Position numbers and translations under genes: made by a program. This document shows positions 1-64,000 of a DNA stretch of 64,000 nt, one piece after another (position 1 is the first letter of the stretch; every line of letters begins with the position of its first letter). The DNA is from Rhizophagus irregularis. Taxonomy: Eukaryota > Glomeromycota > Glomeromycetes > Glomerales > Glomeraceae. A model generated the notes under the pieces. That model saw only the letters and a program-made list of their open reading frames with translations. It ran no database searches and had not been told where the DNA came from. The stretch lies in NCBI RefSeq assembly GCF_026210795.1, contig NC_089446.1, positions 2,881,001 through 2,945,000 on the forward strand, given 5' to 3'.

Positions 1-3000
1 TGTCTATATAAATGGATATACGAAAAATAAGAAATAAAAACGATATAAGAAATCAACAAAAGTTTATTATAAAAATTTTTACCTTGCCACATCCTGCCTC
101 TCCACATACGACTACAGGAATATTTGCTCTTGTTCTCAATAACATTAATGCCATTTTCAATAAATTATCAACTGATAAAGCATATTGTGGATAATCAATA
201 CGGTACATTGTTTTTCGTGCCAAACATTCTAACGTAGACAATAATTGCTCAGAAGACATGGTGCGGTAATCTAATAGTTTCCATTCTTTTTCAGTTTCAA
301 TATGTTGACTTTTTAGCAAATTTTGAACACTATCTGGAACCTTTGATTTGTCGCGATATAAAGAACAGATTGAATCAGGAGTTTGGGACATGAAAAATAC
401 TAAAAGGTGATTAGAATCATCCCATTGTGCTATATTTTTTAATTGTTCTATTTCGGCTTCGTCCGCAATTTCTTGTAATTGCGCAGATCTTGTTTGGATT
501 GATTTTGTAGCAAAATCCTTTGAAACATCAAACAATGTGTTAAATAATGTTGATCGAACAGTATTTTCTCTAATCATAAGGTTTAAATTATGAACTTCGA
601 AGAAAGAACTTGATGATAATCTAATTAATTGATCTGCAAGGACATTTATAAAAATATCCAAAAAGCGAAAGGATGAGATCCCGGCATCAATCCTTTTAAA
701 GAAATATTTATCCAAAAGTTGTTGACATAATTTATGGGTAAGTGGTACTCTAATAATGCCTTCATCACTATCATCATTATCAGTAGACGATTCTGATCTG
801 AAAAAAATATCTTTCCCATCAAGCTCTCCCATTTCGTAAAGGAGCAAATAATTACAAACAATTTGAATGGGACTATGTATTTCTTGGGATACTATCAATC
901 TATTAATGTTCCATTTCAGATGCGGCCTATCCAAACAGTTAATAAATGGAAGAGATTTAAGCAAACGTTGATCAAAACTAGAAGCTACTTCAATGAAAAC
1001 AGAAGAATCTGTAAGACTTGCGATATCTGAATTATTCGAAACAATTCCCAAAGTTAATAATTGAAATAAAAATATATTGACTTCTCCGGGGTTATCAGCA
1101 GATATAATGTTAATATGTAAACTATCAACATTTCGAATGTGAAAATCTTTAAGCTGTCTAACAAGTGAGTTATAATTTGCACCATCACTAATGAGAAAGC
1201 TCTTAGGAACCAAGTGCTTTCTATGATTTTCTTGTTTAATCCATTCTGTTTTTCCTTGTCCCGATAATTCTGAAGTAACACATACAACTTTTGGACATAA
1301 TTCTTGATAAATTGCTTTCATTGCTTTGTCACTGAGTCCTATAGTAGGATGAACATGTTCAGAAAATTGGTCCAAAATGTGGTGATTCATGCCAGTTTCA
1401 GAACAACATATCAATGCTAAATAGTACTCTTTTACTTTTGTAATGTATGTTCTAATATTGTTCACTAAATCATATTGTAATTCGAAATCTAGTAATTCTA
1501 AATTTGCAATGCAGAATAAATAATTTTTATATCCATTTTTTGACGCGAAAAAACATCGTTTGATAAAAATTGAGAGTTCTTCTGCTGTGGTTGATGATGT
1601 ACATATCAATAATTGCCAAGGTTCAGGGTAAAATCCATGATTAGCATAAAATGACATTATAATATTAGGAACTCTAGACTTATCACCACAAGCCGCGATA
1701 AATAATTCTCCACATTCCACTACGTCTGAAACCACACGTTCTCCATCTTTTATTGAACGCGGATTTTTTGGAATCTTTTCAAATATAGATTTTAATCTAT
1801 CACCAATTTCTTTTAAAATTTGATAATACTCGTCCTTTCTACAACCAAATCCTAGACTTTTTTGTTTATATGGTAATCTTGCTTTTCGATTAACAAATGA
1901 TACGAGCGTTTGACAAACTTTTGAATTATGAGTTTGCTTTCCAACTTTCGTGTAAAAATCATGAAATGCTAATATATGCCTTGACGGATAGAAAGTTAAA
2001 TAATAACAATCTTCTTGCGCTTTGTTTACAACATTTTCCCTATGAAAAGATATAATTAATATTAAAATTATTAATAACAACGTCCATTAATAAAAAAGAT
2101 AACGAATATGAAGAAGTATTTACCAAAGTTCCAATTCCTTTTTTAGTTTTTCTGATATCTGCCCTAATCTATTTGTACCTTTGGTTGATTCATTATATTT
2201 TCGATATCCAAAATGTCCTAATTGAGTTAATTTGTTTATTAGGTTAACTATATTTTGAGCAATATCAAATTGTGTTACAAACTCTTCCATTATGCTTTTG
2301 GTATCATCAATTTTCCCGTTTCCTGAATCATAAGAACCACCAGGCTTTGAAATTAAAAGTGCTCTGCCTCGTAAATCCTGTAGCGCATTCATATCGTAAT
2401 TACTTTCCGATTTAGAGGATTTAGAGTAATATTTCAATGTCAAAATACATTCATCTTCTTTTTCCTCTTTAATGAAATAATATGTACCGATATTTACAGC
2501 ATTTTGAATCTTTTCCTTTGTAACTTCACCTCTATTTGATATGGTTTTATACATATTTTGCAATGCCATACTATTGCTATTACATAATGTTAATTTACTC
2601 GCTAATGAAGGATTTTTATCAACAACCTCGTTTAAATCCTTCAAAAAATTATCCAAAGTTAGATCTGTTTTATTCATCAATGGAAGTAAACATTGTTTAA
2701 CTTGAATAAGTGAAGAAACTGTGTCTTCTTGAATCAATCTTGTATCCGAGTGTTCGTCAACACCATTAATTAAATTTTTCATGTCATGCTCTGCTATAGT
2801 TCTTAAGAATCCAATAAATTCTTCAGATAAAGATAATTCCTTGATAAGTGCCCAACTGTTACTGTTAAATCCGGAAAATTTTTTATCAAAAATTTCAAAT
2901 AATTTACTTAGTCTACCCAACTTTAAATCATCATTGAGATCTGCAAATCCAGTTTCAAGCCAGTCATCTTCAGTGCGTCCTACTTTGAAAATAATTAGAG

Positions 3001-6000
3001 CCATTGATAAATATTTTAAACGTTCCTTCCAATCTTTCACTTCGGAAAGATATCTTATTGTTCTCGTGAAACCTGGATCTCTTGTATCAATATTGTGGCC
3101 AAATCGTAACATTAATTTAAGTTCATCGTCGAAATTACGAACATTATACCAGAATGATGTTGCTTCAGAATATTCAAGATTTCTCCATCCTTCATATTGC
3201 TTACATATAGTAATATATTCCATTAGAACTTTTCCAATTAACGTCTCTGCTATAAATTTAACTTTTATATCTTCCTGATTAGTAAATTGTTTATTAAAAA
3301 TATTATGAAACGTTTGAGATTTAATGAATATATTTGTATTCTCTGCCATAGGTATAATATCTTTATGAAATCCCCAATGATCTGATGATAAAGCTTCTTC
3401 TAGTTGAATTTTATCCAAATTATTGCTTCGTTCTTTTAATTCATCAGTATAATTTTCTACATCACTGGTTTTTTGACAAAATGCTAAATAAAATTCATCA
3501 AGTTTACTCAATCTTTGTTCATAGTCACGACATTGTTTACGAACCTCTGCTAATTTCCCTTCAGTAATTATTTCATTACTAGGTTCCGCAGAATTTAAGT
3601 AATAGTGAAGGAAATCATCATTTTTTACATTTAAATCTTGAAGAAGACGAATATCAATAGAACCATCATTTATCATAGTAGCCAACTTGATAATGGCAGT
3701 TTTAGCCTCTTGCACATGTGGGTGAGAATGAAAATTTTCAACGTTCCCAGTTGCTCTCAAAATAATAGTCCAAAAATTAGCAGACTCGAATAAAGATAAG
3801 TGAAGCTGAGTGGAAAATTCTTCAAAATCAATACGTGAAGAGTTATCTTTCAAACGTGTCATTATGTGATTTAAAATTTCTTCACAAAGTCTAAATAAAT
3901 AAATACATAAATTATTTAAAGCACTTTAAAAAACAATAGTAATAATAAATAAACCTTACTTATTTGGAATATTTAAACCATTATTAGTACAACCGCAAAG
4001 AACTCGCATTTTCTTTAATAAAAATTCATCATGGTTTTGTACAGTTGAATTAATTTTTTCTTTAATAATTCTTTTAAATACAAGTACCGCTCTTGGGTCC
4101 ATATTTGCAACTTTAGTTGTAGCCCTAAAAATTAGAAATTCTGAAGAATGTCTAATACGATTGTATGTTATTTCCATCAATTCATTCATGATGGATTCTT
4201 CATTAATTATCGAGACATCTGATAAGTGCTGAAAGACCGTAGTTACATATGTTCCCTCATGAGACGCTGAACTAGATGATAAAGTTGACATTCGATCCAT
4301 TAGTCTTTTATACCATTGAACGCATATTTGAGAAATTTTATCATCCTTGGTGTCTTTGAACCCGGTAATCCAATTTTTTAACAATATTGGAAACTTTTCT
4401 AATAGCTTGTATTCTATTAGGTCTGAAATGGTTTCCAATACAGTAAGATAATCAACATTAGTCCATTGTAAGTGTGGAGAATTTACAAGAGTAAAAATAG
4501 CATCAGCACGAGGTCTTTCCCATAAAGAAAATTGTCCATTTGTTAGTAGTTGAATAGTTTTTTTTCTAAATGGTTCAGTGACAATCTTTCTAATATTTTC
4601 AGGAAGTTCTTTAAAACTTTTGTTTAATTCAACAGGGTCGTGCTTAGGTATAAGTCTTTCAACCTTTTCTACTAAATGTGGGCGAAGCTGATTGTCGACT
4701 CCTTCTGAGTGAATAATTAATGCCCAAATTCTTGAGAACATTTTCAAGTTGCAATGACTAATCAACCACTAAATTAATCATATTTTTTAAAAAAAAAGAT
4801 TAGTTAATTTAAACATAATAAAAAAAAAAGAAAAGAAAAGAGGCGTGTAAGAAAATATACCTTGACAACTTTCACATAGACATTTTCGTTACTTATTGCA
4901 TTAATATATGCGATAATACTATCCAAATTTTCAAAAAAATTTTCGATATAATTAACATCATAATTGAAAGATATAGAATCAATAAAACTATATTTAGGGT
5001 CAATATATTGTGCTACTGGAAAGATTCTGAGCCATTCAAAGGACCTACGATCAATATCGTGATGAATCAAAAGCCCAATTCCTTTTGATACAACACGCAA
5101 ATTTTCTGATGGAAATGTGTCATGTTGGATTTTACTAATAACTTCAAGTAAAGAACCAGGGTGAAAATTTCTTGGTAACTCGAATTTTCCAATAAAATTA
5201 GAATTAAAACTACATTGTCCTAAGAGGAAGCATAAAAAAAGCCGTTTGTGAACTGACTTTTCTTGTTTACGGCGATTAATAAATTCCAAATTGGTTACAG
5301 ATTTTGTTAATTCGCGATTATTTTTTAGAATCTTGTCATATTCTAATATTGCTTCTTTGAAGTTATTCTGATTTACAGAATTATAAATGGTTTCCAAGAA
5401 CATGTAATCGCTGATTCCTTGTTGTTGATCCCTATTGTTTTTCATCCAAATATCGAATTGATTTTTATACATTTCTAGCACACGGTCGTCTTTGTCGCTA
5501 ATCCCTTCATAGTGGAAGGATGAAGTATTTTTATTTTTTTTACCTCCTTTTTTATATATAGCATACTTATATTTAACAGCACGTTGAAACCTTTCAATCG
5601 GAATTTTAATAGGTTCTGAATACCAATACGTAGTATAACTTTGAAAACTCCGTTTAAATTGACGAAGTTTAACTTTGAATTCTTTCCATTCACCAAGCTC
5701 AGGTATATTACCCATTATAATTGGTTCTCCCATTCCAGAAATATTCGAAGGCAAATGCACATGAAATTTTATTTTAATGTGTGTATCATCTGGTTCTTCT
5801 TCATCAGTTCGTATAAGATTCTTGGCTGTATTAATAATAATGGATGAGAAAGTACTTGAACTGCTTTGTTGATCCTGAGATTGATTCTGAGTGATCGGTG
5901 GACTTTCTTCATTATTCTGTGCGGCTTGCTGTTTCTTCTTCAATTTCTTTCTTTGACTTTTAGACAGGTTAGCTTGAATTGGATCAGTTGCTTCTGTGGG

Positions 6001-7644
6001 TTCATTTAAGTTTGATTTTTCCTTCTCTGAATCTTCACGCTCATCCGTTTCATGAGTTGCTATAGATCCTTCATTGGTACTTTTACCTTTATCTTTATTT
6101 TTTTGCTTTTCGGATTTTCCAGGATTGTTATATGACTGATCATTTTCCCCAACAGCTGAAGAGGTGTCTCTACTGTTATCAATATTATTATCTTCATTAT
6201 TAGTTTCCGAAACATTTTCGGGAGATTGTTGAAATTTTGGCTTATTAGGATTTTCAGCCGATGATTCATCATTTAACTCAGTTGAAGAAGTATCTCTACT
6301 GTTATCAATATTATCATCTTCATTGTTAGTTTCCGAAACATTTTCGGGAGGTTGTTGAAATTTTGGCTTATTAGAATTTTCAGCCGATGATTCATCATTT
6401 TTCTCAGTTGAAGAGGTATCGCTACTGTTATCAATATTATCTTCATTATTAGTTTCCGAAACATTTTCGGGAGATTGTTGAAATTTTGGCTTTTTAGGAT
6501 TTTCAGCCGATGATTCATCATTTTTCTCAGTTGAAGAGGTATCGCTACTGTTATCAATATTATTATCTTCATTATTAGTTTCCGAAACATTTTCGGGAGG
6601 TTGTTGAAATTTTGGCTTATTAGAATTTTCAGCCGATGATTCATCATTTTTCTCAGTTGAAGAGGTATCGCTACTGTTATCAATATTATTATCTTCATTG
6701 TTAGTTTCCGAAACATTTTCAGGAGATTGTTGAAATTTTGGCTTTTTAGAATTTTCAGCCGATGATTCATCATTTTTCTCAGTTGAAGAGGTATCGCTAC
6801 TGTTATCAATATTATTATCTTCATTGTTAGTTTCCGAAACATTTTCAGGAGATTGTTGAAATTTTGGCTTTTTAGAATTTTCAGCCGATGATTCATCATT
6901 TAACTCAGTTGAAGAAGTATCTCTACTGTTATCAATATTATCATCTTCATTGTTAGTTTCCGAAACATTTTCGGGAGGTTGTTGAAATTTTGGCTTATTA
7001 GAATTTTCAGCCGATGATTCATCATTTTTCTCAGTTGAAGAGGTATCGCTACTGTTATCAATATTATTATCTTCATTGTTAGTTTCCGAAACATTTTCAA
7101 GAGATTGTTGAAATTTTGGCTTTTTAGAATTTTCAGCCGATGATTCATCATTTTTCTCAGTTGAAGAGGTATCGCTACTGTTATCAATATTATTATCTTC
7201 ATTGTTAGTAGTTTCCGAAACATTTTCAGGAGATTGTTGAAATTTTGGCTTTTTAGAATTTTCAGCCGATGATTCATCATTTAACTCAGTTGAAGAAGTA
7301 TCTCTACTGTTATCAATATTATTATCTTCATTGTTAGTTTCCGAAACAATTTCTTGAGGTTGTTGAAATTTTGGCTTTTTAGGATTTTCAGCCGATGATT
7401 CATCATTTTTCTCAGTTGAAGAGGTATCGCTACTGTTATCAATATTATCTTCATTATTATTCTCATTGTTAGGACCATTTTTTGAAGTTTTGTTATATGG
7501 CGCAGTAAAACTTTCATTTTTATTGTCTCCATCATTTATATTTTCGGGTGGATTATTATTAACCTTGGTTTCGGATTCTTCTTGCTTGTCTTTATCTTTA
7601 CTTTTCTTATCATCATCATTTTGTTTATTTTCTTGATTATCCAT
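1..7644 (-). CDS. RNF213/mysterin-like giant AAA+ E3 ligase, copy 1 (5' part, cut by window edge)
   Basis: Exons read from splice sites: 7644-4861, 4768-3960, 3890-2124, 2039-83, and the first codon of exon 5 at 3-1; the phases close, giving 2440 residues in the window. The start is set by homology to copy 2 (MDNQ against MNNQ); an upstream in-frame extension is judged untranslated. The protein begins with an acidic, Asn/Ser/Lys-rich disordered region. A tandem block of 42-residue repeats follows, then a CBM20-like starch-binding domain at about residues 610-725 (motifs GEPIIMGNIPELGEW, VKYKYAIYK, DDRVLEM). Long helical RNF213-type stalk sequence follows. The first AAA+ Walker A (CGEAGCGK) ends exactly at the exon 4 donor and its Thr is the exon 5 codon at the window edge. 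Vertebrate RNF213 is a ubiquitin ligase for proteins and bacterial lipopolysaccharide; the substrate here is unknown. No break is seen. Whether the 3' half is intact cannot be told from this window. Confidence 0.85.
6160..7475 (-). repeat. 126-bp coding minisatellite in exon 1 of RNF213-like copy 1
   Basis: About ten full units plus one partial unit of 126 bp (variants of 123 and 129 bp) encode a 42-residue repeat. Its core reads DNSSDTSSTEKNDESS, followed by KPKFQQ and ENVSET. Units differ at fixed positions (SSD/SRD, EKN/ELN, SKK/SNK, SPEN/PPEN). The variants recur in blocks of three (units 2-4 match units 5-7), so a 378-bp higher-order unit was also duplicated. Every length change is a multiple of three, so the frame is kept. 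Copy 2 lacks the block, so the expansion probably followed the segmental duplication. Confidence 0.95.
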
Positions 7645-8220
7645 CGTAATGGTTTTAAGAGAAAAAAAGTAAATAATAATATAAAAAAAAACCAAAAAAA
7701 TTTAAATATAATCTTTTTTAAAAAAAGTAAGGATAGGCCCGTTTATCCTACCCAAGAAAAAATGAAAGGAAACAAAAAAAAAATTTTTTTTTTTATTTAT
7801 TTATTTATTTTCTGGGGCATGTTTTATACCGGAAAAACTCGTATATTTTTTTTAGTCACATGATATAACTTTACAACCTATTTAGTTATGGTGTTAATCT
7901 ACCATCAATCAAAAGATAAGGCCGTAATTGTTTCTCAAAATGGTATCATTGAACTTTTACAGACTCAAAATTCGGGGTATTTTGTAACAAAAAGATTACT
8001 TTTTTACCATATTCGTGATACAGCATATATCTGATATGGTATTAAAAATAAGGCGATAGTTGATTTCAATAATATGTACCTCCAATACGGATACGTTGTA
8101 CGTGGGAACAAAGTAAATATACACTTAAATTTTACTCTTTTTATTCAATGTTTTTCACGTGAGTACAATGTGAAACGCAAAAAACCTTAATTATTTTTCT
8201 CGATTGAATGATTGTAAATG
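7645..8220 (-). promoter_or_regulatory. 5' flank of RNF213-like copy 1
   Basis: This non-coding, AT-rich stretch keeps short blocks in common with the flank of copy 2 (25514-26450). They are a ggatagg...cctaccca segment near 7730, tctggggcatgtttt near 7812, a ggaaaaac motif, a cacatga block, and a stretch near 8100-8170 ending in a cacgtg site. Conservation amid diverged sequence suggests promoter elements, but it may only reflect shared ancestry. Confidence 0.35.
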
Positions 8221-9040
8221 AGATGTGCTTTGAATTTATTCAAAATAATCAGGAAGTTTACAGAATTAGGATGATTTATCTACTGTAGAATTGTGTAGAA
8301 TTCCAGGAAATATACATGATTATTATCATTTCTAACAACCATGATGCGCAGCAAAATAATTCCCAAAAACGTTACACCAGTGTTGGCACTTGGCCGTTTG
8401 GCCGGGGTTGGCCATTTGGCCGTTTGGCCAGTTTGGCCGGCCAAACTGGCCAAAAAAATCTTTGGCCGCGGCCAAATGCCAATACAGCCTTAATAAAGTA
8501 TTAGTATTTTGTTATTTGGCCAAAATTTGGCCGGGGTTGGCCATTGGCCGTTTTGCCATTTTGGCCGGCCAAATCGGCCAAAAAAATTCTTGGCCGCGGC
8601 CAAATGCCAACACTGCGTTACACCACGTAAATTGTTATGTTTAACAATCAGTCTTTTGAATAACAACTTGTGCATTATTATAGGTAATATATTCTCTGTC
8701 AGATACAAAATAAATAGCTAGCAACCGCTTTTTCATCAAAATGTTCAGCATTTTGACAAGCAATTTTCTTGTAATCATAAACATCTTGTTTCTAAGTTCA
8801 TTCACCAATTCTGTTGTATGAGGAAACCAAGACCATTAGTATTTTGAAGTACGTTGACATGCAAATAACTATCTATACCTTTGTTTATTAGTCCGAGGAC
8901 TATATTTCTAATTTCTACGCAAAGAATGTCCCGTTGTCATATAGCACTGTGGCGATCGAAAGTGAAAAGATTCTGTGATTCTAAGCTCCTTTAATAGCTT
9001 AACGTAATTCTTAGCATCTTCTCCATTTTACCAAATAAAA
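8221..9040 (-). pseudogene. GH18 chitinase pseudogene (duplicate of 26451-28010)
   Basis: The segment aligns with the second exon of the intact chitinase. It starts with the same 3' end (gctttgaatttattcaaa) and continues through the regions equivalent to gttacaccacgtaaattg, ctttttcatcaaaatgttcag and cttagcatct. Large deletions, frameshifts and stops remove any usable frame, and the part encoding the catalytic motif is absent. A hAT-type MITE sits inside it at 8378-8615. It lies upstream of RNF213-like copy 1 just as the live chitinase lies upstream of copy 2. Confidence 0.88.
8378..8615. mobile_element. hAT-type MITE with GGCC-rich interior and 8-bp target duplication
   Basis: Terminal inverted repeats begin CAGTGTTGGCA at both ends. 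They are flanked by perfect 8-bp direct repeats CGTTACAC (8370-8377 and 8616-8623). The live chitinase shows the matching unoccupied site (cattacaccacgtaaa). The interior has two related arms, each rich in TTGGCC/GGCCAA with the palindromes ttggccggccaa and tggccgcggcca, so it is GC-rich amid AT-rich DNA. There is no transposase. TIR start and TSD length are those of the hAT superfamily. Confidence 0.9.
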
Positions 9041-9076
9041 GTTCAGTTTCCCAGAAGAATTATATATAATATTTAA

Positions 9077-9206
9077 GGGCTCTTTGCAATAGAAAGGGGG
9101 AAACTACCAGAAAATTTAAATTTATATTTATTTACTAAAAATGCTCCATTGTAATTTGTCCAGAATTAGCATTAACTAAAAAAAATTTTTTTTTAGCAAA
9201 GAGCCC
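9077..9206. mobile_element. Small MITE with GGGCTCTTTGC inverted repeats
   Basis: The left end gggctctttgcaa and the right end tagcaaagagccc form an 11-bp inverted repeat bounded by TAA and TTA. The interior is AT-rich and non-coding. The 3-bp flanks and GGGC start would suit a PIF/Harbinger-type element, but that superfamily call is inference. It lies between the chitinase and kinesin pseudogenes. Confidence 0.65.
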
Positions 9207-9290
9207 TTATTTATTTATTATTATTATATATATTGTTATATTTATTAATTAATTTTTAACACCGAAAAAATAAAATATAATATAATATTT

Positions 9291-9910
9291 AGGAACAATT
9301 ATTTCTTGTCACCGTTTCTACGTGCGTCTTTCTTGCATTTTGTCCAAAGACAAACTCGTTGATCGAATCAGCCAAAGGTGATACATTAAATAGCATGCAT
9401 CTTAATAGAAAAAGAATTAATACTCAAAAAGTCAATGAAATCAATCAATAGAATATAATAATAATACTTACCGAGCAAATGTACCCTGGTTAATGTGGTT
9501 CGATTAGTCCCTGATTTGTTGAATCACATTTCTATAACGAAGGACTAGTATATAATCGTCCGCACATGTCTTCAATAAATAAATAAAAATATATATATCC
9601 GTTTTCTGTCTCTGTAATTTGATCGCCGACAGAGCCATATTTTCAGAGCCTGCTAAATCGATTAGGCTAAGAGAACCTCGACTGCTTATTTCAAGTGGAT
9701 TTCTCTTCCTAAGTGAAGTATAAGTACATTATGACTTCTTGAAGAAACTATGATCCGAAGTTTTGCACGTTAAAAATTTCCATATCTTTCTTTTGGCTGA
9801 TATTGCCTAAAAGATTAAGAATAAAAATTATTTACATCTTTTGGCATTTTCAAAGATGTCTTCATCTCATACTATCTTGCATAAATCCTTGTCCTTGACA
9901 TGATCCTTAT
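9291..9910 (-). pseudogene. Kinesin-14 pseudogene fragment (duplicate of the 3' part of 28349-30659)
   Basis: The fragment aligns with the last exons of the intact kinesin: the C-terminal tail (ctacgtgcg, cttgcat), the switch II region (cagagcc...ctaggctaagagaacctcgactgct in two parts), and the beginning of the preceding exon up to cttgcataaatccttg. Frameshifts, an insertion near 9560-9610 and deletions destroy the frame. The P-loop half is missing because the duplication ends within the motor exon. It was therefore broken at birth and has since decayed. Confidence 0.87.
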
Positions 9911-9915
9911 TTTGT

Positions 9916-10520
9916 ATCATTAGTCTTAAAAATTAATAAACATTAGTTTTATCACAAAATTTTTATTTTAATGAAAGGTTTATTTTTTCCTTTTTTTTTA
10001 AAAAAAAAATTATGTATATAATATATCTTCTAAGTTTTGAGGTATTTTATATAAAAGTTTTATAACTTATTCAACTCTTGACAATAAATTCAATAAATTG
10101 AATAATATGCAAGAGTAGCGTTAAGATCTAAATATGGATTACTAGTCTAATAAACAAACAATATAATAAGGCTAGAATGAAAAATGTAAAACGATAAAAT
10201 ATTAATATAATGCGGAATCTCTAGAGCGCTTGAAATATCCATTTTCTTTTGGTTTTCATTTACCCATAAAGAATAGAAAAATTATTAAAGTACTTGCACA
10301 TAGTAAATTTTTTTTCAAGCTTTCAAACCATCATTTTTTCAATTCTGACCAGATCAATATACTACAATTATCTTGGATTTATTTTTATTTTATTAATTTA
10401 ATATCACAAAAATTTTTTCATATTTAAACAAAATTAAACGATTTGATGCTACTTAATTTCTAAATGTAAATAATTATAACTATAAAAATTCTAATTTATA
10501 ATAATAATGAAAGGATAAAA
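9916..10520. other. Spacer between the duplication edge and the 3' end of RNF213-like copy 2
   Basis: AT-rich, with homopolymer runs near 9985-10010. No coding signal, RNA gene or clear transposon end was recognised. The duplication junction lies at its right-hand (low-coordinate) end. The rest should be the 3' untranslated region and terminator of copy 2. Confidence 0.5.
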
Positions 10521-13500
10521 TTACATTGCATCATATTTATTTTGCTTTTTTGATCGATTTCTTTGTTGATCATTACGTGACCTTGATGATCCTGCAGAGC
10601 CTGATACAAAATCATTATTAAATGGTATTTCTGATGGCAACGTAGAAGAATTCGATGATGGCCCATTAAAAAATTCGTTAATAATAGGTGCAGTTGTGAC
10701 ATCTGAATTATAATTAGATTCAGAAAATATATCATTCGAATTTCTTGATGCTTTAAACTTATTCCTATTTCCTCCCATTTGTTGATGTTTTTTCTTAATT
10801 TCCTGTTATAAAATAAAATCTTAAATTAGTGAAACTTTTTTTTTACAAAAATATAATATAATTTGAAAATTTTCATTTTACCTCAATTTTAGAACTAATA
10901 TATAAATAAGCCTCATAAATATGACACACTAATAAGGAGTCTGGAAATATGTCGTCTATTAATTCCGTTGAAATATTAGCAGGCCACAAATTTAATCCTT
11001 CATCTGTTATATAAACATTTAATGGGTGTTCGTGCCTATTTGGATCTAAAAATCTTTGCATAAATCTTTTCAATGCAGTAGCAAATATTTCTGGTTTTAT
11101 ATATTTTTGTGTATCTGAAGCTCGTTCGAATCCAACCGCTAAATTAATTTCCTGCTTTACTTGGTCTGTAATTTTAGTTTTGAATTTTTCATCGATATAT
11201 TGTATCACGGAATTTGCAACTTGATCTTCAATCAATTCATATAAAGCTATCAAATGCTTAAGACACAATTCAGCTCCTAACAAATCGTCAAAAGATTTGT
11301 TTTCTAATAATATAGATAATTTCATCCATTGGTTAACGTATTCTGCGATTTGAGTCTCTCCATTTCCAACCGAAGTGCGTTTCACAAAGCAAAGTAAAAT
11401 TTCCAATGAAGATAAAAGTTCAGACGCGTTATCATAAGATAATGAATAATTATTAGTGTGATATCCGTATAAAGTGTTAGTTACTCCCATAATTAAAGAA
11501 ATCTTATCAGATGGAATTTGTTGTTGAGGGATTAAAGTTTTGATATCGCCTAGAATTCTCATGTGTCCCTGAAATAATTCCATATGATATGGGAATGGCT
11601 CCATATATGCTTGTGAATCATTCAAAGTATCTATATGAACTTTTTCAAAAACTAGTCTATGCGCGAGATCCATTTCAATTTTTTGTAAATCATAAATTAC
11701 ATCTTGGCCTCGTCCAGTTTCAAGATTACGGTCACTATATTGTAGAATGTTTTCATCCCATTCATAATTTATAAAATTATTTTGTTTTGTTTGATTGATT
11801 TTCAAAGATTGAATATAAAAACGAGCAGAACTTTCTGTAGAAGCGGCACCAGTTCCTGTTCCCTGTATAAAATAGGATTCTTCTAAGAATTTAAGCGCTT
11901 TAGAATTCCCTGTAGGAATTGTTAAGACTTCTTGTAAGAAATTGTTTTGTAATCCAATCAAATATTCTAAAATAGCACTGAGATACACGCCCGAGTCTTT
12001 TGGTTCGACCAAAGCAAGTGAAATAGGGGATTTCAAATTTATATCAGGTTTTGGTTTCGGAAGTTCGTGACATTGAAATTGATCGATATCATTTATAACT
12101 TCATTCCAAGCTTTAGCAAAATCATTGAAATTCGAAATTAAATATTTGAATATTTCATCAGATTTTCTGTAATTAGATTCTTCATTTATAAAGTCTTCGA
12201 AAGATTTTACTTGCGCTCTCTCACGACTCAAGCGGTATCCGAGACGTGATGATATTATTTGTACAAAATTTACTATCGGCCAAAGATATTTGACTTTTTC
12301 TAATTTATCAAAATATCTAAAGAATACTGAAATAAAAGGAAAATATGTTTCATGTTTCTCTATATCTGAATTGTAATAAGCACGAAAACCTTGAAAACTA
12401 ATTGTTCCAATAGATCTCCAAAGTCTTGGTAAATGTTCAAGTTTGTATTTTTGATCCATCAATAATGTTTGATTAACTTCTCCTTCAATAATTGAACTTC
12501 CTTGAGTTTTAGTCAAAGCAGCGTCAAGTTTGGCACGAAATTCAGTAACTGTATTCGTAACATTTTTAATTAATGGCGAAACATAATTTTGTGCAAATTT
12601 TGCTTCCCATTCTTCACGCTCCTCAGATGTTTTTAAGGCTGAATCTTTGGGTGGATTTAGAGTCATTCTATTAAGAATTGCATGTAATAAAAGAGCTAAA
12701 CTCTCTTCAGGACAATTTAAAATTTTTAAAAGAACTTTCCAATCATTTTTAATGTGACCCATGCAATATGCCAGGCTATCGTTTGTTACATTATTATTTT
12801 TTCGTAAAAAGGTATTTGCAGTATTAGAAGGGGCCCAAACTCCAATTATTGAATGAACAAATAAATGAAGAATTCTATATGAAGCCGGAGGTAAATTGCG
12901 AACGTTATGATTGATATCTTCATTCTCGGCTTCAGCAATATATCCTTTTTCGTCTTTTGCAACCAAATTTGTCCTTATTGGAGCATCATCTAACCTTGTA
13001 TTTCCAGCTTCGGATACATGATTCATACCGCCAATCATATTGCCACATTCGGGGCATTTACCTCGCCCATTAGCTTGCCCACAATCACCAATAAGATAAA
13101 CATAACCACATTTACATTGATACCTTTTTTAGTAAAAAAATAGAAATACTTTTTAGAACAAAATTGAATATATGAAAAATCAATTGTAACTAAATATACA
13201 TATATATAATTACCGAGTAAATTGACCATTCCTTTGGAAGACAGCACTTAATATGATAGACTCTACATCTGATGAGCTAGTGAGAATATACAACCCAGTA
13301 CAATTATTCAAATTCTGCAGTAAATTAGCTAATGGTGACGCATCTGCTGGAAGAGATGAATGCAATGCTATAACATGTCCAACTACTGACTTAATTAGTA
13401 AATCTGAATTACTAGTATCAATATCAAGGTATAATAATGGACATTGATTTGTGGTTATATTTTTGATAATTTGCCTATAAATAATAGATAAAGAGGACAT

Positions 13501-16500
13501 TTGCTCTATCTTTTCATTTAAAAATCCTGCAACTTGATTTTCTACATGAGCCCAATCTCTTGTTGCTCTTATAGCATGAAGACGATTAAGAATAATTCCC
13601 ATAAATGAAATTCTAGCATTAATTGATTCTTTCCTTTTTAAGGCTTTAAAGATTTGGTTAAATTGATCTTTATTACTGTAAGAATAAAGTATTGAAAAGC
13701 AATTTTCCACATCTGAATAATCTTCTAAGGAATAGTAAGCGTTAAATTGCAGTCGAATTTCCTTACTATTATCCCAAGCTAAAGAACCAAGCCATGGCAA
13801 AGCATTTTTTTGGCCCTGGCAAAATTTTTTGATATCATCCATAGAATATTCTCTATTACGTAAATCTCGTATAAAATAAATCTTTAATGAATGGATCAAA
13901 GGATTGGAAATTTCCATGTAATTATTAAGTTGAATCAACATTTGATTGGGATTAAAATCTCCAATTTTCTTGAAATTCAGGAAATTAAACTCAATCAGTT
14001 GGGATTTGCCAACTTGAATTGATGAGTCCCAAAATTTATGAACAAATTCTTTCATGAATGCAATCGCTGTTATCTTTAGTAACGCTTTAATATTTTTAGC
14101 ACATAAAGTTTTAATTGCATAATGAAGATAGGGCGATAATTTAATTAAGTTGTATTGAGCAAAATATGTTGTCTGAATAATGTCACAAAATAATGTCGCC
14201 ATCGACGAGTCACAGCCTTTACCTTCCAACCACCCATTAATAATTTCAAATCGTAAAGAACGTAACATTTCTTCAGGATTAACTAGCCATGTAAAGAATT
14301 CGAAAGGTTCATTCTTATTTTCTTCTTCAAATATACTCTTAATAATTTTTCCCATAAGAGGAAAGGGATCTTCTACGAATAAATTACGATAAAGTTCCAA
14401 TTTAGAAGGTGATTCGAATGGAATAATTTCTAAACTTTTCATGACAAAAGATTGTTTTGCAAATGTCATTTTGTTTGTTTGTTTTGGTTCAATGTTTCTA
14501 AACATTTCAAAGACTTCATGAATAAACTGTGTCGAAAAAATTTTATCATCAGTCTCTCCGATCTTGATAATTTCTTTGATAGGTTTCAATTGAATTAACT
14601 CAGTTAACAATAAATCATAGCAAATTTGTAATAATTGAAGAGATTCTGTCCTGATAAAACTTGAAATCTTTTCACAGAGATTCAAAACTTTTTTAATTTC
14701 GCGTTGCAATTCAGTTGTCTCTTGACTTTCGATAATTCTTCTGAGCATCGTATTCGTAACTTCGCCTACAAGGTAATCATCAAAGTTTTCACTTGTAAGG
14801 TCACGAGTGTAATTAATAATATCAGGACACATGTGAACTAATTGACATGCTGCTAAGGTAGAATTAGCATGTTCCCACCAAAATGTATGCAATAAAATAG
14901 GGTTTAAGATTTTCTCGTTACCAATTTTACATTTAAGAATGTAGGATAATACAGAGATATCTTTTAAACTAGCTTCACTATTGCAAACTATATTGACAAA
15001 ATCCTTGAAATATAAATCTGAAACTTGTTCCAATGGGGAAGTCCTTAATAGTGTTATAGAATTAAATACTTTATTGGTAAACTCTTTAATATAATTTTCG
15101 TAAATTTGCTCCAATAATTTTTCGGTAGAAGGATCTATATTTTCTCTATCTTTCCTAAGTAATGATATTTCTTCTTCGTATAGAGTTTTGAAGTTATCAA
15201 TTTGCTTCATAAAATAAAATGAAAATGGAAATTGTAAATCAAGACCACTAACGGCCATTGCATATCCATCCGGCTTAGGTTCTGGTAATATGTCAATATC
15301 AACGATCTTATTATTCATAAACATATCTTGCCAGAAATTAAGAAATTGTACGTGTCGTGGTGACATTTCAGCTTCTGGTAAGTCATGAATAAGAAATGTT
15401 TTTGTAGCTCCTAGACGCTCTAGAGAACATAAAATTTTCGCAATAGGATGACGAACCAATGTACGGATGTGTGCTTGTAAAGCAATAGAAAACGAAGAAT
15501 ACGGATATAACAATTTTTTGTTGGATGCCACATGATATTGCCAATCTTGTTTGGCTTTTATTTTCAACCATTCTTGCGTTCTTATCTTTAAACAATTTAC
15601 GAAGTTTGGATGTTCAAGAATCTTCCTATTTAAGTATCTAATTAAATAAAAAGTTTACATAATTAAAACTTTATTATATCCGAACAAATTCACTTTCTTT
15701 ACTAAAATAGCAGCAATACTTACTTCACATGATTAACTGATTTAACATTATTTGGATACTTCATGCATAGTAGACACCATAACATTTCTTGTTTCAATAT
15801 ATCTTCGAATGGATAAGTAGTTTCAATTATATCACATAAATTGCCTTCTAACAAAACAGATAAAGGTCTTTCTTGTTTCGCTAATGTTTCGATTGTAATT
15901 TGTTTCCATCCGCACATAAAGTTGAAGGACATTAAATTCGCACTTGTTTCTCGACGGAGATGAAGAATAATGCAAGCATGTTTATTTTTAATAGCATTAT
16001 TTTCTTTTACTTTTAGTAAGTATTCGTTCCGGGATTGTTCAATAATAAACTTGGCTAATTTGATACATTCTGAATTTACAGTAGTGGTATCACACTGTAA
16101 TATTAATAATTCGTAATCTGACCCAAGCCAAAATTTTTTCATTTGTTTTTGAAATTGATTCTCGGTTTTGAAAGTTGAAAGTTTCAAAACATAACATTTT
16201 GAAGTTACATTCTTTAAGCAAAATGTGATATTTGTGTTGATGTTTGAAAACGAGTTAACTATGATTAAATGTCCATCCGGATTAGTATTAGCATTTTGTT
16301 CATGTAATAAATCTTGGAAGTAATCTGCTATATCATTATGATGTTGAACTTGGAAATAAATATTTTTATAATGTTGAATTTCTTCAAACTCTAAAGGAGA
16401 TTTATCGATTCGAACCATGCCATCTGATGTAGCAATTGCGATTAAAGCTTCCTTACACTTTTCTAATAATTTCTTTTCTCCTATATTTGGATCTTTGTTT

Positions 16501-19500
16501 ATAGTATCAATAACTAAACTTTGCAATGTTTCTTCTTCACAAAAGCCAATAAATAAATCTTTTTGAGTAAATCTATCTCTATTTGTTCCTGTTACTGTTG
16601 ACATTTGCTTTGTCCATTCCTTCAGCCGCGTTACTAATTCTTTTTGTTCGTTACTAAGTATATCGTCTAATGTCATCACTTGTTTCTCAAATCTATTTAA
16701 AAGTGGTGGATCAGCATCCTTTAATTTCTTTTCATCGAGAACCAGGATACATCTGAAATCAGGATGAACGTATCTGTATGATAAAAGCGGTTTAGTTTAT
16801 ACACATTTTACAAAGATAAACGCATCTATTTATAAATATAACTTACAACATAGGATTTGCATAAGCTCCTAAAGCAACTCTTGTAAAATATTTAGGGTCA
16901 TCAGAGCTTCCCATTGTGATATAATTTTGATTCCACAAATCGTAAAGACTCCCTATCAGGTGAATAAAAAAAATTTAATATGCATTATATATATATACAC
17001 ATAATCATAATAATTATTAAAATACCCATAACGAATAAAATATAGCAAATTTACCATAGATAATCTCTAAATCAGTTAATATCAGAGGTTGACCGGCTTC
17101 AACGCACATCTATAATTAATAAAATGGATGAATTAATTATTTGATTAACAAATTTTTAAGTAAAAAACTATAAAAAAAAGTAAAATACAATTACCATTAT
17201 TCTACTCAATATACTATAAGAATAATCATCACGATCTTCCGGAAATTGTGATCCCAATATTACAACTGGATTCATTTCACGTAATTGATATGTTAAAATA
17301 TTTACAATAGAATCACTTTTTCCTATGACCATTAAATGCCGAGAACCTTCGCTTGTAAGATTGTCATTAATTAGAATGCTGGTGGGTATTTGCTCGTATG
17401 TCCAACTTTTGTGTTCATTAAAGTTTTTAATAACAGGTTCAAAATATTCCAAACATGTTTCAGTATGTTTTTTGATACCACCAAAATTTCTTGCTAATGC
17501 TAAATGAATATTTTTAGGAGTCATTTCTTTATCTGAAAGATTTTTCACAAGAGCATAATAATCACGAAGTCCATGAAAATTTGAGAATTCATTTTGTCCT
17601 TTTACTTCATATTCAGAATATGCTTCAGCAAAAGGTTTAAGCTTAACTTTTTGATTTTTGATTTCAGATGATGAAAGTTCTAAGTTATTCTTATCTAGTA
17701 AACGAACAGCGGTCTCAATTAGATCATCCAAATCAAATTTTGGTCTCTGCACTAGTAATGCTCTACTACTTTTACTATTATCCAATCTCCAATTTGAAAT
17801 TCCTACTACAGACACAGTAGGTCCATCAGCCGGATAACTTGGCTCCAACAATGAGTGAAGAACTTTAAGAGGGTTAAAAGGACTGGTTTCAGCCAATCCA
17901 ACTTCATCAAGTAAAACAACACTAATAACTGGAAACTCTTTAGAACTAGTTTCTTGATAAGCTTTAGCCTTTTGAAAGACTTTTTCGATACCATCAGATG
18001 TAGATGAAGAAGAACCTTGATGAGGAATAAAAAATACCTGCAAAATAACATAATCAATCAATAAATAAGTCATTAATATATAATACAATACTTAAATTAT
18101 ATACCTGAGGTAATGTTCTAAAATATTCATCGTTTGAGTCGGAACCTCTAAGATTTTGATGCACAAGTCTGATTGCTAATGATTTCGAAGAACTATATTT
18201 TATAAAGAAGCAGAATTAATATGAAATTTTGTTAATTAAAATAAGTAAAAAAAAAATGAAGTATTTACTAACCCTGGACTTCCCACAATAAACAATGGTA
18301 TGTGATTTAAAATACAAACTATAATAACCAATACATTTTCCAGCAATGCTTCATTGAATGCAGTATTTGGTGGACAAGTCATTCTTTTTATATAGTCCAT
18401 TTGTTCTTCCCTTATGACTTCATTAAATAATTGTTCTCTTATAATAAACTTTTCACGAAGAAATATTTTACACATTTCTTCACGATATTTTTTTCTCAAT
18501 TCACGATCATATAATCGAGACTGGTAACACAAACCTAATGCTAATATATAAGATCGAATATCTAGGTTTGGATAATTATTATGAGATTTCTTGTTGTCCT
18601 TTTGATTTATTGGACGGTTTTGAAGACTATTATGGAAAAATTTGACCAATTTAATTGCTCTTTTAACGTCACGTAAACTGACACTATATGATTCTTCAAC
18701 ATTACGAATAAATTCTTGTGAAGCAAATAATAAATCAGCAAGTATTGGTTTTCCTAAAGTATCTAATTGGTCATTTACCATTATTTGAATATAAATCTTT
18801 TCATCATTCGGTTGAAGTCTACCATAATCCCATACATAATCTAATATTTGGTCCGGAAGAGGCTTAACTTCATAAACGAGACGACTTTGTTCTTCGAACC
18901 TGATATTTTTTGCTTTTATTCCAACATTACTAATACTCTTTTTTCTAAGACGATATGGATTACAAGCAGCAAAAAGTCGTATATTTGGATGAATCAGGTT
19001 GCCATCAAGCATTCGATGAGCGATAAGATCTGCCAACAGTCCGATATGGTTACAAGTGTTTATTTCATCAAAAAATAACCATATCTCTTTATTTCGTGCT
19101 TTTTTATCAGATTCTTTCATGAAATCCTTAATGTTTTGTTTAGTAATACCAGCATGAAGGTTAAGTGCTCTAAATTCTACTTCTACAACTCCAGCCAAGA
19201 ATCCAATTAAACTTGTCTATATAAATGGATATACGGAAGATAAGAAATAAAAACGATATAGGAAATCAACAAAAGTTTATTATAAAAATTTTTACCTTGC
19301 CACATCCTGCCTCTCCACATACAACTACAGGAATATTTGCTCTTGTTCTCAATAACATTAATGCCATTTTCAATAAATTATCAACTGATAAAGCATATTT
19401 TGGATAATCAATATGGTGCATTGTTTTCCGTGCTAAACATTCTAACGTAGACAATAATTGCTCAGAAGACATGGTGCAGTAATCTAATAGTTTCCATTCT

Positions 19501-22500
19501 TCTTCAGTTTCAATATGTTGACTTTTTAGCAAATTTTGAACATTATTTGGAACTTTCGCTTTGTCACGATATAAAGAACAGATTGAATCTGGAGTTTGGG
19601 ACATGAAAAATACTAATAGGTGATTAGAATCATCCCATTGTGCTATATTTTTTAATTGTTCTATTTCGACTTCATCCGCAATTTCTTGTATTTGCGCAGA
19701 TCTTGTTTGGATTGATTTTGTAGCAAAATCCTTTGAACCATCAAATAACGTGTTAAATAATGTTGATCGAACATTATTACTTTTAATCATAAGGTTTAAA
19801 TTATGAACTTCAAAAAAAGAACTTGATGATAATCTAATTAATTGATCTGCAAGGACATTTATAAAAATATCCAAAAAACGAAAGGATGAAATTCCGGCAT
19901 CAATCCTTTTAAAGAAATATTTATCCAAAAGTTGTTGACATAATTTATGGCTAAGTGGTATTCTAATAATGCCTTCATCATTAACGGTAGACGATTCTGA
20001 TCTGAAAAAAATATCTCTTCTATCGAGATCCTCTCGTTCATAAAGGTGTAAATAATTACAAACAATTTGAATTGGACTATGTATTTCTTGGGATATCATC
20101 AATCTATCAGTGTTCCACATAAGATGCGCCCTCTCCAAACAATTAATAAATGGAAGAGATTTAAGCAAACGTTGATCAAAACTAGAAGCTACTTCAATGA
20201 AAACATAAGAATCTATAAGACTTGCGATATCTGAATTATTCGAAACAATTCCCAAAGTTAATAATTGAAATAAAAATATATTGACTTCTCTAGGATTATC
20301 AGCAGATATTATGTTAATATGTAAACTATTAACATTTCGAATATGAAAATCTTTAAGCTGCTTAAGAAGTGAATTATAATTTGCACCATCACTAATGAGA
20401 AAGCTTTTAGGAACCAAGCGCTTACTATGACTTTCTTGCTTAATCCATTCCGTTTTTCCTTGTCCCGATAATTCTGAAGTAACACATACAACTTTTGGAC
20501 ATAATTCTTGATAAATTGCTTTCATCGCTGCGTCACTGAGTCCTATAGTAGGATGAACATGTTCAGAAAATTGGTCCAAAATGTGGTGATTCATGCCAGT
20601 TTCAGAACAACATATCAATGCTAAATAGTACTCTTTTACTTTTGTCATGTATGTTCTAATATTGTTCACTAAATCATATTGTAATTCGAAATCTAGTAAT
20701 TCTAAATTTGCAATGCAGAATAAGTAATTTTTATATCCATTTTTTGACGCGAAAAAACACCGTTTGATAAAAATTGAGAGTTCTTCTTCTGTGGTTGATG
20801 ATGTACATATCAATAATTGCCAAGGTTCAGGATAAGATCCATGATTAGCATAAAATGACATTATAATATTAGGAACTCTAGACTTATCGCCACAAGCCGC
20901 GACAAATAATCCTCCACATTCCACTACGTCCGAAACCACACGTTCTCCAGAACCTTTTATTGAGCGCGGAATTTTTGGAAGCTTTTCAAATATATATTTT
21001 AATTTATCACCAATTTCTTTTAAAATTTGATAATAATCATCCCTTTTATAACTAAATCCTTGACTTTTTTGTAATCTTGCTTTTCGATTAACAAATGATA
21101 CGAGCGTTTGGCAAATCTCTGATATATGAGGTTGTTTTTCTTTCGTGTAGAAATCATAAAATGCTAATATGTGTTTTGCTGGATAAAAAGTTAAATAGTA
21201 ACAATTTTCTTGCGCTCTGTCTACAATATTTTCCCTATGAAAAGATATAATTAATATTAAATTATTAAAATAATAATAACATCTATTAATTAAAAAGCTA
21301 ACGTAAATGAAAAAATATTTACCAAAGTTCCAATTCCTTTTTTAGTTTTTCTGATATCAGCCTTAATCTATTTGTGCCTTTGACTGATTCATTATATTTT
21401 CGATATCCAAAATGTCCTAATTGAGTCAATTTGTTCATTATATTAACTATATTTTGGGCAATATCAAATTGTGATACAAAGTCTTCCATTATGCTTTTGG
21501 TATTATCAATTTGCCCATTTGAATCATAGGAACCACCAGGCTTTGATATTAAAAGTGCTCTGCCTCGTAAATCCTGTAACGCATTTATATCGTAATTACT
21601 CTCCGACTTAGAGGATTTAGAGTAATATTTCAATGTCAAAATACATTCATCTTCTTTTTCCTCTTTAATGAAATAATATGTACCGATATTTACAGCATTT
21701 TGAATCTTTTCCTTTGTAACTTCACCTCTATTTGATATGGTTTTATACATATTTTGCAATGCCATACTATTGCTATTACATAATGTTAATTTACTCGCTA
21801 ATGAAGGATTTTTATCAACAATCTCATTTAAATCCTTCAAAAATCTATCCAAAGTTAGATTTGTTTTATTCATCAACGGAAGTAAGCATTGTTTAACTTG
21901 AATAAGTGAAGAAACTGTATCTTCTTGAATCAGCCTTGTATCTGAGTGCTCGTCTACTCCATTAATTAAATTTTTCATGTCATGCTCTGCTATAGTTCTT
22001 AGGAATTTAATAAATTCATCAGATAAAGATAATTCCTTGATAAGTGCCCAACTGTTACTGTTAAATCCGGAAAATCTATCATCAAAAGTTCCAAATGACT
22101 CACTTAATCTATCCAAGATTAAATTATCATTGAGATCTGCAAATCCAGTTTCAAGCCAGTCATTTTTAATGCGTACTACTTTGAAAATAATTAGAACCAT
22201 TTGTAAAAATTTTAAACGTTCCTTCCATTCATTAATTTCGGAAAGGTATCTTATTGTTTTAATGAATTTTGAATCTGCTGTATCAATATTGCGGCCATAT
22301 CGTAGCATTAATTTAAGTTCATCGTCGAAATTACGGACCTTATACCAGAATGATGTTGCTTTAGAATATTCAAGATTTCTCCATCCTTCATACTGTTTAC
22401 ATATAGTTTTATATTCCATAAACACTTTTCCAATTAACGTCTTTGCTATAAATTCAACTTTTATATCTTTCAGGTTACTGATTTGTTTATTGAAAATATT

Positions 22501-25500
22501 ATGAAACGTTTGAGATTTGTTAAATTTATTTGTATCCTCTGCTATAGGTATAATATCTTTATGAATACCCCAATAATCTGATGAATCTGATGACACGACC
22601 TCTTCTAATGAAGTCTTATCCAAATTATTGCTTAGTTCTTTTAACTTATCGAAATATTTTTCCACATTATTGGCTTTTTGACAAAATGTTAAATAAAAAT
22701 CATGAAGTTTACTCAATCTTTGTTCATAGTCACGACATTGTTTACGAACCTTTGCTAATTTCTCTTTAGTAATTATTTCTTTACTTGATCCCGCAGAATT
22801 TAGATAATAATGAAGGAAATTATCATCTTTTTCAATTAGATCTTGAAGAAGGCGAAGATCAATAGAACCATCATTTATCATGGTGGCCAACTTGATAATG
22901 GCAGTTTTAGCTTCTCGTACATGTGGGTGGGAATGAAAATTTTCAACATTTCCAGTTGCTCTCAAAATGACATTCCAAAAATTAGCAGACTCAAATAAAG
23001 ATAAGTGAAGCCGAGTGGAAAATTCTTCAAAATCAATATGTGAAGATCTATCTTTCAAACGTGTCATTATGTGACTTAAAATTTCTTCACAAAGTCTAAA
23101 TAAAAAATATTAAAATTATTTAAAGCGCTTTTAAAAAAAAAGTAATAATAATAATAAATAAACCTTACTTATTTGGAATATTTAAATCGTTATTAGTACA
23201 ACCGCAAATAACCCGCATTTTCTTTAATAAAAATTCATCATGGCTTTGTAGACTTAAATTAATTTTTTCTTTAATAATCCTTTTAAATACAAGTACTGCT
23301 CTTGGATCCATATTTGCAACTTTAATTGCAGCACTAAAAATTAAACCTTCTGAAGATTTTCTAATACGATCGTACGTTATATCCATCAATTCACTCATGA
23401 TAGATTCTTCGTTAATTATCGAGACATCTGATAAGTGCCTAAAGACCGCAGTTACGTATGTTTCTTCATTAGAAGCTGAATTAGATGACATAGATGACAT
23501 TCGATCCATAAGTCTTTTATACCATCGAATGCATATTTGAGAAATTTTATCATCCTTAGTATCTTTGAACTTATCGATCCAATTTTTTAATAATAATGGA
23601 AACTTGTTTAATAGTATGTATTCTACAAAATTTGACATGGTTTCTAATACAGTAAGATAATCAGCTTTTGTCCAACGTAAACGTGAAGAATTTACAAGAA
23701 TAAAAATAGCTTCAGCACGAGGTTTTCCCCATAAAGAAAGTTGTCCATTAATTAATAATTGAATGGTCTTTTTTCTATATGGCTGAGTGACCATATCTTT
23801 AATATTTTCAGGAAGTTCGTTAAAATTTTTGTTTAGTTCGACAGAGTCGTATTTAGATATAAATCTTTCAACCCTTGCTACTAAATATGGTTTAAGTTGA
23901 TTGTCAACTATTTCTGAATGAATAATTGATTCCCAAACTTTTGATAACGTTTTCATGTTGCAATGATTAATCAACCACTAAATTAATCATATTTTTTAAA
24001 AAAAAATTAGTTAATTTAAACATAATAAAAAAAAGAAAAGAAAAAAGAGGCGTGTAAGAAAATATACCTTGGCAACTTTCACATAGACATCTTCGTCACC
24101 TATTGCATCAATAAATGGGATAATACTATCCAACTTTTCGAAAAATTTCTCGGTATAATTAACATCGTAATAGAAAGATATAGAGTCAATAAAACTATAT
24201 TTAGGGTCAATACGGTGAGCCAGTTGAAAAATAATAAGCCATTCAAAGGACCTACGATCAATATCGCGACGAATTAAAAGCTCAATTCCTTTTGATACAA
24301 TACGCAAATCTTCTGAAGGAAATGTGTCAGATCGGATTTCTCCAATAACTTCAAATAAAAAACCAGGGTGAAAATTTCTTGGTAATTCGAATCTTCCAAT
24401 AAAATTATAATTATAACTACAATGTCCTAAGAGGAAGCATAAAAAAAGCCGTTTATGAACTGATTCTTCTTGTTTATGTCGTTCAATAAATTCAAATCTC
24501 GTTACAGATCTCGTTAATTCGCGATTCTTTTTTAGAATGTTGTCATATTCTAATATTGCATCTTTGAAGTTATTCGAATTTACAGAATTATAAATGATTT
24601 CCAAGAACATGTAATCATTATAGATTCGTTCATTTGATATTCGTTGATACTTATTGCTCATCATCCAAATATCGAATTGATTTTTATACATTTCTAGTAC
24701 ACGGTTGTCTTTTTCATCACTTCCTTCATAAATGAAGGGTGATATATCTTTATTTTTTCTATTTCCTTTTTTTATAGCATACTTATATTGAATAACAGCA
24801 TTATGAAACCTTTCGATCGGAATTTTAATAGGGTCTGAATACCAATACGTATAACTTTGAAAATTCCGTTTAAGTTGACGAAGTTTAACTTTAGGTTCAG
24901 TCCATTCACCAAACTCCGGTATACTACCAATCAAAATAGGTTCTCCTATTCCAGAAATTTGATGAGGCAAATGCACATGAAAATGCATCTTGATGTGTTT
25001 ATCATCTGGTTCTTCTTCTTCAGTTCGTCTTAAATTCTTGGCTATATTTTTTATATTTTTTGCTGTATTATAAAAAGAGGAAAATCCTCCAGTAAATAAA
25101 CTGCGTTGAGATTGATCCTGAGTGGTCGATGCACTTTCTTCATTATTTTGTGATGTGGAAGCGCGTTGCCCTGTTGAATTTTCCATAAAACTGTTTGTTG
25201 TATTTTCAACTTGTTGTTTCCACAATTGATCATTATTTTCAGTATGCTCGTATAAATTAACTCTAGTGGATCCTTCATTGATACTTTTTCTTTTATCATT
25301 ATTATTTTGAATTTCAGGAGTTTTATAAGATTGATTAACATTATCATTCTTATAATTGGAACCAATTTTTGAAGTTTGGTTATATGGCGCAGTAAATCTC
25401 ACGTTTTTATCATCACCATCATTAATATTTTCGAGTGGATTAGAATTAACCTTTGTTTTGGATTTTTCTTGTTTATCTTTACCTTTCTTATCATCATCAT

Positions 25501-25513
25501 TTTGATTATTCAT
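10521..25513 (-). CDS. RNF213/mysterin-like giant AAA+ ubiquitin ligase, copy 2 (complete, 13 exons)
   Basis: Exons: 25513-24068, 23977-23169, 23095-21323, 21234-19296, 19216-18273, 18192-18105, 18037-17195, 17109-17055, 16952-16847, 16773-15724, 15637-13214, 13123-10882, 10802-10521. All phases close, giving 4666 residues (vertebrate RNF213 is about 5200). Domain order: disordered N terminus; CBM20-like domain about 173-285 (GEPILIGSIPEFGEW); helical stalk; first ATP site with Walker A GEAGCGKTSL about 1990 and Walker B WLFFDEINT about 2040; second ATP site with GSPGSSKSLA about 2304 and VVLLDEVGLAE about 2377; the family hallmarks VEAGQPLILTDLEIIYGSLYD and DPPLLNRFEKQ (about 2695); a helical E3 shell; an RZ finger about 3826-3860; a polar tail. 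No RING Cys/His set is visible where vertebrates carry one. It probably acts as a cytosolic ATP-regulated ubiquitin ligase; the substrate is unknown. Confidence 0.92.
13020..13123 (-). other. RZ-type zinc finger of RNF213-like copy 2 with altered ligand pattern
   Basis: The start of exon 12 encodes RYQCKCGYVYLIGDCG, a short linker, then CPECGNMIGGMNH. This is the RZ finger, the ubiquitin-transfer element of RNF213 and ZNFX1. The usual family pattern is C-x3-H, a GECG-like loop, then C-x2-C. Here the His position is Tyr (C-K-C-G-Y), and a second Cys sits two residues after the first. The IGG-x-NH tail typical of the family is kept. A C-x-C plus C-x2-C zinc site is a plausible replacement. Confidence 0.8.
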
Positions 25514-26450
25514 TGTAATTGTTTTAAAAAAGAAAAAAGTAAAATAATAATAATAATATATAATATATAATATATATATAAAAAAAAATTTTTTTTTCTT
25601 TTAAATAAAAAAAAATAAAATTATATATTTTAAAAAAATTTCAAAAATTTAAAAGGATAGGTCAGTTTATTGTATTCGTTTAACCTACCCAAAGAAAAAT
25701 TTTTGAAAGGAAAAAAAACAAAAAAAGAAAAAAAAAAGAAATTTTTTTTTTCCTTATCTTTTCTGGGGCATGTTTTTGTATATATATATATAGATAAAGA
25801 TATAGATATATATATATATTATATACAGGAAAAACACGTTTTTTTTAATGGTCACATGAATATAACTTTATACTTCAATTATTTCAATTATGGTTTTATA
25901 CGCGGCCCTTCAAAATTTAAAAAAGGAAATTACAATATTACAACCAAATGAACCAACCATTTTTTAATCAAAAATGCCAATTTGCAATGAAATCTTTTTT
26001 CAAATTCCGGAAGGCGCGCATGAGTTAATGATTATTAGTAAGACCTTAATTGTTTCTTAAAATGGTATTATTGAACTTAATTGAACTTTCAAAATTTCAA
26101 AATTTGGAATATTTTGTAACATAAATATTTTCACTTACTTTCTTACTTTGCCATATTAGTGTTACTAACTATATAAAAACAGCATATATATTTGAATATC
26201 TGATAAAGTTGAGTTAAGTGAGTGAAAAAAAAATGAGTTGATACATATACCGTAGTAAATTTTTTTTTTGATTTTTGTACGTGGGAATAAAGATTTTAAT
26301 TTTACCCTTTTTATTCAATGTTTTCACGTGCATACAATGTGACTTCAAAAATTTTTTATGAAATTTTTTTAATAAATGTAATTTACTTAATAATAATGAA
26401 TAATACTTTAAATAATTGAAATAATTGTATAAATGAAGAATGCTTTGAAT
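25514..26450 (-). promoter_or_regulatory. 5' flank of RNF213-like copy 2 and 3' flank of the chitinase
   Basis: Very AT-rich, with poly-A/T runs and an alternating TA/GATA stretch at about 25780-25825. Blocks shared with the copy 1 flank include cctaccca...gaaaaa, tctggggcatgttttt and the Ttattcaatgtttt...cacgtg segment near 26310. No ORF, RNA gene or transposon end was recognised. The promoter of copy 2 must lie here. Confidence 0.4.
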
Positions 26451-28010
26451 TTATTCAAATCCGTTTCTAACATTTTCATAGATACTATCAGGAAATGAAC
26501 GATGATTTGGAGTTTGATCAATTGCATCTTTTCCACCTAATCCATGATACGCAGCAGATAACAATGAACGTTCATGAGAAGTAGGGAAATCTCCACTTAA
26601 TTCCCAAAACATTACACCACGTAAATTGTTATGTTTAACATAATCAGTTTTGTGAATAATAACTTGTGGATTATCATAGGTAACAAATTCTCTATCAGAT
26701 GCTGAATAACTATAACTAGCAATCGCTTTTTCATCAAAATGTTCAGTAGCATTTTGACGAGGTAATTTCTTATAATCATAAACACCTTGTTCCCAAGTTC
26801 CTTCACCAACTCCATTATATGAAGAACCAAAACCATTAGTATTTTGAAATGCTCGACCATACATTGGCATACCAATAACTATCTTATCTTCATCTACGCC
26901 TTTGCTGATATAATAATCAACAGCTTTATGAGTTGATAAATCACTTCCATATAAATTTGATTGATGACTTGCCTTACTTGACCAAGATCCACTAAAATCA
27001 TAGGCCATAAGATAAAAAAGATCAAGATATTTATTCATATCTTTCAATTTCATTTTCTTATATTGTTCTTCTCCACATGGCAATGCAGCGGTCAAAAGTA
27101 ATTTATGTGAATGATTTTGTGATTCAGAATATTCATCCAACGCCTCTCTAAGTTCCTTTAACAATTTAACATAATTCTTAGCATCTCCCTCATTTTGAGG
27201 ATATTCCCAATCAACTATTAAAATAAAATAAAATAAAAGAGTTAAAACGATAATAATTAAATATATAAATAATAATAATAATTTATTAAAATGAAACTTA
27301 CTATCTAAACCATCTAAACCCAAATCTTTAAGTAATTCAATAGAGGAAGTAACAAATTTCTTTCTTGAATCAGATTTAGAAGCAACTGATGGGAAATTAG
27401 TTGACCATGACCATCCTCCAATTGATAAACTAACTTTGAAATGTTTCTTCTTCTTTTTTAATAAACCTAATTGTTTAAAGTTTCCATAAAGATTTTTTTT
27501 TTCATCATTCCAAGAGTCACCTTCAAAATGTTTATCAGTATCAGCCCAAGAATCCCCTAAAAATACTTCCCCATCCGGTTTGATATTTGCAAAGGCATAT
27601 AATATATGAGTTACTTTATCTGAATCTATATCAATAACATTATATGCTCGAGCATAAATACTCCATGACGCAAAATAAGCAGCAATAACTTTTCCACTTT
27701 CGCTCATTGGAGGCTTTGGTTCTTTAACAGGTGTTGTCACTGGAGTTGATGTTGGTGATAGTGTAGATGATATTGAAGTTGTTTGTACGGCAGTAGGTAT
27801 TGCTAAAGTAGTTTTTTCTATAGGAATTTGATCCGTTTGATCAATATTATTTGCAGTATCTTCCAAATAAAAATATGAAGGGATTATATTCCAAACAGAT
27901 ATAAATACTACAAAAAATAAAATGATAATTAAAGCTTTTAATTGTGAACCACGTTTGATTTGAGGTTCAGAAGAACTTTCAGAAGTACTAAGTGGTTCGT
28001 ATTTCGCCAT
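26451..28010 (-). CDS. Membrane-anchored GH18 (class V) chitinase
   Basis: Two exons, 28010-27302 and 27214-26451, separated by an 87-bp intron; 490 residues. The intron is in frame, but removing it restores the catalytic motif DGLDIDWEYP (family DxxDxDxE, with the Glu as acid/base). The other GH18 substrate-binding signature, SLSIGGWSWS, is also present. MPMYGRAF and GVMFWELSGD mark the later barrel strands. The N terminus is cytosolic and followed by a hydrophobic stretch (LKALIIILFFVVFISVW), then a Thr/Ser/Pro-rich stalk. This predicts a type II anchor with the catalytic domain outside the cell, in line with wall remodelling. The ATG at 28010 is chosen because the frame further upstream offers only a GTG. 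A decayed duplicate is at 8221-9040. Confidence 0.93.
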   Translation of the reverse strand: MAKYEPLSTSESSSEPQIKRGSQLKALIIILFFVVFISVWNIIPSYFYLEDTANNIDQTDQIPIEKTTLAIPTAVQTTSISSTLSPTSTPVTTPVKEPKPPMSESGKVIAAYFASWSIYARAYNVIDIDSDKVTHILYAFANIKPDGEVFLGDSWADTDKHFEGDSWNDEKKNLYGNFKQLGLLKKKKKHFKVSLSIGGWSWSTNFPSVASKSDSRKKFVTSSIELLKDLGLDGLDSKFHFNKLLLLFIYLIIIVLTLLFYFILIVDWEYPQNEGDAKNYVKLLKELREALDEYSESQNHSHKLLLTAALPCGEEQYKKMKLKDMNKYLDLFYLMAYDFSGSWSSKASHQSNLYGSDLSTHKAVDYYISKGVDEDKIVIGMPMYGRAFQNTNGFGSSYNGVGEGTWEQGVYDYKKLPRQNATEHFDEKAIASYSYSASDREFVTYDNPQVIIHKTDYVKHNNLRGVMFWELSGDFPTSHERSLLSAAYHGLGGKDAIDQTPNHRSFPDSIYENVRNGFE

Positions 28011-28348
28011 TATAGAAATTACCTTTTGAAAGTAGTATTTCTTAACGTTACCAAAAATAACTGGGCTCACAATTAATTAATTAATACATATAATTGATTT
28101 GCGTTGTACAGTACATTGAAATCGTTTCACGTAAATCGATCGTCAAATTTACGAAAGATTGCTTTTTGAAATTTAACTTTATTAAATACGCAGATCAAAA
28201 TTTATCAAATAAAAATTGTTTGCATTTTCCTTTAATTAGTTTTCCCGGAAACGAGGAAAAAAATATATATAGATATTATTATACATATTTAGTTATAAAT
28301 TACTAAATGTTATTTTTAATATAGCAACAAACCATGAAAATGAAATAA
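28011..28348. other. Spacer between the chitinase start and the kinesin 3' end
   Basis: A 338-bp AT-rich interval with no coding signal. It must hold the chitinase promoter and the kinesin 3' untranslated region. No recognised element was found. Confidence 0.5.
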
Positions 28349-30659
28349 TTAGGCACACCCATTTCTCATTGCCGTTCCTACGTGCGCCTTTCTTGCATCT
28401 TGTCCAAAAGATAAACTTTTTTTGGTCTCGTTGGTCGAATCAGTAGAAGGTGATACGTTAACTAGCATACACACTTTTGCGGTACCGCCTTAATAAATGA
28501 ATAAATATATATATATGTATATAAAAAGGATTAATACTTGAAAAATCAATGAGATCAATAGAATACAATAATACTTTACCAAGTGAATATTTTAACAAAC
28601 TTGTTAACACCGAGTCACGATAATTAACGTGGTTCGATTTGTCCTTAATTTGTTGAATCACATATCTAAGATAGAAAAGAGATTTGTTTATACTCTGTGC
28701 CTCAGTCATTTGATCGCCTACAGAGCCAGATTTATCAATATTTTCAGATCCTGCTAGATCAACTAGGCTAAGAGAACCTCGACTGCTCATTTTTTCAAGT
28801 GGATTTTCTCCTTCTAAGTGAAGGATAAATACACCATGACTTCTTGAAGAAACAGAATTAGAATTAGTTGATGACTTAGATCTACGATTCGAGGCTTTGC
28901 CTATTAATATTTCCATATCTTTCTTTTTACTGATTTTGACTAGGAAATTAAAAAAGGTTAGCCATGATAATAAATAGAATTAACATAAATTGAATAAAAA
29001 TTATTTACGTCTTTCGGCATTCTCAATGATTGTCATGCGAGTGTCTTCATTGTATACTATCTTGCATAAATCCTTGCTCTCCTTAAATGATTTTTTGCGA
29101 TCCTCCTTAAATGATTTTTTGCGATCCTTGCATGATTTTTTGCGATCTTTATCCTCATCTATAAGTAAGTCTTGAATTGTTTCGTTATAAATTTCAATAT
29201 ATTGAACGTATACCTCAAAGTTCCATCCAAGTTTATTTGTTTCCTCAATTTTATCAAAAATTTCATCAATTGATCGAGGAATGACACCTTTCTTTTCTGG
29301 GCTGTTCACGTTACCTTCCATTGTATAAGTTTTTCCAGACCCTGTTTGCCCATATGCAAATATACAAACGTTGTATCCATCAATAGCTGATTGCACAAGT
29401 GGACTAAGTTCTAGGTAAACTTCTTTTTGATCTGCACTTGTATTGAAAACGTGATCAAATTCGTATGTTGACTTTTCGATTTGCATCTGCCAAAGTCTTA
29501 ATCTCTTGGTGGAAACTTGAATAGTATGCTTATCATCAAAGCATTCCAAGCTAACCTGTTCAATTTCTTTCTCTTTATCAGTATATGGACGAACACGGCA
29601 CATTACTCGAATGTTTCCCATGAGATCTAGATTTTGGTTATGCAAATCCTTTCGAGTATTTTCTTCCGCTTTCAATCCAGCATAAATTTCTTGTATTTGT
29701 TTAAGCTGATACTCGTACAATAATCTTTTTTCTATGATTTTATTATTCCTAAGTTCTAAACCTTTTCTCGATTCTAAGATGATTTCACTAAGTTTGTTGC
29801 TCTCTTCATTTGCTACATCACAATGCTCATTGAGCTTCTTCATCTCTTCATTATACGTGGCTGTTTGTTTCTACATTAATAAACGTACGAATGGGTCAGA
29901 TTTTATGGAACATTATTATTTTTTTTTTGTAAGAAAAAAAAATTAGATTACCTTCATTTGTTCAATACTCTTAAACAATGTCTCGTGTTCGTTTTCGACT
30001 CGAACCAAATCATCACGTATTTTCGAGATTCTAGACCTTATGGCTTCATTACGTTTTTTAATTTCAATCATTTCGCGTCGAGACTTGGCTAATTGCATTT
30101 TACTCTCTAAAATTCCTGCACGCGACCTACTCCTCTCGGTCATAGATTTGGTAACAAGTTGCAATCGCTGTTTACTTTCTAAAATCCCTGCACGCGACCT
30201 ATTCTTCTCGGTCATAGATTTGGTAACAAGTTTTAAAGGCTTTATAGGACAACTCTTTGTAACAGTTCTTCCATAGTTAACTGACTTCCCACTTGCCTTC
30301 ACATTTGCTTTCCCACTCGGCCTAGGTATAATTTTCTTAGGAACAGGAAGCGCTGTAAATCTCTTTGTATCATTGACGATATTATTAAAAGGAATTTTTC
30401 TTGTTTTTGTTGTAGCCTTTTTATTAATAATACCACTTGTCACATTGTTTTTTGAATTAATACTCGTACTGGGAACATTTTCAACGTTAGAACTATTACC
30501 AGTTTTTCATTAAATATTAAAATATATTAATTTAAAAAATTTAGAAAAATTAGGAAGGAAAAGAAAAAGAAAACCATACTTCTTAACTTTTTTATTAATT
30601 AATAATTCTTCGTTATTTCGCTTTCGTTTCGGGTTAGGTATACTTTTCTTTGGATCCAT
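28349..30659 (-). CDS. Kinesin-14 (C-terminal motor kinesin)
   Basis: Five exons: 30659-30580, 30492-29952, 29870-29009, 28939-28580, 28488-28349; phases close at 660 residues. A basic N-terminal tail (about 1-150) is followed by a coiled coil and a C-terminal motor from about residue 290. The neck-motor junction reads LMGNIRVMCRVRP, the kinesin-14 signature for minus-end-directed motors. The ATP site is GQTGSGKT, switch I is NSVSSRSH and switch II is DLAGSE. The motor closes with GGTAKVCMLVNVSPS. Oddities are a charged insertion of three DRKKS-type units near the surface loop after IQDLLIDEDK, and a variant NKSLFYLRYVI where NKSLSxLxxVI is usual. The tail has a 24-residue direct repeat. The expected role is spindle or nuclear microtubule organisation. 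The 3' half is duplicated as a pseudogene at 9291-9910. Confidence 0.92.
30100..30240 (-). repeat. 72-bp direct repeat in the kinesin tail
   Basis: Two adjacent units encode 24-residue repeats that begin LVTKSMTE and contain SRAGILESK. The DNA units are nearly identical (shared strings cctgcacgcgacct and ctcggtcatagatttggt), so this is a recent in-frame tandem duplication in the basic tail. Confidence 0.85.
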
Positions 30660-31724
30660 ATTTAAAAAAAAAGAGAGAAATATTTTTTTTTTCTTTAAAA
30701 AAAAAAAAAAAAAAAATACTTTTAAAGAGAGTAAAAAAAAACTTTAAATATAAACTAATTCATTTGTTTATTCCTTTATTCTAATGATTTCTACTGGTCA
30801 TATATTCCATTGTTTTTTTTTTTGGTAAATTTTACGCGTTCATTGATTTATTATATACAGTATAAACAAAACGCGTTCATGTGATCACGAATTCATTATA
30901 TAATATAATGTACTTGTGGGAAAATCAATTCATGTAAAAATTCATGTTCAAAAAACTTTTTTTTTCTTTTTTTTTTTTTTTTTTTGATTAGATTAAAATG
31001 ATTTGCATTATACACTACCAAAAAGAAAGTAGCATCTTTTTTTTATACATATATACACATATATATAAAATGAACAAAAAAAAATACATATAAACATTTA
31101 TAATTATACTTTCATATATATCTCTATCTATAACTCAAATGAAGACTATTTACTACTTTTGATTTCGTTTATGAAAACGCAATTTTCTAATGATCTTTGA
31201 GAAAAGAGAAAAAAATAAAAGTGGTTAAGCTAATTAATAAAATGAATGTAAAAAATGGTGAACAAGGAAGATGATAATCAATGAAATAATAAAGAATGTG
31301 AAAGAGTAAAAATTCGCAAATGATAACTATTGAAAAATGATGATTGCGTTATAATTAGCGAAAAAATTTTATAACCAATGTTCAAAACAATGAATGAATT
31401 GTCAGCGATTTTTTTTTTACACGTCAATGACATTAAAGATAAAATCACAATCACATTCAAGAACGAATTTTTTTAATTAAGACCAAAGACCGAATGTGTC
31501 AAGATAGGAGTGAGTATAGAGAGCATAATAAATAATAATTATTATATAAAACATTATTAAGAACTTCATTAAAGTTAATGTAAATCAATAAACAGAGAAC
31601 GAAATTTTATATTTGTACATACTATGAACAAAGAAATGCAATAAAAATTATCTTACATTACTCTTGCCGTAATGTCATGACAAAAGTAACACCCTCCTCC
31701 GTTCACAATGACTCGACTCTTCCA
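30660..31724. other. Intergenic, kinesin promoter side and NOT2 3' side
   Basis: Poly-A/T tracts at about 30695-30720 and 30955-30985, and an alternating (TA/CA)n stretch near 31046-31070. No ORF with coding character, no RNA gene and no transposon ends were recognised. Confidence 0.5.
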
Positions 31725-34444
31725 TTAAAAATCTTTGAGCCCACTCTGAGCTATATAATGACCACCTTGTCCAAGGCCAGGTCCTAATGGATGATGTGGA
31801 CCAATTGTTGGATGATGTAATTGTTGTAATTGTTGTAATTGTGCAGGAGTAGCGCCACCTAATCCAGCCAAAGCATTAGCAGTTAAACCACTAGCACCAG
31901 CACCACCGGCCCCTGAGGGTATATTATTACTAAGACCCATCAGACTTGACATATTCATTGAATTTACTGAAAGATTTTGCTGTACCGCCTGCTGCAAGCC
32001 TGTAGGCGCTAATGAGGAGAGATTGGATGATGATGAACCACCCATGCTACTAATACTACTCATGCTATTCAACATAGGACGTTCTTCTAAAGCATCATAT
32101 ACAAGAACAAATTCTTTTTTGACTTTTTCCCATGACTCAGGATCAAAATAGATATAGTTTCCACGTTCGTAACTCTGCGTTTTTGCAACTGGGTCTGTAC
32201 CAAACTCTTTTGTTAACCAGAACTGATGTTCTTTATGATATCGCCAATTACGATTATATCTGATGATAAAACAAATATATATTAAATAAAAAGAAAAAAA
32301 ATAAGGGCGGGAGTCAGGGGGAAATCAAAATTTTTTTTATTGGTTCACTTGCTGATCACAGTCATGTGAACAAAGTTAAGTTAACAACAAAAATTACTCA
32401 AAAAAAATTCTGGATTTCCTTTTTTTTTTTAACTGACACCCTCCCTTAAATTTTAAAATGATACTTATAACTCACAATTCTTGAGCTGCAGCTTCTTGTA
32501 ATATATCTCGAGGCATGCTATAGAAAATGTAAAAGAGCGTTTCATCAGAAAATGATCCTATTTTCGATTGAGCTGGTGGTGGTGGTTGAACGTTATAACA
32601 AGACGGTAAATGGTACTCAGGTTCAATTAAACCAGCAACTTGATTATTCTCTGCCCAAGGTGACGTAAATGTTGCGTAAAGTGCACTATAAGATCATATA
32701 AATTAATGAGAAAAATAGAACAAAAGTAGAAAAGATTTATAAACACTTACTCTGGTGAATTTAAATTTAATCCTAAAGTTGTTAGATCACTCCCTAATGC
32801 CAGCATGCTTAAATCAGGATCGGTCATTCGTATTACACTTAATAAACCGAGTAAACCAAATTCATCTGCCGATGCCACGGACGATGACGACGACGATGAT
32901 TGGTTTAACGAAGGTGTACCACCTACATTTGATTGCAAATTAGGTATGCCTATTGATGGTGGATATGGCGTACCCGTTAAGGTTGATGTCGTTGAGTATG
33001 GCGTTGTTGGAATAGGCCATGTTAATGAATACGCCAACATCGAAGATGAGGATGAAGAAGGATTTTGTTGCATTATTTGTACACTACCTCCGGATTTTGT
33101 AGAGAAATTCTAACAAAAATAATTTTCAAAAAAAAAATATATATATATAATGATTGAACAAAATCCGATATCATTCAAATCGTGAGGTAAAAAAATCCAT
33201 CATGCGTGTAAATTGTAAATTACGATAAATGGTAATAATATTATTTTTACATATTACACACACCTTTTTGTCTTGTTCGGACACGGAATTCATTTGTGAT
33301 TGACTCGATGGTCTTATTCCGCCTGAGGATCAACATCAAAGGAGCAAAATCTTAATTTTCGTATTCTGCACAAATCCCAATTATTGAGAGTCAAACTTAA
33401 CTAAAAATACACCCCATATTTCCATTTTTTTTTTAAATTTAAATATGGGTAACGTACCATTGCTTATTCGACCATCCTGAATGCCTGATGATGACATGTC
33501 TGATGACATAGTATTTCCATTACTTAATCCATCAACATTATTTTGTTGTTGATGGTTCACCAAATGATGTTGCGATACACCAGGCTGTGAACCAACTACC
33601 CCACGATTTCCTGAATTATTCGTTGCACCTGGTAAAGCTGGAAAGTCGTCAATAGTAAATTCTTGCGATGTTTGTTGGTGATGAATTGACCTGTTATCAT
33701 TTAAAGTAGTATTTGTTCCGGTCTGTGCCGTATTCGCATAGCTTGAACTCATTCCTGTTGCAGATGAGTTATTCGACGTTGTATTTGCACTTCCTAAAGC
33801 AGGAAATTCAGACATATCCAAAATATCATTCTGTTGAGAATGCACGCTATGTATTGCACCAGGATATGATGTAAAATTTTGTTGTCGTGTTGAAATGTTT
33901 TGAGAAGTTAAAGAAGAACCTGGAGTAAAATTCCATGACGGTACATTCGTTGCTAAAATTAAAATTTAATTAACGTATTGAATTAATTAAATGAATTGAT
34001 CAAAATTTAAATTATTTTATATTGATCTTTTAAAAATTTCTTGGATCAAAAAAAAAAATTGAATTAATTAAAAATAAAATTATTAATATAATACCAATCC
34101 TTCCATTGACTCTAGACATCAATGGATTTCCTCCAGCAGTTCTTTGAGGCATCGAAGTTGGTGGATATGCAGAATTAATTGGACCCGGCCGATTAGCTTG
34201 TTGAGCTGGATTTACAACTGCTATTTTTTTTTTATTTATTTAATTTAATTTTTTTTTTTTTTAAAAAAAAAATATATATATATAGTTAATAAATTTTCTT
34301 TTAAATAATAAATAATTAATTTATAATGATATAATAAATTATTTTACCTGTCATACCTGACCGATTCATTAAGCCTCCTCCTGGTTGTGGACCAAATCGA
34401 TTAGGGGTATTGATTGTTTTAATGATATTGCTGTTGGCAGGCAT
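31725..34444 (-). CDS. NOT2: CCR4-NOT complex subunit NOT2 (CNOT2)
   Basis: Seven exons: 34444-34348, 34220-34095, 33952-33458, 33322-33264, 33109-32751, 32685-32476, 32259-31725; phases close at 626 residues. The first half is Ser/Asn/Gln/Pro-rich with two FPAL motifs (DMSEFPALGS, DDFPALPGA), as in NOT2 proteins. The second half is the NOT box: GLLGLLSVIRMTDPDLSML, LGTDLT-like ALGSDLTTLGLNLNSPE, SPWAE, HKEHQFWLTKE, then YERGNYIYFDPESW and KEFVLVYDALEERP. NOT2 joins NOT3/5 to the NOT1 scaffold of the cytoplasmic deadenylase, controlling mRNA decay. After LEERP, where NOT2 normally ends soon, about 116 extra residues of Ser/Gly/Leu/Gln-rich sequence follow. A non-coding first exon further upstream is possible. 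Confidence 0.95.
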
Positions 34445-35853
34445 GGATTCTAAATTGAGTATAATATGTATTGATTTTAAATAAAAGAAAAAATATTTTA
34501 TTTTTTATAAAATAATAAAAAATAAAATAACATACCTGAAAACAAATATTATTTTAAAGTTTTTTGTTGGTTAGCTTTAAAAAATGTCTTGAGAAGAAAG
34601 AAAAAAGCCAACCAGTTGTATACTTTGTACAAGGAGAATCGTATTGTTTATTAACATTTAAATATCGTCTAATTGGCGACACAAGAAAACTTCTCTATTT
34701 AGAGTTCAAAAGTCACATGACTTAATTCTCAAGTTGATCAGAGGATCAGTGATACAAGTTCAAATAGGTTGATTTACCCGAATGCTAAATATATAATGTG
34801 AATTTCTTTTGCCAAAAATAAAAAGTTTGTTGTCACGTGAAATCAAAATTGAGTTTCATGAAAAAAAAAAAAAAAAAAATTTGGGAATGTGTTTCATTAT
34901 CCAGTTTTCGTTTCATTGGAAATGGGAATTAATTTCTAAAAAATTTCGAAAAAAGGATAAGTTTATGCGGAGGATGATTTACAATGCTTAATAATGCTTA
35001 ATCAAACATAAAACGTCCGTAAATGAAAAGCCTCTAAAGATCGTAGCTAAGCCACTCTTCGAATAACACGGAAGTGGATAATTTACGACACATTATTAAA
35101 AAAAAACCAGGAAAAAACCTTTATTGAAAACTTTTTATTCGGATAGAACATGTGACCAGTTCATTTAATTTGTTAAATAACCTTTTTTATAATTGTGTCA
35201 CAAATAAAATTTGAATGGTTTTGAACGTAAATAGTTAGAAAAAATCGATTTAACTTAAATAATACTTGTTATCATTCAAAAAGAATCAAGTTAATTGTTT
35301 TGAGTACAAGTTTTTTACAATTGAATACAAAAGAAAATACAAGAATATAATGAAGATTATGAAGATTATTATTATTTTTTATTTTTAAAAGTTTCTCCAG
35401 TCTATAATAAAGATAGTGAATTTACAAATTACATAGCTAAAGAAACGAAATGTTACGTTTGGGGAATTTAGATTTTGACAAATGACGTGTACATACGTGA
35501 TTGCCTGACAATTGATTATCATCAAAGATTACGTAATTGAGATTTATAGATTTTATATCATCGTTATTTCTTTAAAGGCAAAGTAGGCAAAGTGTGTGTG
35601 ATCAAATTTTGTAACATGATAAAACAGATAATCGTATATGAGAATGGATCATTCTAGCAATTTTGGATCATGTGGGTAACGACGTAACGTACTAGAGAAG
35701 TCTAGCATTTTCCCGGATTTATAAATTTCCACGTGATCGTGTTTCGTGACTCGTGGCTCGTGACTCGTGAGCCGTTCGTGGTTCGTCACTACTGCGTCAC
35801 TACTGCGTCAGCGTGTACACGTGACAATTTGGCCTGAATTATGAAATTAAAGT
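34445..35853. other. Intergenic upstream of NOT2
   Basis: AT-rich with poly-A at about 34860-34880. A short array of cgtgactcgtggctcgtg-type units lies at about 35740-35800, and gtcactactgc is repeated beside it. No gene, RNA gene or complete transposon was recognised. The NOT2 promoter should be near 34450-34700. Confidence 0.45.
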
Positions 35854-36093
35854 GTGTGTAGCGTTATGGGCGTCCTTACTCCTTATCTTACACTATTACA
35901 GCCAGTGTCATCAAATTCGTTGTTAGCAAGGATGTTTCAAAATGATGCTATTAGCATTGACGAAGTAGCTAATTATTTAGCTCTCCCCAAGATTCATCAT
36001 GACGATTGTCCTTTAACATGGTGGAGAATTAATAAGACTAGGTTTCCAGTGCTGTCAAAATTAGCAAGAAAAGACTTACAGGGGATTCCTTAA
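35854..36093 (+). pseudogene. hAT transposase remnant (C-terminal dimerisation domain)
   Basis: A 79-residue open frame resembles the C-terminal dimerisation region of hAT transposases. It has SIDEVANYLALP, then CPLTWWRINKTRFPVLSKLA and a closing LQGIP (family pattern LxWWxxNxxxFPxLSxLARxxLxIP). The rest of a transposase, including its catalytic core, is absent on either side. It is a relic, not a working gene. Two TA-flanked MITEs follow directly. The short string gggcgtcctta at its start recurs inverted between those MITEs. Confidence 0.75.
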
Positions 36094-36101
36094 TGTACAT
36101 A

Positions 36102-36222
36102 CAGTGGGGGTGTACGATATTAATGTACGAACTGGCCGGAGTTAACGTTAACGCTATCACGTGCAAGTGCATAACTCCTAAACTCGGGCCAGTTTGTACG
36201 TTAATATTGTACACCCCTACTG
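36102..36222. mobile_element. TA-flanked MITE a (CAGTGGGGGTGTAC ends)
   Basis: The left end cagtgggggtgtacgatatt pairs with the inverse of the right end (aatattgtacacccctactg). The inverted repeat runs for over 35 bp to ggccagtt and has TA on both sides. This fits a Tc1/mariner-type MITE. The interior holds a cacgtg and a gttaacgttaac palindrome. Confidence 0.8.
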
Positions 36223-36244
36223 TACGTTAAGGACGCCCATCTTA

Positions 36245-36347
36245 CAGGGGGGATGTACAATCTTAACGTACACCTGGCAGCCCGAGTTTAGGAGTTAGTG
36301 CGTTAATTCCGGCCAGTTCCATACGTTAATATCGTACGCCCCCAGTG
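36245..36347. mobile_element. TA-flanked MITE b, same family as MITE a
   Basis: The left end caggggggatgtacaatctt pairs with the inverse of the right end (atatcgtacgcccccagtg), with TA on both sides. Its ends and its inner taggagtta segment match MITE a at 36102-36222. Two members of one family therefore lie 22 bp apart. Confidence 0.75.
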
Positions 36348-39300
36348 TACGTTAAGGAACCCCGTAGTTGATTCTATTAATCGTTTTTTATAATCACTAG
36401 GTACTGAGAAATTTAGCGTTATGGAATGGCCTATGGCGTGATAAAAAATGAAATAACTTTAGATGATCATGTGATAGTGAAATTTTTTTATGGTAAAAAT
36501 TTCATCAACGTGATCTTTGGCCCGTATTATGAAATTTGGCCAAAATTAACAATGTGGTGTTAAGTGCGACATGGTCACGTGAAATGAATTTCTTTTGAAA
36601 TAATTTATCTTATTTATTATTATTTATGAAAATATAATTACATGAAGATTTTTTGTACCCACAAACAAAAAAAGAAAAAAAAAAAATTACAAAAAAAAAA
36701 GCCAATTTTTTAGAAAACAGAAACATTTTATTTATAAAATTTTTTTCAAAGACGGATTTTCTTTATTTATCACGTGAGAATAAAATATAAAATTCATAAT
36801 TTTGGTAATTTATAATTTTGGTAAAATTCTAATTTCAGTAATTTCAGTATATTTCAGTATATTTCAGTCAATGAATGAAAAAAAAAAAAAAAATTAAAAA
36901 ATGTAATAAAATTACCTAACAGCTTAAAACCCTTCAATGGTTTATATAATCGCATAAATTTTTTACAATATTACAATATATATAATATATAATATTTATA
37001 TATTATTATATTAGTCATAAACTCATAAACTAAACCTAATAATAAAATTTAACAATATAATATAATAAACCTACAGTACCTAAAGTAATTACAGTAATTG
37101 TATATTAAAACCTAATTGTAAATTACTTTACAACATATAAAATATTTCATATAACCAAGTAAAGTAAAATGGTATGTACATGCAACGAAAAGTAAGAAGC
37201 ATGATGAAGACATAATACCTTACTTTTTTTCCTTAATGATTAGTGCCGCGTTGCAATTATCGTGGTTGAAATTGACGTGTAAAAATTGTATGTGAACTGT
37301 GCGAATGTGCATTTAGTTAAACGAACGAGTCATATGTTTCAAATGGTATAACAAAATAAAAAAAAAAATTATTGATAATTGTAGATGGTTTCCTTAAAGA
37401 ATAACGTCAATATACTAATATCGGAACATATCACACAATGCAATGCATACGTACAGAAATAATACGGAATAGACGGAAGTTCATATCTGTACATTTATGT
37501 AATTTTTTTACATCAGGAGGTCAGTCACAAAAAAATGACTTGCATCTCCATCCCCACTTCGTTTTTATAAAGAATTTGAAACACGCATCGCCATGAATTA
37601 ATGACTTGAATGCCACGATTTTTTTTAAATGAATTAACCCACATATCAAAATCTATAAAATCTATAAAAGTGTGTTACACTATAGTTTAATTAATTAATT
37701 AATTATTGTTTTGACATTTTTTATTCATTTACGATAAATAAAAAAAAAAAAAGGGATGATAGCTGCGATTACGAAATTTGGGGCCCACATTTTACATATT
37801 TTATGGGAACATTAGAATAAAGTTTAATTATTAAGATATATGGGAAATTATTGAATTTTGTGGAAGTTACACGATGCAGATATTCATCTCATTTAAAAGA
37901 ATTTTTAGTTAAGATAATAAAAAAGTTAAAAAAAACTTAATAGTAAAAAAATAATGATAACGAAAAAATAATAAACCTTAAATGTTATTTTAGAAGAAAT
38001 CAAGAATTATTCAGCCATAGATAAAAATGATAATAATGATAACTTTATTACAACCGGGGATATAGAGAAATTTTTGGTGTACCATAATAAAAAGTGTTTG
38101 TTAGGGTAAATCTTTGTTTATAATATAAATAAAACAATCTTGAATCCAAGAAGGTTGAAAAATAAATTATAATATACATACGAACACAGTAGGTAAGTAT
38201 TTTTGTTCATCAAACCGATCGCGTATAATTTTTCCATTTCCTTCAAATCTTTCTCATTTACAATCAAGTTAAATCTAGAATATTTTTGATTGTTCTAAAT
38301 ACAGGGACTATGAATTCTTTAAAAGATAAAATAATTTTTAGCAATTGATGGTTACTGTGCTTTCATTCTATACATAAAAGTCGATATTGTGTGTAGATAA
38401 TTTCTTTAATCTCCTTTTTTTTTTTTTTTTAAACAATAAGAAAAAGTAGCGTAGCGTTACATGTTTCAACTTGTATTATACTATTAAAAGTATTCATGCA
38501 AAGGAAGAAAACATTGGAAATGCAAATAGAAGCAAAAAAAAAAAATTTTGCAGATTATTCTTTAAAAAAAAAATCCAAGTTTCGGTTAGAGTATCTAGGC
38601 ATCTTTTTTACTTACCAGATATAGGCTTATAGAGCAATAAGCACATTCTTATTCACCTTGTACCACTCGTGCATTATTTAGTAAGACTGAATGTGATTTT
38701 TATGGATAATCTTTTCCTTAGAATAATGGGAAACGAAATAAGAATTGAAAAAAAAATTTTTTTTTTTTTTTACAGGTTCATTTTCTCACATTTACGCGTA
38801 AGTGAAATTTTGAAAAATAATTTTGAAAAAAAAGATTGTCATTTTTTATTATTATGATTATTGCATGATTATTTTCATCATCTGATGATCTTTTTTTTTT
38901 TTTTTTTCAGCTTTGACCTCTCTCGTCGGCGGAAAACGAGAAAATCTGATAAAACTTTATGATATAAATAGTTTGATACCAAATATTTTCCTTTGTTTAA
39001 ACGAAAGATTATTTTCCACAGAAAAAAAAAAATTGGCGTGCGTCAAATTTAACTTTTTATAAGCGCAGTAAATCCAAATATGAGCTTTTATTATAGTTAT
39101 TATAAAAACTATAAACAAACAAAAAAAAAAAAAAAAAAAATATTTTTCTAAAAAAAAAAAAAAATTCTGAAACAAAGGATTTATGACATAACAAGTAGGA
39201 TTGTACTACCAATCCAAAAATTTACTTTCAATATACCTAGTTTTATACCTAGTAACAAAGTAAAGAAGATTAATATAGTAATGATCAAGGGTTCTTTAAT

Positions 39301-40380
39301 GTATGTCATCATCATAAACCCTAAAAAGTATAACCGTGGATGTGTCACTTAAAATTGCAAAATCGTTGGTAAACAAGTTATAGTTTATTACTTAATTTGG
39401 TAATTTTAAAATTACCACGTTGTAAACCAATCAATATAAATTTGATTGATCGACTTTTTATTATTTTTGAACCTCACTTTAAATTATTATGATCATGTTT
39501 ATCTTCCATATACGAGGATAAATATTTATTATAGTTTATATTAGTGAAACAATTATTAAGAACGCGGTTCACTTTTTTTTTTATATTGGTAGAATAACCG
39601 GACGAGGACGGCGATATTCATCTGCAGTGTTTAGTTATGTGCACATACAAACAAAAAAAAAACCTACATTCCTAAACAATATCTATTTTCTTCTTCCCCC
39701 TTTAAACTTGTATTATACTTTTTCCTTTTCCTTTTTTTTCTCAGAAATCAAAATTTACCTTTTTCATTATATATATATAATTTTTGTGTATTATAATCAT
39801 CTGTTTTTTATCTTTTTTTGTAATCATTACTTTATATTTTTACTGTAAGGTGCATGTATATTATTATTTTTATCAATTGATTATTTTATCTTTATATCAA
39901 TTTTCTTTATATATAAAGACCTTCCATTTTCTCTTTTCCCCCCATTATTTTTTTTTGACGCGCAATTATAATTTCACGAAGAAAAAAATCATATTGTGTA
40001 AAAAACGAAAATTATCCCAAGCATTTATTTTAACAAGCATTTTTTTTTTTATTCTCTCTTCTCAAAAAAAAAATTATCAAAATTATTTTACAAAAAATAA
40101 ATAATATGTAAGTATATATTTTTCGTTCTTATCTGTACAATGGGTAACGTTTTTTTTTTTTTTCAAAAAAAAAAAACGTTTCTTCACTGTAATATGCTGT
40201 CATAAACTTTCCACTTAACCTCTCCGCTTATCCCACTCCTCAACTTCAACTATTGATATTTGTACAAAATTTCTGTACATAAACAATTACTCGCATATTT
40301 AATGATTCATCCATTTAATGACCGCATAGTTTGTTTAACATTTAATTTTTGTACCTTTTTTTTTATTTTTATTTTAGTAA
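36348..40380. other. Long intergenic stretch before the alpha/beta hydrolase
   Basis: Extremely AT-rich, with many poly-A/T tracts (for example near 36880, 37740, 38420, 38770, 38890, 39120 and 40150) and short (TA)n runs. Open frames here are short, low-complexity Phe/Ile/Tyr/Lys strings with no family resemblance. No RNA gene or complete transposon was recognised. The hydrolase 5' untranslated region probably covers the pyrimidine-rich stretch just before 40381. Confidence 0.45.
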
Positions 40381-42283
40381 ATGATGAGTTTATTACCAGA
40401 GCGCTCTTTATCCGTCTCTTCAACTTCTTCAACTTCTTCTTCCTCTTCTTCTTCTTCAGCTACTAGTTTTGATACTTCCGCTACTTCTTCTTCAACTAAT
40501 ATCAATAATATTACTCCTGATACTAAAAATATTGTTGAACCTCAAAAAACTTTTTTTGATAATTCAAAACAAAAATTTTCAAATTCAAAATCTCCTATCT
40601 CTACAACAAAATCTTCTTTTCCTACTATAAAGAAATTTTCTTTATCTCAACGTAGAAAATCTGATTCTGCTACTTCTAAATCAAAATTACCAAATAAATC
40701 ATTAAAACGTCTTTCACTAGCTACAAATAAATCTGTTGCTGCTGAAAATACTGAATCTTCAACAACAATGGATTTTAATAGTAAAAGATCAACTAAAACA
40801 AATTTCTTTTCAACTAAAAAGAAATCTTCTATAATCGCTGAAGAACAATCACAACAATCACAACCAATTAATTCATCAATAGATTCAATATCTACTTCTA
40901 ATGAACCTTGTTCACAAAATACTATGGAATCTTCAACAACAACATCAACATCAACATCAACATCTCCCGTTTCAGAATCAACTAATATTGAAACTTCTAA
41001 TAATACACCTGAAACTAATGAAACTACCACTAATAGTAATAGTAATAATAATATGGAGATCACCACCTTCCTTGCTGCGCCACGTTTAACTCAACGTGTT
41101 AGATTAAGTTCTGGAAGAGTTGTTAGTTTTTCAGAAGTTGGTGATAGGAATGGTTTTCCTGTATTTGTATTTTTAGGAATGGGTTGTGTAAGATATTTTA
41201 TTGCTTTCTTTGATGACTTGGCAAAAAGTTATAATCTAAGATTAATATGTCCTGACCGTCCTGGTATCGGTTTATCTGATGATGTCAAAGCTGAGGACCA
41301 ACAAGTATTAAAATGGCCAGGTATATTAAAAATATTCTTTTTTTTAAAATTTTTTTTTTTTAAAAAAAAACTATTGTACTAATTATTTATTATCACGTGA
41401 TATAGATGTTATAGAAGAACTTTGCGATATTATGGAAATTCCAAAATTTTTCATCATGGCACATAGTGCAGGAGCACCATATGCTCTTGCATGCGCAATG
41501 AAAATACCCCAAAGGTTACAGGGTACAATTTATTTGGTATCACCTTGGGTTAGCACAACAGTTGCCAATAATTTTAAATGGTTACAATATGTTCCAACTC
41601 CGATTATCAAATTTACAAATTCTGCTGGTATATCATTACAACAAATGAAACATGGTAGACAACCATATTCTATTAAACCAAGAAGTTCAGGAGCTTTATC
41701 AGTTCCAACAAATAGTGAGAAAAAACAACAACTTGGATTAGCAATACTTAAAGCATCATTTGCAGAAAATTTAGCAGGAGCAAATAATGATTTATTAATG
41801 TGTTTTGAAAGAAAACGTACATTTGGATTTTCTTATGCTGATGTAAATCATCCAGTACATGTATTTCATGGAACAAAGGATGATCGAATTCCTATATCAG
41901 CAGTTAAATGGATGGAAGGGAATATGACAGATTGTAAATTAACATTAATTGAAGGGGGTAAACATTCATTATTTTTAAGAGCAGAAGTAGTAGATTCAAT
42001 ATTTAAATCTATAGCAGTACAATTACATGACAAATCAAGTTGTAGATTATGTAGAATATTTTCAAAATGTTGGTTATTAGAAGAAGCAGAATTTTCACAT
42101 AAAGAAAGAGAATTAGAAATTCAACGTAAAGTATTTGAAAACTTTAAGAAGAATGTTAAAAGAAAACAGACCGTAAACATGATGAAAACCGGTACATCAA
42201 ATATTGTATTGGATCATCAACGTTCTTCTACAGATAAAATATCACAAAATGCAGAATTACTTACTGTATATAGTTATATCTAA
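40381..42283 (+). CDS. Alpha/beta hydrolase with long Ser-rich N-terminal region
   Basis: Two exons, 40381-41320 and 41406-42283, phases closing at 605 residues; the start could be either ATG of the pair ATGATG. Residues 1 to about 220 are Ser/Thr/Asn-rich with basic patches (SLSQRRKSD, KSLKRLSLA) and are probably disordered. The hydrolase fold follows: SGRVVSFSEVG, FLGMGC in place of the usual HG oxyanion loop, CPDRPGIGLSD, a nucleophile elbow AHSAGA (Ser about 334), an acid in HGTKDDRIP (about 472), and a catalytic His in GGKHSLF (about 500). The triad is complete, so the enzyme is probably active. The substrate cannot be told; a lipase or esterase role is only a guess. No signal peptide or membrane segment is evident. 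Confidence 0.88.
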
Positions 42284-45200
42284 AATATAGACTTTACAAC
42301 TTTATGACATTTTTATATCGAAAATATCGAAAATATAAAATATCGAAAATATCGAAATAAAATTTATCATTTAACCCACCACCTATATTTTTTTAAGAGA
42401 AAAAAAAAGGATTAAGCAAAAAAGAAAAAAAAATCGTATGATTTTTTTTTTATGTTTATTTAATAATATTCAATTATTGTATATTATAGCATTCTTAATT
42501 ATATTAGCATTTTTACATTTAGTGATCCAGCGATGGGCTGAGAGAAACTAATTTATTATTTATTTATTTTTTTTATTTATTTATTTATTTATTTCCCCTC
42601 CCTTTTTTTTAAAAAAAAAGAAACTCCTTTTATCATTATTTTTAAAAAAAGAAAATTTTCAAAAAAAAACAAAAAAAAAGATTTTTTACGGTATTACTGT
42701 AATATATTTATTTTCGTTTTATTTATTTTATTTTAAGAAAAAAAATTATTTTTTTGTATATACTTTTTTTTTTAGAGAAAAGATCAACTATATTTATTTA
42801 TTTAAACATGATTTTATTTTTAAATTTAAGAAAAAAAAAATATCATTTTTATAACTTATTTTTTAACCTATATTTATTATTATACTTTTATTTAATATTG
42901 TAAGTAAAAAAGTTTAATTATGAACTCTTTTAATTATAAAAATAAAATTACTATTATATCAATATGAAATTATAAAACGTCATTATTTTTTAATAAGTGA
43001 ATATAATAATAGTTAAATTATTTTTTTTAAAAAAAAATAAAATAAAATAAAGAAATAAGAAGAAAGACTGATTTTCTTTAATTGTTTTACGTGTTTTTTT
43101 TTCAAAAAAAAAAAAAGATAAAAAAAAAATTTAAATTGGTACAACAAACAATTCTCCAGACCCTAAAGGAGATCGGCTGATCAGTTTTTTTCTTTTTTCT
43201 ATTATTTTATTTTTATTTTTTTGGCGTAATTTTTTAGCATTGCATATGCTTTAAATTTTTTTTTTTTTTTTTTCATCTTTCTAAAAGAAATCTAATAGAG
43301 TAATAGATATACATATTTCGGTAATTAAAATTCGCAGAGAATTAAAACTAAAAAAAATGATCGTACAACCTTAAAAATGCAAGGTTAGAAGTACAAATTA
43401 AATTAATATTCATTGATAAATAATAAAATATTATCTTATTGTAAATGGTTTATTTATTTTGTTTATTTATTATTTATTTATTTTTTTTTATTTTATTACG
43501 TAATATATATATAAAAATTCACTAACCCATGAATAATAATTTTTGAATGCGAGTAAAATTACTATAATTATCAACTTATTAAAATATGGTATAGTATCAA
43601 ATTTTTTTTTTTTTTATTTATTTTTTTTTTTACCAAGTGAAAAAAACTTGTCATATCAGATGATCAAAATATTTAATAACATACATAATTTTTTTTTTAT
43701 TAAAATTTTCATTTTGGGCGTTAATGTATCTTCTTTTTTCCCGGTTTAGAAAAGAATTCTTTTTTAAACTTTTTTTTTTTATTTTTTTTCTAATTTTTCT
43801 AGTTTTTCTGGTTTTTAAACAAGAAATCACAAGAAATCATTTTTTTTTTTTGAAACAAGAAAATCATTTTTTTGAAACAAGAAATCATCTAAAGAAAGTA
43901 ATCATAATAGGAAAATCAATATTTAAAAATAATAAATTAAAAATAAAAAAATTCTTTAATTTTTTTTTTACAAATTTGTTTTTATTTTTTTTGTTACATA
44001 TTTAGAAAAGTTTTTACTTGGTGTTACAAAAGTATATTAAAGTATATTAAACATATTAAATATTTTAATTAAATGTTGATGAATTGTTGATGTTACCAGT
44101 TACTACCCATATGATGGTATTTCAAAACGGGTTTTGTTCATATTGTATGATCAGATGAACAAGAAAAGTGGAATTAGCGGAAATTAAGAAAGAAATAATC
44201 TAAATAATCTAAAAAACTAAATAAAATATATTTTTAAACTATCATCCTTATATTAAGAGAAGAATATAAAAAATGATTGATTGTATTCATTATATTTATT
44301 TAAGATGTTGAGCGTCAAAAGGGATCACGGGAGAGTAACGATAACTGTACGATAACTGTACGATAACTATACGATAACTGTGCAATAACTGTGCAATAAC
44401 TGTACGATAACTGTGCGATAACTGTTTATTATTATTATTATTTCTTATTACATACTATTATAATCGAAATCTTAATAATATAAAAAAAGTTAATTAATTA
44501 TCAATTACTAATACAATACTTTATTACTAATTTATAATGCACTCAATTTTTCAATCTGTTTCATTACGATTTTTTTGTAAAATTTATTATAATTATATAT
44601 AACATAATCGGGAATTCTTTATGTTAAAACCTTATCAGTTATGCATAGTTAATCTTAAATAACAATTGTTTCCCATCTTAACACTATTAATTATAACACT
44701 AAATTAGTTCATTTATGAAACTCGTAGTTAAAAAAACTTTTTTTAAACTAAAATATAATTATATATATTATATATATATTAAATTATTTAATAATAATAA
44801 TTAATAATTCATTGTCACAGATCTAGTAACGATTTTATAGATTTTGAATTCTTGGTGCATAATTGAATCTGTTACATTTTGTACGTTTTTATATACCTGT
44901 TTATCGAAAAAGAATGGAAAGAATGTTCCCATAAACACGCGCACGCACATATATATATATATACATTTATATATTATATATATATGTATATATCAAATAA
45001 AATGATTTTATATTGTATATCGTTACAGTAGTATCATGTTGTGACTCGGGTGACGATAATACTTGTTACAAATATGGAGAATAAGTTTTTTTTATAAATT
45101 TTGTAAATGGAATTTAGGTATCGTATTGGATTCAGAATTTTAGAATCAATTCACAGTTAATTCTTAATTAATTCTCAATTAATTTCCCAATTTTGATGTC

Positions 45201-46070
45201 TTGATACCCTTAAAGGTGACATCAGTTATTTTATATTCTGAAACACAACATATTAATACAAAGGAAATTAGAACAAAGTTATAAATAAATTAGTCGAATA
45301 ATGTATATAAATGAGAAGTGAGAACAAAGAGCTTAATAAAATTTCTTTATCTGTTATATGATTATATACATACATATATATATATTTATTTATCGGAATA
45401 TTTCATAACTTTAGTATAATTCTCGGTTTCAAACTCCCTCGGAATAGTTAATTTATGATACATACAGTATATGATGAAATTTCCGTTATTGATTTTTTTT
45501 CCGATTATACAATTATCCCTATAAATAGTTATAGACGTACTATTTTTAGGAATTGATTAATTGATTTAATAAATTTTTTTAATCCTTAACTGAATTTAAG
45601 TCGTCACTCAATAGCTGCTGTGATTATGAATGAAAAAATATATATATATATATTTTTTTAAAGTACTTTAGTACAAATTTTAACTTATGCAATAAATATT
45701 CTTTCAATATTCTTTCATATCAAATACGCTTTGATCTTTTAAATTACATACATGACTTTGACTGATCTGGTTTCTTTCGTCATTATGATATAAAGTATCA
45801 AAAAAGATCTTTTTATGTATTAGTTGTATCCTAGGGATAATAATTTTTATTATTCCATAAGAATCTGCAATGCTAAAAAACAATTACCATATATTAACTT
45901 GAAATTTATTTTTTAATAACGCGAAATCTTGCATTTCGATAATAAAGTACCAATCGTTATCATTAAATGATTAAACCTATCAATAATTTAAAAGAATCTA
46001 ATAACTGGTACGTAATGCCGCATTAAATTAATCTTCCAATAATAATATTTATGGGCCATTCATGGTGGAC
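42284..46070. other. Intergenic low-complexity stretch downstream of the hydrolase
   Basis: Poly-A/T and (ATTT)n runs dominate 42360-43800. Around 44940-44990 there is a cacgcgcacgcaca(TA)n microsatellite. Open frames (for example at 43543 and 43724) are only Phe/Lys/Asn homopolymer-like strings. Apart from the 11-bp minisatellite listed separately, nothing functional was recognised. Confidence 0.5.
44336..44418. repeat. 11-bp minisatellite (gataactgtac)n
   Basis: About seven consecutive 11-bp units of gataactgtac, with variants gataactatac, aataactgtgc and gataactgtgc. It lies in an intergenic region with no gene nearby. Confidence 0.9.
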
Positions 46071-46192
46071 TATAGTTGCCCCCTAAAGTACAGTACCCTG
46101 CCCATAAAATTGATTTACTTATGCATGAAGATTATAAAATTCTCTTAATTTGTATTGTACCCGGGATTATTATACTTTAAGGGGTTATTATA
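46071..46192. mobile_element. Degenerate MITE with CCCCyTAAAGTA inverted ends
   Basis: The left end tatagttgccccctaaagta is imperfectly inverted at the right end (tactttaaggggttattata). The arms extend about 35 bp at roughly 70 percent match. No convincing target duplication beyond TA is seen and the interior is non-coding. Confidence 0.5.
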
Positions 46193-46877
46193 TTTAATGA
46201 TATTTATTACGAATACAATCATTATTATCATTATTTTATTATATTGTATTTATTTTAAAATTGTTACATTCATTTTCATAATCGGATTCATTTGTACTAA
46301 AAAAAGCTAAGAAAATAAATCCCGTATTTATACGTGTTTAGGTTATACAAAGGGGAATGTAAAAAATTTATGATTAGATTGAATTGAAGAATGACCCCCC
46401 CTTTCGATCATAAACAAGTTTAGTCAACTTCTAATTGTACACCTCCTTAATTCAAAGTATCCCCCAAAGTATGGTACCCATAATAAAAAATAGATTCATC
46501 TTTTTCTTTAATTTAACAAAAGTATTTGAATCTGTTTCATCCAAAAAGCGTTTCCCTGTAAAAAATTTTATTCGATACTAATTTCTGTAAAAAACGATAC
46601 ATTTACGGAAAAATAACTAAAAGTCTAAGCAACTTGGATGATTTTCATCTTTTGATGCCATAAATTCCGTGAATATGATATATTTACGGAAATAACAGGA
46701 ATAAAAAAACACGGAATGAATTTTTTATAGAATTTGTACCAGGCGCCACTTGTCCAATGCTAATGAAGATTGAGTTAGAAAAATAATGATATCTCGTTGA
46801 AGATCCGGGTACTATAACACACCGTTTAGGGTAATAAATTCCGTTACTATCCAATAATTTTATAACCGCATAGTAAT

Positions 46878-47419
46878 TAGAGATGTGCCATGTTAAATAA
46901 CAAAGAGTTATAACATGGTATAGTAACATATATAACGGTCATATAACAGTTATTATATAACCATAAGCAATTTGAGCACGTTGAATCAACATCTACAGTA
47001 GTAATTATAGAAGGATGAATATCAATTAGATGCCGAGTTATTTTCCAAGTTTCTTTTTTTAATATGTAACTTTTTAGTTTTTTTGCTTTAGCTTTATTTA
47101 TGAATCATAAATGTTATATATTTTATATAACTGTTATTAATATTATATATGTTATATATAATATTATATAACAGTTATATATAGTATGTTATATAACCTA
47201 ATATATGTAACTGTTATATAATATTATATATGTTATATAGTATGTTATATACTGTATGCTATATAACTGTTATATAATGTTATATATGTTATATAGTATG
47301 TTATATACTGTACTGTTGCTATATAACTTTATATAATATCATATATGTTATATATGTTATATGATTTCAATGTTATATTAATGTTATATATATTATATAA
47401 TCGTTATATGCCCATCTCT
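46878..47419. mobile_element. hAT-like MITE with TATATAAC-rich palindromic interior
   Basis: The ends tagagatgtgcc and tgcccatctcta are inverted copies matching at 11 of 12 positions, and TAGAGATGGGC is a familiar hAT-type terminus. The 542-bp interior is mostly gttatata/tatataac words in both orientations, with tgttatatagtatgttatat repeated several times, so it can fold on itself extensively. No transposase is present. The target duplication is not recognisable, so the insertion is old. Confidence 0.7.
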
Positions 47420-47469
47420 AATGTGGGTAACTTATATACAGTATAAAGATACACCGTAAACTGAAGATA

Positions 47470-47647
47470 CAGTCAACTCTCGATATAACGAACTCGCGAA
47501 ATTTTCCAACACGTGACATTTAACCAATCAAATACGTAAAACCTCGTTATAACGAATCAGCCAATTAAATTCTTTGAATTCTTCGCTATAATCTTGTAGC
47601 GAATTTGAGATGAAAACCGGAGGGTTCGTTACAATGAGAGCTGGCTG
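47470..47647. mobile_element. Tc1/mariner (pogo-like) MITE with TA target duplication
   Basis: The left end cagtcaactctcgatataac is inverted at the right end (gttacaatgagagctggctg). TA stands directly on both sides (47468-47469 and 47648-47649). CAGT..AA.CTC..TATAACGAA is the usual terminus of pogo/Tigger-type elements. The interior also contains cctcgttataacgaa, a third copy of the terminal word. It is 178 bp and non-coding. Confidence 0.85.
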
Positions 47648-47649
47648 TA

Positions 47650-50600
47650 CGTTGTTTACTTAACTTTTTAATAAAATCTAAAGATACTTTTCTAAAAGCA
47701 GAAAATTCGATTTAAGGAAAAAAAAATTTATCTAAAGATACTCTTCAAAGGCAAAAATTCGGTTTAAGGAAAAAAATTTATCTGACTGTATTTGAATTTG
47801 TCTCGTTACGCATCTAAGTGATCTAATAGTAATAATTATATTCAAGTTACATTAACTCATTATCAGTTAGGTATCTTTTATTGAAGAATGTTAAATTCCT
47901 AATTACTACTAAGGTGTATATTATATGAACTTATCGTCGCCTTTTAAATAGCAGTTCATTGACGAATCAACTAAAAAAAAAAATTAAAAATTAAACCGGT
48001 AATTCTCAACGGATAATGAAATATTTTAAATTTTATATTCTTCCCCCAAAAAAAAGCCGAGGCCAAATCGAAAAACGAAGCGGAATCCTATTGGTCCCGA
48101 CACTGTCCTGACTGCCTAACTCTCCTTACCCAATGGTAACTACGCTAATAAACAAGCAAATACAAAAACACAAAAATAGCATTTAATAAAAAAAACTACA
48201 ACCACCTAATTTAGTCAAAATCGCGGTAATTCTGAATTAATTTTGTAAGATATATGTATATCTTAATGTACTTCTTTTATACAACAACTTATAAAAGCTT
48301 TTTATACTGTACAATCACATTACTCATCTCACTGTTCACTTCGTTCACTTCGCTTCATAACAATATGTTAAGAAAATTAGACACTATAAACGAAAATATG
48401 ACCACTAGTCGGTTGGTAATATCAACTTTTATTATCATTTTCTTTAGAGAAAATATTTCCTCTTTATTTATGAAACAATGCAGATATTTTCCGAAAAACA
48501 TATAATAAATCTTTTCATCATTGATGCATAATTTACTCGTTATAATGAGACAAATTTTCTCGCAGACTACTTTTTTTTCACCAAACACAAATACTATAAA
48601 CCACCCGTATTTTTTAAAAAAAATTAATATATAGTGTACACAGAAATTCTTTTATGAATGGCCGCCGTGTAATAACTAAATCAGATTGCCTCGGCCAGAT
48701 GCTTTATGGTAAGGTTTGAACTTTTTTCCGGGAAAGAAATTTCTTGGTTGACTAGATGATACTTCAAAATCTTGTCACTGATTGCTGCATAAATATTCCG
48801 AAATAAGATAGAAAAAAAGATATGATATTAGGTATGAATGAACATGATTCCGTTAATTTCGTGTTTGACTTTCGTGAAATATTACTAGTGTAACAAACAA
48901 AAGTTGGAAGATACAAATGCGGTGCAGATTGAGTGATCCTTCTTTTATTAAATATTTACTAGTTTATTTTTTTAGATCTAAAATCTTTATTTCTTTATAT
49001 CAAAGTAAATACATTTATAGAATAAGATCTAATTATCTAACTCGTATCGATCTTGCACGTTCTAGAATCTTTCGTATAACTAAATACTGTAGATATGCGA
49101 AGATCAAAGATCACGAAAAAAAAATCGTATTTTACTTAACTGTATTGGCGCCCACCCATTTTCTTAGACTATACTACTGATGCTCGTTATGTATCGCTTG
49201 ATAAAAGTGAAAATTATTTTTTATAATTTCTAGAAAAAAAATAATGTTCATTTTACTCATAACGCAAGTAAAATGTGCTTTGTTAATAAGTTATTTGCCA
49301 TCATAACGGCTTATAACAGTAGATTAGTGATATCAGCGGCTAAGATACGAGGATCCCGAATTCAACATAATCCGACAGGTAATGTCGACATGGTTTGTTG
49401 TACTTTCTTGTACTTCATAAAAAATAGAAATCTTCAAATAGTTGTTACTCGCAATTAGTCGACTATGAGCCGCCTCAAAACCTCATAATCCCGAAATATC
49501 CCGATCTTGAAATAAAATCATCCATATTCTTTTTAGTTAAAATGCTTCAAAGACCTACACATAATTTCGACTACAAGAACGATAATAAGCCCAAAAAGAC
49601 AACCTCACTGATAACCTTCATCATAAAGAAATTTCGTAATAAATTAATAAAATTTTTCTTCCAATTAAATTCCTTATAAGACTTCCACTTATTACGGTAC
49701 ATTAAATTTATGTCAAATATTGTAAAATTAATTATCTTTATTAAAATATCCACATGAAATTAAAAATAAAGTATAAATTTACAGCATATCATATTTTATA
49801 TCGAAATTATCAGTAATGGTAGGATTTTGACGATGAATTTTCTTCCAAGGTTAAAGGTCTATTGCTTCTAGCATGAAACAACTAAAAGTTTAAACATCAT
49901 TGCCTTCATACATACATTCTTGATAAAGTATCAACATTGCTTTTTCTGAGCGATGTTGAATTTGAAAATCATGTAGTAATTCCCATAATCCAAACTTACC
50001 GGGATTGATATTATAATTCATGTAATTGCACTTAATTTTTTACAGTTAACTAAATCATCATTATATATATATCCTTCTTTGCCTTTTCTACCATCTTGAG
50101 AACCCCTTATGTGACTCTCATAAGATATAAGTCGAAACTCAATCTCAACTATCATTTCAATCATGATGAAAAGTCATTCGCTCAAAATGTGATTACGAAT
50201 AATTTAGTAATAAATTTTTCTATTATACAATAAATGGTATTTTCCGTGCTAAATTATTTATACGTTAAGAATGAATGTTATCGGTGTTGCCTAAAATTCT
50301 TCCTTGAATTAATAACCAAACACAAATCACGTGATCTAGAAATATCCTCTGATAATCAATGATCTAAATATATGAAATCAATGAATCCTTAAGAAGGCGT
50401 ACTAATACATATGAAATTGAGCCACATTTCTATTTTAATTATTACAAAGTTATCACGAGTCATTCAGGTCATGTCATTTAATCGGAATATTTATCAAATT
50501 CTTCTCCGATAATTGTACGAAATATGAAAGCGTTCTAATTATAGATTTATAGAAATCATATCAAATTTGCATCAATAAATAAAATAAAAATACGCCATTG

Positions 50601-51158
50601 TGAATGCCATTTGTTCGTATTACTTTACCCCTTAAAAAATTTCAAAGATACAATCATATTTTTTAAGTAAAGAAATTTGATTTCGAATCTAGATTAAAGA
50701 AAGTGAAACATGATTAGCATTTACTCATTTTTAAGAATGATTTGAATGATTTTTGGATTTAGATTAGAAAGATTTGATAACACATGTCATATATTTTTTT
50801 TTATACAGAATTTTATAAATTTTTGATGATAATTTTAAATTACCTATAATTCGGTAAAGTACGTAAACATTTTGAAATTAAAAACAAATTAAATAAGATT
50901 TGAATATTCCTGTTATTACTTGTTATTGATTCTATTGATTTTATCTGTTGTACGAAATTTCATGTAAATACTATGGAATTTTCTTGATATAATAATAACG
51001 GATCAATTCAATTTTCATTTTCCGACTGCAGGATTAAACAAATTATAATACCATTTTTTTATTGAATTAACGAATGAAATAAATAAAAAGGCATAAATTG
51101 GATTTAACATTCTTTCCCTTCTTTTTAATAAAATTAATCTCAAGAAAAAAAAAGGAAC
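47650..51158. other. Intergenic, including the 5' flank of HMG array unit A
   Basis: Positions 48040-48130 are a locally GC-richer patch with attgg and ccaat boxes, possibly an old promoter. From about 48655 the sequence is recognisably homologous to the flank of unit B. Shared strings include ctaaatcag...ggccagatg, atattctttttagtta...gacaacctca, and aataaatggtattttccgtgct. Open frames in the stretch look random. Confidence 0.5.
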
Positions 51159-51650
51159 ATGAGTTTATCAAAAATTGAACAAATCAGACCACCTTTTCCA
51201 ATATTACTGCTCATGAGCTTTTAAAATACAAATCAATTCCAAACCCTTTCATAATATATAGATTAGCGGTGAAAATGGAATGTAAATCGAAAAATATTAC
51301 TATTGAACGAAAGTTTGTTTCTAATATTGCAAGTAATTTATGGAAATCAGAACCTGCTATTGTTAAAAATACTTATAAAGAAATAGAAAATGATGCAAAA
51401 ATTCTGTATAATATGATACAACAAGAAAATGATTTTGTTACATCTGCGATTTCCGGTGAAAATATTTTTCCTCCTTCACCACCTTTACTATCATAATAAG
51501 AAAATTCATTTTCTTACTTTACACTTGAACAACAATCTTCATTTGAAATTTGACAACTCCAAAATTAAATTATTCTTCTCTTGCACCTGACACAAATATT
51601 GAATGTGCTCAAACTCTAGGACAATAATCTTCATTTTGAATTTAATTGAA
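51159..51650 (+). pseudogene. HMG-box (MATA-HMG-like) pseudogene, array unit A
   Basis: It starts with the same MSLSKIE codons as the live gene at 54180. Small deletions within the first 70 bases then shift the frame and give a stop (MSFstop replaces AYELLNYK). The HMG-box core reads on in another frame (KMECKSKNITIERK, NLWKSEPAIVKNTYKEIE). A stop follows PPSPPLLS, where the live gene continues with QQEN. Further on, only scattered matches remain and no exon 2 or 3 is found. Confidence 0.92.
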
Positions 51651-52060
51651 TCGAATTTTTAATGAAAATTTTTCGGTATGCCCTTATTTACAACAAAATA
51701 ATTTAGAATCTTAAATAATGAACAATGTACATTAATATCTTCGGGATAAATACTATTTAATTATATATATCCATTTTTGTTTGTTGGGAATTGACACTGC
51801 TTAATTAGTATGTAATCCTTATCGAAAAAAGAGTGCTCCATTATATTAATTTTTGACATAATTTTAATAAAATGAAAATAAAATATTTCATTATGAAATA
51901 TTTTATATCTCTTAAGTGAAATAATTTTTTGGTACATTTTAGGGTTTTTGTCAAGCAATATAGAAACTTGTAGTATAATGTGCGATGAACACAGAACAAC
52001 TGACAGAAACGCGTCTCATATGGACGCGCCTTATACTAATTCATAATGAGCACTGAGTAT

Positions 52061-52256
52061 TAGTGTTGCCTGCCGTAAATAGTTGTAAGTCTAAAAATCA
52101 AGTAATTATAATGGTTGTAAATCAGAATTATCATCTTTTAGTTAACCACAATAGCATAGTATTTACAACCGAATTACAACTTATATTTATAATATTACAA
52201 CCCGCTTAGGTTGTAATTCGAAATATAATAATCAATACTTACGGCACGCAACCTTA
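52061..52256. mobile_element. hAT-type MITE with perfect 8-bp target duplication
   Basis: The inverted ends tagtgttgcctgccgtaa and ttacggcacgcaacctta are flanked by CTGAGTAT on both sides (52053-52060 and 52257-52264). The interior carries gttgtaa/ttacaac words in both orientations and no coding sequence. It lies between HMG array units A and B. Confidence 0.88.
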
Positions 52257-52264
52257 CTGAGTAT

Positions 52265-54179
52265 GTTAAGGTATCCTAAAAGATAAATTGAACGTAACGG
52301 CCTGGATTATACAAAAAGCGAAAAAAATGAGTAGACAAGCATAGCCATTTAATGAATATATTAATGTCCAATATTGACATATGGTCGTTTGGTTAAAGAT
52401 TTGTCCGTGTAACTAAATCAGTTTGTCCCGGGCCAGATGTTTTATGATCCTCACTTGGTCGTAAAAAGGTTGAACATTTATTCTGAGTAGATTAGTGTTG
52501 TCAGCAACTAGGTCTGGTACAAGACCTGACTACTTGTCACTCACCATCAAAACTCATAATTCTGATCCCGAAAATCATTCGACCGAAAGACACGAACAAT
52601 AAAGGATATTCTTTTTTAGTTAGAGTGCTTTAAATACATACTTTCGACCGCGAGAACGAAAGACAACCTCATTGACAATCATCCTTTAAAAATTTAAACT
52701 CGAAATATTCTTCATAGTAGAAACAAATAATTGGTGCGATATATAATATCAATTATAGTATTATAATTGTATGTTATTGAATGGGGCGTCAAAATATCGG
52801 CCGAAGGCCGATATAGCCCCGTTCAATAACAATATTATTATACGTGATATAGGATTAGTGCTAATATAATTATATTGTCGATCATCATTAAAAATATCGG
52901 GCATGATAAAAAAAATATCGATACAATGAATTCCGCACAATCCTAATGAGCGTGTAATAATTACGAGTATAATATATATTTAAATAAATATTAAATAGCG
53001 TATAAAACTCCATAATAATAATTGCCGAATAAAAAAAATATAATAAATTAATAAAATTTTTTCTTCCAATCAAAAATTCTTATAAAATTTTCTCTTATAA
53101 CATGAAATTCATGTCAAATAAATTAATTAACTTCATTAAAAGCATGGTAATAAAATTTTCTATTATATCATAAATGGTATTTTCCGTGCTAATTTGTTTA
53201 AATACGTTAAGGATGAATATTATCGGTGTTGGGAAAACAGAATCTCCCTATTAAATAATACTTCAATTTTGGTAACTTTAGGTAAAGACAGCTTATGCCG
53301 TAAAGTGATATATATAGAACATGTACAGTATATATTTAGGTTCGCCCAATTATGTATAAGATTATAAGATCCAAACATTTTTATAATAGTTAATGTCCTT
53401 TTGACTAAAATTTCTTAATCATGTGATCTATAAATTTTCTAGATAATTTAAATGATCTAAATGAATGAATCCTTAGAAGTCGCATATGAAATTGTAACTC
53501 ATTTCTATTTTAGTTATTACAATTTATCACGGGCAACCATCAATAGGAATATTGGATACAAATTTTCTCCGATATTTGTACGAGTTTGATTATAGATCAT
53601 GCTAAATAAAATAAAAAATACGCAATTATTGATGTCATCTATTATTGCTACTTTACCCCTTAAAAAAATTTCAGACAATGAGTATAGATTAAAGATAAGG
53701 AATATGATTAATATGATTAAGCATTTATTATAAGAATGATTTCTGAATTTAGATTAAAAAGGTTTAATAACATGCCATAATTTTTTTTTTTTCCATGTAT
53801 AGAATTTTAAAAAATTTTTAATGATACTTCAAATTACGTACAATGTAATCAGTACGTAAACAATCTATTTATTGTTATCGATTCCATTGAATCATCTTGT
53901 GATCAAATGATGTACAAAATTTTAAAATAAGCTTTACAAATGGGCTTAATCATTTATTGATGCTATGCATGTTTGTAATAGAGATCCCCGGATCGATTCA
54001 ATTTTCCGAAACAAATCATAATTGTCATTTGTCATTTTTGCCGGTAGAACAATGGCATTGTTTTTTTTTACTGGTTAGCAACGAATAATGATAAAAATAA
54101 ATTAAAAGGACATAAATCTTTGTTTCATCATTTTTTTTTTCTTTTTCCATTTTTTAATAAAAATTAATCTCAAGAAAAA
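52265..54179. other. 5' flank of HMG array unit B
   Basis: Homologous to the flank of unit A at about 3.0 kb spacing. Examples are actcataattctgatcccga against cctcataatcccgaaatatc, and taaatggtattttccgtgct at 53173 against 50233. It holds the hairpin at 52773-52830 and the HMG gene promoter. A pyrimidine-rich tract precedes the ATG. No other gene was recognised. Confidence 0.55.
52773..52830. repeat. 58-bp near-perfect hairpin
   Basis: The arms gttattgaatggggc and gccccgttcaataac (one mismatch) enclose an inner palindrome atatcggcc-gaa-ggccgatat. It could form a long cruciform or be a tiny MITE. A related hairpin lies at 56231-56300, with shared attg.atgggg and cccc.t.caat arms. Confidence 0.85.
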
Positions 54180-55166
54180 ATGAGTTTATCAAAAATTGAA
54201 AATCAATACAGACCACCTTTTCCACCTAATATTACTGCTTATGAGCTTTTAAATTACAAATCAGTTCCAAACCCTTTCATAATATATAGAATAGCGGTGA
54301 GAATGGAATGTAAATCAAAAAATATTACTATTGAACGAAAGAATGTTTCTAATATTGCAAGTAATTTATGGAAATCAGAGCCTGCTATTGTTAAAAATAC
54401 TTATAAAGAAATAGAAATTGATGCAAAAATTCTGCATAATATTATGATACAACAAGAAAATGGTTCTGTTACATCTTCGATTTCTAGCAACAATATTTTT
54501 ATTCCTTCACCACCTTTACTACAACAAGAGAATCCATTTTCTTACTTTACACCTGAACAACAATCTAATTTGACACCTCTAGTATTATATCCTTCTGATC
54601 TTGTGCCAGAACAATCTCCTTGTCAAGTTTCAAACAATAATGAAGCATGTTTCCCGTATTTACCACAAGAAAATCCTTTTACACATGGAAGCCTAATTAT
54701 CGAACAACGTGTTCAAACCTTAGAAGAAAATTTTTACGCATTTTATCAAATTCTAAACGAAAGTGGATATCATGTTATAGAAACAGGTTTGTAATTAATT
54801 ATTTTTTTTATACATAAAATATTTATGAGTCGTATATTATAATAGTAATATTTTACTTTTTCAGTTGTAACAGGATCAGGCACAAACAATTATGCGAATA
54901 TTAAACAACGTATACAAATATTAGAATTGCAAAAAAATTTATTTTACCAAACTTTAGTCCAACATGGATTTATTGACATAGGTATTTAGTTGACACTTTA
55001 AAAAATATTTATAAATTATGTATTAAAAATATTTAATTTATTATCTTTAGTTGAACAAGGCACAATTGAAAATTTTTCTACGCTTGAAACCTTGAATATT
55101 GAAAAACGTATTCAATTGTTAGAAAATCAAATTAATTTATTTTTTAATCATGATTATTCAAGTTAA
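54180..55166 (+). CDS. HMG-box protein, MATA-HMG type
   Basis: Three exons, 54180-54786, 54865-54981 and 55051-55166; 279 residues with closing phases. The HMG box spans about residues 15-95: PNPFIIYRIAVRMECKSK, the NIASNLWKSEP helix and VKNTYKEIEIDAK, matching the MATA-HMG pattern (PNxFIxYR, SxIxxxLW, VxxxYxxLA). Such proteins bind DNA and in fungi include mating-type regulators, and Glomeromycotina carry many. A Pro/Gln-rich linker follows. Each exon then ends in a short helical unit: IIEQRVQTLEENFYAFYQIL in exon 1, NIKQRIQILELQKNLFYQTL in exon 2 and NIEKRIQLLENQINLFF in exon 3. Introns 1 and 2 share phase, so the exons look duplicated. The ATG follows an A-rich stretch shared with the pseudogene at 51159. 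It is the only intact member of the tandem array. Confidence 0.9.
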
Positions 55167-57180
55167 TGGCTGGACCGAACAAAATTTCATGTAGATAAAA
55201 AAAAAAAAAAAAGTAAATAGTACCTAAATTCTCCCCACTTCTTAGTATATTTAATAACAATTATTTTTATTTTTTATATATATATCAAACTGTAATATCA
55301 GATATATTTTATATATTTTGATAAAATAAATTACTTTATTGATTACAAAATATCGTAAATAAAGGTAAAAGAGGAATTAATATTAAAAGATCTTATAACA
55401 TTTAGATATTTGAATGTACTGTATAATGTTATCGAATGGTTTCTTTTTTTTAAAAAAAATAGGCGATGTTTCTGTCATATTCTCTCATAAGAAAAAAGAA
55501 AGTTTTGTAAATGAATTAATGATTGAAATTAATGATTGATAGAATGTTCACTAAGAAATTTATTAAAACCGTCGTACTTAATGATTTGTACTTCACCATT
55601 CATTCGAATAATAATTTTTTTCGGGCTGGATCCGCTGCTGTCCTGCCTAATTTCCTGAATTTTTTTATATTTAAATAATTATTATGGTGTTATATTTTAT
55701 TTCTATCACAAAGTTACCTTTTCCTAAAGACGTTTAGGTTTATTATTAATGACTTAAATATTGTAATTTTTAAATAAATAAATTTAGAATATATAAAGAA
55801 CGCGTCTATTTCAAATAGCAATTTACAGATTGCATGTAAATATAAGTTTAAAGGTCAATGCGGGCGAATCTAAAAAAAATATGGCGGAAAAAGTTTACAA
55901 ATTTACGAATTGTAATTAAATTAATAAGAAAGAAGCAATTCACTAATTTATGTTTAAGTGAAGAACAAGTGCCCCAGTTAATGTGCATTTATCGAAGAAT
56001 TTATAATCGGGTAAATAATATTTAATTATTTAATATACATATAATTAAGTAAAGCTTTTAAATCAAACATAAATTATCATTTTCGCTCGATTGGAACCAC
56101 TTAAGATGTAATTTTTACAATATATCTTTTAATTAATATACTATATATAAATATATTCACTAATTAAAAAATTTTATATCCTTTTTTTTGCAAATGACTG
56201 AAAATGTAAGAGCTTATGCCTTATGGTATATTTAATGGTTATTGGATGGGGAATAGAGATATCAGACTTCAACCGATATCCCCATCCAATGAGTTATTGA
56301 TCGGACACTGGGATTACTGGAATTAATGCTACTAATCTGATTTGATGTCTCAAAATATCGGTCATTAAAATCTTGCATATTCCTAATCGACTGTTTGCTC
56401 TGATAGAATAAGCGAGCATTGGTGACCCTATCGTTTGGCTATTAGGTTTTGGTCATGGCACTACCTCGGCAGTCTTGGTGATGATAAAGTTGAACGTTTT
56501 TCCGAAATTCGCCAACTAGGTAAGGCTTGTGCCTAATGGCCTGATTCCTGCATAAATATTCTAAAATAAGTTTGCTCAATCAATGTATAAATCATGCTTA
56601 TTGATCATATAAAATTTTTTTATTTCAGGGGTATTTTTCAAAAATTTTAAACTGCATATCATGATTTCTAAGCTAACCAATAATCCAAATTAGTTTTAAT
56701 ATTACTGAGATAATACAGAGTAATTTTCATCTGACATGAATGAGAGATATTCGGGGGTCTTATTGAACCTTGACTAGGAAAAAAAAAAGAAAAAAGATTA
56801 CAGCAAAGTAGATCTGAATTAACATGGATCTCGTTAATTTCTTGTACTTGCGTAAATGTTGTATAATAAAGGCAAAGAAAGATTTAATAAAGGGAATCAC
56901 AAAAAAAATGTGGCGCAGTTTAAAAAAAGTAATCACATATGAAATGCAAAATCATGTAAGTTAATGATAATCCAATATCGCCACATTTCTATTTTTATGA
57001 TATCGAAACATTATCCCTTTATCCCTGATATTTTTATGCGGGTGAATAATGAATCTAGAAAACGTTCTAATTATAGAATGTTATAATTCATACCATTATT
57101 CTGTGGAGTTGCTTTTGAATTTTTTTACATTAAAAATAAATATTAAATATATTAAATATGCTACTCCTACCCCTTAAAGT
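55167..57180. other. Intergenic between HMG array units B and C
   Basis: The 3' flank of unit B runs to about 55870 and shares blocks with the end of unit C: gtcgtacttaa with ttcgaa/ttcgag, and aacgcgtc with aatttacagat. The 5' flank of unit C begins near 56410. A 54-codon frame at 55859 was considered and not accepted. No RNA gene was recognised. Confidence 0.45.
56231..56300. repeat. Hairpin related to the one at 52773
   Basis: The left arm attggatggggaatagagatatc and the right arm gatatccccatccaat pair around an acttcaac loop. The arm sequence resembles the hairpin of unit B, so either it moved with the array or it belongs to a small MITE family. Confidence 0.7.
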
Positions 57181-57400
57181 TTCGTATCATGAATCTGAAA
57201 CGGTATCAATTCCATAATATATAGAAAAGGAATTGAAATCATATTGCTATCAGTTAATGTGATGATGTTTAAGATCTCTATATGGAAATAGTAAATGACG
57301 CAAAAATTCTGCACTGATAAGTTACGACAAGAATCTGCATCGTCATAATCACCTGTAATTTTAGCAAAATTTTTTATTACAACAAAGAAGTCAAATATAA
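57181..57400 (+). pseudogene. Highly decayed third HMG-box copy, array unit C
   Basis: Only scraps match the live gene. The string ggtatcaattccataatatataga corresponds to cagttccaaaccctttcataatatataga. The string gaaatagtaaatgacgcaaaaattctgca corresponds to the codons for KEIEIDAKILH. The rest is deleted or saturated with changes. Spacing from the live gene (about 2.9 kb) matches the array period. Confidence 0.7.
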
Positions 57401-59584
57401 GATTTGCATACAATTATTCGGAATATATTTTTAGTAAAATTGTGACCAGAAAAACTAATTCTTAAATTGTAAATATAAAAAGATAAAATCCTTTCAATTT
57501 TTGATATTAAAGATAATGAATTTGCAGATAGATATGTTTCAGTAAAATTTCTTTATCAAATATCTTATTAAATTCAGTTTTTATTGTTTGTTTTTAAAAT
57601 AATGTAATAATGCGTGTAACGCTGCATCGAACAAAGTGGAATTCAAACTTTTAAAAAAAAACAATGAGCGATTTCAGTTATTTGAATAAAAAATTGTCGT
57701 ACTTAAAAATTTATTTAATATTTTACTTACATTCGAGCAATCGGAACACCATTATTGAATTTTTTTCAGGCTTGGATCTAGTGTGAACCTGGTTAAGGGG
57801 GCTCAGTTCCCTGAATTTTATTTATTTTATTTATATTTTTATAATCGGATTTAATTTTTACAAAAAAAATTATTTAATATCATCTTTTATGGCTAGTATA
57901 AACCACTAAAATAATATGATTAAACCAAAAATATATAAAAACGCGTCCCTTAAAAATTATAATTTACAGATCGCGCGTAATTATAATTCCGAACTTCAAA
58001 TATGGGTCATATGTAGATGAGTCGCACAAACTATCACTCATTCGGTTCTCTTATTCGGCTTTATTTATCCGCTCATACGATTTATAAATATATATTTGGC
58101 TAATTATAATTTTATTGATGACTAAAATTAATTATTAATAGTTCGCCATTTAGCTTTTATTTTCGTTTAGTGTCTTATTCATTGTGGATCACGCAATATA
58201 ATAAATAAAATATAAATTTCATATGATCATTCCACTATTACATAAATAGTACGATTACGCCCCCGGAGAATAAACATGTAAGTGGAATTATTGTAAAAAA
58301 TATATTTATATTTTTTAAATTGAAACGAATAAGGGTGTTCTATCAGCTGATGCAACTAATTAATTCATCTTTTCAATCTTCAGCTCCTTTTCCGTGAACA
58401 GATCAAATATATAATTTGATTTCCCAATAAGAATTCATGAAAAAAAGAAATTATGGCGCAGCATTTTTTCACGAAATTACGCGAAATGATTAATTCATTC
58501 TAAAGAAGAAGCTGAGCTTCTTAAAGAGGTTATTTTTTTTATTAATTCATCTTATTATTTGCATATACTTGTAATATGTGTACATATTTTATCTACTATA
58601 TATATATATATAAAAAATTGTAAATTATATTTTAGTATATTGTTCCAAAACATTTTAATATTATTATCTTAATAATAAAAAAAAAAAGTGTAATATTTTA
58701 ATGAAAAGAATTATTTTTTCTTTTTAATAATTTTATTAAAAAAATTTTTGTTTCTTACTAATGAATAACAAAAAAATTTTGATTTTTTTTTTTATAAAAA
58801 AAAAACAAATTTTTTTGATAATTAATATATAACAAATAAATACATTATTTACAAGAAAAAAGGAATGAAGGGAAGGAAGAGAAGGAAGGAAGGGAAGACG
58901 AGATAAAAGAAGGATGAATAAAAAAAAAAAAAAATTAAAATCATACAGATAATAAAAATAATTATATTCGGATTGTTAAGAAAATAAATGAATGAAAAAA
59001 ATAACAAATGTGTAAAAATGAATTAATGATAAAATAATGTGAGATAATTAATAAGGTTTTTTTTTGGAAGTATACGAAATATTATCTTTTTTTTTTGTTT
59101 TTTGTTTCACTAATATTAACTAATAAAAAGGGAAAAAGAAAAATAAACCCAAAAATCATTCTAAAAAAAACTAAGTAGTATCTTTATAGATTGTCATTTC
59201 TTTTAGTATATCCCTCTCTATCCCAAAAAAATTAATAACGAGAGAAAAAAAAATGTAATTGTTCATAAATTCATACAAAAAAATCTACGGAGCACATATC
59301 AAATTTTTTATCATACATGCAAAAATAATGTTTGAAAAAAAAATGATATATTATATGTGCACGTGAGAGGAAATGTTTTGTGTATATACAGAAATTAATT
59401 TTAAAAGTTGAAATTTTTGAAATTTTTTATGCAATAAAGGGGAATTAATAATGTACTTTTTTGATTATGTGCTCTATGATTTTTTGTAAGTTTTTGGTTA
59501 ATTTTTAAAAATATTTTTTTTTTGTTTGTGTTGTATGTTTGTGTGTTTGTGATTTCTTTTTTTTTGCGCGATACATCATTGAAA
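57401..59584. other. Intergenic between the HMG array and the arrestin-like gene
   Basis: Up to about 58010 it aligns loosely with the 3' flank of unit B. Beyond that it is AT-rich with poly-A/T tracts and a purine-rich ggaagg tract at about 58860-58910. No gene or RNA was recognised. The 3' untranslated region of the arrestin-like gene occupies its right end. Confidence 0.45.
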
Positions 59585-61502
59585 TTAAGTCGTTAATGAA
59601 GTATTGTTAATGTTAGCAATGTTAGTATCAGGACGCATGCTAATAACTTCAATCAATCCGGGGGCGAATCTAGCAGTGGATGCGGAAGATGAAGCTCTAC
59701 TAATACGTTTTTTGGCATTACCCCGGTTTCTAAACTTGTTGAATTTTTCAGCGATCATATTGCCAGAGAAAGATGATTTGTGAGTTCCTTTTTGTGGGAA
59801 ACCATTGGAGTTCTTTTCATGTTCAGTATTATTTGTGTAAGTAACGGTGGTGGCAATTGTGTTATCCTGGCTAGATTCATCAACGGAATATTCACTAGCA
59901 CTTTCAATAATTGTGCTAATTGAATTCTGAGTATTGATTACGTTCACATTATTATTATTGCTAGATCTGCGACCTCGTACGACACTACTAGACCTTCGTG
60001 AAATTTGAAAAGTAGGTTGGTCGACAGATTCAGCTTTCGTTGTTGATTCACTGGATTGATCAATCAAGACAGTATGTCTTCTTCTTTCAGTTCGAATAAA
60101 TCGTTTAAAAGAAGAAGAAGGAGTAGAAGACGAAGATGATGATAATTTTGGTTGATCGTTGTCCTCTATTGATTTTCCAGAATAAATTTTATTGGCAAAA
60201 TGAAGAAGTGCTGCTTGATTATTTTTACTAATATGACAAGGTGGTGGTATCATATCTACATCTGATACTATTGATTCGATCGTTATAGGAATACTTAATG
60301 AGATCAATTCCTTATTTTTATTTGCCATTTGAATAGAGATAACAAGTTTGTGTCTAATTTCAACATTACTTAATTCATAATCTCTAACAAGAGGTTGAGT
60401 GATTGGCAGTTGGAAAACCATTGGTCTACTTTGTAATTTTAAAGGTTCCTTTTTAGGTAGATCGAAACAGAAAGGTCCAGAAATGATTTTTGATTTACGA
60501 TCAGGAAGCGATTCATCTCCTTCTTTCGATCGTAAATTTTTAAAATTTTCAGTTTGAACAAACCAAAATTTTACATTATCAACGCGAAGACCATCCCATC
60601 GTGCATGAAATGTAAAAGTATCAGAATCTAATTTCATAATCCTTGGTATCAAGAATTCATAATCAAGAATTTTATCCCTTGAACCGGTATATCGGGTTGC
60701 ACCAAGGCCTTGTTTAATATGCTCATCAGTTTGTAATAAGGTTCGTTGTACGGATAAGTCTACAACGTCTACAATCTTATTTTGAGCTGCTGACAAATCA
60801 TCTGGACCTCGAGAGACAAGTTCAGCCTTCAAAAAGTACTCACATAAGACCAGATCCGAACTCATAGATTCTGGTAAATCTCCTGGGAGGAGAAATTCGA
60901 AAAAGAATTCGTGTATCCCTGGGACAAGAGTACGTTTGTTTGCCAATAAAATGCAAGTTGAAAATAATGTTCCTTGGAGTGGTTTTTCATCAGAAATCGA
61001 ATCAGAGTTTTCATTTATTATATGGAATTCTCCTGCAAGAGTGAGCATAATTTCCTAATATAATATAATAAAATAAATAAATAAATAAATAAATAAATAC
61101 GTATATACATATATATAAATGTACATATATACACCAGTTAGAAAGGGATATTTAAAAAAGTTGGTGACACAATAATAAACATCCATGGAGAAAAAGTATC
61201 AATGAACTCGATAAACTCAAAACATTCATAAGGGTTTCTTAGTTTAATAATATGAAATAATAACTTACTTTAACATGTAACTTTCCAGCCACTTCTAGCC
61301 TCACTTTACCCCTCACCGTCCTCGACTTATTTTTATCAGGCGGTCCATAAAATATAACTCTATTCTTATCGAGTATTATATTAAAGTCAACGACGACTTG
61401 ACCAGCCCGTAATAATTTTAAATTTCGTATAAAAATGTTGTATGGTATGCTTGAGTCAAACTCTAAGAGAGAAGCAGTTGTTGCGTTATGTTGTGAAGGC
61501 AT
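59585..61502 (-). CDS. Arrestin-like protein
   Basis: Two exons, 61502-61269 and 61054-59585, phase 0, 567 residues. The order of strands and motifs fits the arrestin fold: FIRNLKLLRAGQVVVDFNI, RTVRGKVRLEVAGKL, then the later N-domain edge HEFFFEFLLPGDLPESM and LVLCEYFLKAELVSRG, and a C-domain beginning near EFLIPRIMKL. A disordered Ser/Arg/Asn-rich tail of about 200 residues follows, with basic patches (RFIRTERRRH, RGRRSS) and many potential phosphosites. Fungal arrestin-related proteins commonly recruit Rsp5-type ubiquitin ligases to membrane cargo. No PPxY motif was seen here, so adaptor function is inferred only. The start is the first ATG of the exon. Confidence 0.82.
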
Positions 61503-62587
61503 GAGGTGAGAATTATTGTAAGTATAAAAAAAAAAATTGCGAGTAGGTAGAGGAGGAAAAGTAAAGAGACGGCGAACAAGGGGTATTTAGAGAAGTGAGA
61601 CTAAAAATCGAAAAAAAATTTTTTTTTAATAAGTGATGAAAAAAAAAACAAAGGAAAAAATAAAATCTTTAGATTAATATAAAAAAAAAGTAAATATTTT
61701 TCAAAATAAAAAAATTCGTAAATTTCGTATAATAGAAAATTAGTTTACCTTTGTACACTATGCAGGAACCGACAATAAAAACAATTCTTTCAAATTGTCC
61801 CCCTTGTACATTTTACATGGGAGTATTTATGTAAAATTTAAGTGAACATTGTGTTTATAAAAAACCGGTTTTTTTTTTTGAATGGCGGCAAAAATTTACT
61901 ATAATGAGTGTATCTTGTCATACAATTCACAATTTCCGGCTTTAGTCGTGAAGGCGGCCGAAACCTTTTTGTTATTATTAGAAATTAATTACAAATACGG
62001 AAATTATTTTTTCACAAAAGATATTTAAATTTCCAAATAAACTTAATTTTTCTTTATAAAGTATTAAAATGTGCATTTTACCATAAACAACTAATAAAAA
62101 ACAATCATATATAGATAGATATGCCCAATAAAATTCTATAAAAATCCTTTACAACCTAATCTAAAAACATAAATTACTATTATTGAACGAAGATTAGAAG
62201 ATTAGGTAAGTACTTAAAGGTGATACCATAAATGTATATCATATGATTAAGTAAATGTTTACTATTTGTTCGACAATTTTAGACAAGACGAATACCATTT
62301 TTAACTGCGCCTCTTATTGCGTGATATATTTGTATTAGGTAATAATAGAATTAAATTAAATGTCTATAATGTACAAAATAAGTAGATAAAAGGATAGTTT
62401 ACATTCAAATTGGAAATTCATTTTCTTCTTTTTTTGAGAGTAGCGAAAAAAAGTAAGAAGCTTATGTACAATTGTTATAATTGTTATTAATCGTAATTAA
62501 TCTATTTTAGGCTTATCTATCAAAGATAATCGACCATTTTTTAAAGAGCTTAATGTCCTATTATACTCTACAAGATCAGATCGGCAT
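61503..62587. other. Intergenic, arrestin-like promoter and kelch gene 3' side
   Basis: A-rich, with a poly-A segment at 61600-61720 and an otherwise featureless stretch. No ORF with coding character, RNA gene or transposon end was recognised. Confidence 0.5.
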
Positions 62588-64000
62588 TTAAGAGCTTTGA
62601 CTAGAAGGAAGTTGGTGTCTTCCTCTCATATTACTATGAGATCTCCATGCTTTATACAATAAGATTGTAACAACTATTATAACTGATAATACTACAACCC
62701 CACCAATTGTACCACCTAAAATGACGGCTAAATTTTGAGATATGAAAGTTTCTTTTAAACCCGTTTCTTCCTTATCTGTTTGACTTGCTTGAATCATATC
62801 ATAAGATGTCCAACGAACATTTGTGGTGTCGCTAAAATCTAATATACTTATCAAATTTGTTTCATTTTGTGTTCCTGCTATATAACCGAAGGTAGTTATC
62901 ATGAAATTTCCGACTATTGCCGCCGAATGAAATGAACGAGATTTTGGCACATTTTCAACTTTAGGTATTATCCATTGATAAGGTTTTGAAGCTATAGAGA
63001 GAATTACAAGATCTGGAGTAGCTAGAGTTACCAAGTCTTCGCTGCTTGCGCCTCCGTATACAATAATTTCATTATTTGAATTTAAAACTGCCGAATGTCC
63101 AATACGGGAATCAGGAACATTTCCACTAGTATTCTTTCAAATGAAATCGATTGGTAAATAGATTTATATATATATATTTTTTTTTAAAAAAAAAGAATTA
63201 ATAATACTTACGATTATATCCCAACTTGATGATTTGGTATTGAAGACATAAATCTATTAAAGAAAAAAAAAATATAATAAATATTTTTTAATAAATTAAT
63301 TTCTCTCTTTGTAATCATTATACTTTGTATGAATTTATACTTACTTCATTCATTTTAGCAAAAGATACATTTAAACCGTTTGGAGAGGTGGATTGTCTTC
63401 CTCCAATATAAACGATTTCACCGCTTGATAACATTATAGCAGTATAATCGGCCCAATAAGGTACATTTATAATTTTTTGAGCACCAAGAATCATCATATT
63501 ATTCCAAGAAGAATATTTTGTATTTAATATGTTCATATCCTTAAAAAATTTGTTATTTTTTTCACCACCAAAAATGTACAAATAATTGTTCTCATTATCA
63601 GATACTGTTTGAAATTGATTTCTACCTTCAGGAGCAATACCATCAATTTTAGGTATACTCCACTGCTTTGAACCATATAAATCATAAGAAAAAATTATTG
63701 TTTCATTCGTTCCACCAAAGATATAAATTTTTTTTCCACCTTCTGCTAATGACAATGATGACCAACAATATTCTTTTGGTGGTTCTGTTATTTCTTCGAA
63801 TATTGGTTGCATATTTGAATCTGGTAATGTTAAATAAAAGAAATCATTCAAACAATTTTTTGTCCCACCCGATTCTCCTCCTATAAAATATATAATATTA
63901 TTATTTTTATCCAAAACACATGAAGTTCCATATCTTGCACTAGGAACATATTTGGAATAACAAAAGTTTGAAAAATAAATTATAAATATTATAATATACT
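62588..64000 (-). CDS. Kelch-repeat single-pass membrane protein (5' end outside window)
   Basis: Three exons are visible: beyond 64000 to 63345, 63253-63212 and 63133-62588; phases close. At the window edge the frame is still open and reads a hydrophobic run (IIIFIIYFSNFCYS), probably a signal peptide, so the ATG lies just outside. Kelch blades follow with double-Gly strands: IIYFIGGESGG, KIYIFGGTNE, YLYIFGGEKN, IVYIGGRQS and IIVYGGAS. Near the C terminus is a membrane span (LAVILGGTIGGVVVLSVIIV) and a short basic tail. The predicted form is an extracellular beta-propeller with one anchor. Many such genes occur in Glomeromycotina; the ligand is unknown. Confidence 0.9.

Follow-up and report, generated by a model that had tools for sequence, protein, structure and literature searches.

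Two head-to-tail RNF213-type genes of Rhizophagus irregularis belong to an expanded family that lacks the RING domain

Two RNF213-type genes lie side by side on the minus strand

The window analysed here is the whole stretch of 64,000 nucleotides at C18:2881001-2945000 of the R. irregularis genome, and it carries on its minus strand two adjacent, head-to-tail RNF213-type genes that we call copy A and copy B. Both gene models were obtained with our own simple gene finder combined with mutual comparison of the two copies; they are predicted, transcript-free models.

10521..25513, minus strand: copy B, complete RNF213-type gene (13 exons, 4662 residues, no internal stop; gene finder and comparison with copy A)
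24068-25513, 23169-23977, 21323-23095, 19296-21234, 18273-19216, 18105-18192, 17195-18037, minus strand: copy B exons 1-7
17055-17109, 16847-16952, 15724-16773, 13214-15625, 10882-13123, 10521-10802, minus strand: copy B exons 8-13
1..7644, minus strand: 5' part of copy A (exons 4861-7644, 3960-4768, 2124-3890, 83-2039 and the edge of exon 5)

From its start at 7644, copy A has its first four exons and the edge of the fifth inside the window, while the rest lies beyond the window edge and extends to C18:2871363. Its whole model comprises 13 exons and 5421 residues and is stop-free. In the first models, the two proteins were 83% identical over about 4600 residues. The tandem, head-to-tail arrangement announced by the original prediction was thus recovered, together with the 13 exons that it gave for the complete copy, although the computed length is 4662 rather than 4666 residues. 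That prediction also considered only one copy as complete: copy A is indeed cut by the window edge, but a defect in it was not borne out, as its full model is open. We did consider that copy A might be a pseudogene, because our first model had skipped eight residues at the AAA4 Walker A motif. This was ruled out: the DNA has an AAG acceptor at the same spot, which the AAA4 exon of copy A requires in place of TAG, and the frame is open if this acceptor is used, as we assume. The region between the two copies (window 8390-8620) contains TTGGCCG-type short repeats.

The dN/dS ratio between A and B was 0.46 overall. By domain, it was 0.27 (AAA core), 0.42 (E3 part), 0.66 (CBM20) and 0.84 (N-terminal tail), and comparison of the two coding sequences shows purifying selection between them. 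Positive selection in the CBM20 domain was rejected: this domain and the N-terminal tail have the highest values of all domains, yet both stay below 1.

The AAA core matches RNF213

18105..21234, minus strand: copy B AAA3 Walker A GEAGCGKT (across exons 4-5), AAA3 Walker B FFDEIN (exon 5) and AAA4 Walker A GSPGSSKS (across exons 5-6)
17195..18037, minus strand: copy B exon with AAA4 Walker B LLDEVGLAE
15724..16773, minus strand: copy B exon with the DPPLLNRFEKQ hallmark (open frame 15720-16796 matches RNF213, E 8e-16)

Neither copy has lost a Walker A, Walker B or sensor 1 residue in AAA3 or AAA4, and both units are predicted to be active in A and B. The generic AAA models of Pfam did not match the frames of A and B taken singly, owing to the introns that interrupt their Walker motifs; in paralogue C, where these motifs are in one frame, AAA_5 matched with an E value of 1.5e-7. 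When solved structures were searched with P0004 from R. clarus, RNF213 chains were the only matches at E <= 0.001 (best 3e-140). P0004 shares 84% identity with the R. irregularis protein P0002, and P0002 shares 99% with copy B over the part searched. Since single open frames of copy B gave E values of 8e-16 (hallmark frame) and 3e-15 (RZ-CTD frame, see below), the match to RNF213 is not due to chance. The available part of PMC7311170 describes an RNF213 architecture with six AAA units per chain, a likeness to dynein and Rea1/midasin. Neither dynein nor Rea1 gave a PDB sequence match to P0004 at E 0.001, and both were absent among the structure-search matches listed.

The C-terminal half carries an RZ finger with another predicted zinc site and no RING

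13214..15625, minus strand: copy B exon for the E3 module preceding the RZ finger, without a RING insertion (its model resembles the RNF213 E3 module)
13018..13122, minus strand: copy B RZ finger (Pfam PF20173, E 6e-16; aligned with RNF213)
10882..13017, minus strand: copy B C-terminal domain, the E2-docking domain in RNF213 (colinear PDB match to RNF213)

One conceivable explanation was that only the AAA+ core is common to RNF213 and that the remainder of the proteins is unrelated. The E3-back frames alone indeed found no sequence match in the PDB, as this explanation would have it. However, the predicted fold of the module that precedes the RZ finger was closest to the human RNF213 E3 module, so that the back, shell and core fold of this module is found in the structure model, and the copy B frame running from the RZ finger into the C-terminal domain (CTD) was colinear with RNF213 in the PDB (E 3e-15). 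Together with the CBM20 domain described below, this makes a shared AAA+ core without further kinship extremely improbable.

In the RZ finger of copy B, alignment with RNF213 proposes Cys3825, Cys3827, Cys3845 and Cys3848 as zinc ligands, Cys3836 as the nucleophile and His3857 as the base. The corresponding RNF213 residues are human Cys4516 or mouse Cys4462 for the nucleophile, and human His4537 or mouse His4483 for the base, according to the parts of PMC11549300 and PMC12075652 that we could consult. The catalytic Cys and His are kept in both A and B. In contrast, the RNF213 zinc-ligand pattern C-x3-H plus C-x2-C is not found in the sequences of A and B: they have a Tyr instead of the zinc-ligand His (human 4509) and a new Cys two residues earlier, giving C-x-C-G-Y instead of C-x3-H. 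We surveyed these positions in 83 RZ-bearing proteins (76 database proteins and seven models of this genome). Of 77 readable rows, 76 have the extra Cys and none has a His at the position of human 4509; the nucleophile Cys was kept in 69/73 readable rows, while the base was His in 48 and Tyr in 26 of 82 rows. Four Gigaspora margarita proteins (P0106, P0111, P0118 and P0119) have an RZ finger that lacks the segment of the nucleophile Cys and keeps C-x-C and C-x2-C.

The fungal proteins also differ from RNF213 by the absence of the RING, one of the two zinc domains of the mammalian enzyme and the one to which RNF213 owes its name. A crude RING-like pattern was absent from all 120 database relatives listed (the E3-back region is visible in 111 of them) and from the seven gene models of this genome that were scanned. 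This fits with the dispensability of the RNF213 RING for autoubiquitination (in mouse) and for ubiquitylation of bacteria, as reported in the accessible portions of PMC7311170 and PMC11549300, where RING mutants are described as partly impaired at Toxoplasma vacuoles.

ZNFX1 shares the RZ finger with the fungal RNF213-type proteins but has a UPF1-like helicase as its body. Pfam found neither this helicase (AAA_11/AAA_12) nor the ZNFX1 domain in the A and B frames that were scanned, a set that leaves out some short exons, whereas it found both in the ZNFX1-type loci L019 and L021. By our own sorting, eight ZNFX1-type RZ loci (two of them checked with Pfam) form a second expanded RZ family in this genome, with three loci on C16 and five on C26. 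Their RZ fingers have C-x3-H in seven of eight models, the eighth being without this segment.

The N terminus carries a putative sugar-binding head

24644..25000, minus strand: copy B CBM20 domain, residues 172-290 (Pfam E 8e-4, 19.6 bits, below the cut-off of 23.3; AlphaFold2 pLDDT 84)
5503..5721, minus strand: copy A CBM20 match (Pfam E 9e-5, 22.6 bits against a cut-off of 23.3)
6153..7448, minus strand: 126-base tandem repeat in the first exon of copy A (10.3 copies, 94% matches), coding for a repetitive N-terminal extension

The 126-base array has no counterpart in copy B. The structure model of the copy B domain points to the N-terminal CBM20 fold that is characteristic of RNF213: its fold matches in the PDB were CBM20 proteins that bind starch or glycogen, such as glucoamylases and STBD1. 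Three aligned positions, which we take to be CBM20 sugar site 1, are largely kept among 17 rows: the Trp in all 17, the Lys in 15 (Arg in the other two) and the third as Tyr or Phe in 14. RNF213 stabilises lipid droplets, and arbuscular mycorrhizal fungi store lipid and glycogen. The proteins might then serve in housekeeping, binding glycogen through CBM20 and acting on lipid droplets or glycogen rather than on microbes, a view that differs from ours on the target and not on the chemistry. The kept sugar site and the starch- and glycogen-binding fold matches speak for such a role, but at least 29 gene copies, a variable N terminus and a branch of relatives without the RZ finger (below) seem to go beyond housekeeping needs, and we consider it somewhat unlikely.

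Copy B was compared with 60 complete RZ-bearing relatives, and the median identity was 68% in AAA3-4, 42% in the E3-back, 40% in CBM20 and 37% in the stalk. Head and stalk thus appear as the most variable parts in these sequences, as they do in simian RNF213 (PMC11549300, in part), but the E3-back is nearly equal, and relaxed constraint would explain the pattern as well.

In their domain order, A and B resemble human and mouse RNF213 (mysterin) in having, in the same order, CBM20, an AAA core with AAA3 and AAA4, an E3 module, an RZ finger with its catalytic Cys and His, and a CTD. The original prediction had listed a CBM20-like N terminus, paired AAA+ sites, the DPPLLNRFEKQ hallmark and an RZ finger, and we found them in that order. 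It had also called both genes RNF213 homologues, which would have been contradicted if no RNF213 match had appeared outside the generic AAA+ core; such matches did appear, in the RZ-CTD frame, in the E3-module model and in the CBM20 model. Altogether, alignments and structure models show that A and B are RNF213-family proteins whose predicted ATPase and RZ catalytic residues are intact, and the initial reading of the pair is partly supported; it had not noted the many further copies in this genome and in other species of the subphylum, the missing RING or the altered zinc ligands of the RZ finger.

The pair belongs to a large, partly clustered family

The AAA3-AAA4 part of copy B, used as a protein query, matched 1923 proteins, the best 120 of which carry Glomeromycotina names that, as read, span Paraglomus, Ambispora, Gigaspora and Rhizophagus; many Glomeromycotina species thus have the family among the matches listed. 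When the 32 contigs (146.7 Mb) of this genome were searched with the C-terminal exon, at least 29 loci were found, 16 bearing an RZ finger and 13 matching only after it, all locus counts being lower bounds. The pair accounts for two of these loci. Clustering is partial, for example on C4, C21 and C25; within C4:5273128-5355505, four RZ-bearing loci lie inside 82 kb. One RNF213-type locus (C4:2205998-2211540) is degraded, several of its frames containing stops, and was counted apart from the 29; a further DPPLLNRFEKQ-frame match, at C25:3152448-3153386, has no listed C-terminal match. At least 26 RZ matches in the genome were sorted by us into 16 RNF213-type, eight ZNFX1-type, one degraded and one fragment adjoining copy C.

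In a tree of 79 rows, copy A adjoins copy B and P0002 (support 88); a sequence from R. clarus and another from Glomus lie alongside. The tandem duplication therefore looks recent. One Diversispora epigaea model of the RNF213 type (P0006) is annotated with a protein kinase domain, either a fusion or a model error. Exact patterns from the AAA3 frame, which are weak evidence of absence, gave 34 hits in prokaryote and five in viral contigs, among which tblastn found no relative. The NCBIfam search gave no result.

A branch without the RZ finger often lacks AAA4 hydrolysis residues

C25:3131795-3415490 (seven loci), C8:3076770, C21:247906-276548, C28:1351860, C3:5420241: the 13 RNF213-type loci whose matches are confined to the part after the RZ finger

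An annotation gap could in principle mimic the absence of the RZ finger, but two of these 13 loci, read as DNA, each consist of one open frame (1113 and 1105 codons) that leads from E3-back into the CTD with no RZ in between. No listed RZ match was near any of the 13, match counts being lower bounds. We then compared 105 rows having the AAA1-2, E3-back and CTD regions (76 RZ-bearing and 29 RZ-less), which were picked by AAA3-AAA4 similarity and include near-identical copies (copy C/P0024 and copy D/P0035). Among readable RZ-bearing rows, 67 of 74 retain the AAA4 Walker B Glu, compared with 11 of 29 RZ-less rows (lost in 7/74 versus 18/29; Fisher 1e-7, ignoring shared ancestry), and both this Glu and the sensor Asn were kept in 67/74 versus 7/29 (Fisher 9e-11, with the same disregard of ancestry). 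The AAA4 Walker A Lys was kept in all readable rows (73/73 and 29/29), and the AAA3 Walker B Glu in 71/75 RZ-bearing and 29/29 RZ-less rows. Paralogue E, an RZ-bearing protein in which neither the AAA4 Glu nor the RZ base His remains, points the same way, while many proteins with a Tyr base and an intact AAA4 do not fit a joint decay of RZ and AAA4.

The AAA-region tree would need five changes of the RZ label. Since most of the RZ-less rows whose junction our pattern could read (21 of 29) share one C-terminal type, gene conversion between paralogues is a simpler reading than five RZ losses. P0031, with a differing junction, and P0018, with an unreadable one, may be separate losses or mis-modelled.

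Duplicates that decay and are retained by chance would account for the degraded relative (C4:2206-2211 kb) and for copy E, deprived of the AAA4 Glu and the RZ base. A and B, however, keep their active-site residues, their 13-exon open frames and an overall dN/dS of 0.46, which makes chance retention very unlikely. Another view is that an expanded, receptor-like family is used in self/non-self or stress signalling, in the manner of NLRs, with RZ-bearing members signalling and RZ-less members regulating. At least 16 RZ-bearing and 13 RZ-less loci, their clusters on C4, C21 and C25 and the associated loss of RZ and AAA4 Walker B are in favour of it; that association, however, ignores shared ancestry, and we judge a signalling function unlikely.

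A proposed RING-independent ligase acting on glycan-bearing targets

By analogy with the biochemistry of mouse and human RNF213, A and B are likely ATP-gated, RING-independent ubiquitin ligases. Our preferred explanation, to which we give a probability of about 0.6, is a ubiquitin ligase for a glycan-bearing target: its CBM20 sugar-binding head and helical stalk are followed by an AAA ring of the dynein kind, which contains AAA3 and AAA4, and by an E3 module without a RING. ATP bound in the AAA ring would turn on the E3 module, the CTD would dock E2~ubiquitin, and ubiquitin would pass to Cys3836 of the RZ finger, from which His3857 would aid its transfer to a lipid, a sugar or a protein. The target, most likely a cytosolic glycan-bearing surface of an invading or resident bacterium or of the fungus's own stores, may be chosen by the variable N terminus together with the CBM20 head, and a protein coat would gather on it. 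The RZ-less relatives, whose AAA4 is predicted to bind ATP but often to hydrolyse it poorly, could act as competitors or as partners with no catalysis of their own. Mollicutes-related endobacteria can occur in R. irregularis (PMC10507103, in part), and an antimicrobial role, such as control of intracellular bacteria, is conceivable, with no sequence tie of these genes to endobacteria.

The fungal family further differs from RNF213 in being multi-copy with RZ-less paralogues. A bolder and quite doubtful idea is that RNF213 was turned in Glomeromycotina into a receptor-like family, in which RING-less ligases with four-cysteine RZ fingers and non-catalytic RZ-less sensors or brakes, many of which would bind ATP in AAA4 without hydrolysing it, would constitute a glycan-reading, cell-autonomous fungal immunity. 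If true, the fact that the RZ finger and the residues for AAA4 hydrolysis decay together would show AAA4 turnover to be there for the RZ ligase.

In mammals, RNF213, which attaches ubiquitin to invading microbes, is studied as an antimicrobial and vascular-disease enzyme with a largely dispensable RING, and the coupling of its AAA ring to the ligase is described as not yet clear in the part of PMC12075652 at hand. A fungal family without RING, with another predicted zinc site and with members in which RZ and AAA4 hydrolysis residues are lost jointly could offer natural experiments on the need for the RING and on this coupling, and it is a concrete candidate for how arbuscular mycorrhizal fungi handle intracellular bacteria. 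Fungal RNF213 was not found as a paper topic in the titles and abstract openings searched, a scope outside subscription journals and preprints; the portions consulted of PMC10234402, PMC10197012, PMC7482071 and PMC11134847 gave no RNF213-like lead, and those of PMC11573180 and PMC5343593 mention mysterin for animals only.

Next to the pair, the window contains a family 18 glycosyl hydrolase gene (26451-28076), and its segments 28458-32324 and 54168-63998 include kinesin, NOT2/3/5, HMG box (E 4e-5, below cut-off), arrestin-like (below cut-off) and kelch coding segments.
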